A DNA stretch of 64,000 nucleotides, taken from Amphirosellinia nigrospora. Lineage: Eukaryota > Ascomycota > Sordariomycetes > Xylariales > Xylariaceae. The stretch is from contig SCHM01000002.1 in the NCBI GenBank assembly GCA_004123355.1, positions 2,976,001-3,040,000 of the forward strand, written 5' to 3'. The notes under the pieces are model-generated. The model was not told the origin of the DNA. It worked only from the letters and a program-made list of their open reading frames with translations, and made no database searches. Of this stretch, positions 1 to 64,000 are shown one piece after another. Position 1 is the stretch's first letter; each line of letters starts with the position of its first letter. Position numbers and translations under genes: made by a program.

Positions 1-950
1 CAGGGGCATGCATGGATTATTGGGTGATACAGGACGATTGACAGGCATGGTCCCTAATAATCCACTACCATCTCGGCTTCTGAATGGTGGATACGCCGTA
101 TGTAAACCACACAATATACACACTTACACACAAACAAACACACTTGACGATGTCTTCACAACCTAAAAGCGGAAGCATCTTGCGAACATGGTCCCTTAGT
201 ACAGATAGGGCTGACTGCCTGGTGGGGTTGCTCACGGCATGGCGCCGGTGGTCTAGATCATTAATAGAAAAACTTCCAGTCCGGCTGTTTCCAAATCGCG
301 GGTACCTACATTTAAGCACGCTACTTCTCACTGCGAGTATACTCAATGCAGAAGGTGGGTGAGGACTACCTACACGATACGAGATCTTGACGTGTGGGTA
401 AGTAAAAACGTAAAATCTCACGGTTCACTAAAGCCGACTGATGGAAAGCCATCGGAAATCGCGTCATGGTAACCGCTTCCAAATTTCTTAACGCCGAGCT
501 CAGCCACCTGCGTATCTGTGCGTGGTAGTCTTGTTCGACTGTCAATCTCTTCCATACGCGCGATAGGTCACCGATCTCACGTCGAATGGTTCTCAGCTCC
601 CTTGGCTCATTTATTGGTTGGGGAGTGGGTACCGTCTCATGCTACTATAGAAGTTTGGGTCACGTCTGACCGGGGAAGGGAGAAAGAAATAAGCTTCTGT
701 GGACAGGCAGCAGAATACAAACATGGGTCAGAAGTAGGGTCAGCACCAACCCAACAGCGCGAAATTGAGGGAATAGATACCCTTAGTAGTGCGCCCGCAC
801 GCTACGCTGTAGACTTACTAGGTCTGACATGTATCTAGGGGAAATCCTCATGGTGAGATGAGCGCATTCACGCACTGAGACTAACACCACACTACCTCAC
901 ACTACAATACACTAAACCAGCGATACGAAATACTGTGTAAAGGAGCCGAC

Positions 951-974
951 AACAAATCAACAAATCAACAAATC
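951..974. repeat. 8-bp tandem repeat, three copies
   Basis: The unit AACAAATC occurs three times head to tail without mismatch. It is noncoding simple repeat DNA. Confidence 0.85.
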
Positions 975-1416
975 CAGGGCCCAAACTACGGCTACATACT
1001 ATGTAGTATGTACCATGGCATCATATCAACTGCCTCTACATCATAGGTAATTCGTTGGCTGTGTAGATAGAGATGGACGCGGAGCAAGGACGAGATCGAG
1101 TTCTATTCCCAGGACAGAAGTGATAGCACTCTACCATTCGCGCTATACGCAGCGAGCCGTCAAACTAGGCACCGCATCGCTGTGTTCTGTAATTAGCATC
1201 AGTCATTGTTTAGGTATAAGTAATGTAAATAGTTAGCTAGCTAGTCAGTCTACCCTTGCAACCTGACGGATACAGACCAGGGAGAGACCAGGTATAGTAG
1301 CACCGATAGCAAGCTTCGGTTGGCTCCATCAGTCTGAATTTAAGGTTGAGCACTGCGGCAAAGGACCTACCTAGTACTTATGGACCTACTTAGGGAGTAC
1401 CTGATGCTACCCGAAA

Positions 1417-1446
1417 ATGCCCATACATGCCCATATATGCCCATAT
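1417..1446. repeat. 10-bp tandem repeat, three copies
   Basis: The unit ATGCCCATAY is repeated three times in a row; the first copy ends in C and the other two in T. It is noncoding. Confidence 0.85.
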
Positions 1447-1831
1447 ATGTAACATGTTACAGGTCGACGCCCCCCTCTTGCATCGTCCCTGCCTATCAGT
1501 TCTAGTCCTCGATCCAAACCTTATTTGTTGGTAAGGCAGGCACGGGATGGTGTGAGTAAGTATATCACTACATACTCTCCCATCGCAGGTGTCCTTGCCG
1601 CTCACCCGACGGTTTACCTTTTACACATTTGTCTTTGAGGACCAACTACCCATCTCATCAGCAGACACTTCCATTACAAGGACAACAAACGAAGACACGA
1701 ATAGAGCATTGACAAAGAAACTAGCCCATCAATTACAATACCAAAACAATATGGGTGTGAGTCTTTCACGCATACACATATAAAGTTGTCGAGTCCTTTC
1801 AAGAGCCAAGAGAGATTATGGTAGATAATAG

Positions 1832-1849
1832 CTATCTATCTATCTATCT
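1832..1849. repeat. CTAT tetranucleotide microsatellite
   Basis: About four and a half copies of CTAT lie roughly 190 bp upstream of the first gene start. Tetranucleotide tracts like this are length-variable. Confidence 0.85.
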
Positions 1850-2039
1850 CAGCCCGGCCAAGAGATCTCTTTGTCCACAGCATACCCGACTGGGTGCACG
1901 CCAAGCGTCCTGCCCCTCTAGGCCCGAATTCCTTATCCCCCGAGCAAGGCGCCCTGCCAAGACCCATACTCCAAACGCCAAGGAGAATCACCCAAGTCCA
2001 AGCACATTTTAGGGGGGCTAGCCGCACGGGCGAGTCGGC

Positions 2040-2599
2040 ATGGGGGATGCGGCGCGGTTCAAACTGCCATCATGGCCACCACGAGTTCACCTCTTCAATC
2101 GCGGTCGCGAACGTGCCATTCACCACAACGACGACGAGAAGAACAGAGGTAGCACTAGCGGTAGTGGCAGCGACAGCAGTACCTACGAGTCCGACCCGGA
2201 AGCTAATCATATTAAAACCCCCGAGATGCTGGGATCATCGGAGCCTGCTTACCACAGGCTACAGTCGCCCGAGGCGACATTCAAGTCTAAGTTGTTGCTT
2301 AAGTTGAGGCAACGGCGCATCCGCTGGACTTTATCCGGCGTTCTAGTCTTCGGCACCATAACCATCATATTACTCTCCACGCTGCTCACTCGCCATACAA
2401 TGGCCGGACTTGACACTCTCTTCAAGGTATGGGTGAATTTAATTGATTTCATTGCTTTGCGTGAATTTGAATCTTTCGTCGCGGGCAGGCATGGAAAATA
2501 TTGGTTGAGAACATCCTGCGAATTTTATTGCCAGTTTACCTTCCCAGCAACCAAAGTGTGTTGCGGGACGAATTGCCGATTGTTTGGGACTGCCGATAA
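2040..2599 (+). CDS. putative small membrane protein, one intron (unrecognised)
   Basis: I do not recognise this family. The ATG at 2040 opens 129 codons. They contain a polar, Ser/Gly/Asp-rich N-terminal region, a basic stretch (KLRQRRIRW) and one hydrophobic segment at about residues 99-117 (SGVLVFGTITIILLSTLL). The positive-inside rule predicts a cytoplasmic N-terminus. A 62-bp intron (2427-2488, GTATGG donor, CAG acceptor, phase 0) would join exon 2, which encodes an amphipathic stretch beginning AWKILVENILRILLP and stops at 2599, giving about 165 residues. Unspliced, the frame stays open into the downstream esterase, so this could instead be a membrane-anchoring N-terminus of that enzyme. 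I prefer two genes because 2745 has a good CAAAATGG start context and the esterase is complete from there. Confidence 0.4.
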
Positions 2600-2744
2600 A
2601 TTACTCAACTCGGGCTACCACCCTCAACCGTGGACCCTCACCATTTTTTTTCATGTCACTGCGTCTCCCTTCTTTCATCATCGCTCATCGCTCTTGAACG
2701 AACTAGCTGTCTACGATCTTCCACGCGATTCACAAGCTGACAAA

Positions 2745-4631
2745 ATGGTACAGACAACAACCACCCTCACTTTAAAACAGGGCAACTACTTAGGTCAGGT
2801 CATCAGCGCCAGCACATCCTCACCGCGCGCCATTCAGGCTTTCCTGGGCGTCCCGTACGCTCAGTCGACCGCAGGACAGAACCGCTTCCGACCACCACAA
2901 GCTCTCGAAATCAAGGCCCATTCGGACACTACCTACCACGCCCTCCAGTGGGGACAAATCTGCACACAGGGCAAGCCTGCGTCCGGACATGGCGAGGACT
3001 GCCTCAACGTGAACATCTTCCGTCCTCACTTTGGCGATGACGCGAAGTCGATTGCGGCAGAGGAGAAGCGTCTTGGCGTGAATGGCAAGAAGCTCCCCGT
3101 CGTGGCGTATGTGCACGGTGGCGGATTCAACATGGGCAGTGGCAAGGAAAGGAACATGGCCAGCTTTGCAGCGTTTGCTGACTCGCCTATCGTCGCTATC
3201 AGCTTCAACTACCGTGTCGGCCCTCTCGGATTCTTGCCGAGTGCCGTGACGGCGAAGCAGGGTCTGCTGAACCTGGGCTTGAAGGACCAACAGTTCTTCT
3301 TCGAGTGGATGAGGACCAACCTCCCTGATATTGGTGGTGACCCTAATAATGTCACGATAATGGGGCTGAGTGCTGGGTCTCACTCGGTAAGACATACTCC
3401 CAATCATTCCAGACCTGCACCTGCGTGCGATACAGTTACCAAGAGCGTGCAACTAATAGAGCATATATAGATCGGGCACCAATTAATATCCTACGCGCCA
3501 GCGAACAAACTCAATAAGAAACCACCTCCATTCCAAAAAGCTATAATCGAATCTGGCGGTGCAACAGCGGGCGGTGTTTGTCCCAGACCACCCTCTCCAT
3601 GAGGAACAATTTAAAGAATTCTTAATGCAATGCGGTATCGCCGATGGCTATGACGAGGATAAGCTCTTCGATATGTTGCGCGACCTACCGTATAACACCC
3701 TTGTGAACGCCGGACAAGCGATGTGGAATGCCTGGTCCGGCACCCTCCGGTGGCCCTTCCAGCCCGTCATCGATGGCCCCGGGGCGTGGTCCCAGACTTA
3801 CCCATCAACTCGTGGCGGAAGGGCAACGTACTCCGCATCCCGACACTAACAGGCTTTAACACCAACGAAGGGGCCGTGTTCGTCCCGCAGCATGAGAACC
3901 AACCCACCGCCGTGCGTAGTCTCCTGGGTTCCATTATCCCTGCGCTCAACGCAACCGATCTCGATCAGCTCGACCAGTTATACCCTAACACTAGCACGAC
4001 CCAGGGCAAGGCGCTGTATGCCAACGCGGGGCAGTCGACGCGCTTTGGTACCCAGTTCTGGCGCCTTGACGACTCGTACGCACATTACGCCTATATCTGC
4101 CCGTGCTGCAGACCGCGTCGTTGGCATCGTCCGCCCACAATGCCGCCCTGTGTACGTATACCATTATGCGGCACGGTCAGCAGCTTTCGGGGCCGCCGAC
4201 CATGCGGATGAGGCGCCCATCGTGACACATGACATGAGCCGCATCGGGCAGTACCCGGTCTGACCGCCGTCGCGGACGCCATGACGGGGGCGTGGACGCG
4301 GTTTGCGGTGACAGGGGATCCGAACCTCTCCCACTCGGGCGAGAAGTCCGAGTTTACCTGGCCGCGGTACTATAGCCCATTCGACGAGAATGACGCTGAC
4401 TCCGATGACGCCGATGCCGGGCGTATCGCGCTTTTCGGCGACGGCAACGACGAGGCGATGGACGGCGCTGGCACACACAGCACTGGCACACCTGTGCAAG
4501 ATGTCCCGCTTACCGAGCGTAATAAATCAGAATGTCGGTACTGGTGGCCGCGCGTAGTATATAGCGAAGGGTGGGCAAATGGCTCCTTGAGCATATCGTC
4601 GGTGAAGTCCCAACCTAAGGCAAAGCTGTGA
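2745..4631 (+). CDS. type-B carboxylesterase/lipase (COesterase family)
   Basis: An alpha/beta-hydrolase of the type-B carboxylesterase family, which hydrolyses carboxylic esters. Visible motifs are the N-terminal GVPYAQ block, EDCLNVNIF, the oxyanion-hole HGGGF, the strand-turn FNYRVGPLGFL, and the nucleophile elbow GLSAGS, in place of the commoner GESAG. An 84-bp intron (3386-3469) follows the elbow. Downstream come IESGGATA, a GFNTNEGAVF stretch containing the expected acidic-residue region, and a C-terminal part ending at 4631. No signal peptide is seen from the 2745 start, so the protein is probably intracellular. The coding similarity moves between frames near 3570, 3782, 4101, 4147 and 4255. 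Each step is explained by one base short in a G or C run. This could be a recent pseudogene, but the same defect affects most genes in the window, so an assembly artefact is more likely. Confidence 0.8.
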
Positions 4632-6187
4632 GGCCTTCTGCTTATATTATACAATGCTGTTGCGGGGCAGAGGACACCGCTTCGCGACTTTGTGTTAAGG
4701 GGGAGACCTTGGAGGATAGGTCTCCAGAAAAGAGAATGTTATATGCCCGTTACGAAGGGTCACTTGCTTTACGAATTACCGCAGAAGCTCAAATCGAAAG
4801 AGTTGCAGCTTCGACTCGAACTCGGACTCGGCGGTAGCTGGACTACATTAAGAATCGCAGAGCGTTCGTGATTTCGTCGACGCAGACGGCCCTACCTACT
4901 ACAGAAATAAGAAGATGGAGCGCTGAGAAGACGGTCTTGGCGACTCCGAACCTCTCTCCATCCAGACAATTGTTCGCTGCTTGGATGACGAGCTTTAATA
5001 TACCTACGGGAGAGAGGAACACCACAACCCCAGCCCTTTTAGGAGCAAGACTCATGAAAGACAGCTGTGCCCGAATGTCTCGGAATGACCCTTGCATTCT
5101 TCCTTTGTTTACGTAGTTGGATATCCCGCTTTTGCAAGACCTGGATAACAAACGACCCAAGGTACAAACAACATAGATGTACATACACATAGACCTGTAC
5201 TTATAGAGACGGTCCTGGATTGGAGGAACGAATTGTATTGTATATATAGACTCAGAGCGCCTCTGCGCATGATTTAGCATAGCGACACATTTTTCACTTG
5301 AATACATCTCTGCAACCAGAATATCCCGAAATCTAAATTCTCTCCGTAGACGAAGTAATACCGATTTATAAAAATTTATGAAGTGAGAACTCATTCATCG
5401 TAGATTTCGCGAATCGACATGCATGTACGACTAAAAACCATGAAATGCAACCTCTCACGGGGATTCAGTACCACCAATGAATTGACGGTTCAAAAGATTA
5501 ATGCTCAAGCATTGCGCAAGTTTCAAAATTAACATATAATAGAAGCTTTAGATTTGTATGTACAGTACATTACCAAAATAGGTAACAAGTTGACAGGCTC
5601 GCGCCTGTCATATTCAATCACTATTGGGTCAAAGTCTTATGATTTCTATCATATTTGACTCAGAACCATAAAGTCTCTCCCCAAAACCACATATACCCCA
5701 CAACTTGGAACGTCTTAACCAACCCAAAAAAAAGCCTGTTGCCCAAGAATGCTTTTCCCCAAGAACCCTTGAATAAACAAGAAATCCAAAAATTACTGTA
5801 CGTGGTGAGTGGATTGGATTCGATAGCATGATCCAAAATTGAAGAATATGTAGGCTAAATATGCAATAAAAATGACAGGTAGAATATTGTGTTGTGAGCC
5901 AACGTCCAATTGCCGAGATTCCTGGTGAGATCGAGAAGCAATATTATAACCTGTATATACCGTGTATATGTCTCACAAAAGTTCGCGAGCACAGTTGTCA
6001 GATGACGAGCTGCTAGGCAATTATTGCGGTTTCGTGATGTAATGGCGTGAAGAGTGCTGAAGAGTTAAATAAAAATTTGGGTATCAGTATGATAGAAGCA
6101 CGAAGGCGTGCATGGTGACAGTTTGTTTTTCATTTTCGTTCCCTTTTGTCGTGCCAGAATCTTGGCCCAAGATATCGTCCCGTACCA
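4632..6187. other. intergenic region
   Basis: AT-richer DNA between two genes whose 3' ends face each other, so it should hold both 3' UTRs. Open frames on both strands overlap at 4843-5394, up to 183 codons, but show no recognisable motif or codon pattern. Confidence 0.5.
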
Positions 6188-7420
6188 TTAGAAGTTCTGA
6201 GAGATGCCAGCGCTTTGTTGGGGTAGGGAGAAGGGTTTTGAATCTGCGTGTTTCTTCGGCAGGGTTGTCACGAATTACGGGTTGAACCTGGCCGCCGTTC
6301 GGATTATCGGTGTATGGATCACTGTAAGGGTTACTAGAACCATACTGATCATAATAAGCAGCGCCTCCATAGGCTGGGTTTTCACCAGAACCATCAGATC
6401 TTCCCGCCGCACTGTAAGAAGACGAGGCATTCGAAGGGCCGCGGTGGACATTGCTACGGTTATCGGCCGAATTAGGGCCCATGGCACCAAGGATCTCGCC
6501 TTCGGGTGTATGTGATCCGTCGCTCATCAAAGGTTCGCCTGATCTCGTGTCAGAAAAGTTTCCTAGTGGCGGGGAGGTTCCATCGGAATGAGCCGCACCT
6601 GCTCCGGACATGGTAGTGGAGGCCTTGCGCCCTGTAGAGCCCGCAAGTGTGGTAGATCCCCAACCGCGATATCCTGAAGATCCATCTTCCTTCATTTCGT
6701 ATGCACCCGCAGCGCCTACGTTCGGAAGGGTAGGGTCATTTGGGTTGTATGCATAGTCTTCTACTTCCTTTCTCCTTTCCTCTTCGGCATGCATGCGCTG
6801 TTTACGCTTTCTCCAGAAAAATAACCCGGCCAGGACTATCAAAGCTACACCCACGATAGGGACAACGACAGCAACGGCAATCTTGCTATTCTGGTTCAAA
6901 CCGTCGAGTGGTCTTTGCCTCCTGAGATCAAGGTTGGGGTGCCAGATGCCGAGGTGCTGGAAGTGGTGGCAGGGTTTCCAGATCCGGTCGCGAAGGAGGT
7001 AACGGTAGTTGTTGCTGTCGAATCGCTGCTAGTGGGAGCCGGTGTCGACGAGGGGGGCGTACTATTCGACTCCGTGGTGCTCGGGGGCGTGGATGATGAA
7101 GGAGGTGGTGTCTCGCTTGATGACGAAGACTCGCTGCTACTCGAAGTTGGGGTGGTGGAGTCGAAGAGGTCGTTGGTGGGTGTTGAAGATGTAGAGGTCG
7201 GTGGTGTTGACGTGGACGTAGGCGGGTTACTCGTAGTTGAGCTCGTAGTTGGAGGTGGTGTTGACGACGACGATGTTGAAGGCGGAGTGCTAGTAGTGTC
7301 TGGAGGGGGCGTAGAGGAAGAGGAAGGCGGGTTACTGGTGCTCTTGGTTGGAGACGGAGTCGCCGTCGACGACGAAGTGTCGACGACGGGTGTAGAGGAG
7401 TTGGTGGGATTTCCCGACAT
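6188..7420 (-). CDS. Ser/Thr/Pro-rich single-pass membrane protein (cell-wall sensor-like)
   Basis: From the ATG at 7420 the protein has about 170 residues of almost pure Ser/Thr/Pro, a mucin-like region likely to be O-mannosylated. One membrane helix follows (IAVAVVVPIVGVALIVLAG), then a basic stop-transfer (FFWRKRKQR). The long cytoplasmic tail contains EEERRKEVEDYAYNPNDP, YEMKEDGSSGYRGWG and GEPLMSDGSHTPEGEILGAMGP. This is the layout of Mid2/Wsc-type wall-stress sensors, but no WSC cysteine domain is present. The tail resembles a conserved hypothetical family that I recall from Sordariomycetes, ending in QQSAGISQNF, which is readable up to the stop at 6188. Three frame steps (about 6901, 6258 and 6221) each equal one missing base in a C run of the coding strand. 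No signal peptide is obvious at this start. The sensor role is inference. Confidence 0.65.
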
Positions 7421-7467
7421 GATGACCTGACCCCTTTGTTGGACTCTGAACGTCAAGCGCCGCCTGT

Positions 7468-7766
7468 CTAGAGGCATATTGTTAGCACGAAAAAAAAAAA
7501 AAAAAAAAACCGTGTGCCAAAGAATTCGCAAGGCAGAGTAATTCTGGAAACAGGCATCTCTAATAGAGAGTAACATGGGCACACATATGACGGGACCCGG
7601 AGGGAGTAGAATGTATCTGCACAACGGTCGGGGTGGAACTGTCTCGACCACAGGCGAGCCAGACTGTGGAACGAGGTAATTGTGCGCAGATGCACTGATG
7701 CACAGAAGCACAAGCTCGTGGCGTCGGCATGGCGGGCAGTTCAACGGGGACGACGGCGCATCATAC
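7468..7766 (-). other. inferred 5'-UTR intron with T20 tract
   Basis: On the minus strand a GTATGA donor at 7766 and a branch-like GCTAAC followed by CTCTAG ending at 7468 bracket a 299-bp stretch. It carries a run of 20 T just upstream of the branch site. The intron would lie in the leader of the membrane-protein gene starting at 7420. Splicing is predicted from signals only. Confidence 0.35.
7490..7509. repeat. A20 homopolymer
   Basis: Twenty consecutive A on the plus strand (T on the coding strand of the neighbouring gene). The true length is uncertain because homopolymers in this window appear to be under-called. Confidence 0.9.
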
Positions 7767-10700
7767 CTTGTTTGAAGGGGTGGGCCCGGCGAAGGGAGAC
7801 GGCTTGTATGCCAGTAGACCAGGATAAATCGACGATTGAGAGTCTCGAGTCGATCGGTGTGAGCGATCAGGGACGAGTGACGCGGCCGGAGTGAGTGTGA
7901 GACGAGATGGGGTGAGACGAGGAGAGCTAAAGTAGTCGATAGAGTTCAAAAGATATGCAAAAGACCAGCCAACCAAGAAAAGTAGATGTAAGAGCAGGGT
8001 GAAAAAAGAATTTAGGTGCTTCAAGTTGTTGGCCAACTAGAGATGTTGTTGCCCGAGGGTTGCAACAGAGTGCGGTACCACGGATGTGAGTGGACGGGAT
8101 TGGACAGGATAGGATGGCAATTGGGAGTGAGCAAGTGAGCGAGACCCGGCTAAGCAAGCAGCGAGGCGACCCAGACCACCAGAACTAATGCAATGTAAGT
8201 ACAGCTGTATTGTGGCGGAGCCCTCGTGTTTCTGTTGATGTGTCGCTCGGCCCGTATTTACTAGCGTTCAGCAGATGATAGGATGAGGAAGATCAACTTG
8301 CACACTGATCAAACCGGAGGGTTAGTGATAGTGTGCCCTCAACACAATTGAAAGCTTTAGTGAGATGGATGAACATGTCTAAAGAGCAAACCAAATGAAA
8401 AGTGCTTTGCTTGAGAGATACTCTGAGAGAATGAGAGAGGGAAGAGAGGAGAGGTCATCTTACTGTGAGACAGAGATAAGTTGGGAAATAGATTGAGGCG
8501 GCAGAGGCACAGCTAGCCGTAGCAACAGGGCCCGTCAGGAACGGCAGCGAATCAACTGCGACCAATCTTCGATTGGCTCAGGTGAAATTTGCCCCGATCA
8601 GATTTCTACTATGTACTTAAGACTCCACTTCTATCCACCGTCCGCTTTGGTGCTAGGCACTGCCATCGACAACCCCCGTCTTCGTGTCGCACCGCACCGC
8701 ATTCTGCATTCCTTGTTGCGCGTGCCAGATGGCAAAAGCCGCCCGCTATCATGGCTTGGGATAGGCAGCGCAACAGCAATCAGCTCTGCCGACCTAGGTA
8801 GGTGTCATCAAACTTCCAACTGTCTTGGATGATGCGGATGACGGCACCACCATGACCAAAGATGATATATCCCAAGTAACGACAACAACAATCAAGTTAG
8901 GTGCTCTGCATGCCATGACAAGCATGCTTGTCAGTTTCGTAACATCCTCCACAATCCGTTGCTGTAATTACTGACTCATTACAAGTATTCATTCAGCTTC
9001 TTTTCACCTGTTGTTTTATATGCTCGCCGTGGACGGTACGTTGCAGGTCCCGCGCTGTACATACCTCTAAACTTGAACCCCACGATTTATAGAAATCGGG
9101 TCAACACAGATTCTGCGTACTGTTTACTATATATTTGACGGACGCCGCCCACCTTCTCTCCTTAGCACAATGGCCTACTTCCAAGGTTGTCTTGGGTCGA
9201 CACACTGGGAGGGGCTATTGCTTCATGAGCATATTTGAAACGAGCTTCTTGCGTCTTCCTATTATTCTAAACCCCGCATATTGGGGGCTGCTACTTTACC
9301 AAACAACCACCTGTACGGTTGCTTACCATCTCCCCGACTCCGTCAGAGCCCGATAGGTCAACTCAACGCAGCCAGTAGTTGAGCCCCAAACATCACCTAA
9401 AACATCAGCAAGCTCACTACTACTGCTACGCTGCAATGTACTTTGACGATGGTGCAGTTACCGAGAAAGCCAATAATGGTATATGAACAGCAGCCGAAAC
9501 CAATCGAGCCCCAGCATAAACTTGCCCGCACGCATGCAGCCTGCTTCAAGATTTCACCCTATTTTCCCATTCTTTTAATCGCGCCAGGCTCCACCGTAAT
9601 TCGTTACCAATAAGCACAGGAGTTGACGAGCGGCCTCCAAGGTTTGCATGCCGGCTCGGGTACTAAGACTGGTACTAACCCATCCTATGTAAAATACACT
9701 GTTCCTTCGAAGAACAAAAGTTTTATGTTGGTAGCACGTCTTGGCCTTGGATCTTTATCACACGTGGATGTTGGATTGGTAGCCCTATACTGTCGAGTGT
9801 GTCAGGCTGATTTGTTTCAGAGGTTTTATCACAATTGACCTATTCTTATCTCGACCTGTTGAGCTTATCAAACGCCTCCTCTGAACAGATCAGATCAAAT
9901 AAGTACACCAGTAGTTCAGTAACTTGTTTAGTGCAATTTACCCCCATTGACAAATGACGACATTAACACGGAGATCTGCGGCCCACAAATGGTAATGGCG
10001 ATGAAAAACGGGATGGGGGAACATCTGGGGCCTAGTACTAAACTTGAACTCGGAAATGGTTCACCGAGGTAAAGCCTGCGCCGGCGTTCCAGGTAGCTTC
10101 CTATAGTAGCTACCCAGCTGCTACGCAAAAAACGGATTCGATCGGATTTCTTTCTGGGCGTCTTCTAGATTGAAAACTAAAACGGAGTATTTAGCTTGCT
10201 TTTCTACCGCAAGAAGATAGCAGCGAAACTCGGACGTTCCGCCGTCTATGGCATATAAGATTGGATATTTCAGTAAATAAAATCCAGGCTATGTATGGCC
10301 CGCGCTCTGTTTTGCCCCCTTGGAGAGACGAAAAGGGACTGGAGAGGTGGTGAGACCACGTACTATAAGCTCATGTCACCAGAACAGTCTACTGTAACGT
10401 ATGAATCGCAACGCAGGCAAGAAAAGAGTCAATGGCTGACATCATGATTCTCTTCAGGCATGTTCAAGATCAACCGGAGCAAAAACACGGAACCTAACGT
10501 AATCTTACGTCGATGCGTGGTTTATTCCCCGTCTATAATGGCCAAAAGACGGTACCTTCTATTATTACCTATTTGCAGGGTTACGCCCTGGTAGTGATCA
10601 TTCTGTGCGTTCCCTGTTCTAAACCAGATACGGCGGAGCCTTTTCATAGCCAAGCCCATAATAGCTACGCCGTGTTGAACTGTACGGCACACTAGAGTTG

Positions 10701-11516
10701 CAGAGCACTATTTTTCAGACCAAGACTTAGAGATCAAAAGCTATCAGGCAACGATGTTACAGAGTTAGGGAGTGTAACCTAGTTTCATCAGTGTCGCCGT
10801 CGTGTAGAGCTGGTCTTACTCCATCACTTAAGACGGCGCAAAATTCGGCCCACGTTTACGTAAATCGCTCGTATTCTCCACGGTCGAAGAAAAAGATAAG
10901 TATCCGAATGATCCGAGGGTGCAATTCACCTATGGTACAACTTTGCTTCTCAGTTCGGTATAACAATAGACTGGATTACAAGAATACTTTGATCGCTGCT
11001 TAACCTAAGCATCGTAAATATATTTATTCGGTGTATGCAAGTCATCTTCCATCGTAGCCTAACCCGTGGTGCGAGCGTGACAGGCGGCTGACTATAAACA
11101 GGCAGAATATGTCCAATCTTGTAAATAACAGGTAGGCAGGTAGGTATTTGCTGGGTCCTATATTCCTTTCTATATACGTGACCGAATGAGCCCGTCGTGC
11201 CAAAAAAGATAAAGTACCGCCAGAGCTGGAATGGTAACCGGTTCGTAAATGGTGTCCAGGTAGAGAGGAACAACGCCTGACCCCGATGATTGGAAAGGTA
11301 GTAAAAGAAAAAAAAAAGGCATTAACAAATACAGTATATCGAAAATCTGTCGGGCCGGTTGGCGAAATTCTGACAGATATAGTTCCCAGGTATAGCCGAT
11401 CCCATCTATTGTCAACTCCCATGCCATGATGTTATGTATATATACCGAGATTGTGACATCAAATGTGCCGAGATGGTGTTGTCGTGCGTGTCATGAAACG
11501 AAATAGAGAGAACTGA
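7767..11516. other. long intergenic region
   Basis: It lies between two minus-strand genes. The first 400-700 bp are rich in GA/GT runs on the plus strand (CT-rich on the gene strand), as expected for a fungal promoter and leader. The remainder shows only short open frames without motifs. No RNA gene or mobile element was recognised. Confidence 0.55.
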
Positions 11517-13837
11517 CTAATAATCACGCATGCCCCAGTTGGGCTTCAACGTGGAGTTGAGGGACGCCTGGGTGAAGACTGTGTCGCCTGGCAAGCGACT
11601 GATTCGCCCAGCGCCAGCACGGAGCGCATTGAGGCCTACGCCTGATATGCCACTGTGCATGCTGCGTACACTACCCGTCTCGCTCATCGCCTCGGGGTCC
11701 TTAAACCGACGCGGTGGAGCAAAGTCGAGACCAGTAAAGGTACTAGATTTACGTAGCAGGTGTCTATGTAACATTAGCGTGATAACTCTTCTAGGTTGAT
11801 TAGGAGAACTTACGGGCTAGGGAGTGCTGGCGTGTCATCGAATGCGCTGACCAAAGGCGAATGGACAGGCGTGTTTACCCTGTATGGTACACGTTCACCA
11901 AGGGGACTTTGGGATCGGCCAGTTGCGTACTCTCTGAATGTGGGAGGAGGCGCGAAGTCGATAGCACCCGTGATAGCAAAAGAATCATCTTTAAGCTTGG
12001 AAGGAGTTGGCAAGGAGTTCAGAGCAGAAGGAGGGGGCATGGGTTTCTTTGGCTGTCCACCAAAGCGAGGGTTTGAAGCTGATGAACCTGGTCGCGGGCT
12101 CCTAGGGCCCCAACCGCGACCTGAGGTAGTTGATCCAGCCCTTGGTCTTCCTGACGGACCACCATGCATAGGATGGCCCATGGGAGGACCCGTGGTCGTG
12201 TCCTGGATGTCCACGTGGTCCAGCTCCGGGTCCGGGCATGGGGGTCGGTTGGTGGGATGGTGGAGTCATAGCACGGCGAGTAACTGGTTGAGCGTATGGC
12301 ATGACGAAAGCATCGTGTCAGGATCAAAGTAGGCGCCTCGCCACCCGCGTAACCTGAGTTATAATCTTCGTAGTATCCGCCTTGTTGTGGCATTGGGGGC
12401 CGGTTCTGGTCCGCCTTGCTGTCTTCGAATATTCCTTGTTAGAATGAACGAATGCGGTTGGCTCGGAATTCAGGATCTTCTGATTCAAGAAAATCGTCAG
12501 GGGGCAAAGGTCGAAGGCCAACAGATAGCCTCCGATTGTCTTGATTGGGTACGCCCAAGCCAGCCGAATGTGGATGCGCCTGCTCATGGTTGAACGACAT
12601 ATGAAGTTCATCCTCATCTCGTTGGGAGCTGAACCGGTCATCTTCAAATTCAAGTGGTCGGCATAACTTTGATATTCTGCGATAACACTTGGGGCGTTTA
12701 TAACTGGCATCGACTCTTTGCGTGGCGGCCGGACTGCAGTAGGCATAGCCCTAGGCTCGGAAGACTGAGAAGCTGATGAGGCTTGAGACATATGGCGGTT
12801 CATGATACCCAGGCCGTCAGGAACTTGACGGTCAGATTCAACCGGGGGCAAAGAGTCTCTCTCGTTGACAAACTCAGCCACCATCGGCTGAGGCCCTTCC
12901 TTTGGTTCCATCGACGAGGGACGTGAGTTGTGCGGGGGTGACTTGCGATTGGCGGAAGCGACAGCTGCCGGCTCTTGGACCTCAGGGACTTGAGCTATTC
13001 CAGGTCCATCATCCACAAATCGGAAATCATTATTGGAAGGAATCACAGGTATTTCTTCCTGGCGGCCATTAAGATGACGAGGGTGAGCAACAGGAAGCGG
13101 TGACGTCAAAGGAGATGTTGGCAGAGGTGGTTGACGGGGAATATCGGCACTGGGACGGGTTCTGGCCGTGTAGATCGATGATGCCCTATTGCCGGGTCCT
13201 CGTTTGAAGGATCGCATTGAACCAACATCACTACTAGCATAGTCGGCGACAGGCCGATAAGGATCATCGCTCTGATGGAGAGTCTTGGCGAGAGAATTGA
13301 ATGACTCTCGAGAAGTGTGTAGTTCAGGAGGGAGAAGATAAGGGCTGGAGAGGTTCATATCCATCGACAACTGGGGTTTGTGAGTGTGATCCTTCTCTTT
13401 ACCAAAAAAGGCGCTTTTTCTCTTGCCGCCCTTCGGCTGCATCGTATCCTGCAGACCAAAATCCATAGATTTGAACTTGTTTGCCGCTTCTTCGCGTCTT
13501 CGTCTCATTACCCCTTTCGCCAGAAATATGCCAGCCCAACGATGGCGGCAACCAGAGGAATTCTAGGGATGAATCAGTCAACACGAACTATAACCCGGTT
13601 TTCAGAATACTAACACCACACTGATAGCGATCGTCGTTGTGTTAGAGTCACCCCCGACGGGGCCTCGTCGTTTGCTCGAGCCACAATCTGACCAACATTA
13701 CTTCCCAGCTCTACCGGTTCGTCGATGCCTATATTCAGAGCCTCCACTGGATTTGGCCCTTCCGAATCAACACGTGACCGCCGGGAATGCGAGTGATAGG
13801 CACTATGGCCCTGGCCATGAGCATGTCTATGAATCAT
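11517..13837 (-). CDS. single-pass membrane protein with long proline-rich cytoplasmic tail
   Basis: Exon 1 (ATG at 13837) encodes a His/Arg-rich N-terminus (MIHRHAHGQGHSAYHSHSRR) and an acidic stretch leading to TLTQ. A short intron of about 50 bp (GTTAGT donor, CTGAT branch, TAG acceptor) splits a membrane helix. The helix reads IAISVVIPLVAAIVGLAYFW across the junction. A basic anchor (MRRRREEAANKFK) and some 500 residues of low-complexity Pro/Ser-rich tail follow, with SMDMNLSSPYLLPPELH, DVGSMRSFKRG and the terminal FTQASLNSTLKPNWGMRDY. A second intron (about 54 bp) precedes the last 85 residues. The family looks like a conserved filamentous-fungal hypothetical; I know no function. The frame moves near 13634, 13511 (G/C run), about 12650 and about 12400. 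Role in plasma-membrane or cortical signalling is a guess. Confidence 0.6.
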
Positions 13838-15389
13838 CGTTCCAGCAGCACTGAAGCTCCTTATCTAGCTAACCAACGAAACAGATCTTATTGGACGCAA
13901 AACCGGATTAGAGGGATATTAGAGATATACAAGGCCGGGAGTTGTGCCAGGGTTAAAGACGCATTCTAGTTTGGTTGACAGGATTCGTTATGGTCGTTAT
14001 GAGCAGGATGATGATCACGAAAAATCACTTTTCAATGTCTCGAACGTATCGGGCTAGATCAGCAGGGTCCAAACACCAATGGCTGGTACGAAAGAGGGAC
14101 TTGGGCGAATTTTGGAAAAGAATGACTTGAAAGTTGGATTGAAAGAATGGCACGCCCGCTGGCAGGCAGTTTGGGCTATTGTCGAAGGACTGCTTGACTT
14201 CCTAAGGACGAGGTAATGGAAGAAAAGGACGAAGGAAGAAAGGAAAGGTGAACGAGACCCAAGAGAGGGTAACTGACGGAGTTACTGCAGGTACCATGTA
14301 ACTAAGACCCAATCCCTTAATCCGCTTTCACCAGGGGGAGGTTCAAGAAGACAGCCAGCGAATGAAAATTCAATATAGGGGAAATGAGTGAAGGGGTGTG
14401 GAGGCTTGAAGGTCGGTGGGCGAATGAAACAAGATTCCAGGACCACACAGTATCATGTGCACTGTCCTTACATCCTGGCCTTTCCAACCCTCTGCACAGT
14501 GAACGATCACAAAGAGGTGCAGTCGAGCGAGTGTCCCGGTGCCTCAAGCACTGTGTCTTAATATGTGGTCGAATCAGCACCAAAGCCCTGGAAGATTTGC
14601 AACGTTGGAAGGGAACTAATGCAGGAACTGTGCACGATCCTACTGTATGTGGACATGGATCATGGATTCTGTTCCGGAGATTCGAAGGAGGTTTGTTTCT
14701 CTGGGTGCTAGCCCTGGATTCGATTTCGTTGGGAGGCTGAATGACGCCCCTTTTTACAATTTTCGCTCGTTATAATGAGCTCTTCTGTGCAACTATTGTC
14801 GGGCGATTCCGAATCCGTAATATTGAACTGATCGAGATGAACCACCTTGACAAGTCGTAGAGTTGTGAGACCCCCTACTTAAAGCCTCTGAACCAATATA
14901 GAGCAGCTTTGGTCTATTGAAACGATTTAGACTGATTTCTGTTGTGGAGTTCATCATGTCACCAACCGCGCAAGCCCGGATGCCACGTCGTAGCACTCAC
15001 TGCCTATATGTAAGTGCTGTGGACATTAAAATAGAACTAGGTCAGCCTTGTACCTCAACTAGCGGTCCTAGTCAAATCAGGGAAGTAGGTAAGAAAGAAA
15101 ACTTGCTAAGTTCAGGCCTGATAACACAATGCAATACTAATGATGGCGAACAAATTTTCGTCTTTACATTCACTTCCGATCTGACTAATGTTGATCATGG
15201 TAGCTGCAGCTATAGCTGCTGCAATGCAGTGCGCAAGAATTATGCCTTTTGTCATTAACCCGATCTAGCCCTGACCTAGGAAGTTAGTTCGCATTTTCTA
15301 CCAGTATCATTATTGTTATTACCATTCATGTAATTATTCGGGTCAGAAGTGAGCACCACCTGATTGCGTTGGCCAGATCAAAAAGACTT
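13838..15389. other. intergenic region
   Basis: It holds the likely 5' leader of the membrane-protein gene on the left and the 3' end of the helicase gene on the right. GA-rich stretches occur near 14215-14280. No gene was recognised. Confidence 0.5.
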
Positions 15390-17517
<2,128 letters not shown>

Positions 17518-17931
17518 AGTAGAGGCAAGTATTTCACTTGAGACAGCCTCAAAATAATGATTATCTAAGGCTCAGGGTCAAAGTTAGTGGCGAACGTTAT
17601 ACACACCCTAGGCGTGTTATAGATATGTCAGTTGTGTGGCGCAGCAACGATTTGCGTCACCGGCAGTGGCATTGATCTCAGGGTCGCCGCCCCTCCTTCG
17701 GCTGCAGTAGGAGGAGGTACCTACCTTAACTAGGTACACTACCCTAGGCAGCACTGATCCATACATATACATATATGCATGACGCCTCATTGCATGCAAC
17801 CTTTGAACGTTGACTCGTCATCCAACAACCTTGGGAATTGCTGCAGAATAGGCGCCATACCATACCACCTTCGCTTCGTAGACGGGCCCTAAAATATATT
17901 TATTATCACATCAACTCTGTCCACGTCGGCC

Positions 17932-19468
17932 ATGATGTTCCCTTCTCCCGACCCAGTAAGTCCCCAAATTAGCGGCTGGGGATTATGCCGCCTTAAGCAT
18001 AAATCCCACCCGCCCCTTATACAACAATACAACTGTGCTACATGTACTACAGTATTCCTAGAGATACCTATACTGACCGACACGCATTGTTCTCAGACCA
18101 AACCCAAAGACAACCCAATTTCGCCATCAGTCGTCGACGCGCCCGAGTCTCCCACCACCGTGCGGCCCTTCGAGATGGATGACGACGACGTCCCCGAGAC
18201 TGGCGTGCTCGTAACGCAACACAACACAACGGCGCCCACAGCTGCCGCGACAACTTCTCTTGCAGGGACGCGCCGTCCACGCAGCCGCCCCGGCAGCTTA
18301 CGGCACAACAGAAGAATGAACAGATTCTCAAGGAGGCCTTTCCGAGCATAGATGCCACCGTCATCAAGGCTGTGCTCGCCGCGAGCGGTGGTCAGATCGA
18401 CCCTGCCTTCAATGCGCTCCTCGGTAAGGGATCTAGCCATGACCATGACCATGACGACCTCGAGCCCCAGCTAATCAGATGACAAGGCATGAGTGACCCT
18501 GATGCTGTGCAAAACGACCCTCCGAGGAGCCAGCTCCCCCCCGAAACCACCGCGCCCGACCAATCGTGCCCCCCTTTCAGATGGAGGCCGACGAGCTCTA
18601 TGCTCGCCAACTCGCCGAGCACTATGATAATGTCGGCGCCTACGAAGCAAGGACTATGAATCGTGCCCTGGTGGCCCTGGTGCCAGCCCCGACGCCAAGC
18701 GACAGGCTTGAAGCCCAACGAGATTATATCGCGAGCACAACTTATCGACGACGACCTCCCCGTCATTACAGAAAATATCCGCAAAGGGTTCATGGAAACC
18801 CAAACCAAAGTCAATTCTTGGTTCACCAATCTAAAGAAGAAGATCGATGGCGAATATGATTCGGACGAAGACGAATCTCAACCTTCCAAACATCACCACC
18901 ACGGCGGCCCAAGTAGAAGGAGCGGAGAAGGCAGCCGCCAAAGTACGGATTATCACCGGTACGATGCGGATCCGCAGGTCCTGGGCGATGACTTCGCGGG
19001 AATGAGGCTTAATCAAGACGGTAGTATGTCACTTCATTATGTCCTTTGAGATCTACGACTAATAAAATTGTAGGAACGGCCCAAGACACACAGTCTACCA
19101 ACCCAGACCTAAATAAACCACTTCCAACTGCCACCTACGGCAAGACTGATAGCCGCAAGGTTGCCTTCAAGGACAATGTAGAAGACATTGGTCTTTACGA
19201 TGCGTCGCCAAAAATCCTGCAAAAGATAGTGCTGCTGGCCCAGCCGGTAAGCAGAGTAAGTGGCAGCCGTTATCAACTATCGAGCCTAGTCCAATCGCCG
19301 AGAACGATCCCTTCAGCTGGGAGACAGTGAGGATGAGAAGGATTCAAAAGGCGGCAGTAAGGAAATTAAGTTGGAGATAGTGAGAGATTGAAAGCAGCAA
19401 CTGCTGACGCTATGGCGGATAGTCTAGTCAGCTCTTCGACCAAGGCCACCGACAGCAAGAAAGAGTAG
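17932..19468 (+). CDS. CUE5: CUE-domain ubiquitin-binding protein (Cue5-like)
   Basis: A tiny first exon (ATG 17932 to 17955) is joined by a 141-bp intron (17956-18096) to TKPKDNPISPS. After an acidic linker comes the CUE domain, QKNEQILKEAFPSIDATVIK, with the FP motif and the AALxAS-GxxDPAFNALL helix. CUE domains bind ubiquitin; yeast Cue5 also binds Atg8 and links ubiquitinated proteins to autophagy. An intron of about 60 bp interrupts just after the domain. The conserved block MEADELYARQLAEHYDNVGA follows, then LPVITENIRKGFMETQTKVN with WFTNLKKKIDGEYD, a third intron after RLNQDG, and a Lys/Ser-rich tail to 19468. Frame steps occur near 18270, 18545, 18680 and 18720 and in the tail. Orthology to CUE5 is likely but not proved; an Atg8-interacting motif was not verified. 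Confidence 0.75.
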
Positions 19469-20795
19469 TGTACCCCGTTGTAAATTCATAATGTCTCAGG
19501 ATGAAGGTCGTACTGTCGATCGACAAAGTTTTGTTCAGTCAAGTCGTGTTTCCCTCATTACCATCGTGATATGAAGCAAGGGGTCCCAGGTCTGAGGTTT
19601 ATATTCTCCTTCTCGAGTTGAGTTGTAGTTCGCGTTTGAGGTACGCACGTAGGAACCCTTACGAGGAAGGTTTCCGTGGAGCTGTCAAGGTCCCCATACG
19701 TAATGAGATGCACATAGCCCCAAGCCAGACTTTTATCCTTCTTTGATCTTATTTCACTCGGTTAGATATCTATCTGCCCACATCCCATCGGCTCCCCTCC
19801 TATTGGATGTACCTATACGACGTACGTCGGTAATTACTAATACTATGTTACAGCAGGCGGATGTGATCAAGTTTTCCGTTTAAAGTGGATAGACAGCTCG
19901 GATCTAGTATATCACTTTAGGCGCCTCCCGTATTTGGATACATAAGTAGGTATGTATACGGTATTTTTTCTGCACCGGCTATCCAGCTTCCGAAACCTGC
20001 CCATTATGCCCTCAACAGCATGCTATGATACGGTAGAATGATACCTAAGGTACTGTGTAAGTTATACAACACCATCTCGAGTCTTACCCCAACCACAACG
20101 GCGCTTAGATATGCACAGGCCCTTTCAGATAAGATCTGCGCATAGAACATATACGTATAATCTCAAGACCGCGAAGCTGAGGCGGTATTTAAAAGGATAC
20201 CACAGTACACTAGAACCCCTTTCGGGTATGCCGTAACTTGGTAGGTAATGTAACCGATATGATAGGTAAAGTTGCACAGTAACCGTATTCGCCGTTAAAA
20301 ATATGTCAACGTCACCAGCCCTAACCAATCTAGACTTACTCCTCCTCCCCGCTTCTGGACAACCATATGATATCCAGACGTATAAAAGAGGGCTACCATG
20401 TATACCCAAGACAGGCATCTTCGTGGATTACCAATTAAACGCCCAGATAGACGATCGGCGACGTCAATCCGAATTCCGTTCACCACCTTCAGCCCAGCTG
20501 GTGGGTTTCGCGGGTTCCAGTATCATCCCGAGGACCCGCTGCTTGAGACTTCTGAGCTTTGCTTCTTTTTAATAAGCGGTGGCAGCCTATTGTTTGGCAT
20601 ATTCGTGTTTGTGTGATCATAATCAAGCTACGTCCTTATCTAACGGCCAAACCAAAACCATGGCCGGGAAATGGGCACCGCGTGGGCGGAGCGCCCCAGC
20701 TTCGGGTCGCGCGCTAGTTGCCTAGTGTCGGTATGGCTCCCGCAGGGAGGGTTATCATGAAATATGGGCTCTCTAACGGCTGATAAAATAGGCAC
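19469..20795. other. intergenic region and unresolved P450 upstream part
   Basis: It holds the 3' UTR of the CUE gene, AT-rich DNA with TACCTA motifs (for example at about 20042), and presumably the promoter and first exon of the P450 gene, which I could not locate. Small open frames around 20300-20620 lack recognisable motifs. Confidence 0.45.
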
Positions 20796-22545
20796 TTATA
20801 TGGCAAACATCTACTATCATCTACAACGTCTACTTCCATCCTCTACGGAAGTTCCCCGGGCCACTCTTGCAAAGAGCGTCCGGGCTTCCGTGGGCTATTC
20901 AGCACACATTCGGAGTACAGGCTCACAGGACGCAAAAGCTTCATGATCATTATGGTCCTGTTGTAAGAATTGGCCCAAATCATCTTTCGTTTACAGATAC
21001 GAAAGCATGGAAAGATATATACGGACATCGCGTTGGGCATGATCTTCATTGTAGGTCCTATCTAAGTGACTCCAGGCTGTTCGGTGTCTCACACTGACTC
21101 GTGTGCTCATCTCGATAACCCCATCACATAAGCTAACACTCACGCCTCACAGCAAATGAGATGAGCAAGTCTGCCACATTCGTCAAAACCATCCGAGACA
21201 TCCCTACCTCCATCATCAATGCTGATCGTGAGGAACACTCACGGTTCCGCCGTGCGTTGTCTCATGGCTTCTCCGATGCCGCGATGCGCCAGCAGGAGCC
21301 CGAGATTGTTAAATACGTAGACCTCTTGATTGAGCGTCTGCACCAAGAATGCGACCAGGGAAAAAAGAAGCTGAATCTTGAAGCCTGGTTTAACTGGACC
21401 ACGTTCGACGTCGTAGGCAACCTCGTTTTCGGGCAGTCGTTCAACTGCCTCGAGAACAGCAAAACTCACCCCTGGATTGAATTCATCTTCAAGAGTATTA
21501 AGGGCGGTGCTATGATAGTGGCGATGACCTATGTTGGTTTCAATGAATTGGTACAGGTCCTATTCAAGTTGGGCAGTTTTTCCATCAACCGAGTGCAGAG
21601 ATACACCGACGCGATGGTGGAATCACGTCTGTCTATGGAGAAATCCCGTGAAGACCTATTTGAAGGCCTCGTGAAGAGGCGTGATGACTGGGTAGGCGTT
21701 CTCGAAGTTCACACATTACTGTCCAATGAGACTTTTCTAACTCGATAAATATCACACAGAATTTATCGTTTAAAAAACTATCGTCTAACGCATTCATTCT
21801 CGTTTTAGCCGGGTCTGAAACTACGGCGACGACCTTGGCTGGTGCTACTTACCTTTTGCTGACCCATCCTGAGATTTTGGAAAAGCTAAAGCATGAAGTC
21901 CGATCGACCTTCCAGGATGCCGGCCAAATCAATATCAACACCGTAGGCAATCTCAAGTACATGCTTGCGATCCTCAACGAATCACTGCGTCTGTACCCCC
22001 TGTTACAGCAGGGCTGGTTCGTAATGTGCCGAAGGGAGGTGCCGAGATTGCAGGTCACTTCGCACCAGAAGGCGTGAGTAACTTCACATCTCAACAAGCG
22101 GGGCTATTTGATACTAATACGACACTTAGACGCTCGTGGAAGTGCAGCACTGGGCGGCGAACCACAGCAAGGACAACTGGGCCGACCCGTGGGAGTTCAG
22201 GCCCGAGAGATTCCTCGTACCAACGAAGAGGCTCTCCAAGCTGGCAATAAGCTCGAGGCCCTCCAGGCTTTCAATGTCGGCCCCAGAAACTGTATTGGGC
22301 GCAAGTAAGACTTACCTCTCCTCCTCCTTCTCCTCCTCTTAAAGTATCAGCTGACTAACTTGCTTACCCCTTTATAGTCTTGCCTACGCTGAGATGCGAA
22401 TCATTCTAGCCCGCCTCATCTTTGACTTCGACCTGAAGTTGGATGCCGGTTCGGCAGGCTGGATCGAGAGACAAAAGGCGTACACGCTTTGGGATAGGGT
22501 TCCCCTCGCGTATATTTAACGCCGGTGAGGGAGGCCAAGGCCTAG
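20796..22545 (+). CDS. cytochrome P450 (isotrichodermin C-15 hydroxylase-like)
   Basis: A heme-thiolate monooxygenase. Visible in order are YNVYFHPLRKFPGP (proline-rich hinge), HDHYGPVVRIGPNHLSF, and the C-helix region HSRFRRALSHGFSD. They are followed by the I-helix AGSETTATTLAG, the K-helix ESLR in LNESLRLYP, the PERF-type WEFRPERFL, and the heme loop FNVGPRNCIGR, whose Cys is the iron ligand. Introns are 21051-21152, 21692-21759, about 22075-22130 and about 22305-22378. The sequence type resembles the fungal CYP65/isotrichodermin-hydroxylase-like group, but the substrate cannot be told. The N-terminal membrane anchor is not seen; a TAG acceptor just before 20792 suggests an upstream exon. 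Frame steps at 21996-22000 (C run), near 22215 and near 22510 each fit one missing base, the last giving a normal LTPV end at 22545. No cluster partner genes are adjacent. Confidence 0.85.
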
Positions 22546-25500
22546 TCAACACAGTTAGGTTCCGCTTGTACATGATGATATCAAGTCTTGACGGGAGATG
22601 CATGGATCGATGTTCGAGGCCGCAAGTTCGGACATATGAATATAAAGATCAATAAACTCTGCAGAAACAATGCCCATCCCACTCCATGCAGTCTTTATTG
22701 ACTGATAAATGAAGTGGTATGTAAATAGCCAATTTATTCATTGTATGTGTTTTATATAGGCCTTGTACAACGACAGCATTCATGACTTAACCTGTGGTGG
22801 CGGCTCAACAAAGGGCTGGTAGGATCGATCTGTTGGTAATATGAACACCGGATGGAAACGCGGTTGACAGTGATTTATGAGTTGGCAGCATATATACAGA
22901 TATACGTTATGATTCCATAGTTGCTCGAAGAGTCCTCAACGTCACGATGTCTTCTATGCTCTCCCAATGATAACTTCCCAGTATCGTGGTGCTCTTCCAG
23001 CGCAAGGCAATCTGCCTTAGCCCCTGAGAACGTGGATACAGGCGTATACCCTTCTCCTCTTACATTGAGCCGACTAATCCTATGTCTACAAATAAGCTTA
23101 TCTAAGACTTGTTGTAAGAATTCTACGTTACGGTAGGGTACAGAAATATTTATGGGAGACCAAAACCCAAATACTACCGTTAGGTGAGTACGCCTCAACA
23201 AACATTTTCTCGCTCTTTATCCTTGGTGAAACAACACCACTTAATATCCCCTTCCTTTTTTCGCCCTGTAGAACACATGTAGCTGCTCGCCACCCAATAT
23301 AGCTTGGCTATCTCCGCTGATGGTTAAGCTAGATCAATGTCTACGGAAGCTCTTGGAAATTTCATCTTATGGGATAACTTTAGCCAATCAAAATCTATCG
23401 TTGAGGAATGCGGCTAGCTTATGTAGACGATAGTCGGTTACAATAACCAAGAATTGTATTTCGCCTTATCATCTAATGACTCGTGAAAGCTGCCCCCCCT
23501 CCCCCCTTAGTGTTGAAAGATAGAACGGGGCACACACCCACGAATGCTAAGTATATTGGCGTCGTCTACAACAGTAGCCATCACCTGTGGTTGATTTCGA
23601 CAGTTATTCCTTATATATAAACTCAGGGGCTTATATAAGCAGGTGTATAAAGAACAGAAAAGACTGGTTTGATCATATACAATCACAGTCCCGGCTCTTC
23701 GTGATAGGAAGTGACATTACGTTCATCGTAAGCTGACAGGCTCGGTTCTGCGAGCTAGAGTGAGTAAATGTCGTGGCCAGTTGGGCCGTGTAACGGTAAG
23801 ATTGCTGCATTGATACCAAGAATACCAATTTTTGCGTTCCTTGAGTCTATATCATAGAATCTTAGTCTGTTGGTAATCTTTGTTCTTTCATCGTATTACT
23901 CATCGGATGGGGCCGTCAAAATACTAATAGTTAAGGGTAAGGGTAATGGGCTGATCTTGAATGGTAAAATGCGAATTATAGTGGTGCTACCTAAGTCATA
24001 TACACTTTCGCATGTGCACAGTTTCCATTCTAAGCAACCTGCATGTCTCAATTGCTTCTATTTTTCTTCTGTTACATGGACTACTAGAATTGGGAAACTG
24101 CTAACTCAATTTTGTACAGGATGGTGATGACGAACGACGATGCATAGCCCACCTTCGCTCTCAACACATATAATTATGGTATGGGAACTTTTTCGTTGAG
24201 TCCATTGATAGTTATTTCACGCATGAATACATGGGTTATAGTATGGCTACCAGGGGGTGACTCGGAAATCTACCTAACCTGGTGTATCTGTATCTGCAAT
24301 GACCTCGGACTTGGGTGCGATGTCGCGCGGATAGCGGGCCTAGCTGGTCGGATTTCCCTCTTTGGACGCCATCTGTGCCAAGAGGGTAAGCGATCTACGT
24401 ACCTGATTGACGTAGGAGGCCGAGTCTAGGGATTTTTGGGGAGAAACCAAACGCAGCCTCATGCAGGACATCTCAAGACCACGGGGTCAGCTCTGGCTTC
24501 TCATTGGTTGGATCCGACAGACTGCCATTGTCGAAAAAGCCGTTGTCGATGGGGGTGAAGGACGAACCGGTTGCGCTGGGCGCAACGCTATAATACACCG
24601 GCGTTAATTTGCTATACTAATAGGTACCAAGTCGTAGGGAAAATGTTAGATTCTATCATGGATATGTATTGTAGATCTCGCTTGCGGTAGAATCGAGTGC
24701 GAACCGCATCTATGTAACACATTTAATGCCTGTCTCGCCTTTGGTTTCAGTACGAACCGACATGTGCAACAGGCCTTATGTCAGACCTTAGTTAAGTACG
24801 TACCTTCACGTGTTCATGCCGAAGTACCTAAGCATTTTGGGTGGACATGAATGGATAATGGAATCATCAAAGGCCAAGGTTCTATTGTACAACAATACCC
24901 GGGTAGTCCACCTGCCCATGCATGCATGTACTGGCATCTACATACATCCAGGACAGCAATGGTTAGGATCCATGATATTGAAAATTAGGTCGTAGCGTGG
25001 AGCTACCTGAAGCTACCCTACATTAACTGGTTTAGTAACTGGTTTAGCTAGCTGTATCAATGGACCCAACCAGAACAACCCCGCCATTCACGTTGTACCT
25101 GCCCGCCATCACGGATATTGCCTTGTGGCCGTCAAACCACCGTCTCCAAACACCCCAAACAACCAAACTTACTTACCTAAAGTTACATGTACCCTTGGCC
25201 ATCTAATATTTTATCACTCACATTTGAGAAGTGGGTGCATATTTTATCCCTAGTTTGCATTGGAAACCTACGTCACATCTTCGACCGTTCTTTAGCTTGA
25301 TCCCAGTGTTGTTGACGCCGGGCAACAAGATATACCCACGTTGGTTTTCGTGGTGTCTTCATCCCTCCCCAAATACATTATACTTCCGTGGCTGATTTAC
25401 CTCGCCACGCATAGCTAGTCGCCGCTGGATTTTCCTCCTGTTGTTCGGCTATTGCGTTAACAGGAATGTAAAGGTCCCACTACTTCACAACATCTGGCTT

Positions 25501-26393
25501 GCTGTCGTCCCCCGAGACCCTGGACTTTCTCGACGTCCCAGGGCCTCTCATATATCCTGCAGCTCAGCCAATGTCTGGACAGGCACGCTAGGAATATCAA
25601 CCGCCGTGCGTAGTAGCTTATACCTAGCCGGGCAAGCCACTGTGACCCCGTTATCCTGGTTTCACCCCCACGGCTGCAACTTCAAGACCAATCCCGGGCG
25701 GCCCCTACATCTGCATACCTCCCTACCACGCCGGTCATCTTACCTAACCAACCTTGAACTCCATCACGCCGCGAGCACCGCCAGTCACCTGTCTAGCTCC
25801 AGGTCTTTAGCAGGCGACGCTGCATGCCTACCTGTGATTCCTGAGGTGTGGCATGACCTTCGTCAGGCGCATACTCGCCTGCGCCCACAACGTCTTATAC
25901 TACCCTTGTACATGATCCAGTCCATAGTGTCGTCATGCCTGAGGTTACAACTTTATAGCTAGATCTGTTACAACTGGCCGGCTCTTCAGAACCCCTCTTC
26001 TAGCATCTCTTTCGCTAGTTTCTGCCGCCTGCTTGCTGCGTCCAAGCCCGTCTGCCCTGCAACACGACGCCACGTCCTTGGGCCGTGTTAATAGGCTTAC
26101 GTCTCTACATTTCTCCCAAGGTTTCGGTACAGTGCTGCCAAGTTAGTACACACGCAACACGGACGCCAAAACTATCGTCACCTCCCAACATTTTAGATAG
26201 ACACCGGTGTGCGGTCCTCTAGGTTCGTTGTGCCGATACCGTCTGGCGCTGCCACTTACCAACATTTGGTTTTGTCTGTACTTAACAGATACCTGCCCAA
26301 CGGCTCCCAGCTAGTATCTACGATTCTAAGAGATTGACACCTCCAAACACAAGTATAGTGCCGTGGTCGAGGCCGTGCCCTTTGATCGACACT
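22546..26393. other. long gene-poor region
   Basis: About 3.8 kb without a recognised gene. It is AT-rich at 22600-24200. The part from about 25,400 to 26,390 is C/T-rich and is probably the promoter and long leader of nuc-2. A 173-codon open frame at 25441-25962 has no motif. TACCTA-type motifs occur near 24623 and 24800-24830. I cannot tell whether decayed repeats lie here. Confidence 0.5.
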
Positions 26394-29300
26394 ATGTAAG
26401 TCTTTTATTTGCTAACTAGCAAGTCGCATTTGCTACGGAGTTATTAGTGCCTTCCTTTACATCATGTGGTTGTGGCTAATTCGTTCCTCTAGGAAGTTCG
26501 GCAAACAAATCCAGAAGCGTCAGCTAGAGGTCCCCGAGTATGCTGCCAGTTTCGTGAACTACAAAGCTCTTAAAAAGGTGCGTTTGGTAGAACCCCTACT
26601 AAAATGAGTACTCTGTGCTGCTGGTTAGCAAGCTTTCCATGTGGCGAGTTGCTGGGCTCCATACTGCTGTATATTATATACGGCATTATCAATGCAGTTG
26701 ACGTTGACCCTAGTTCCCAATGCTAACCGACTTTATCAGCTTATAAAACGACTTTCCGCTACTCCAACTCTCAGTGCCCAAAATGATCCTCCTTCCTCCT
26801 GCACCTGTAGATACGCAGGTCGCTCTACAAGCGAACAAAGCAAAATTTTTCTTCCAACTAGTACGGTCTACACCAGTTACCCTTTCGCTATACTTCATTC
26901 AATGGCTACTAACATTCCAAAGGAGCGAGAGTTAGAGAAGGTCAATGCCTTTTACCTTCAGAAAGAGGCAGAGGTGAGTTATTCTCAGTGGCGCTCATCT
27001 TCAGGTTTCGAATTATGATAATGACCATGTTCTAGCTCAAAATACGACTTAAAACACTGATAGAAAAAGAAAGTCCTAAAGTCACGGCAAGGAATTTCCA
27101 GACGGTCGGCGAAATTCACTACTCTAGAAGAAGGGTTCCAGCAGTTTGCCAATGATTTGAATAAGCTCCAACAATTCGTCGAAATCAACGGTACCGCCTT
27201 CTCAAAAATTCTCAAAAATGGGACAAGACATCAAAATCCAAAACGAAAGAGCTATACCTCTCCCGTGCCGTGGAAGTGCAGCCTTTCTTTAACGCCACCG
27301 TCATTAGCGAGCTCTCAGATCAAGCTACAACAAGCTTGCAAGAGCTAGGAGCCTGGGCGGATGGTGATAATGTCAATTTCGAAGGGAAGGCGGAACAACA
27401 TATTGTGAGCAGTCAACACCTGGTTGGAACTGACGAAGGCGATGCAGATAGCTTGTTACTAGATACTGCCATCTCTGGCAACTTAGAGTCTTTACGGGAC
27501 TTGTTGTCAAGAATGCAGGATGCTTCAAGTTCGACACCTACAATGGATATCTCTTTAAGAGAAAGGGTTACGCGAACGTTCCTTGCTGCTGTCAATGAAG
27601 CGCCACAAGCGTCACTTGAAGTGTTGTTAGCAACAGGCCTTGTCGACGTCCGGTCCGAGGATGATATAAATGAACGAAATTGCGTTCATCAGGCCACCAT
27701 CTATGGAAATCAGTTCGTGCTGAGTGTCGGCCTCTCGGGGGGTGTCGAGGTCAACAGAACAGATGTATATGGTAGGGTACCTCTACATTATGCGAGCATG
27801 CATGGCCGCTTAGACATGCTTGAGGTTCTTCTTCGAGGTGCGACTAATTCTTACCCTGATCAAGGCGGTATGTCGTTTCTAAACCGTTGCGTAGCGGTCC
27901 CTCGACAATCGATATTATCGATCATGATAATTTCACTCCATTAATCCATGCCATTATTCATGGACACCTCACATGCGTCCAACTACTTTTGAATGCCTCG
28001 TCTCGGTTAGATCCCGTATCAGAGACAGACCACATACCACTTAACTTAGCGTGTGAACATGGCTCAATTGAGATCGTAGAGATTCTCTTGCAGCATGGTG
28101 CACAAATACTTGCTGACGCTGAAGGGCTCTATCCACAACACCTTGTGGCCCGGTCAGGACAGACCCCCGACTGCTTCGTTTATTAAAGCAATACGGAGCC
28201 GACTTAGATCAGATCGACAAGCTCTACGGATGGACGCCGTTGGTTCATGCTGCAAGTGAGGGGAATGTACCATGTCTTCAGGGACTGTTAAGCGTTGGCG
28301 TCAATCCGAATATTGTCGACGAGAAGGATTTGCCTGCCATGTACTACGCGGCGTGGGAGGGCATTTAACATGTATGCAGCTGCTCACACCGTTTCAAAAG
28401 GGGAAGGCAGAAAGCCCCTTAGCAATGCAAGCTACTGGATCACTATTGGTGCCCATGGCTAATAGCGGCGGACCTGTTCCTATGTCGCTAGATGTCGATG
28501 CGATCCCCGCATTAGAACTACCTCCTCCTATCATCCCACTACGTCGGTACGGTCACAATTTCTTGGACACCAAAACCGTCGTACAGATCAGTTTCGATGA
28601 GAACGGACAACAGCCTCTAGTGTTCTTCCATGACAGCAAATACCCTGCTGCTCGGCTTACTATCTCTTCCAAGTTGTCAGATCTTATACCGAAGAATATC
28701 ATTCTGCCCTTTCAGGAAGATACCCGACTTGTTTCTTTCCAGGTGGATAACCTTGATACCTTCACACTTGATTTTGACGTCTTTCCAACATATGGTGCCA
28801 AGATCATTGCGAAGACAGTTGCTCTTCCCGAGGCTTTCAGATCATCCTGGAAGAGCTCCGGTAGATGTTGCCTAGCCTTGTTCGACCCGCGGCTTCGGGC
28901 CATAGGGCAGATCACCTTCAATACGCAAGCCATTAAGCCCTTTCGAGGAGCCCCATTGGAAATCACAGACTTTGAGACATACTGGAAAGCTACAAGCCAA
29001 CTCGACCAAAACTTTACGACGTTTGTCACTGGGTCAAGTTTATCAGGAGAATTTGTTCAGCTCCATGTTCAACACACCAGTGACGGAATCCCTGTCGTCT
29101 GGCCAACATGGAAGATACAATGTGGCCAGTTGAGATGCCACTAGCCCGTCTGACTTTTGAAGAGTTCACTACTGTCACGGCGACAAGCCCTACTCGTGCC
29201 CATCTTTCATCGATATTAGCACATGGGCACGAGAACATAGCCGAAGTACATCGCGTGCTCTCGACAGCGGGAATCTCCGTTGAACAGGCTTTGTCGGTGC

Positions 29301-29962
29301 TGCCTGCTTCAATGCACGTCAATCTACAGATCCTCTACCCGTCCGAGGATGACGAGAGAAAATTCGGGATTGGTCCAACCGTGGATACAAATAGCTTCGT
29401 GGATGCCGTCTTGGCGGTTGTGTTCGATCATGCGCGAGAGCAGCGAGCAAGGACGCTGTCAGCTCCTAGCGCGGTGCGATCAATCGTGTTTAGCTCATAC
29501 AACCCAACCATGTGTGCAACTCTCAACTGGAAGCAACCGAACTTCCCCGTCTTTCTTTGCAACGACCTCGGACGCGAGGAGACCATGCCGGCTCCGAACG
29601 TCATCCAGAGCAGTGGCCGGAGAACCTTCTCGATCAAGGAGGTGGTTAGGATAGCGCAGAATAATAACCTCATGGGGCTTGTCTGCAGTGCTCGGTTACT
29701 GGTGAGTTATCTCATCCTCTTCACTTCGTTTCTTCTCCCCACCCACTTTGCTACTATAGAATGAATCACTAACAGTAAACCCCCTTAAAGGATATGGTGC
29801 CCGCCTTGGTGGATGCTATTAAGTCCCACGACTGCCCTCGTGGTTGATCAGTCAGCTAACCAACGGATGCACTCGGACCCATTCCAGCGCATCCCAAAAG
29901 GTGTCGACGGTGTTTTGAAGAGCAACGGCGTTCTACGCTTTAACGAGTCAATTGACGTATAG
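26394..29962 (+). CDS. nuc-2: phosphate-starvation regulator NUC-2/PHO81 (SPX-ankyrin-GDPD)
   Basis: Orthologue of Neurospora NUC-2 and yeast Pho81, the inhibitor of the cyclin-CDK that keeps the phosphate-starvation transcription factor inactive when phosphate is plentiful. The N-terminal SPX domain starts KFGKQIQKRQLEVPEYAAS and continues with EREL-KVNAFYLQKEAELK and LQQFVEINGTAFSKILKK, the inositol-pyrophosphate-binding type of surface. Ankyrin repeats follow (for example YGRVPLHYASMHGRLDMLEVL and DNFTPLIHAIIHGHLTCVQLLL), then a degenerate GDPD-like C-terminal half ending at 29962. The initiator codon is itself split by intron 1: AT at 26394-26395, intron 26396-26492, G at 26493. Further introns begin at 26578, about 26860, about 26974 and about 29701. 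Frame steps near 26790, 27064-27068, 27214-27218, 28165, about 28370, 29126 and about 29850 mostly equal one base missing in a run. Confidence 0.9.
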
Positions 29963-30406
29963 ACGTTCTACTGTTGTCTGAGTATTGGTGCTTGGGTTGG
30001 GACTAGCTACGGCAAAGGGGGCAAATATGGGGATAATATGGTATCGGTCAAGTACGGCTATCTGATTGTTTGCCGAGCTGACCTTTTTAGTGTCACTTGC
30101 GACGGCTAGGTGGTAGGCAAGTGGAGGAGGCATGTTTAGTGATAAGTAAGGAACAAGTAAAACATAAGCTCAACGGGCTACTGGTTTAATCGCCATGAAA
30201 AGCCGCATGGAGACAGAAGACTAGGTTATGCGCAAGACACTGTCGTTCAAGTGATAATAGAGCGGAACCTAGTAACGATTCATCGAAGTAGAAAGGAGAC
30301 GAAAAAAAAAGAATTAAACCGTTACTTGTTCATAATGGTGATTATATTACTCCTTCATTCAGTGGTATCCGAAACAAAGTTTTGCCTGTTTCCTATATAA
30401 CCAAAC
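29963..30406. other. convergent intergenic region
   Basis: Between the 3' ends of nuc-2 and the membrane-protein gene on the other strand. It is AT-rich with an A run near 30303. No gene was seen. Confidence 0.5.
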
Positions 30407-31278
30407 CTAAGCCCCCTTATACTCGTACCGCAACGCGCTAAGCTCCCTCTCGGGATCGATGCTCCCCATCAACATCTTGGCGACGAGCACGACGGCGTAG
30501 ATGAGCGCGGGGAGGTTCGCCAGCCCGACGTGGCCCCAGTGCTGGTGCGCGGCGGCCGACCGCGGCGACGAAGATGACGACAGGAAGCCGGCGAGGACGA
30601 GCAGGCCGCAGATGGCGACGTTGAGGAAGGGCAGGTACTGCTCGAGCGGCGAGCGGTGCTGCGCCGCCCAGAAGAAGAAGGAGTGTGACGCCGCGCTGGC
30701 GCGTCTGCGGCGGCGGGCGTTGGCGCCCATCGGGCCGAGGAGACCCCTCCTCCTCCTGAAGTAGTAGTAGATGATGTGTTGTGGTTGTTGTCGTTTTCGT
30801 CCCTGGCGGAACCCACCCACGCGTCGAGGAACCGGATCCCCGTGACGCCGGGCGGGAGGGACCACAGGGCCCAGGCCGTGGAGGCGAGGCTCGAGAGCGC
30901 GAGGAGGGATATCCAGACATCTCCTCCCTTCCGCCTCCTCCCCCTCGTCCCCCTCGTCCCCCTTCTCCTCCTCCTCCTATTTCCGCACCACTCCCTCTAG
31001 ATATGAACCCGGCCAACCCCGTAAACAGGACGAGGAAGTACGGGATCGCGGATAGCGCGGGGGCAGAGCAGGAAGAGGCGGAACTGCGCGTTGCGCGCCG
31101 CGTTCTGCCGCGTCAGGGATTGGATCAGCTCGTCCTGCTCCTGCTCGTCCAGCGCCCGCCCGTCATCGTCCGAGTCGAGGTCGCTCAGGTGCTGCGAGGA
31201 CGAGGGCGATGTCGTCGTCGTGTCCGAGGGGTACGCGAAGGTGCGGCGGAGGCGGGTCGCTGCGCTTTTGAGGTCCAT
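30407..31278 (-). CDS. multi-pass membrane protein (conserved fungal, unknown function)
   Basis: The ATG at 31278 starts MDLKSAATRLRRTFAYPSD, followed by a Ser/Asp-rich linker and the acidic helix EQEQDELIQSLTRQNAARNAQ. Four hydrophobic segments are visible across the reading frames: LSAIPYFLVLFTGLAGF, LLALSSLASTAWALW, YLPFLNVAICGLLVLAGFL and LANLPALIYAVVLVAKMLM. The protein ends DPERELSALRYEYKGA at 30407. The pattern fits a small fungal membrane protein with both ends cytoplasmic. I do not recognise a named family. The gene is very GC-rich with low-complexity runs of GGA/CTC, and the frame moves near 31060, about 30925 and about 30780; an intron near 30780 is possible instead of the last step. 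Confidence 0.55.
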
Positions 31279-32035
31279 TCTTTTTCCTTTTCTTTTCTTT
31301 TCTTCCCCCGCCTAGGATTGTCCTCTAGGGAAGTAGTGAGTAATATAAGATGTTGTTATGAAGTTCGGCTGATGTCGCCTTTCGTGTGGCGCTTTAGCCG
31401 CACATATATGATGATGTTTCGTAGTGTACCTGAGGTGTTTCGGAAAGTTTATGTTGCGAGGGTAGGTAGGCTCGTTTATGAACGTCGCTTTACTTAGGCA
31501 CCTAGCGGCTTGTTCTTTAGGAGACCATCTTGGGTCGCTCTCTAGAAGCGTTGACTTTTGTAATTGCGAAGGGTTGGAAAGCATACACTGCCCGGTTATA
31601 GCTGCCTATTGTAACAGTCTGGGAAGAAGTCGGAGGGGTGATGGGGTGACGTAGCTCCGCACCCCTGTCATTAGACCGGCACCGCATGTGGGCCCAGGGT
31701 CTAATGGCTACCTATGATGACTGTGGCTGAACATGTGAATAGCATCTTGCTGCGACTTATTATTTAAGAACACAGCGGTGTTTCTATTCAAGAATTTGTC
31801 TCTTAATTCGGGTTGTGTGTATCTTGTAGCTGAAAAATCTAGCATAAATATGTGCCTACAGTAACCAAGAGTAAAGTTACTTTCTACCCAAGTTAGTTCT
31901 GGTTGAATTGCTACACAGCCGATTTAGCTCTTATGCAGAGTGAGGTTCTGGTGATATCTTATATACATACTAGGGTATATAAATGCCGATGCTACCTAGC
32001 GTTATGTGCATATACATGTATGTCTATATGAGAAG
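31279..32035. other. intergenic region
   Basis: Likely promoter of the membrane-protein gene on the left and 3' UTR of COX11 on the right. AT-rich in the second half. No gene was recognised. Confidence 0.5.
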
Positions 32036-33164
32036 TTATGGTGATGTTGTAGGGAAGTTCTTAAAATTCCCATTATTATCATACTTGGCTTCTGTAAAAA
32101 AAGGAAACAAGTTAGTTAGCTCGCCATCACCAACTGCAACTAGAGCAACTATGCCGGCTCTCAAGATACGAAGAAAAGGGCCGTGGCGCAAACTTACTAA
32201 AGAAGGTATAGCTCAACGTGACCTCATTAATGCCCTCATGTTCAGGTCCTCCAGCAGGTCGGGGTCGAGGTAGAAGAAGACGGGCATGTCGACCGTCTCC
32301 CCGGCGTTGAGGCGCTGCTCCTCGAAGCAGAAGCACTGGATCTTGCTGAAGTAGGGCGCCACCTGGGCCGGGGTGACGCTGTACGTGGCGACGCCGATGA
32401 TGTCGCTGTCGCTGCGGTTCGTGGCCGTGTAGAACGCCAGCGCCGTCTCCCCGGTAGCACGCGCACCTCGCGCTGCTGCGGCGTGAACTTCCACGGCAGC
32501 ACGTCCGACACCGAGGCGTTGAACGTCACCCGGATCCGTCGCGCGTCCTTCACCGGTATCAGCCGCGACGCCGGGTCCCCGTCGGCCGACCCGCCGTGGC
32601 CCGGCGCCTTGATCGGTTGACCGCCCCAGCCCGTCGTTTGGCAGATCTGTTATTCGGGGATACGTGTTAGCGCTGATCATGGTATGATCCCGGAGTCGTC
32701 ATTCCCCTTCGAGTCGCCGTAGCAAACATAACTTGGTAGGATATTCGACGCTGAATACATCAGAATAGTCTAGGCGGGAAAGACGCACCATCTTATACAT
32801 GGGCACAGAGCCATACGACAAAGCGACGGTGCCGAGGATGATGCTGAGAGTGTAGAACCTAGCACATGGTACATAATGAGCTCCCTGTCTGACACTCGAC
32901 CCCCTCTCTTATACAGCTCCGAGTGGATAAACAATTGGCATACATAGTCGTGCGGTTCTTATATTTATAGTGTTCGCGCAAACGGTCCATCGAGGGCGGC
33001 TGCGTCTGACCCTGCTGTGCTTTCGTTGTATTGGAGATCGGCCGGTGAGCCGCGCGCATGGGGAATTGCCTCGCTCGGGCGAGTTCTCGACGACACGATG
33101 CGCATGCCCACGACGAGGCGTTCGACTGGAGAGCTCTCCACGAGAGCCGCGGGAGAAAATTCAT
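32036..33164 (-). CDS. COX11: cytochrome c oxidase assembly protein COX11
   Basis: Copper chaperone of the mitochondrial inner membrane that delivers copper to the CuB site of Cox1. The ATG at 33164 opens a basic, Arg-rich presequence (MNFLPRLSWRAL). The conserved KNRTTM follows, split by an intron between AT and G. Next is the membrane helix FYTLSIILGTVALSYGSVPM, then an intron, and ICQTTGWGGQP. The soluble domain has DVLPWKFTPQQ, the copper-binding CFCFEEQ with its two cysteines, LNAGETVDMPVFFY and INEVTLSYTFFKA. A last intron ends in TTTTTTTACAG before KYDNNGNFKNFPTTSP, stopping at 32036. Frame steps at about 32233-32235 and 32449-32452 lie in C runs and each needs one base. Apart from these the gene looks complete. 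Confidence 0.93.
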
Positions 33165-33579
33165 GCTGGTGGTGGCGTGGAGAACATTTGAGAAGCCCTC
33201 ACAACTTGGAGCTTGTTAGATGTTTTGTCCAACATAAATTTAGCGTAGGATGGTGTCGCGGATCAATTACAGGGGACTGCCCTGGGGCGCTCTCAGGCCC
33301 ACTATAGCTGCAACGACCCCTCCACTGTTAGCTTCACCGTGCATGCGGCTCTGGACATGATCGGAGTTATAATATCGTGTTTTATACATGGAGAAGTTAC
33401 CTCCAAGACCTTTATAAACTACCTAGGTACCTAAGCTGAAATGATAAATTTTATTTCGTAAGGATGTACTGTAATTTGAATGTACAAATTTTCATTACAG
33501 GTCCTACCGTTACCGAGTTATTGATATCAATGCAAACCCCCAAAAAGAATGAGCCCAAGGAGTATCTATGTACGTACAA
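33165..33579. other. intergenic region
   Basis: Promoter of COX11 and 3' flank of the flavoprotein gene. A palindromic CCTAGGTACCTAAG motif occurs near 33422. No gene was seen. Confidence 0.5.
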
Positions 33580-35280
33580 TCATGCCGACTTTCCATTCGC
33601 GAACTTTTTACCGATGCCAATGACGCGGGCTGATACCCTCGCCTTCGTTGTGCTAAAACACCTGTCCGGGAGATCTATAAGGAATACTTGGATAACCAAG
33701 ATAATGACTCTTAGTAGCCAATCTAGAATGCTTAACTCTGGTTGCCTCCCGCGGTTGGAGGTAGAGTCCACAAACTCAAAGGGTAGACGGGCGCCAAGGT
33801 GTGAAATGGAGATGTGCAATCCACTGCTGAAACCATCTTCATGGAAACCGAATCCAGTCCATGCGCCAGCATAGCTGATGCCGCGCTTGTTTTGAATCCT
33901 CGGGAGTTTTCCCAGGGCCTGGACGGCGGCTGGGGTATATAAGGGATGCGAATAGGAGTATCGGCCCTGTACGGTCTCGGCTTTCGGCTCGTAGATAGGA
34001 TTCAAAGTGACTAATACGTCGCCGAATGCTTTGCGGGGAATATGTTGTATCGCATTCATATTGTAGGTCAAAGAGACTTGGTCGATGTCTTTGCCGGTCC
34101 ACGGTGAAGAGACTGCTAGATAGTTCCATGAAGACCATGCGTTCCGCCGTTTGGGCATGAGAGATAGGTCGGAATGGAGGACGCATGTGCTCTCGGATGT
34201 ATGAAAATTGGACATGATGGCTTTCTCTTCCTCGGTGGCTGAAGGCGCAATAATCTGAAAAGCCTGATCCCCTTGGGTGGCGAGAATGACATGGTCGTAC
34301 ACTTCCGTGTTACCGTTCTCCAGCTGCAGCCTCACCTGGCCGTTCTTCTCGTTGGATAGATGCTTCACCGCAGTTTTGAGGAAGAGGTGGTTTGGAGGGA
34401 ATCCTCTCATTACTGCGTCGACGTATGACTTTGCACCATTTTCCAATGTTAACCATTCTGGCTTTCTCGATATTGTGCTCAGAAGATGATGGCTCCACCT
34501 GTGTTCCAATATTAACATCGAAGTCTCGGAAAAGTACGACCACACAACTTACATAGACCTGACTAGCGTGATGATAGGAAACTGCAGAGCACACGAGTTT
34601 GGTCTCATGCACCACATCGCAGCCGTGATGGGAATGAGATAGGCATTACGAAATGTCTCGGAGTAGCCCTGCCTATCTAGGTAATGACCAATCGTCTCTG
34701 GGCTTCTCGAGGATGATGAATGCCCGTCGAAGCTGGTCCCTTCATCTCTCAAAAGGTCTAGAGCAAATTTATTAAAGCGGATGATGTCGAAGACCAGCCT
34801 CCACATCGATGGTGAAAAGAAGTTTATCCTCTGGCAGAAGATGGCGTCTAAGCCGTTGCTCGCCCACTCGAATCTCCCCTTGTCCCGGGAGAAGCCAAAT
34901 GTCATCTGAGTTGGGACGGTCGGGACATTAACCTTGCGCAGAAAATTAATGAAATTTGCTATGATCATGTTAGTCTGGGTAATTACTGGCATTCTGACCG
35001 GTTACAAACGGTATGCAGCTGTGTTTATGACGGTGAAGCCCGTATCGACCAGAGTTCGGAATTTGCCCATCTTCCATTCTACCGTGTTTGCGTGGCCGCC
35101 TAACCGATCGGCGGCCTCATATAGGTAGACATCGTGATGTGTGCGATTCAAGGCCCAAAGGGCTGCAATCCCAGCCGAGCCGCCGCCAACGATGGCTACT
35201 TTCTTCCTGGGCACCAAATTAACGGATGATGTCATTGATACTGAGATGACGATGACCAAAAAAAAAAAGAGATAATGCAA
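33580..35280 (-). CDS. FAD-dependent amine-oxidase-like oxidoreductase
   Basis: The N-terminus MHYLFFFLVIVISVS is hydrophobic, a signal peptide or anchor. It is followed by the dinucleotide-binding fold KKVAIVGGGSAGIAALWAL and the YEAADRLGGHANT block that ends the ADP-binding unit of amine-oxidase-like flavoproteins. Two short introns fit exactly: about 54 bp after NTAAY (rejoining as PNFINFLRK) and about 54 bp after TLVRS (rejoining as MWSHHLLS). The C-terminal part has YDHVILATQGDQAFQII, SYAGAWTGFGFHEDGFSSGL, the typical flavin-contacting tail, and a final hydrophobic helix near LLRVIILVIQVFLIDL. The family resembles predicted NAD/FAD-binding proteins found near cyclopropane-fatty-acid synthases in bacteria; the substrate is unknown. 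The frame is uninterrupted over all three exons, in contrast to most neighbours. Confidence 0.8.
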
Positions 35281-37178
35281 GAAGTAGTTAATTTGGGAGA
35301 GGCGGCGGATTATGTATCAATAGGGGTATCATAGGTATGCTGTGTTTAATAAACTTGGGCGGGTTGCTGTTGCTAGCGGGGATATATATTGAAATATTGA
35401 AACATTGAAGCAGAAGAAATGACGTTTAAGTGTAGTCGGCCGCGGCATAGTTAGCCGCCACGTGCATGTGCCAGCGCTGGGCTCATCCACAGGTGCCATG
35501 CGATGCGACGACGATTCAGGAAAACAGAGATTCAAAATGCACAAAATGCACTGGATGGGGACAGACCGCGGCTACAGCACATGTAAGAAGGTGGCGCTTT
35601 TTGGTGCAATAACAGCGCAGCGCGAACGTGTCGCAAGAGCGAGCTAGCTAGCTGCTGCAACGTTGCCCACCACTTTCCTTTTCGCCTCGCAGCCCTCGTC
35701 GCAGCCTAGGAGCGGTGGGAAAGTAAAGTAAAGTACTGTACTGTACATCACACTTACATACGATGAATCCCGGCAGCTTTCTCTCATGGTACGGAGGCAG
35801 TGGACACTAGTGGGTAGCTTATGCGGTTATGTGGTTCTGTGGTTATGTGGTTCTGTGGTTCTGTGGTTCTGTGGTTCTGTGGTTCTAATCGCGGGCAAGG
35901 GGCTGGCTTCGAGGTTGGGTAGGAATGGTCTCATTCGACCTGGCAATGATAAGGATGAGGCGATATTCGCGATATGTGATATCGCGGAGGACGGGACCGA
36001 CAAAGTAAGGCAGCTAACTTTGTTGTCGGTTCAAGGTTGCCGAAGATCAATTAGTGTAGTGTAAGTAGTGTAGTCTATCCCTGAGCGCAGTTCTGCTGAC
36101 GGGCAGTGGAATGCATGCACGGCCGCTGCATATATATAGAGCTTAATGCCTTCCTCTTTTGCTCTCCCTCGCCTGAAAGGACATAGCTTGTAAGGAGGGA
36201 GCTGAAGGACCCGACGGATGTATGTCTTCAGTTAGACGAGCCTGTGGGTCTGCCTTAAGACAGAAAACATTTTAACAGTTATAAATACTGTGCGTAGATG
36301 TTGAAGGTTTTTAACATCCCAGCCACGGCATCTTGTCCAGAGTCCTACGTTGAAGCCGAAAGTGTCAATTCTCTGACACCATAGTAGTGAATTAGTTGTA
36401 ACATAATAAACATGACACAAGCAAATCACAAAATTGCTGGAGTCACATGTGCACTACAATCCTTAACATAGTGTGGAGACACGTAGGTACTAGGCACAGC
36501 ACATACGACAAGCAGTAATATCAAGAGATGTCGAGGCTCAACGGGACCGAATACTCAGAGGCGACGATCCGAAGACCGCCGTCTAATATCCAATTCTTTA
36601 AAGCTCCATGTTTTCAGTCTACCCGGCTAATACAACTCAGCGTCCGTGAAAAAGATAGGAACGCAGAGCCTAATAACTGCACTCGGGAGTAAATCAACTT
36701 TCATGGAGGAGAAAAAGAGGATCAAGAAAGAGGGCGCAGAATTATCAGTCACATTATATACGTAGATCGCGATGGGGCTAGAGCACAGACCACCTATGTT
36801 AGTATGGATTATGGGGCAGGCTCATGTGGCTTGGAAGCACGTACCATACCTGTGTGGCTAGGACTGCCAAGCCTGCTGTAGGTACCTTAGGTACTGACCT
36901 CCGTCGCATTTGGAATTGCGAGTGCCTGGAACCGGTTACGCAACACCAAACATCATCGATCCATCCAGCCTCCTCAACCAACCAACATATTCAACTTCGA
37001 CCACATCGGATAACTTCTCCCGAACAACGAACAGCATCAAAACACGCAAGAAGGCCAGCGAATCCCTGATAACTACCGAAGTCAAGCCATCAAGTCGCAT
37101 CTAGCGCCAAAAACGAGCTCTACCCGCCAGAGGAGAGGAGAAAGCCAGGGCTAATCAATCACCCAACCGAACAACAAG
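35281..37178. other. intergenic region between divergent genes
   Basis: It carries the promoters of the flavoprotein gene (left) and VTI1 (right), and the 8-bp tandem repeat at 35831-35886. A near-palindromic GTAGGTACCTTAGGTAC lies at about 36880. The last 200 bp read as a typical CA-rich fungal leader. No further gene was recognised. Confidence 0.5.
35831..35886. repeat. 8-bp tandem repeat, seven copies
   Basis: Seven head-to-tail copies of GTGGTTCT, one with AT as its last two bases. A degenerate eighth copy precedes it at 35823-35830. The period is not a multiple of three and no conserved gene covers it, so it is a noncoding minisatellite. Confidence 0.92.
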
Positions 37179-38008
37179 ATGGCGAACCCCCTCGACACCG
37201 ACGCCGGCTCCGAGCTGTTCGCCAGCTACGAGGCCGAGTTCAAACTCGTGCAGGCCGACCTGACGCAGAAGCTCGACCAGATCCCCGAGCTGAACGGCGA
37301 GCCGCGGAAAGCCGCTGTCACCCAAGCCGAGCGGGCGCTCGAGGAGGCCGAGGAACTGGTACGGCAAGACCCCGAAAAATAAAACATAGTAGATTTTAAG
37401 GACGGACGGACTCGCTAACTCTTGAGATTGAGAAACACAGCTCGGCCAGATGCGCCTGGAGAAGCAGAACATCCCTCCACGAGCCGGGCCAAGGTGAACG
37501 CGCGGCTGCGTAACTTCGAGACGGACGTCGACAAGGCCAAGCGGAAGCTGCAGGCGCTCGCCGACGACCGCGCCGCGCTCTCGGGTCCCGCTACACGGAC
37601 GACCCGGACGCGTCGAGCCCGAGCGACCGCCAGCTCGAGCAGCGGCAGCAGCTGCTGGCGGGCACGGACCGGCTAGACCGGTCGTCGCAGCGGCTGCGGT
37701 CGTCGCAGGCCCTCGCCCACGAGACCGAGGCCATCGGCGCCGCCACCCTGGCCGACCTGCACTCGCAGCGCGAGCGCATCCAGCACACGGGCGAGATGCT
37801 CTTCGAGAGCGAGGGCTACGTGGATCGCAGCGTCAAGACGCTGAGGGGATGGCGCGTAGGTAATGTGACTCCTTTTTTCTTACGGCGTATGTACGTGGTA
37901 ACTAACACCTTCCCGATCAGGATGGCTACGAATCGGGTAATCACCATCGCCATCATCACGGTGCTAGTCATACTCATCTTCGCCATCATCTTTGCCAAAT
38001 TCAGGTAA
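37179..38008 (+). CDS. VTI1: vesicle-transport v-SNARE VTI1
   Basis: Qb-SNARE acting in Golgi, endosome and vacuole fusion. Exon 1 encodes MANPLDTDAGSELFASYEAE, the start of the N-terminal three-helix domain. An intron (37359-37440, CAG acceptor) is followed by LGQMRLEKQNIPP and KVNARLRNFETDVDKAKRKL. The SNARE helix region contains SDRQLEQRQQLLAGTDRLDR, SSQRLRSSQALAHETE and IGAATLADLHSQRERI. A second intron begins at about 37857 and the last exon gives MATNRVITIAIITVLVILIF, the C-terminal membrane anchor, stopping at 38008. The short sequence after the anchor (AKFR) is normal. Frame steps near 37484, 37575 and 37845-37848 (a GGGG run) each need one base. The partner SEC17 lies 5 kb away on the other strand. 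Confidence 0.93.
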
Positions 38009-38650
38009 AGGGGGGGAAGAGGGAGTAAACATGGCTGGTAGATTTCCTGATTGATGGCCACCACTCAGCCCTACAGCTTTATCAGGCCCTTACTCAAGAA
38101 ATGGGAAAAGCGGAAAGAACCAAATATGCATAGATGCTTGCGCATGACAACAAGCACCTAACAGTTCCAGACTTTTCTACGGTCATCGGTGTGGTAATCA
38201 ACACTCTGTATTTTGACGGAACCATCATGCCTCAGATAATGACGGCATGAAACAGCTGGGCGTTTTGCGGAGTTAGACCGGTTTTGGCTTTTTGTATCAC
38301 CCGGAAACCGATTCAGATATATGTAGTTGTTTTTTTGGTCGCTCTATCGTATATATTACCTCGGTTTGACGTAGGTAGAGGGGAACGAAAGCCGACTAAC
38401 CGGAATATAATTCATTATAATCCCTTTATCTGTGCTCATCATACATCATACTTCAACGAAAGATATCGATTTATTTTTGTTATTTCTTTATCCCGCAACG
38501 CCGATAAAGCAAGGGTCATAGCAGGCTGTTCGTCGCTGGAGCTTCTAACCGCTCATAAACTTGAAAATAATTTGAGGAATGGGTAAGCACAGGATAGTAA
38601 TGGTGCAAGTGGGTATCATGTAGATGAAGTGAGGCTTGTTCGTCCACGCC
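38009..38650. other. convergent intergenic region
   Basis: 3' flanks of VTI1 and RRP12. The region is AT-rich and holds only short open frames without motifs. Confidence 0.5.
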
Positions 38651-41600
38651 TTACCTCCTGCCAGGCGACTTCGGCTTCCAAACCTTCCCACCACCAAATC
38701 CACCACCCGAGCCCCCCCGTCTCTTGTCCTCACCAAGCCCGCGTCTACCGGATGCAATACCGCCTCTACCACTTCTGCCCCGCGCATACCGCCGCCCCCG
38801 CGCATACCACCGGTACCACCGCGTCCTCCACGGAAGTGCCCACCGCCTCGACCCCTGTTGACATGGATTTGATTGTCGAGACCTCCTTCTCAGAGACGTC
38901 CATCTCCTCATCTTCGTCGTCCGTCTGTCCCCGTTTATTAGAGAACTTGAGGCGACCACCGCGGCCTCTGCGTCCCGCATCCTTGCCCTTTAGCGCCGCA
39001 ACGTAGGCACCGACACCGCCACCCTCTTCGTTGGCTGGCGTATCAACCACCATGGCGTCATCGTCTGCGCCGTCACTATCTTCACCTACGATGAGTTTGC
39101 CATCCATATCTGTCTTCATCTTTGTTTTGCCGGCCTTTCGTAGCTTGCCTGGCTTGGTCGAGGAAATGCTAGCTAGTGCTTTACGGTCCAATAAATCGAG
39201 CGGCTCATCTTCATCCTCCATGATGTATGCATCACCACCCTTCTTTGACTTGCGTGATGCGCTAGGCATGTCGCCGTCCGAGTCACGCCGATGCGTCCGA
39301 GTCATCGCTGCTATATAATGCCTCGTCATATTCGCTCTCGAAACGGCCACGTCGTTTGGTGCTCTGATCACCCTCGTTGCCTTGTGCTTTGGCAGCCTCT
39401 CGCTTCCGCTTGCTGCGCTCCTTGGTCTTGCGAATATTGGTCAACAATTTTTTGTCCGCCTCGGGCAGCTCCTGTTGACAGGCTCGAAACCAAAGCGACG
39501 GACCATTCTCTCTAGAATGTGCTTGACCTTGGCTTTGAAATGGCCCTTGTGCTCATGTGACCAAACCATTAGATTCGGCACCATCGACTGCAGTCGGGGA
39601 AGCATCATCTCAGTTGGTAAACTGATAACACAAACTTTGACAAATCCTAAAACACTCTTTACGATCTCTCTGTTGTTGGAGGTCAAGAAGAGATCCAAGG
39701 TCTGTACAAGATCGCTCAGTACTTCGGGGCTCACGGATTCTCTAAACTCGTATAGGATACGCGTTAGGGCAGTGATCGAGGCTGAAATCATATGTGGTGT
39801 GCTTCCTGCCAGGCCGGCGCTAATCATGGTGAAGAACTCTTCTATGCTCGCAGAAACAGATGGCGAATTATCAGGCATATGAGGAACCTTGCTATTATCG
39901 ATTTGTTTGCCCTTCGCTGCTTCGAGTCGCTGACCCATCGTTACTAGCAGGTCGTATGCGATTGTTCTCGCCTTCTCGTTGTTTTCTTTGCAGCAAATCA
40001 CTACTTCGGATAGAACAGATGGGACGAAGTGAAGAGAATCATCAGGGATGAAGGGGATCAGAGCAGCCATAGCGGCCAGTCGTTCCCGTCGAGCTGGAGC
40101 AGAGACCTTTTCCGCACTCGATAAGAGTAAGTTTTGTAACTCCCATATTGTTCCTGAAGAGCAATCTTTCCCGTCTCAGAGTCGGCCAGCCTTGGTATTA
40201 ATTTGTACGCTTTCTTCTGCAACTGGGGTTCATCATTTTTCACAATAATAAGAGAAGCGATATTGAAAAGAGCTCCAAAACTCCGTCGTGGTAGGTATGC
40301 AGACATAGTGATAACCAAGTCCATAAGTGTTTGACTTGTTGAAGGCATCTTGTCCTGCGAGTTTTGAGGTTTGCTCTTGCCCTCTGCGTTGCTAGCCTCA
40401 TTAATTGCACCAGCAAGCATTGTGCTGACACGATCAAAGGTCTCGACTAATTCGTTTTCAGAGGTGATGCTGAGGTATGCATTTATCGTTTGCAGTATGG
40501 GCCCTCGGGACTGAGGAAGAGTCTGGCTGTAGACATTGAATAGAACAGCTAAGAGATTCCCAGCAAACCCGCCAAGGTATATAAGATTGTGCTGAGCATC
40601 GGCTTTCGACACTCTGCTCTGGAGAAGTAGGTCATCCCCATCTTCAATGGCAATAATAGCCTTGTTAGACTCAACTAATGACCTAAGGGCTCGGCATACA
40701 TCTAATCTTAAATCGACTTGTTTGTATAGAAGGTTAGCCAACATTTCTGCGAAACTTTGGTCAAAACCAACAGTTAGGTCCAGTGGAGATCGCAATATCC
40801 CGGAAGAATGGACCACGTTTGGTTGACTATTGTCTCGTAGATTTTGACTTCCATGGTTTTCGCAGCTTCGCCGTGATCGAGCACACGTTGAAACATTGCT
40901 TCGCTTAGCGGTACGAACTCGGTTCTAAAGTGTTGGATATTGGTGTTAGATGTGTAGTCTCGTAAAATTGGCAGCATCCACGCCCTGCCAGCTTGCCCAC
41001 TGACTGGTTTAACGAGGTTCAAAGGTAGAACTGATAGAACAGATTCTGGCCCCATTGCCCGTATAGCTCTGCCAATGACCTCATCCGCTTGTTTCTTGCC
41101 CACGAAGGAATCATTGCCACGAATTTCTCCAATAGTTCGTACAGCATTCCGCATAATAGGGTCAGCACGCCACCTCAACGTATCGAAGATGGACCCGAGA
41201 ACGTTGAATGTCTCCATCCATGCCGCCTGATATCTTACACTGATAAGGCTCTCCGCGAGCCTAGCAATCTTCTCTAATGTCTTCTCATCGTAAATTGAAG
41301 GTTCGATAATGACTTGATCTGGAATGCAGTTTGCTACGAACGAAATTAAGCACTCGGAAGCAGAGACCCGAATATTATGTGAGGACGAATCCATGAAGTC
41401 GGAGATCATTGCGAACAAATCGGGCAATTCTGAAATGTTTCCTCAGGTTCGATCTGAGCCGAAACATCATATCCGCGTGACAAGATGGCTATCCACGGCG
41501 GAAGTAGCTGAGTATCATGAGCGGCGGGTCGCATTTCTGAGATGATCTCAAGAAGGCGGGGAAGTTTCGCTGAGGCGACTTCATCAGCCATACCCTCGAA

Positions 41601-42480
41601 AATCATTTCGAAAATGTCAAAGACAGCCATCGTCATATGCTCATTTCCACCCTTGGCAATGCTGAGCAGAAGTTCACACAAGGCCTCCAGATTCCTACTC
41701 GGCCATCCACCGCTTGCTGCAGCGATTGTCTTCACAAGTTGCAAGGCATGTATCAGGGCCGGATCGTGCTCTCCGCTGATGATTTCTTCTGCTTTTTTGA
41801 AATGGCAGCCTTGGCAGCCAGGTCGGACAAGCTACTCATGGCGGTCTCGGCGCAGAGATCAGAGGCGGGATGATCGAGGGATGGACTCGGCGGCGGGTTC
41901 TTGAGGACTTTGCGCAAAGCATCCTGGCTCTCTTGCGTACTTTTGGTCGGGGATCGAGGGCTAGATGAAGGAGCCCGGCAACGGCCCTTCGCGGCTGATC
42001 TCGGTGGTGGGTAGCTTCCATGCTGCCGAGTCCTGGCAAGAAAAGAGACTCAAGACATCCTATCGACTCTCAACAAGGGGCATCTGCGCCGCCAGTAGTA
42101 AGACGGAGCGAGGAGAGTCAGGATCTGGGTGAATTTGGCGCGGAGCAGAGGTTGCGGCGCGAAGGGTGTGACAGTATCGAGCAGGTATACGATGGACGGT
42201 GTTAGTTCTTTGTTGCCTTTGCCCTCGCCAACGGACTGGTTGAGCAGAGCTAGGAGTGCGGCAAAGTATCCGGTCGGCGTCGGCGACGTGTTCTGCTCTT
42301 TCAGCGTTTCCTCGACGGCCTTTAACACAACTACTACGTCTGCATACGAAGAAATGACATCAATTAGCATACACATGGAGCTGCGTGGAATGGATAGTTC
42401 ACTGAATTGTCGCTCACCTGTTGTTGGCTTTGAAGATTCGGAGACCGTATCTTGTCTAGCTTCTCCTCCAACGTCGCCAT
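38651..42480 (-). CDS. RRP12: ribosomal RNA processing protein RRP12 (NUC173)
   Basis: HEAT-repeat nuclear protein needed for export and maturation of pre-40S and pre-60S particles. The ATG at 42480 begins MATLEEKLDKIRSPNLQSQQ, followed by an intron of about 78 bp. The N-terminal HEAT region contains TGYFAALLALLNQSVGEGKG and VAGLLHLALDPRPKVRKRA. The NUC173 domain is clear (SILPGYCDLHWTNLTVGFDQ, VDLRLDVCRALRSLVESNKA), then further HEAT repeats (for example MVPNLMVWSHEHKGHFKAKV, KHILERMVRRFGFE). The tail is acidic then RGG/Lys-rich, ending GGGKVWKPKSPGRR at 38651. The length, about 1,200 residues, suits the family. Frame steps were noted near 42330, 42080, 42010, 41790, 41430, 40790, 40130, 39475, 39310 and in the GC-rich tail. 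RRP12 is essential in yeast, so these are unlikely to be genuine. Confidence 0.92.
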
Positions 42481-42911
42481 CGTGAAAGTCACAGTACGCA
42501 GACTTGTTAATGCCTTCAGAGACTGGTTCGCAGGAGAGCGCAACTGGTGGATTTTGGGTTTTTTTCTGGCTATCGCTGTTATCGGCGCTTATCGCACGCC
42601 GACCCCACATTTTCTCCCCCGCCACCATGCCAGGAACAATGCCCAGTCTCTTACGTCGTACTGACTTTCACATCAAATTCCTACCTCGAATTGCTTCTCA
42701 GACAGGTTAGACAGCCAGGAAACTCACAATTTATACGTAGATAGGGACCACATGGTTAGTTGATGGGTTTCCATTGATACCAACGATAGTTACTCCGTAC
42801 ACTAATTAACGCTCGCATGTAATATGGGGCTTTGGTCCCTGCAATCGTTGTAATCCAAGTCCCACCGTAACTCCATAATCAATCTTCTCGAGCTGTGCTC
42901 GTGCTGTGAGT
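42481..42911. other. intergenic region RRP12-SEC17
   Basis: The 430 bp between the start of RRP12 and the stop of SEC17, which are in tandem on the minus strand. It must hold the RRP12 promoter. No gene was seen. Confidence 0.5.
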
Positions 42912-43967
42912 TTATGCGAAGTCTTCCTCCTTGATATTGTTCTTTATCCGCAGCAGGATTTCCGTCTTCCACTTGTCGAGTTTTGACATCTGATCATACT
43001 GGTATAGCTTGTCCTCGAAATCCCCTGAATCCTGAGCTTCTAAAGAACCGGCGAGGTCCACAAGTAATTGGTGCTCCCTTGTACTAGCAAATGTGGGGTC
43101 CGTCTCCCTGTACTTCTCAAATGCCCGGTTCGCGCCAACCAAGTCCTCGGTAGCCAGATGGCAAATGCCAGCTTTTAAGAAGTGGTCCTTCACCGAGTAC
43201 CGTAGAAGGTTGTTGTTAACGGAAGTCTCCGCGATCTTTTCATAGTGTTGGATTGCCTTGTAGTAGTCCGCCTCTAAAGCGGCAAGGTCCGCCACCTTTA
43301 TTAACAGCTTATTCGCCAGTCTAGACATTCTAATTAGCACACATGGGCGGTGAAATTCGCGGGCCAGTTGCTTGAGATGGGACCTACGCTACAGCATTGT
43401 CTGATTCGTACCAGCCGGCCGCAAGTTCGTAGCTCTCGAGTGCGCGTTTCCTGTCGCCTAGTTCGACCTCGAATACCTCGCCCACGTGCTCCTTGTGTTG
43501 GGCCGCGCGCCTGAAGTTCCCCTTCTTGCAGTATTGATTGATAGCGACGTCGATACATCGGACAGCATCTTCGGGGTTTTCTTTGCGATAGACCTACGCT
43601 CTAGTAAGATAAAAAGTTGGTAAAATAGGGTATCATTACTGCTGTACCTTGAAGCATTCTACCATAGTGTTGGCGGCATCGTCGGGTTCCTTGAGATTCT
43701 GGCCCTGGATGGTAGCAGCCTTCTCAAAGGCGAGGCCAGCCTCTCGCATGAGGCCCTGCATACGGAACGCATTGGCGGCTTCGACATAGAGATCGGCGGC
43801 ATTCATGTATTTGTCCTCGCGTCCACCGAAGAAACTGAATCCGCCGCTCGCAGAGGCCAGGGCCTTGTCTGCCTACATCCAGAGATCATCAGCACAAATG
43901 AAGCGGAGACAGGCTGGGTCAACAAGGGTCTAACCTTTTGTAACAATGCGCGAGGATCGCCGGACAT
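42912..43967 (-). CDS. SEC17: alpha-SNAP SEC17
   Basis: Adaptor that recruits the NSF ATPase (Sec18) to spent SNARE complexes for disassembly. The ATG at 43967 starts MSGDPRALLQK. Intron 1 (43873-43934) leads to ADKALASASGGFSFFGGRED, the membrane-contacting loop, and KYMNAADLYVEAANAFRMQG, the first TPR-like hairpins. Further introns of about 65 bp follow VECFK and SDNAVA. Other family blocks are ALESYELAAGWYESDNA, KVADLAALEADYYKAIQHYE and NNLLRYSVKDHFLKAGICHL. The end is DKWKTEILLRIKNNIKEEDF plus A at 42912, close to the conserved C-terminus that stimulates Sec18. The spliced frame is unbroken and about 292 residues long, the usual family size. Confidence 0.95.
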
Positions 43968-44640
43968 GATGAAAGACCTCTAGGAGCAGGTTAATGGAAA
44001 ATGAATGAAGAAGGAAATGCGCGATAGTTCAGAATGATGGGAGGCTATGGTGTTGTTGTAATTTGTAAGAGAAGGCATAGCTCAGGCACATGTCGTAGCA
44101 TTAGGAGGTGGGTTTGGCGGGGTGTCTCAGACGCTAGTCTAGGGGCGGCCGAAGTGCTACCTGATGACATCGCTGCGCCTTACCCTTGTCACTTCTTTCT
44201 TTTGTAGTCCATCCATGTCAGTTGCCCAAGCAGGACCCAAGTACTTACGGTAGCAATATAAAACACCACTACGATGACACCTATAGGCATGCTAATAGGT
44301 AGCAATCCAGACTTCCACAATTGCATTCAAGTTGGAAATGACGATAATAATTAGTAGTTCACTCTGATAATGGGACTGGCAATGTCCAGGTATTAGAAGC
44401 TTGCCTATAACACCCAATGAGCGATAAGAGTAACTTGCCCACGCAAACGCCCCAAAAAAGGGAAATCAGTTGGCCTTTAATCTAATGTTATAACGAACTT
44501 AACAACACATCTTCTTAGTAGAACAATGCTAAGGTAAGGCCAGGTGAAGAGGTGGGGCTACGCACAAACACATTGTGTAGCCCCTCCGAGATTCCAGGAA
44601 TATAGACTTACAAAAGCAAATACTTATTATCCAGTCATAT
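43968..44640. other. intergenic region
   Basis: Promoter of SEC17 (left end) and 5' flank of the tRNA gene. No other gene was seen. Confidence 0.5.
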
Positions 44641-44738
44641 GGCAAGATGGCCGAGTTGGTTATGGCGTGAGGTTAAGGTCACCTTAGCACAGTTTCCTCA
44701 TGGAGAAATCCGCGTGGGTTCAAGTCCCACTCTTGTCA
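44641..44738 (+). tRNA. tRNA-Leu (AAG anticodon) with 16-nt intron
   Basis: The acceptor stem GGCAAGA pairs with TCTTGTC (one G-T), with discriminator A at 44738. The D stem is GCC/GGC, the anticodon stem TGAGG/CCTCA, the T arm GTGGG-TTCAAGT-CCCAC, and there is the long variable arm (GGA/TCC) typical of class II Leu tRNAs. The loop reads TT-AAG-G before the intron at 44679-44694, giving anticodon AAG at 44675-44677. The intron starts one base 3' of the anticodon, the canonical position. Its CCTT can pair with the anticodon AAGG, as in eukaryotic pre-tRNA. The mature tRNA is 82 nt before CCA addition. Confidence 0.95.
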
Positions 44739-44743
44739 AAGAT

Positions 44744-44758
44744 TCTTTTTTATTTTTT
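44744..44758 (+). terminator. RNA polymerase III terminator
   Basis: T runs begin 6 bp after the tRNA (a run of six T, then A, then a run of seven T). This is the standard Pol III stop signal. Confidence 0.85.
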
Positions 44759-45019
44759 TCTTCCTTCAACTCACCTAATACCTATTCTTCAACGAGAGGA
44801 AACATTGGTTTCACATCTTTAGTGTAGATGATTATTTTATTATGATTTTAGGGAAGATTGTTAAATTACTTTTTGATTACTCCTTAACCCATTTGGGCAT
44901 GTATTGGTATTAGCGTAATACTTTATACGGTCTTCACCACCGATATCGCATCCTAACTAAGTATCTATCAAGCTATCCTCAACTCCCTCAAAATCGCCCA
45001 CCTCAATACTAAGCACACC

Positions 45020-45697
45020 ATGAGCTCAACAATATGTAGTAATTGGAGGCTAGCGCTACGGCGCACACTTTGCGCGTCGCAAGCTTCTCGCCAACAATCG
45101 ACGGTGGCAGCGAGTCTTAGCCGACCATCACGCACACAACCCTCCTCAGAGCCTACAGAGAGTACATCTCCCGACCTCGCCTCTCTCCTATCGCAGCCGA
45201 CATGGTCCGTCCGCTCTCTGCTACCACCAAGCTCTCCATCTCCCTCTCCGTCACAACCAACCGTCATAACACCCAAGACGCTCCACCACCTCCTACGTCT
45301 CTCTGCGCTTCCACTTCCAGAGACGCCGGAGGAGGAATCGCAGATGCTCGCGACGCTGTCTTCACAGCTGCACTTCGTGCGCGCCATTCAGGGCGTCGAC
45401 ACGGTCGGCGTGGCGCCGCTGCGCGCCATCCGCGACGAGACGGCGGCGGGGTTGCGCGAGCAGACGATCGGGCTGGCGGAGCTGCGGGCGGCCTTGGAGG
45501 CGGAAGACGTGGTTGGTCATGCGAGGCGGCCGCGACGGCGACGGACACAGAGGGCGGTAGAGCAGGCATATTCGCCTAGGGAACGGGAGAGACTAGGGCC
45601 CGATGCATCTCAGGAGCAGGAGCGGATACCTAATGGGGAGGAGAATTGGGACGTATTAGGCGGTGCGAGCGAGACAGCAGCAGGCGGTATTTTGTAG
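45020..45697 (+). CDS. mitochondrial Glu-tRNA(Gln) amidotransferase subunit C-like (Gta3) protein
   Basis: An intact 225-codon single exon. The N-terminus is basic and Ser-rich (MSSTICSNWRLALRRTLCAS), a likely mitochondrial presequence. The core has TWSVRSLLPPS, ITPKTLHHLLRLSALPLPET, PEEESQMLATLSSQLHFVRA and IQGVDTVGVAPLRAIRDET. Together these match the GatC-type subunit pattern: helix, hydrophobic heptads, then a V-D-T-xGVxPL-x-x-IRDE motif. In mitochondria the GatCAB complex converts Glu-tRNA(Gln) to Gln-tRNA(Gln). The C-terminal half is Glu/Arg-rich and poorly conserved. It starts about 280 bp after the tRNA-Leu, which is chance proximity. No frame break is seen. Confidence 0.8.
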   Translation: MSSTICSNWRLALRRTLCASQASRQQSTVAASLSRPSRTQPSSEPTESTSPDLASLLSQPTWSVRSLLPPSSPSPSPSQPTVITPKTLHHLLRLSALPLPETPEEESQMLATLSSQLHFVRAIQGVDTVGVAPLRAIRDETAAGLREQTIGLAELRAALEAEDVVGHARRPRRRRTQRAVEQAYSPRERERLGPDASQEQERIPNGEENWDVLGGASETAAGGIL

Positions 45698-46130
45698 TTA
45701 GGAGCGGCGGGACAGGCTCTTTACCCAACGAGACGGTAGGATGAAGAGTTGGCGAGATGCTAATTCACAAGCCAGGGTTTGTAAGATAGGAGACACTACC
45801 GCGAGATATCTCTTGACAATAGCGAAGGAAGTTCCATCAACTAAGTCGAGCTTCTACAAACTCGCCGATTATGATCGGGCCCTCAACACGCCTATCAACG
45901 TCAATTGGTATGTGCTCCAGCAAGTAGCAATTGATGAAAAATCTTATTTATACACATAATAGGCCGATCCCCTCTGAAACATGCCACCGACCATTCCTTT
46001 TCCTAATACCCGGGAATACACTTGAGTTATTCGTGCATTCATATACTATACATAACATTCGATGACTTCGTTACTTCGTTAATACCAATAGCTTCCGATG
46101 AGCCCATGTAATGAAGTCCTTGGGTCTCAA
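45698..46130. other. convergent intergenic region
   Basis: 3' flanks of the GatC-like and DUF726 genes. No gene was recognised; a 72-codon open frame lacks motifs. Confidence 0.5.
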
Positions 46131-48783
46131 TTACGAAAATTTTACAGGTTGTTGCTGGTTCTCCACCCGGGTATGCTTACGACGCGGCTTGGTGTTCTCT
46201 TGCTGTGCGTGGGAATGGGTACCCAGGCTTGATGTTGGCTTTGACTTGCCGTTTGCTTGATTAGCCATAGATTTGTTCGTTAGGTCCGCCTTTCCATTCG
46301 TTCGCTTCGTAACAGCCCGATCTTTCTGGTTCTGCTCGATCTTGGGTTCCTTAACGATGTTCCCGTTCCGTTCTTCAAGCCCTATGTTAGCTCTCTCTCC
46401 CCGTCCCGGCGCACGGTTACGCTCTTGGTACATCAGGTCTGGTCTCTTTGACATTTCTTTATTAATTTCGGCGGAGTCAGCATCCTCCCAGCGAAGCCGT
46501 AATAAAACACTACCGATGTGATACTGATAATCGAGATGATTGCTGATGGTGTCACTGAGATCGATATTCTCAACTCGAGGTACTCCCTCAATGGGCTGTA
46601 ACCCCGCAATGCCGAAGTTCCAAGCGCAAGTTCTATAGAGGAAACCGAGAAGGTAGTCGTTTTTGGAGTAGACATTAGTTAGTCGGCCCATAACGATGCT
46701 CTTCATTGCTGTCCAAACGCGGATCTCAGACGGACAGGGTGCGCCAAACAAGATAACGTTCTCCACAATACCGAAAGCTCTTTTCTCAGAGAGTGAAGTT
46801 AGACAGGCGTATATGACACGGGCGCCAAGACCGTAGCCGACCAGAGAAACGGCGCGCTCCCCCTGGATTCTGTTGGTCAGGATCTCGGCCAGGACAAGTC
46901 CTGTTTTCTCCGCCCGGACCATCGCAACCGTCCAAGGGTTGTCCATGACCTTGCTAGCTTTTATAAGGCTTTCCGGCCAGTGGGATGTCTTTAGACTGGC
47001 AAACACTGGATGTGTTAGTGTATTGCTTGGGTATCTGTGCTAATATTTATCTTACCATTTCGCCCAGCAGTGTCCTTCTTGGCGACGCTCCAGGAGGTAC
47101 TCTTCATTACTGTCTGCAGGGCAGCCCCGACTTTTGATAGAGCCTCGAGTTCCCATCTGAGGGCGTAAACTTCGTTCAACTTACCGAAGGCCTTCCACGG
47201 GTATTGGAAGTCATTCTCTTCAGTTGTCCAGCCACTGATTCCAATCGTAACACGCATACGACGGTTCTCTGCCGGTATATCTTTAGGGTCAAGAAACTCG
47301 GACTGTGTCGAGCCGTGGATCGGTATTAAAGCGAAGTCTTGGATATCCTTCGCATATGCATCCATCGTCTTGCCGCCCTGCCGAGCTCCGTACAGCCCGA
47401 ACAGGGTTCCAACAGGGACGGTGCTGTGTGCTGCGCCGATACCGCCTAACAACGTCGCCGTAACCGATGTACTGACACCAATACCCCCAAAAACTGTTCC
47501 AATACCTGCAGCCACAAGCGGCTCCGCGAGAACGTCAGAAAATGGAGAGGCGGCAGAGTTAGGATTATTATTGGAGCGCCATCGCTTTGCCGGCTTGCCC
47601 TCTTCTGCGCGCTTCTGGGCAATCTCTTCGGCAGATATACCCTTAATGATTTGAGCTAGAGCCTGAGAAACTCTGTACTCGTCCTGCAATAGCACATACG
47701 TCGGCACTTCCATTGCAGTAGCAAGCTTGATGAGTGCAATGCGAGAATATGTAGGATATTGGTCAAGACCCAAGAACATCAAGAGCATTGTATGAAGAAT
47801 CAACGCGCGTTTCTCTTTTGGGAGGTTGCAAAGTGCCGTATACATAGGCGGGTAGAGCTGAACATGCTGTGCATTAGACGCATCACCAGTCAGCAGGGGC
47901 ACTATCAAGCATCGTTAGTTATATTGCTTCGTGGCAGCCCCGGGGCAATTAAAGGGATATCAGTATTGGGGGAGATCGGAAACAGCTAATCAAAACTCGA
48001 CGTATGTCTGCGGCCACCGTGGAGGAAGAACTTACCAGCCGGCCTGGCAGAACTTCCTCGCGCGGTGAAACCGACTCGTCTGGCATTACCTAGTGCTTGT
48101 TGTGGTCCTTGGCGAACAACATTGCCACCGGTACCGCCGTGTTTAATCACAACCTCTTGCAACCTCTTGAAGACAAGTCCGCGCCACTTTCCAAAGTGGC
48201 CCAAGGCATCTCGCTTTAACTCGGTCAAGCTAGCCATCGCTAACTCGGTCTCGGTCCTCTTAGAGCTGGCTACAGCCTCGTCGGGCGATTTTGGGATCGT
48301 TAGAACAGGTTTGGGCTTAGCTGTGTTCTGGTTTATAGGCGGAATTTCATTATCTGTAACAGAAGCTCGCGATCTTCAAAGTCGGGCCTATCGACGGGTA
48401 TGCCGATGTTTCCATACTGACTACGGTACTTCTCACTGGCCGGGTTAGGCACCGAGAGAACCATAACCTTGGGGCAGTAATGCCTTCGGTAGGCTCGACT
48501 GGAGTGATTGTCATCTTTTCGAAGTTGTCGCGAAGCTGCATCTGGAGCTCGTCCATGATAGCCATGACGAGAACTTGCAACTGTTTCATCTGCTCGATAC
48601 TGAGCATAGCGCTCAGGTCTATCTCTGGACGCTTGAAGGCGAAGGCCTTGTTTGGTGGGGGTGACGCGGCATCTTTTCGGCTGGGGCCTGGCTCTCATCA
48701 CCAGATGATGTGGGAGGTGTTGGTGACATAGAGGAATCCATAGAGGAATCCAGGACGGTCACGGGGGCCTGGGCCGCCGCCAT
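46131..48783 (-). CDS. DUF726 (TMCO4/Mil1-like) alpha/beta-hydrolase-fold membrane protein
   Basis: The ATG at 48783 opens MAAAQAPVTVLDSSMDSSMS, a disordered N-terminus. Conserved blocks are LSAMLSIEQMKQLQVLVMAI, LKRDALGHFGKWRGLVFKRL, and the helical LCNLPKEKRALILHTMLLMF-LGLDQYPTYSRI. Next comes the Gly-rich membrane hairpin LAEPLVAAGIGTVFGGIGVS and TATLLGGIGAAHSTVPVGT. The hydrolase-like core has VTIGISGWTTEENDF, VSLVGYGLGARVIYACL (GYGLGA in the nucleophile-elbow position, with Gly instead of Ser) and GRLTNVYSKNDYLLGFLYR. The Lys/Arg-rich tail stops at 46131. Introns of about 146 bp and 50 bp fit exactly at GV-PLLTG and RN-VFASL. Yeast Mil1 of this family interacts with the AP-1R clathrin adaptor; human TMCO4 is uncharacterised. 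Frame steps near 48680, 48470 and 48365 affect only the N-terminal third. Confidence 0.85.
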
Positions 48784-51700
48784 TTTGACTTTCGGTTTTT
48801 GACTGTTGGCAGTCGACGAGTGCAGCCGGGAGTGAGCGCAACAACAAGGAAAGAGCAGGTCGGTAGTTCTAGTAGGCGATAGTGGCTAGGTGCCTGGGCT
48901 GCGACTACCTCCAGATCTAAGCTGGAGACAAGGTATTAGTTACGTAGTGTGGGGAGGAGGGATGAGTAAAGAGGAAGGGACGGGTTGGTTCCAGAGAGTT
49001 GGGAGTAACAACCCCAGATAGAGCCACGGGTGTTTGTAGATGGTACCTACGGAAACGGGATAACGATAGCGCCAATTCCACGGGTGGCAAAACTGCTTCA
49101 ACAGCACAAACAGGCGGGGTCAACCACAATAAAATGAGACCAGTCATTGTGAGAGGTACATGTAGCTTACTCAGTCAGTAGGTCTAGGTAGGTTGTGCAA
49201 CAGATCCACGGTGCTGCCCGCTGACTTCTTGTGTCTCGGCTGCCAACTTTGGTCCCTGGATGGATTTCCCTCTACTTCCAATCCGTCTAGTGGTATGTCG
49301 GCATGTATCCGAGGAAGGATGGCAAGGTAGGTAGATAACAATATTTTCTTGGGACACTGTGCATCTAATATCCGAGAGGCAAGGCATAGGCACTTCATAG
49401 TCCCCTACTTTTGATACTCAAGGATTATTAGACATCAGAGTCACACTACATATTTTCCCGTGATTTTATTCATCAGACACCACTCAAGTTGATGCGAGGC
49501 CGATCGTTGGCTCCCTTGGTTGCTTCAATGGGTCCAATGAGTGTGCCAGTCGCTCGGGTTTGTGAAAGGAACTTGGGTACCTACACAAACAAATAATCCC
49601 GTTTATTGATACAAGCATTACCAACCACAACCAGTAGTATGCATGGTATAATCTACGGTAGAAAGTTTAGAAGGAAACTCGGCTTAAGAATGATAGGCAA
49701 TATCGGCTTCCGTTATCCTATAGTATAAACTAGAATAGTTCAAGTTGCTAGTTAGCCATATATTGACATAATCAACATGATTAACTAAGTAGTAAGAAAC
49801 ACTAAGAAGTCGTGCTTCTTGTGCGAAGGAGACCAGAAATCAATTGATGCCTTGTTTGCCTTTCCATGCTAGTTTTAAGTATACATGTTGATAGCGACAA
49901 CATGGGGACAGTACAAAGAAATATAATGGACTTAGCTATTCTAAACACTTTGCGAGAGCATTTGGATACCACTCGACTTCGCTATGCATAAAAAATATTG
50001 GTAGATGGGGTATATTTCCTACCCTTTTTAACCTGATATTTTTACCTGCCCTTCTTTACTTTTAAAGCTAAGCTGTCGCGGTTAAAATTATTTTCTATCC
50101 TTTGTACTGTATATAATGTAATGAGAACCGCAAATGACGAATAATCTGCTCATCGATAGGGTCCATAGACGATATAATAGCCGGAAGGGCTACCAATGCC
50201 CGCTCTCATTATACAAGTTATGCCATATGATAGATTCAACGACTATCATCATAAAACCTCGGCGATTGTTACTAGACTTGACGATGCGATCGAGCAGCAG
50301 GTTTTTGTTCATCTTAATGCAGTGCGAAAGGTATATATTCAACCAAGTTGTAGAGTAAATTTAATATCAATACAAATGTTTTAGATAATATAACCACAGC
50401 TAGTATCTCAAGCGTTGTATTTTGCTCTCTGTGATTTATATTTCATCGCATGATTAGGGACTTATAGAGGAAGCAGCTAGATCATCCCTTGGAACCTGTC
50501 TAGCATAACATGCCTGGCTACTCTTATATCATTTCCACAGCGAGAGTTCTGTCGTCCTCGAGGCTAAGCGCAAGCCTACCAAGAAGTGATAGTTTCATTT
50601 GGAGATATGCTTTTGCAAAATCAGAAATAACAGGCGAGCATCTTATAATATCCCCATTGTCACGAAGCGTAACACAGACAACATATAAAGGGGCTTAGCT
50701 GTATACCACATCCACGAAGGTAGTTTCAAGGGCCTCCGCGCAACAACAAGCAGCGGTAACCTACCCGATATACCACAGGCCCTCCGGCACCTATGAATAA
50801 AAGATACATGTGCATCTAGCTAAAGGCTGATCAGCTTATATAGGTGTTGAGACCCATGGCATAGTACCAAGATTTAACATAACTAAGGGTTTGCAAGAGT
50901 TTGGCACCCTACCAAGCCCGTCAAGGCCTCTTGGAAAACCCAAGGAGGACTCAACTTATCAATCGTAGGAGCTTACCCGTGTACTCCCACCGAATGGCAT
51001 CAGCTAGATCCGTAACTAATTTTCTCTCTAAGACCTTTTACCTAGTTGATCTCCAACATGGAGCTACGATACTTGATCCGCAATTAGTTGTGAAAAGGAT
51101 CGCTCAGTATTGCACAGAGATGATATTGTAGAATATAGAAGGGACTTTTTATTCCCCTTGCTTCCCGTTGTTGTGGTTACCTAATTAAGGGAAAAAAACC
51201 CAGATGTCGTATATGTGTGGCATTATTCGTGTGGCTAGCCGTCAAACTAAACCCCGATATATGATATTCATACAGTACCTACCTTAGGTAGTAAAGGTGA
51301 ATCTACCGATACATTAAAATACGGGACGCGGCGGAAGTTGTTGCCAAGACTCATATATCCTAGGACGCGAGCTGAATGTCGTGCAACACACGTGGTGATG
51401 CAGTCTCCGTTGGTGCGCGCCCAAGCTTTTAATAGCGCGGGACTAGCAAATGGCAAGGTCCACTTATTGGCTGGTATTCCCACGTGTTTATGTATGTAGT
51501 TAGTCGGAAAGGGTTCTGTTTGTCACCCTTGTCGAATGAATACGACTGGGCTGGTCCCTACTGGGCTCTTCTGTGGAATATTCGCTCTTCACGGGCTCGG
51601 ATGATCCTCTCCATACTCGGGTTTGCTGTGGTGTACTGGTAGCGTGGTAGCGCGGTGTAGTGTGGTGTAGCTACAGTAGTGCAACAGTGATCAAGGACAC

Positions 51701-52931
51701 TAATTAAAAAGGGGACCAAGCTGGACGGGAACTGGACCGAAGGAGGGGCTTCGGGCTGGATGTTGTTAGTTTTGCCTTTTGCCTTGTGCCAGGCCCTGGA
51801 TTTACTAATCCACTCGAGCCTAGCTCGCGCCGTTCAGCATCCGGCTCCCAGGTGGCCTTGCTAATTTATACCCGTCTGGGTACAGTTAAATGGGTGAAAC
51901 CCACCTCGTCTGCACCTCGGATTTGGGATCGGGAATTGGACCTCTAAGCTTCAATTTCCAATTTCACAAGTACCGTACTCTGTCTACCTTTCATTGTTGT
52001 AGCTCCCTACCAGCACGCCACCCTTCATCACCGAGTTCCATTGTTTGGCCGCCAGGCTCGCCTAGGCCTTTTTATGTGAGAGCCTTGCTCGGCACAGACG
52101 ATCCTTCAAATACGAGTCAAGCCACGGCCGAGTTATATATACTAGAGACAAACCGGGTTGGGGAATCGAGATCGAAGTGAGTCGCACTCGAAGAACATTA
52201 GGCACTAGGTATTCCCTCTAGGCAAGAGATTCTGAAGAAGCTGTGCTAATTATATATGTTTCGGTTTAGTTTGGATACCCATCGCATCGCCTCGCATCGC
52301 ATCGTATCGCTCCATTTTGTATCGTGTCCCATTGCACCGCCTTCTATTCAATCCACCTCGTCGCTAGATCGTTCTCGTTACTCCTACGTTTCCCGCGGGC
52401 TCGCTTCGTCTTATCCGATACTATATCAATAATACCTCCGTTGCACGTTTCGCAAACAATCGGTAGAGCCCCTGAATCGTTGCCAAGTGTGCCGCTTGTC
52501 TTCGGTATAGTTGTATGACTACCCCTCATAATAAGAATTGCATTTCCGCGATGCGCGACGGACAATAGCCTCACCATTGCTAGGCGACATACATATGTGA
52601 CATCAAGAATTGCGGTGCAATACAATTGTTAACGTCTTGCTTTGCTACTAGTACTTGGCTATACTACCTGGTGATTTCGCCTTGGAGGTTTCTGCACGGC
52701 GCACACGTCGATTGTCCCTCTACTTCAACGGTTTTCGTCGATAATATCCGGTGTATGCGACGCCTCCTCATAACTGCCACGAGCGCTTGCTCGACTTGTC
52801 GACTAGCTCACATACCAAGTTGCTTTTTTACCCAAGACACGGGCGGTCGGGCACCGTACTACTGATTCCTTATCTTTGGGTGGCTTGGTGACCGACAGGC
52901 AAGTCTGGTCTAGTCCCAGCCCACCGACACG
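48784..52931. other. long gene-poor region with simple repeats
   Basis: About 4.1 kb between divergently transcribed genes. The middle (49.4-51.2 kb) is AT-rich with only motif-free open frames under 80 codons. GT/GTAG-rich imperfect repeats lie at about 51,630-51,670 and a GCATC pentamer tract at 52280-52311. C/T-rich DNA before 52,930 is probably the leader of the RasGEF gene. No mobile element or RNA gene was recognised. Confidence 0.5.
52280..52311. repeat. imperfect GCATC pentamer repeat
   Basis: About six imperfect copies of GCATC/GTATC/GCCTC-type pentamers in a row. Noncoding. Confidence 0.7.
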
Positions 52932-55605
52932 ATGGAGAGTTTTAGCATCGCCGTCATAGGTGCTGACGGGGTGGGCAAATCTCAATTTATACGAACAGCC
53001 ATGTCTCTGCCTCCTCCACCCAAGTCCATACTCCCTGCGCCCGATCCGAAACCCGTGACAGCACGTATTCTTGTTGATAGTGTACCCTATGCCGTCACTT
53101 TGTTTGAGTTGGATCTCCAGTATTTCGAGTCCGAGTTCTTCGATGGCCAATATCGTCAGGTCAAGTGGCCTAAGCAGATAAATGGTACTATTCTACCTCG
53201 CGTTCACGGCGTGTTGTTTCTCTATGATGTAATGGACAGAGAGAGTATTCATTACTTGCCCGAGACCCTTAGTGAGTCGCACCAGCCATTTCTGTGTGAT
53301 GATCCTGAAACCCAAACCCCTATTCCCGCCACTATTGCATGAAACTAAAGGTAGATAGATGTTCTCACGAATTCATCGCTCCCAGTCGTGCTTGTGGCTA
53401 CCAAATGTGACAATCCAGAGTCCACCAGGGATATCGACGTCGAGACTGTCACTGCGGCTTACAAGTCATGCCTTGGAAATTTCAAAGCTTCTTCCGACAA
53501 GCCAGAGATAGCGAGGATGGCGTTATACACATTACTAAAGTCCATGATCTTTGGAAACCAGGGTAAGTGTACTCGCGGTGATTTTATGTTTTCGCAACTA
53601 TGAACCACTACAAGGATATTTTCATTGGATACACTACTTCATCCCCTGCCCCTCTGTATGTGAATCTTAGCGGTTTCGATGCTGAAGCGTGGTTTAGAAC
53701 ATGAGAATCAAGAAGGGACAGGTCTCAGGCGACGAGCGACTTCAGAGGTGACTCATCTGGACGCCCCAACAGAGACGTTATCTCGTCCATAAGCCAGCAT
53801 AGTAAGCATAGTCGGGCGAGTTCCGATATGTCATTGCTACGAGGTTATCTTGCCTCTCCAGAATATAATGATATCCGACATGTAAGGAACCCGCGAGTGG
53901 ATCTGTTGGGTGGACAAATACCCGACGACTATGAATCTGCGCAAACCGTTCATAGCATGCTTCGCAATTCCGGTGTTCGACTGGATCGAGCTCAGCAAAT
54001 ATATGTAGAGGTCGAGGATGATGACGGGGAGTCTCGAAGATACTCGGATGATATACCTCTTTTGCAGCGTGGTGATGAACCCCTTTTCGACCGATCTCCG
54101 AAGAAACCTGGATTGGCCTTTGACGAACTGGTTGATCGTTTGCTGGCCCCAAAGCTATCTAAGGCTGATCAAAACTTCGGGGTGTTTTCTTGTGCCTGTA
54201 TCGCAAGTTTGCCACGCCCGCTGAATTATTTTCTGCTATCTTAACCCGATTGGACGCCCTCAAAGACGATAAATCGATACACTATCTCACAAAAACAACT
54301 AAACAGCTACGGACGATTGAGGTGATTGCCTATTGGGTCGCAACGTATCCCAACGACTTTGCGCGACCTGCAGTGAAGAGAAAATTGGACGAATTCATTA
54401 CACATTTGTCTGCCGAGCCAATCTTCTCGGCTGCTGCGTTGCAAATGCGAAAGACCTTGGAAGAGAATGTAATTGAGGACGACGACACAGGCTGGGTGAA
54501 ATCTGAAGTTGAAGACATTGAAGCGGATACCGAGTCCTTATCAAACATGAGCGATCTCCAGGATAGTCTGAGTAGTCTGGGCTTTGGTCTGATTGACCAT
54601 CGCCCGTCCGCTAGCTCTCTGGCTTCGAGTTCAATGGGTTAACACAAAGACCCATTCTTTTCAATTCCACGTTTATGAAGATTACGAGCGCGAGGCGGCT
54701 ACAATGACCCCTTCATACACACTACCTCTCACGAAGTTTCGATACCACATCTTCATGGATATGATCAACGACGATATTGCGGACGAGATGACACGGATTG
54801 ACTGGGTTATGTTCTCGTCAATTCGTATACGCGATCTCGTGCGGCATGTCAGTCTATCGGCTGAGCAGAAGGAAAAGTGCAAGCCGATGCGCAATGTGAA
54901 CCGCATGATCTCTCACTTCAATCATATCGCGACCTGGGTATCAAACATGGTCTTGATGCGGGATAAAGCGAAGCATCGAGCGCAAATGCTTGAGAAGTTT
55001 ATGCATATTGCATTAAAATTGAGACAATTGAACAATTACAATGGCTTGGCTGCCGTACTCGCTGGGATCAATGGGACTTCGATTCTTCGGCTTTCTCAGA
55101 CACGAGCTCTGGTTCCAGCCGATGTACAGAAACGGTTTGCTCGGCTCGTGCTTTTGATGGGCACCCAGAAAGGTTATTTCGCCTATCGGCTAGCATGGGA
55201 GAACTCCCCTTTGCCACGCATTCCGTTCATTCCTCTGCACCGCAAGGATCTTGTGTCGGCAGAGGAGGGCAGCATTACATTTGTTGGGCCGCAGGGTGAC
55301 CGACTAAATTGGAAAAAGTTCGAGGTTCTTGGAGAAGTCATATTGCCCATCATGAAGAGTCAGAGCACCCCATACCCAAACTTGTCCAGGCACGATGAGG
55401 CCAGAGAGCTCATCCTAGACTGCTTGATGCCAACGGACGAAGAAGTAAGAGAACAGTGCCCATTGATGTGTGGAGCTTAAGAGCTACGAGGCTAACATCA
55501 GAACAATAGGATATCTACCAACGAAGTGTCCAAGTAGAGAGCACGTCGGGTATCACAGTTGACCTAAACAAGAAAAAATTCCCGTGGTTTGCTAACAAGG
55601 CTTGA
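52932..55605 (+). CDS. Ras-like GTPase domain fused to a RasGEF (CDC25) domain
   Basis: The N-terminal part starts SFSIAVIGADGVGKSQFIRT, with a GxDGVGKS P-loop. It continues with HGVLFLYDVMDRESIHYLPE and, after an intron at about 53,340-53,385, with VVLVATKCDNPES, where TKCD takes the place of NKxD. The switch-II DTAGQ is not seen. An acidic linker follows. The RasGEF N-terminal module includes AFDELVDRLLAPKLSKADQN, VFLCLYRKFATPAELFSAIL and RTIEVIAYWVATYPNDF. The catalytic CDC25 domain includes MRNVNRMISHFNHIATWVSN, MLEKFMHIALKLRQLNNYNG and SILRLSQTRALVPADVQKRF, ending IPFIPLHRKDLVSAEEG. A last intron (about 55,446-55,508) leads to the end FPWFANKA at 55605. The protein should activate a Ras- or Rap-type GTPase by nucleotide exchange. 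Frame steps occur near 53,600-53,700, 53,800, 54,190 and 54,640. Confidence 0.85.
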
Positions 55606-56526
55606 TGATTCCACTACTATTCAAGGCAACTATATCCTCTCATTGGATCTGGGGGTTTGGCGTTCGGCATTGGCAAAGCGAAATTGCGACAAGGTGATAT
55701 AGAATATTAGCGGTACTTGTGCGACAGGATTTTTAGGCTATCTACTTAATTTTACGACCATCTTCCGATCTGGGTAGACAAAGATACGTTTCTTACGGAA
55801 TATTATGTGCTCATAGTCCAGATGGTGTGTTTATAAGTTACCCTGGTTGGTAGGTATTTGTAAACAGTCCTATTGTACGGAGCAACACCACCTTCAATAC
55901 CTAATAATAGATACATCGACGCCCTGGACAGGCGGCACAGTACTGTATGCGTTGTATTAATCGAGCCGCCTATGTCACCGAGAACGCGTACTAAGCTAGT
56001 CGGCTCGTTTTGTTAAATCTAGACCGGCCTTTGACCGCTAGTAGCGTAGTTCGTCGAATCTTGTACAGGTCTAGGTCAGCATCTGAGTAGTGGATTGGCT
56101 GGGAGCGTGTGTAACCAATGATATGGCGGCGGCATTTAGAGATAGTGATGTCATGGCGGGGCGTAGATAACGGCTCCTCCTTCGCGGGTACGTGAGATAC
56201 ATGGGTCAGAATGGGTGTGTGACATGGCAGTGGGTGAGGGGAGGAGCTATCGTCCGGTCACTCAGGCACGTCAGTATCCCACGGCGGCTTACCTGAACGA
56301 GGTAGCGTCCGCGGGAGAGTTGCTGTTTGTGCCTGATTTTCATTTTTATCTGCATGAGACTAGGCTGGCTGGGCATGTAGCTAATTACTACCTACCTACC
56401 CCTTGGACTTACCAGCTTTGCGCGAGCTCTCTGTCACCATCCTCTACGGCCGGATAGCTACCTACGCAGAGTTTTCTTCGTCTTCTCATCTTGGTTACAG
56501 AATAAGGTCCAATACCATCCTTCAAG
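55606..56526. other. intergenic region
   Basis: 3' flank of the RasGEF gene and promoter of the glycosidase gene, both on the plus strand. TACCTACC runs occur near 56390-56400. No gene was seen. Confidence 0.5.
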
Positions 56527-59500
56527 ATGGTTGTGGTGGATAACTACGAGTACATGACGGAGGAGGAGAAGCGTCTCGAAGAGGATCGCAATCGCACCAA
56601 ATATTGGAAGCAATGGGGTTCCTATGTCGCTGAGCGCCAGTGGGCAACAGGTAAAATAATATAAGAGAACAATTGACGTCGATCTCGGCTCTGACATATC
56701 ATGACCAGTGCGAGAGGACTACAGCGCCGACGGCGATGCGTGGAGTCGTGAGTTGGCTTCCCCTGCCTTGCTATGATTTCTACGCATCAACTGATTCCTG
56801 GCTACCTATAGACTTCACCCACGACCATGCTAGGTCTCGAGCCTTTCGCTGGGGCGAAGACGGCATTGCAGGCGTGTCCGACACACACGGCTTACAGAAC
56901 ATCGCCTTTGCGTTTTGGAACGAAGAAGAGTTAGTTGATAATAAGCAATGGCTCAACGGAGAACTCACCACTGACGACTAGCCAGCCCCTTCCTCAAGGA
57001 GCGTCTGTTCGGTCTGTCAAATCCACAGGGAAATCATGGTGAAAGTATCAAGGAAGCTCATTTTCACTTGGACAACACTCCTGTAAGCATGGGTTCTTGA
57101 ATTTGATGGACAACTACCGAATGAAAGCTGACACTGAATTTGCAGACTGTACGGACATAGCTCCCATCCCTCTGCCCTTTACCGCGGCCAATAACGGAGG
57201 CTCACATTCATTATAGCATTCTTACATGAAATATCTCTACAAATATCCGCAAAAGGCCTTCCCTACGAGGATCTCCTCAAAGAGAATGCGCGACGCTCGA
57301 AAACGGACAAGGAGTACCAGCTTATTGACACTGGTGTATTCGAAGACGATCGATACTGGGATATCGTGATCGAGACGGCTAAGGAAGGCGATGACCCTCA
57401 AGAGTTGCTATTCCGTGTGACTGCCTGGAACAGAGGGCCGGATCCTGCTCCGCTGCATATTATTCCCCATGTTTGGTTTCGAAACACCTGGGCCTGGGGT
57501 CGCGAGCCCGAGGACCAAAAACCATCGGTCTCGGAGGTTTCAGAGAACCTAGCGCGTTCAAAACACCCCAAGTTGGGAGACCGATACGTGTTATTGTCAC
57601 CTTCGCCTGGTGTCGGGCCCAGCGGCGAAGATGTACAACCGGAGCTTATTTTTACCGACAACGATACCAATCTTGACCTCCTTTACGGGCAAGAGAACAA
57701 GACACCGTATGTGAAGGATGCATTTCATCGATATATTGTGAGCGGTGAGAAGGAAGCCGTGAACCCTGCAAAGACGGGAACCAAATGTGCTGCTTGGTTC
57801 CCATTCAACGAGTCGGGCGGTGTTGGCCCCGGAGAGTGTGCAGGTGCGTAAAAGGACCCAAATTGTTTAATACCAGCCCGACTTACACCCGCCATAGTTG
57901 TCCGCTTCAGATTATCCAAACGAGACGAAACGTATCTTGACGAAGAGGTGTTCGATGATATAATCGAGAAAAGGAGGGAGGAAGCCGATGACTTCTATTA
58001 TCGTATCAGCCCTCTGCCTATGTCGGAGGATCTCCGAAATATCCAGCGCCAGTATGTGTTCCTGAGCCTCTTTTCCCCTGTCGTTCAGTTTTTTTGGCTT
58101 CCGCGTATTCTTGACAATTCCTATGATCAGCCTAAGTTTTATCGGAAGAGGTAGTTTCTAACGGTTGAGTGATGCAGAGCTTTCGCGGGTATGATGTGGT
58201 GCAAACAGTACTATCAGTTCATCTGGGATCAGTGGGCCATGGGTGACCCGTCTCAACCACCGCCTCCTCCTGAGAGAAAAGCAGTGAGAAACTCTCAGTG
58301 GAAGCATCTTTATATCGATGACATCTTGTCTATGCCTGATTCCTGGGAGTATCCATTCTTTGCCGCTTGGGACTCTGCTTTCCATTGTATACCTCTTGCG
58401 ATGATTGACCCAGAGTTTGCAAAGAAGCAGATTGATCTCTTTACGAGAGAATGGTATTGCCACCCTAATGGCCAACTTCCAGCGTATGTGAATCCGACCT
58501 GCCAACTTGGCTTTGCAAGTTATTAACATTCTTTAGGTATGAATGGAACTTTGGCGACGTGAATCCTCCAGTCCATGCCTGGGCGACTTTCCGTGTGTTT
58601 AAAATTGAACGCAAAATTTACGGTAGACAAGACCTCGACTTTCTGGAGAGAGTCTTCCAAAAACTGCTTTTGAATTTCACTTGGTGGGTTAATCGAAAGG
58701 ACAAGGATGGCAAGAATGTATTCGAGGGCGGTTTCCTTGGGTTGGACAACATTGGGCTCTTCAACCGCTCTGAGCCTCTACCTACGGGTGGCGTCCTCGA
58801 ACAAGCCGACAGTACGGGATGGATGGCGTTCTACTCTGTCTTTCCATGTTGAACATAGCTCTTGAGCTGGCTAAACATAGAAGAACATACGAGGACATTG
58901 CCTCCAAATTCTTCGAACATTTCATCTTGATAAGCGATGCCATGACTTTCAAAGCTGGTAAAGATGAGAAGTCATTATGGAATGAGAGGATGGCTTCTAC
59001 TACGACGCGATTTCATGGGGGTCCCTGGATTCAGCAGTTGCCAGTTCGATCACTCGTCGGACTAATTCCCCTATACGCGACCATGACACTCGAGCCCGAA
59101 CTGATCAACAAGCTTCCGTCTTTCAAGAAGCGAGTAGATTGGTTCATGGAGAATAGATGCGATATAGCCGAGAGGAATATGGCAAGCATCCAGAAGAGGG
59201 CAAGGGTGACCGTATCCTGCTGGCTATGGTTAGCAAAGATCGACTGGAAAAAATTCTCAAGCGAATGCTTGACGAAAATGAGTTCTTTAGCGATCATGGT
59301 ATTCGATCCCTATCCAGATACCATAAAGACCATCCATTCTCCATGGATGTCAATGGTCAAAAGTTCACCGTTGGATATGTACCAGGGATTCGGACAGTGG
59401 TCTGTTTGGAGGCAACAGCAACTGGAGAGGCCCAATTTGGCTCTGCGTCAACTTCTTGCTGGTAGAGGCTCTTCAACGCTTCTTTCTCTTCTACGGACCT

Positions 59501-60187
59501 GGGTTTAAGGTGGAGTGTCCCACTGGGTCTGGTGACTATATGCATTTGGGCCACGTATCGGAAGAGATACAACATCGCTTGCAGCACATGTTCGCTCGTG
59601 GCGACGATGGCCGTCGTAGCATCAATGCCGGAAGCGATATGCTTGACTTCGATCCTCACTGGAAAGACAACCTCTGGTTCTACGAGTTCTTCGACGGCGA
59701 TACCGGCCGTGGCCTCGGAGCATCCCATCAGTGTGGCTGGACAGGTCTAATTGCTCGCATGATCCATGATACTGGGTAAGTTGAATATTCAACGCAACCC
59801 CAACCGGACTACTGACACGTAATTAGAATCAGTTGTCGCCTACCTCAGACACCACGAACGCCGTCTGTGGGCATGGCCCACTACTTCGACGATACGTTAC
59901 ATCGACACGTACATCTTAACAAGCAAAAACCTCGGAAACCGCACATGCGCCGGTCATCTACGGCCCGCTCCATCGGAGCCCGAAGCGACTTTGACGCAGA
60001 CCCGTCGGTCAACGGCGAGGAATTCGAGGCTCGTAGCGTGGCGCCCGACAACCCCGAGCGCGAGGCTCAGCGCAGGGAAGCCGACGCTCGCCTGCACCAA
60101 TACATCTCGGACGAGCTTCAGCGCGTTATTGACGATGACGATGGCCATCCAGGCATCGATAGAGAGGAGTACGAGGCACATGCGTAA
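56527..60187 (+). CDS. GH63-like (MGH1/YMR196W-type) glycosidase, cytosolic
   Basis: The start ATG at 56527 (CAAGATGG context) gives [20 protein letters not shown], with no signal peptide. Exon 1 ends at 56650 and several short introns split the first 500 bp. Family blocks are [51 protein letters not shown], and [20 protein letters not shown]. The (alpha/alpha)6 region has [82 protein letters not shown] and [13 protein letters not shown]. These match the GH63-type six-hairpin fold of yeast YMR196W, whose substrate is unknown. The C-terminus is an acidic, charged tail ending at 60187. Frame steps near 58,845, 58,990, 59,017 and 59,200-59,400 are single-base deficits, two in G runs. ER glucosidase I of the same family has a membrane anchor, so this is a different, cytosolic branch. 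Confidence 0.85.
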
Positions 60188-60929
60188 TTGGATAGGCCTG
60201 GCATCCCTATCTTAGGTTTAACAAGGAGCATGAGACGCATAGCAACATTACAGTAGAGAACGATAAACTAGAAAGAATCTAAGTTTCAAGAGGTTTAAGT
60301 CGTTTTCGGCTGGCATTAGTAGAAGGTATTGATATAGAGCATTGGAAATAATAGACATGCTTATTAGAATACGAGGCGTTCATAGGATGGTGCTATTCTT
60401 AAATTTGATGAATGTAGGTTAATGTTCCATGGTTAGTATAGTGATTTGACTTCATGTCAGTCACGATAAGTAGTGAAGGATTTGGCGAGGGCGAATTAAG
60501 GGGGTAATATCTCAGTCCATCGTCCCTATATCCAGCGAAGATCTTTCGGTTGAGCTCCGGATATCTACGCCTAAATAATTGGTAAACGTTTCCTCGGGAT
60601 CTGAATGTGAGGAATGGAGATATTCAAGAGAATACTGTGAAGGAAGATCCGCGGGAACGGTAATCACTAGACATTGGTGGGTATATATATGTTAAGGGTA
60701 CAGCGATCGTATCCACACAGAGGAAAGGGATGCCGCTGGATCTGGCGATGAATGCAACCTCTCTATTTTGATGCTCCTAGACACATAATGGCATCTCCTC
60801 CCCGCTCTAAGGGGGAGCTACCGGGTTCGGGGAAACGGAACACCGTCCGCAACATAGCCACGGTTTCTACCGGCTTTGCCTCGCCTCACTCAAAACCTGA
60901 ACAGGGGAAAAGGTAGATAATTGATTATT
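60188..60929. other. convergent intergenic region
   Basis: 3' flanks of the glycosidase and ATP synthase genes. AT-rich; no gene was recognised. Confidence 0.5.
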
Positions 60930-61842
60930 TTACAGGGTGTCGGTGAGGAGCTTGTTCATCTTGGCGATCTTGGAGGACACAGATAGGTCGATCGTTCGGT
61001 CACCAATCTCAACAACGAGACCACCGAGGATATCAGGGTTTACCTCGTTGGTCACCTTCAGCTTCTTACCCTGGCCGACGTACTGGGACTTGGAGACGGC
61101 GGTCTCGAGACGGGCGAGGGTCTTGTTGTCGAGTTGCTACATTCGTTGATTAGCTCGTCTCCTAGTTTTAGTAGTCGCTGCGTCTAGACAGCCATATAGT
61201 GGGTATTCGGTAAATGGCATACCTGGGCAGATGTAACCACCATCTCGATCTCGCCGCGGGAGGCGCTGATGATCTGAGCAAACTTGTCGCAGACATCCTT
61301 TAATAGAGCCAGACGGTTGTTCTCGGCAAGGGTGGCGAGGAAGTTCTTGACGGTCTCGTTGGAACCAGCAGCGCCGATATTCTTCTGGAGCTCGGCTAGG
61401 ATGGCGCTCCTGTCACCGGGGTCAGGGTCGGTGTCGCCAGGATGGAGGCGAGCTTGGCGTCCTTGCTGTATAGATCGCCGAGGGCGCTCAGGGCTTTTGC
61501 TGTCGGGTCGAGGCTCGAGGTCTTGACGGCGGCCGTGTACTAAATGGCTCATGCGTTAGCCCACACAAGCTTCGCTTCCCCCCCACAAGCCACAGCCATG
61601 CTCCAATTGATTAAAGGAGAAATCGAAAACGCCCGGTAGCACAATTGAGCCGTGATAATGGGTGTCGACGGAGGTATCTATCGTACCAGAGCAGTGGCAT
61701 AGGTGCCATCGAGACCGTAGACAGAAATTGGGGCCTTGACGTCTTGTGTAGCGGCGGCGGCGTAGCAGCGCACGGAGGACTGGGCGAACGTCCGTTGGGG
61801 AGCCGCAGCTCGGAGAGATCGGAGAGCCTGTCGAGACAGCAT
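60930..61842 (-). CDS. ATP5: ATP synthase subunit 5 (OSCP), mitochondrial
   Basis: Oligomycin-sensitivity-conferring protein, the peripheral-stalk subunit that joins F1 to the stator. The ATG at 61842 starts MLSRQALRSLRAAAPQRTF, a classic Arg-rich mitochondrial presequence. ISVYGLDGTYATAL follows, then an intron of about 135 bp and YTAAVKTSSLDPTAKALSAL. The body has NETVKNFLATLAENNRLALL and VCDKFAQIISASRGEIEMVV. After an intron of about 95 bp comes QLDNKTLARLETAVSKSQYV, then GGLVVEIGDRTIDLSVSSKI and KMNKLLTDTL, stopping at 60930. The C-terminal GGLVVEIGDRTIDLS is the delta/OSCP signature. A longer in-frame start upstream (61995) is less likely. One frame step at 61419-61422 lies in a GGGG run. 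Confidence 0.95.
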
Positions 61843-62727
61843 GTCGGAGGCGGCAGGACGGGTTGGTGGTCGAATTGAAGGGGTATCGGAGGTCGTTGCT
61901 TGTCTAGAGCTCGTTTCCCACAAGAGGTTGCAAGAATCAACCGACAAGCCGGGCCCAATCGGGAACTGTGGCTTGAGCGCTTGCTCGTCAGCCACAGTTT
62001 TAAGTTTATGCTGAACTAACTCGAGTTAGGCTAGTCTAGACCAAGTTTAGTGGCTCCGCCACACCTTTTGTGTCACCTTATGACCCAATGCGCCCGACAG
62101 CTTCCGTTTTTCATCCTGTCTCTGCCCAACTCATGAAGTTCAATGTTTGTTACCTGTCAACACCAAAGTTTGAGGTTTCAAGCAACGACGTCAAGCTCGA
62201 CGCACAGAGGCCTCGCTTTCTGTTTATCTATCATCAACTAACTCTCCTGTCCAAGGGCTTGAGAGAATCAGCAGCTGTCTCTGAAATAAGGCCCTTTATT
62301 TCCTTGGAGGAGACTGGCTGTGTTTGATTATACCCTTTACGCCCCGCTAGAGTGCGCGACAACCTTGGAACTGACTGTCCCAGCGCCCCAGCGCCTAGTG
62401 TCTACGGCTCTGGAAAACCCTCACCTGGGAAGCTCTCCATCCATCCATCATCCATTGGAAGGCTTATTGCTGTGACATCTGTTTTTCTTAACCTTCATCT
62501 TCCAGTACTGTAAGGCACCGCCTGCAGTATTCGGTTGAGTTCTGCCGACGTCCAGGATTTATCCAACCATTGGCCAAAGCACGCATTCATCCACATGATG
62601 CCGTAGCTGTTCGTTCCAGTGTAGCTCGTCAGAATTTCCTTCTCTATTTTCCTTGTCTCTATACCCTTAGGTATATCACTCGCAACAAGTCTCTTTCTAG
62701 TATGGTAAGACTAGAATTACTGTCGTG
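61843..62727. other. divergent intergenic region
   Basis: Shared promoter region for ATP5 and the DUF2293 gene. C/T-rich DNA precedes the right-hand start. No gene was recognised. Confidence 0.5.
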
Positions 62728-64000
62728 ATGACCAGAGAAAAAAAGAAAGCGCCTGCGCCGGCGCACGGCGTTGCTGCGGCCGCTAGACGTGCCAAGATGG
62801 AGAGAGCCTTGCAGTACTCCGATACTGTTTGGCGCAATCTAAACCCCTTGAAGGCACCCCCCAAGATGAAGCATAAGTCGTATTTTGAAGCAGTCGAAAA
62901 TGCAGACAAGAAGAAGAAACTAGAATTCGAGGTATATAGTTATATTTACAGTTGGGTAGAACTCGAAATCTCAGCGAAATGCTTACCAGCTACAGATCAC
63001 CACCGACCGAGAGCCACCCCCGGGCTTCGAATTTATTCCTACCGGGCATCCCGAGCTATCACAGGAGTGCAAAGAGCAATCGCGCGATAGAGACGCCATG
63101 TTCTTCATTGTCTCTGTGAGATCTACCATTGGTATTTCTGTCTCGAAAACCACTGACCATACCGTCTAGAACTCGAAAGATACGCTGAAGCTCGATCATC
63201 ACATGAATCGCCTAGGATATCATTTCCGATGTTCCATCGTGGAGGAAGCGCGCAAAGTTCTAAAGGAGAATGGGCACCATGAACAGGCGGCCTATGTACA
63301 CGAACCTGGGAAACCGGAGCCTATACCGAACTGCCAGCGGGAGATAGATCTTGAGGCTGATGCCGTCCTCAGAGACCTTTTCCCCAGAATACCAAACACT
63401 GACCGACAGGAGATCATCGACCACGCCTTTAAGAAAGTATGCATTTCACACTATTTCTGGCTCGCTCGTTCGCGCACTAACCTAGTCTCACCAACATAGG
63501 ACGGCAAGTTCAACGGTGAAATCAAAGTCGGCATGGCCAAGGATATAACACTGGCGCGCCGAGTCCAACTTGCGGCTCTTGCTCACATAAGACATACTCA
63601 CACACGCTATGATAAACTGCTCAGAGAATCTGACTGGGCAAATGCCCGGAAAGCTGTAGAAAAGCCATGCTTGGATATCATCGTCAAGTGGCGAGGAGAT
63701 GAAGAGACTGGCCGTGACCAGCTCGACGAGATTCTTCGGGAAGTCATTGAAATTTCTGATACCGAAAGTGATTCCGAGGATGAAAGAAGTATTGCAGACA
63801 ATGCACACATTCCTACCCTTCGGACAAGATCGGTCGCAGCATCAATACCAAGCAGGGCGGTATCACGATTATTCCGTGCCGCTAACCAACAAACGGGCGT
63901 GGATAGCCGGACAAGTAGTCCTGCTCACGGTCCTCCTACGCCAACTCGGCTGAGAGCTGAAAGAAGAGCTCGCAAGACTCAGCAACGATTCAAGCGATAT
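62728..64000 (+). CDS. DUF2293 domain protein, 3' end outside the window
   Basis: The ATG at 62728 gives MTREKKKAPAPAHGVAAAAR, a basic N-terminus, then MERALQYSDTVWRNLNPLKA and SYFEAVENADKKKKLEFE. Introns follow at about 62,932-62,995, about 63,115-63,170 and about 63,437-63,500. Conserved blocks are EREPPPGFEFIPTGHPELSQ-type sequence, LDHHMNRLGYHFRCSIVEEA and the DUF2293 core LRDLFPRIPNTDRQEIIDHA. After that come VGMAKDITLARRVQLAALAH, IRHTHTRYDKLL and the acidic IEISDTESDSEDERS, then a Ser/Arg-rich tail with CPTPTR-like basic repeats still open at 64000. The family is fungal, often thought nuclear; its function is unknown. The start of this gene could be extended by a small upstream exon. 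The visible frame is unbroken. Confidence 0.75.

Follow-up and report, generated by a model that had tools for sequence, protein, structure and literature searches.

Conserved genes along the window, by which we mean the whole 64,000-nucleotide stretch of Amphirosellinia nigrospora DNA analyzed here (C4:2976001-3040000), repeatedly change reading frame where a single base appears to be missing. Are these genes decaying, or is the assembled sequence at fault? Our data argue for the latter: the breaks are very probably consensus errors, mainly single-base losses, that occur genome-wide, with a density of very roughly one break for each kilobase of conserved coding sequence, likely in a long-read assembly that was inadequately polished with short reads. 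The assembly comprises 48.1 Mb in 11 contigs, the longest of 13.8 Mb, which suggests a long-read origin; that it is an unpolished long-read assembly, as the initial annotation put it, we infer from the contig sizes and the type of error, not from any platform record. Two of the contigs are small (C2, 57 kb; C3, 18 kb). Gene content and splicing point to a filamentous ascomycete. A profile search of the whole assembly for the COX1 family returned zero candidates, which suggests that the assembly lacks the mitochondrial genome or that it was not picked up.

We placed the breaks with a protein-to-DNA aligner that allows both introns and frame breaks, using as references relatives with solved structures. 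This located 24 breaks across ten genes (11,574 aligned bases). Four of the genes lie in the window (DHX35-like helicase, 7 breaks; COX11, 2; ATP5, 1; VTI1, 1) and six outside it (CCT8, 6; CCT7, 3; CCT3, CCT4, CCT6, and HSP60, 1 each). Nineteen are one-base losses and three are one-base gains, all of the latter in CCT8. The remaining two, in the helicase and CCT7, are ambiguous, being scored as two-base losses although they could be one-base gains with one residue fewer. If both are counted as gains, the balance is 19 to 5 (two-sided p about 0.007 under even odds). The claim that nearly all shifts are deletions holds insofar as losses exceed gains, although two of the sites listed in its support shift in the opposite direction.

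The breaks are present in the assembled sequence and cluster in certain genes, as would be expected if they were real pseudogenes or the result of relaxed selection, with the strain carrying inactivating indels. Real decay also adds substitutions, yet no in-frame stop was found in 3,858 matched codons, a zero that the aligner's penalty on stops partly favors, and identity to the reference proteins is ordinary for orthologs (475/629 in the helicase and 414/467 in HSP60). The chaperonins also speak to this point. A search of the genome for this family, in which all 25 of 25 candidates were scored, led to ten places, one of which is a partial profile match and was excluded. Six of the nine full genes are broken (CCT3, CCT4, CCT6, CCT7, CCT8, and HSP60) and three are intact; no second copy of any of the six appears among the 25 scored matches. 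CCT subunits are essential in yeast. Many indels, no nonsense codons, and broken essential single-copy genes together disfavor decay, which we regard as very unlikely. The breaks were described as window-wide; they are indeed spread over the genes of the window, but they are not specific to it, since chaperonins are broken elsewhere in the genome.

The three intact putative CCT genes serve as a control. They showed no break in 12 alignments, with four distant references each, and none by the decoder described below, and the aligner therefore invents none, even at about 30% identity. Since the other genes were picked for looking broken, only the chaperonin set gives an unbiased rate, namely, 13 breaks in 12,669 bases with the three intact genes entered at a nominal 1,440 each. 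The spread is uneven, with seven breaks in the helicase, six in CCT8, and three CCT genes free of them (p about 0.006, on the nominal lengths of the intact genes). This clustering by gene suggests uneven coverage or polishing rather than one constant rate. CCT8 has the highest density, with six breaks within about 1.2 kb, and alone combines both signs; it may be a stretch of poor coverage.

Unrecognized short introns could imitate frame breaks. Introns are frequent in these genes, at lengths of about 48 to 150 bases, and the decoder rendered some breaks as introns. At the placed breaks, however, the frames abut or overlap and the reference residues are contiguous, leaving no room for an intron, and we consider this explanation very improbable. 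In the proteasome family, likewise, two pairs of matches overlap in the DNA in different frames; because they overlap with contiguous profile ranges, these pairs leave no intron room either.

The initial annotation had placed the breaks mostly inside homopolymer runs. This fits the sites that it had picked, but the set placed by alignment shows only a modest excess, so the enrichment is weaker than claimed. Of the 24 breaks, 8 have a run of at least four bases nearby, whereas chance would give 14.8%, judging from coding positions (p 0.019), and 17 have one of at least three bases, where chance would give 53.4% (p 0.065). With tight placement, runs coincide with 7 of the 24 breaks where 5.9 are expected, an excess that is not significant; this placement relies on a codon score, is precise only to within a few bases, and weakens any association with runs. 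A mutator lineage that had lost mismatch repair, with contraction of runs, would also produce an excess of one-base losses. We give this scenario still less credence than decay: the bias toward homopolymers is weak, such a lineage could not survive with broken essential genes, and the genome holds six MutS_V and three DNA_mis_repair (MutL-family) matches, the longest open frames being 1156 and 874 aa for MutS and 823 and 547 aa for MutL. One MutS-family match contains three stops.

Programmed frameshifting or insertional RNA editing on a pervasive scale, restoring the frames, would square broken DNA with living cells, which is the sole point in its favor. The sites vary among genes, the shifts are of both signs, no 5-mer is common to more than three sites, and a slippery heptamer lies near none of the 24 breaks, the last being weak evidence, as chance predicts 2.2% per site or about 0.5 in all. 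We hold this to be as improbable as the intron explanation. The fuller version, in which the breaks are genuine and frames are restored after transcription in hundreds of genes, found no support and is the least credible of all the readings considered here.

We also applied a frame-aware hidden Markov model, trained on open frames of the same genome and using no homology. At a frameshift penalty of -9.5, this decoder called 18 deletions and 3 insertions in the 30,321 coding bases of the window; outside it, in 10 of 13 sampled 10-kb stretches (three AT-rich ones were dropped), it called 10 and 6 in 39,542. The total is 28 deletions against 9 insertions, and the loss excess outside the window is small. 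The counts are penalty dependent, since window deletions and insertions fall from 23/6 at -8 through 18/3 to 10/2 at -12 and 1/0 at -15. At the 12 sites listed in the initial annotation, the decoder called four nearby deletions (3783, 4255, 27221, and 61437) and one insertion and missed seven; the insertion, at 4097 for the site at 4100, is really two successive deletions by frame reading. The decoder was rejected as sole evidence, as it is penalty dependent, hid breaks as introns (at 21996 and in COX11), and merged the two deletions at 4097. Given these shortcomings, our conclusions are based on the protein alignments.

A 10-kb nuclear stretch designated L007 (Table 1) has a composition that looks like repeat-induced point mutation near saturation, and parts of two further stretches, L012 and L013, are similar, with 11-24% G+C.

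At the individual sites, the initial annotation was confirmed in part. The runs that it quoted are present, at or within about one base of the positions given, and a one-base deficit was recovered at 10 of its 12 sites, seven by three-frame reading (3781-3784, 4100-4102, 4254-4256, 13511-13514, 21996-22000, 27214-27218, and 37845-37848) and three by alignment to reference proteins (32233-32235, 32449-32452, and 61419-61422). The other two, 27064-27068 and about 59017, have one base extra or two missing by frame reading. Further breaks lie beyond its list: one more in the esterase, located between 4100 and 4254; two in VTI1, close to 37481 and 37594; and seven in the DHX35-like helicase. The regions that it held to be intact (SEC17, flavoprotein, GatC-like, and DUF2293) show no frame break by the decoder. 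Its gene names were borne out by Pfam for the esterase, P450, COX11, VTI1, RRP12, SEC17, and ATP5; for nuc-2, Pfam finds ankyrin plus a GDE1-like C2 domain, and no Pfam match was obtained for the glycosidase pieces, one DUF2293 exon, or the membrane protein at 12326-13562.

Table 1. Features of the window (plain positions) and of other parts of the assembly (positions with contig names)
Feature	Position	Strand	Frame breaks or other content	Basis
Carboxylesterase-like, last exon	3568..4631	+	At least four one-base deficits: near 3783, 4100, between 4100 and 4254, 4255	Decoder, frame reading, Pfam COesterase on upstream piece
Frame change after membrane-segment-like stretch	13470..13560	-	Near 13511-13514	Frame reading only; no Pfam match for downstream piece
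DHX35-like RNA helicase	15405..17352	-	Seven: six one-base losses, one two-base loss or one-base gain	PDB 9l5s_z (E 1.9e-289), protein-to-DNA alignment
Cytochrome P450	21161..22519	+	One-base deficit at 21996-22000, unflagged by decoder	Frame reading, Pfam p450
Presumably nuc-2/PHO81-like	26902..29764	+	Net +1 shift at 27064-27068; deficits near 27221, 29100	Decoder, frame reading, Pfam ankyrin and C2_GDE1
COX11 domain	32199..32541	-	Two one-base deficits	Pfam CtaG_Cox11, PDB 1so9, alignment
VTI1	37179..38008	+	Deficits near 37481 (alignment), 37594 (decoder, frame reading), 37847 (frame reading)	Pfam V-SNARE_C
RRP12	38766..42628	-	Decoder-called deletions 39475, 40144, 41428, 41801; insertion 39286	Pfam RRP12_HEAT
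SEC17	42912..43967	-	No frame break by decoder (internal contrast)	Pfam SNAP, last exon
tRNA gene	44641..44738		98 bases, therefore probably contains an intron	Rfam, 46.6 bits; absent from ARAGORN output (bacterial setting)
Glycosidase-like	58980..59060	+	One-base deficit near 58990; net +1 shift near 59017	Frame reading
ATP5 (OSCP)	60933..61740	-	One one-base deficit near 61419	PDB 5lqx_U, alignment, Pfam OSCP
CCT8	C1:6115480-6116998		Six	Alignment
Chaperonin family, tenth place	C1:9737921-9738568			Partial profile match
Proteasome, overlapping pair	C4:8021110-8021476		Different frames	Profile matches
Proteasome, overlapping pair	C6:1764108-1764427		Different frames	Profile matches
Stretch L007	C5:2500001-2510000		8.4% G+C; 44 CpA per 10 kb; TpA/ApT 1.22; (CpA+TpG)/(ApC+GpT) 0.17	

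A living haploid cannot carry broken essential genes without a second copy, and taken together the data are best explained by consensus error. In this scenario, a long-read assembly without adequate short-read polishing would be the likely cause; its consensus would drop mostly single bases, the frames of unrelated genes would break across the genome, and the true genome would be intact at the sites of the breaks. The artifact interpretation offered in the initial annotation is thus upheld: it alone accounts for broken essential single-copy genes both inside and outside the window, losses in excess, and no in-frame stops. Several points fit consensus error poorly, namely, the weak run enrichment, the three gains (perhaps five), the uneven spread, and the small loss excess outside the window. 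The run link and the clustering nevertheless do not favor any of the biological rivals.

Comparable cases have been described. According to the excerpted report on nanopore-only assemblies of Drechmeria coniospora, small indels shift the frames of conserved single-copy genes, "... than one-sixth" (the first word is missing from the excerpt) of 305 conserved genes were predicted at full length, and homopolymer errors were fixed by short-read polishing (PMC7500977). Our case is the same insofar as indels break conserved single-copy genes in a fungal assembly; it differs in that, per the same excerpt, the Drechmeria errors are mostly homopolymeric and, after polishing, more often insertions, whereas most breaks in our assembly are losses and runs are only modestly overrepresented (PMC7500977). 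In the portion available of the report on Kastor, indel frameshifts in long-read drafts yield many false pseudogenes, reduced in one example from 23.3% to 5.6% by correction, and the errors associated with runs of two to eight bases are the deletions (PMC12007338). The gene-fragmenting indels are alike, but the cases in that portion are bacterial genomes with reads, and their association with runs is stronger than ours (PMC12007338).

In conclusion, the frame breaks constitute a correct data-quality warning, and they hold no new biology. Apparently broken genes in this assembly are not to be trusted without checking, and until the assembly is polished, its gene models may contain truncated proteins or introns that do not exist. 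For many genes, counts, claims of pseudogenes, and losses based on it would be wrong.
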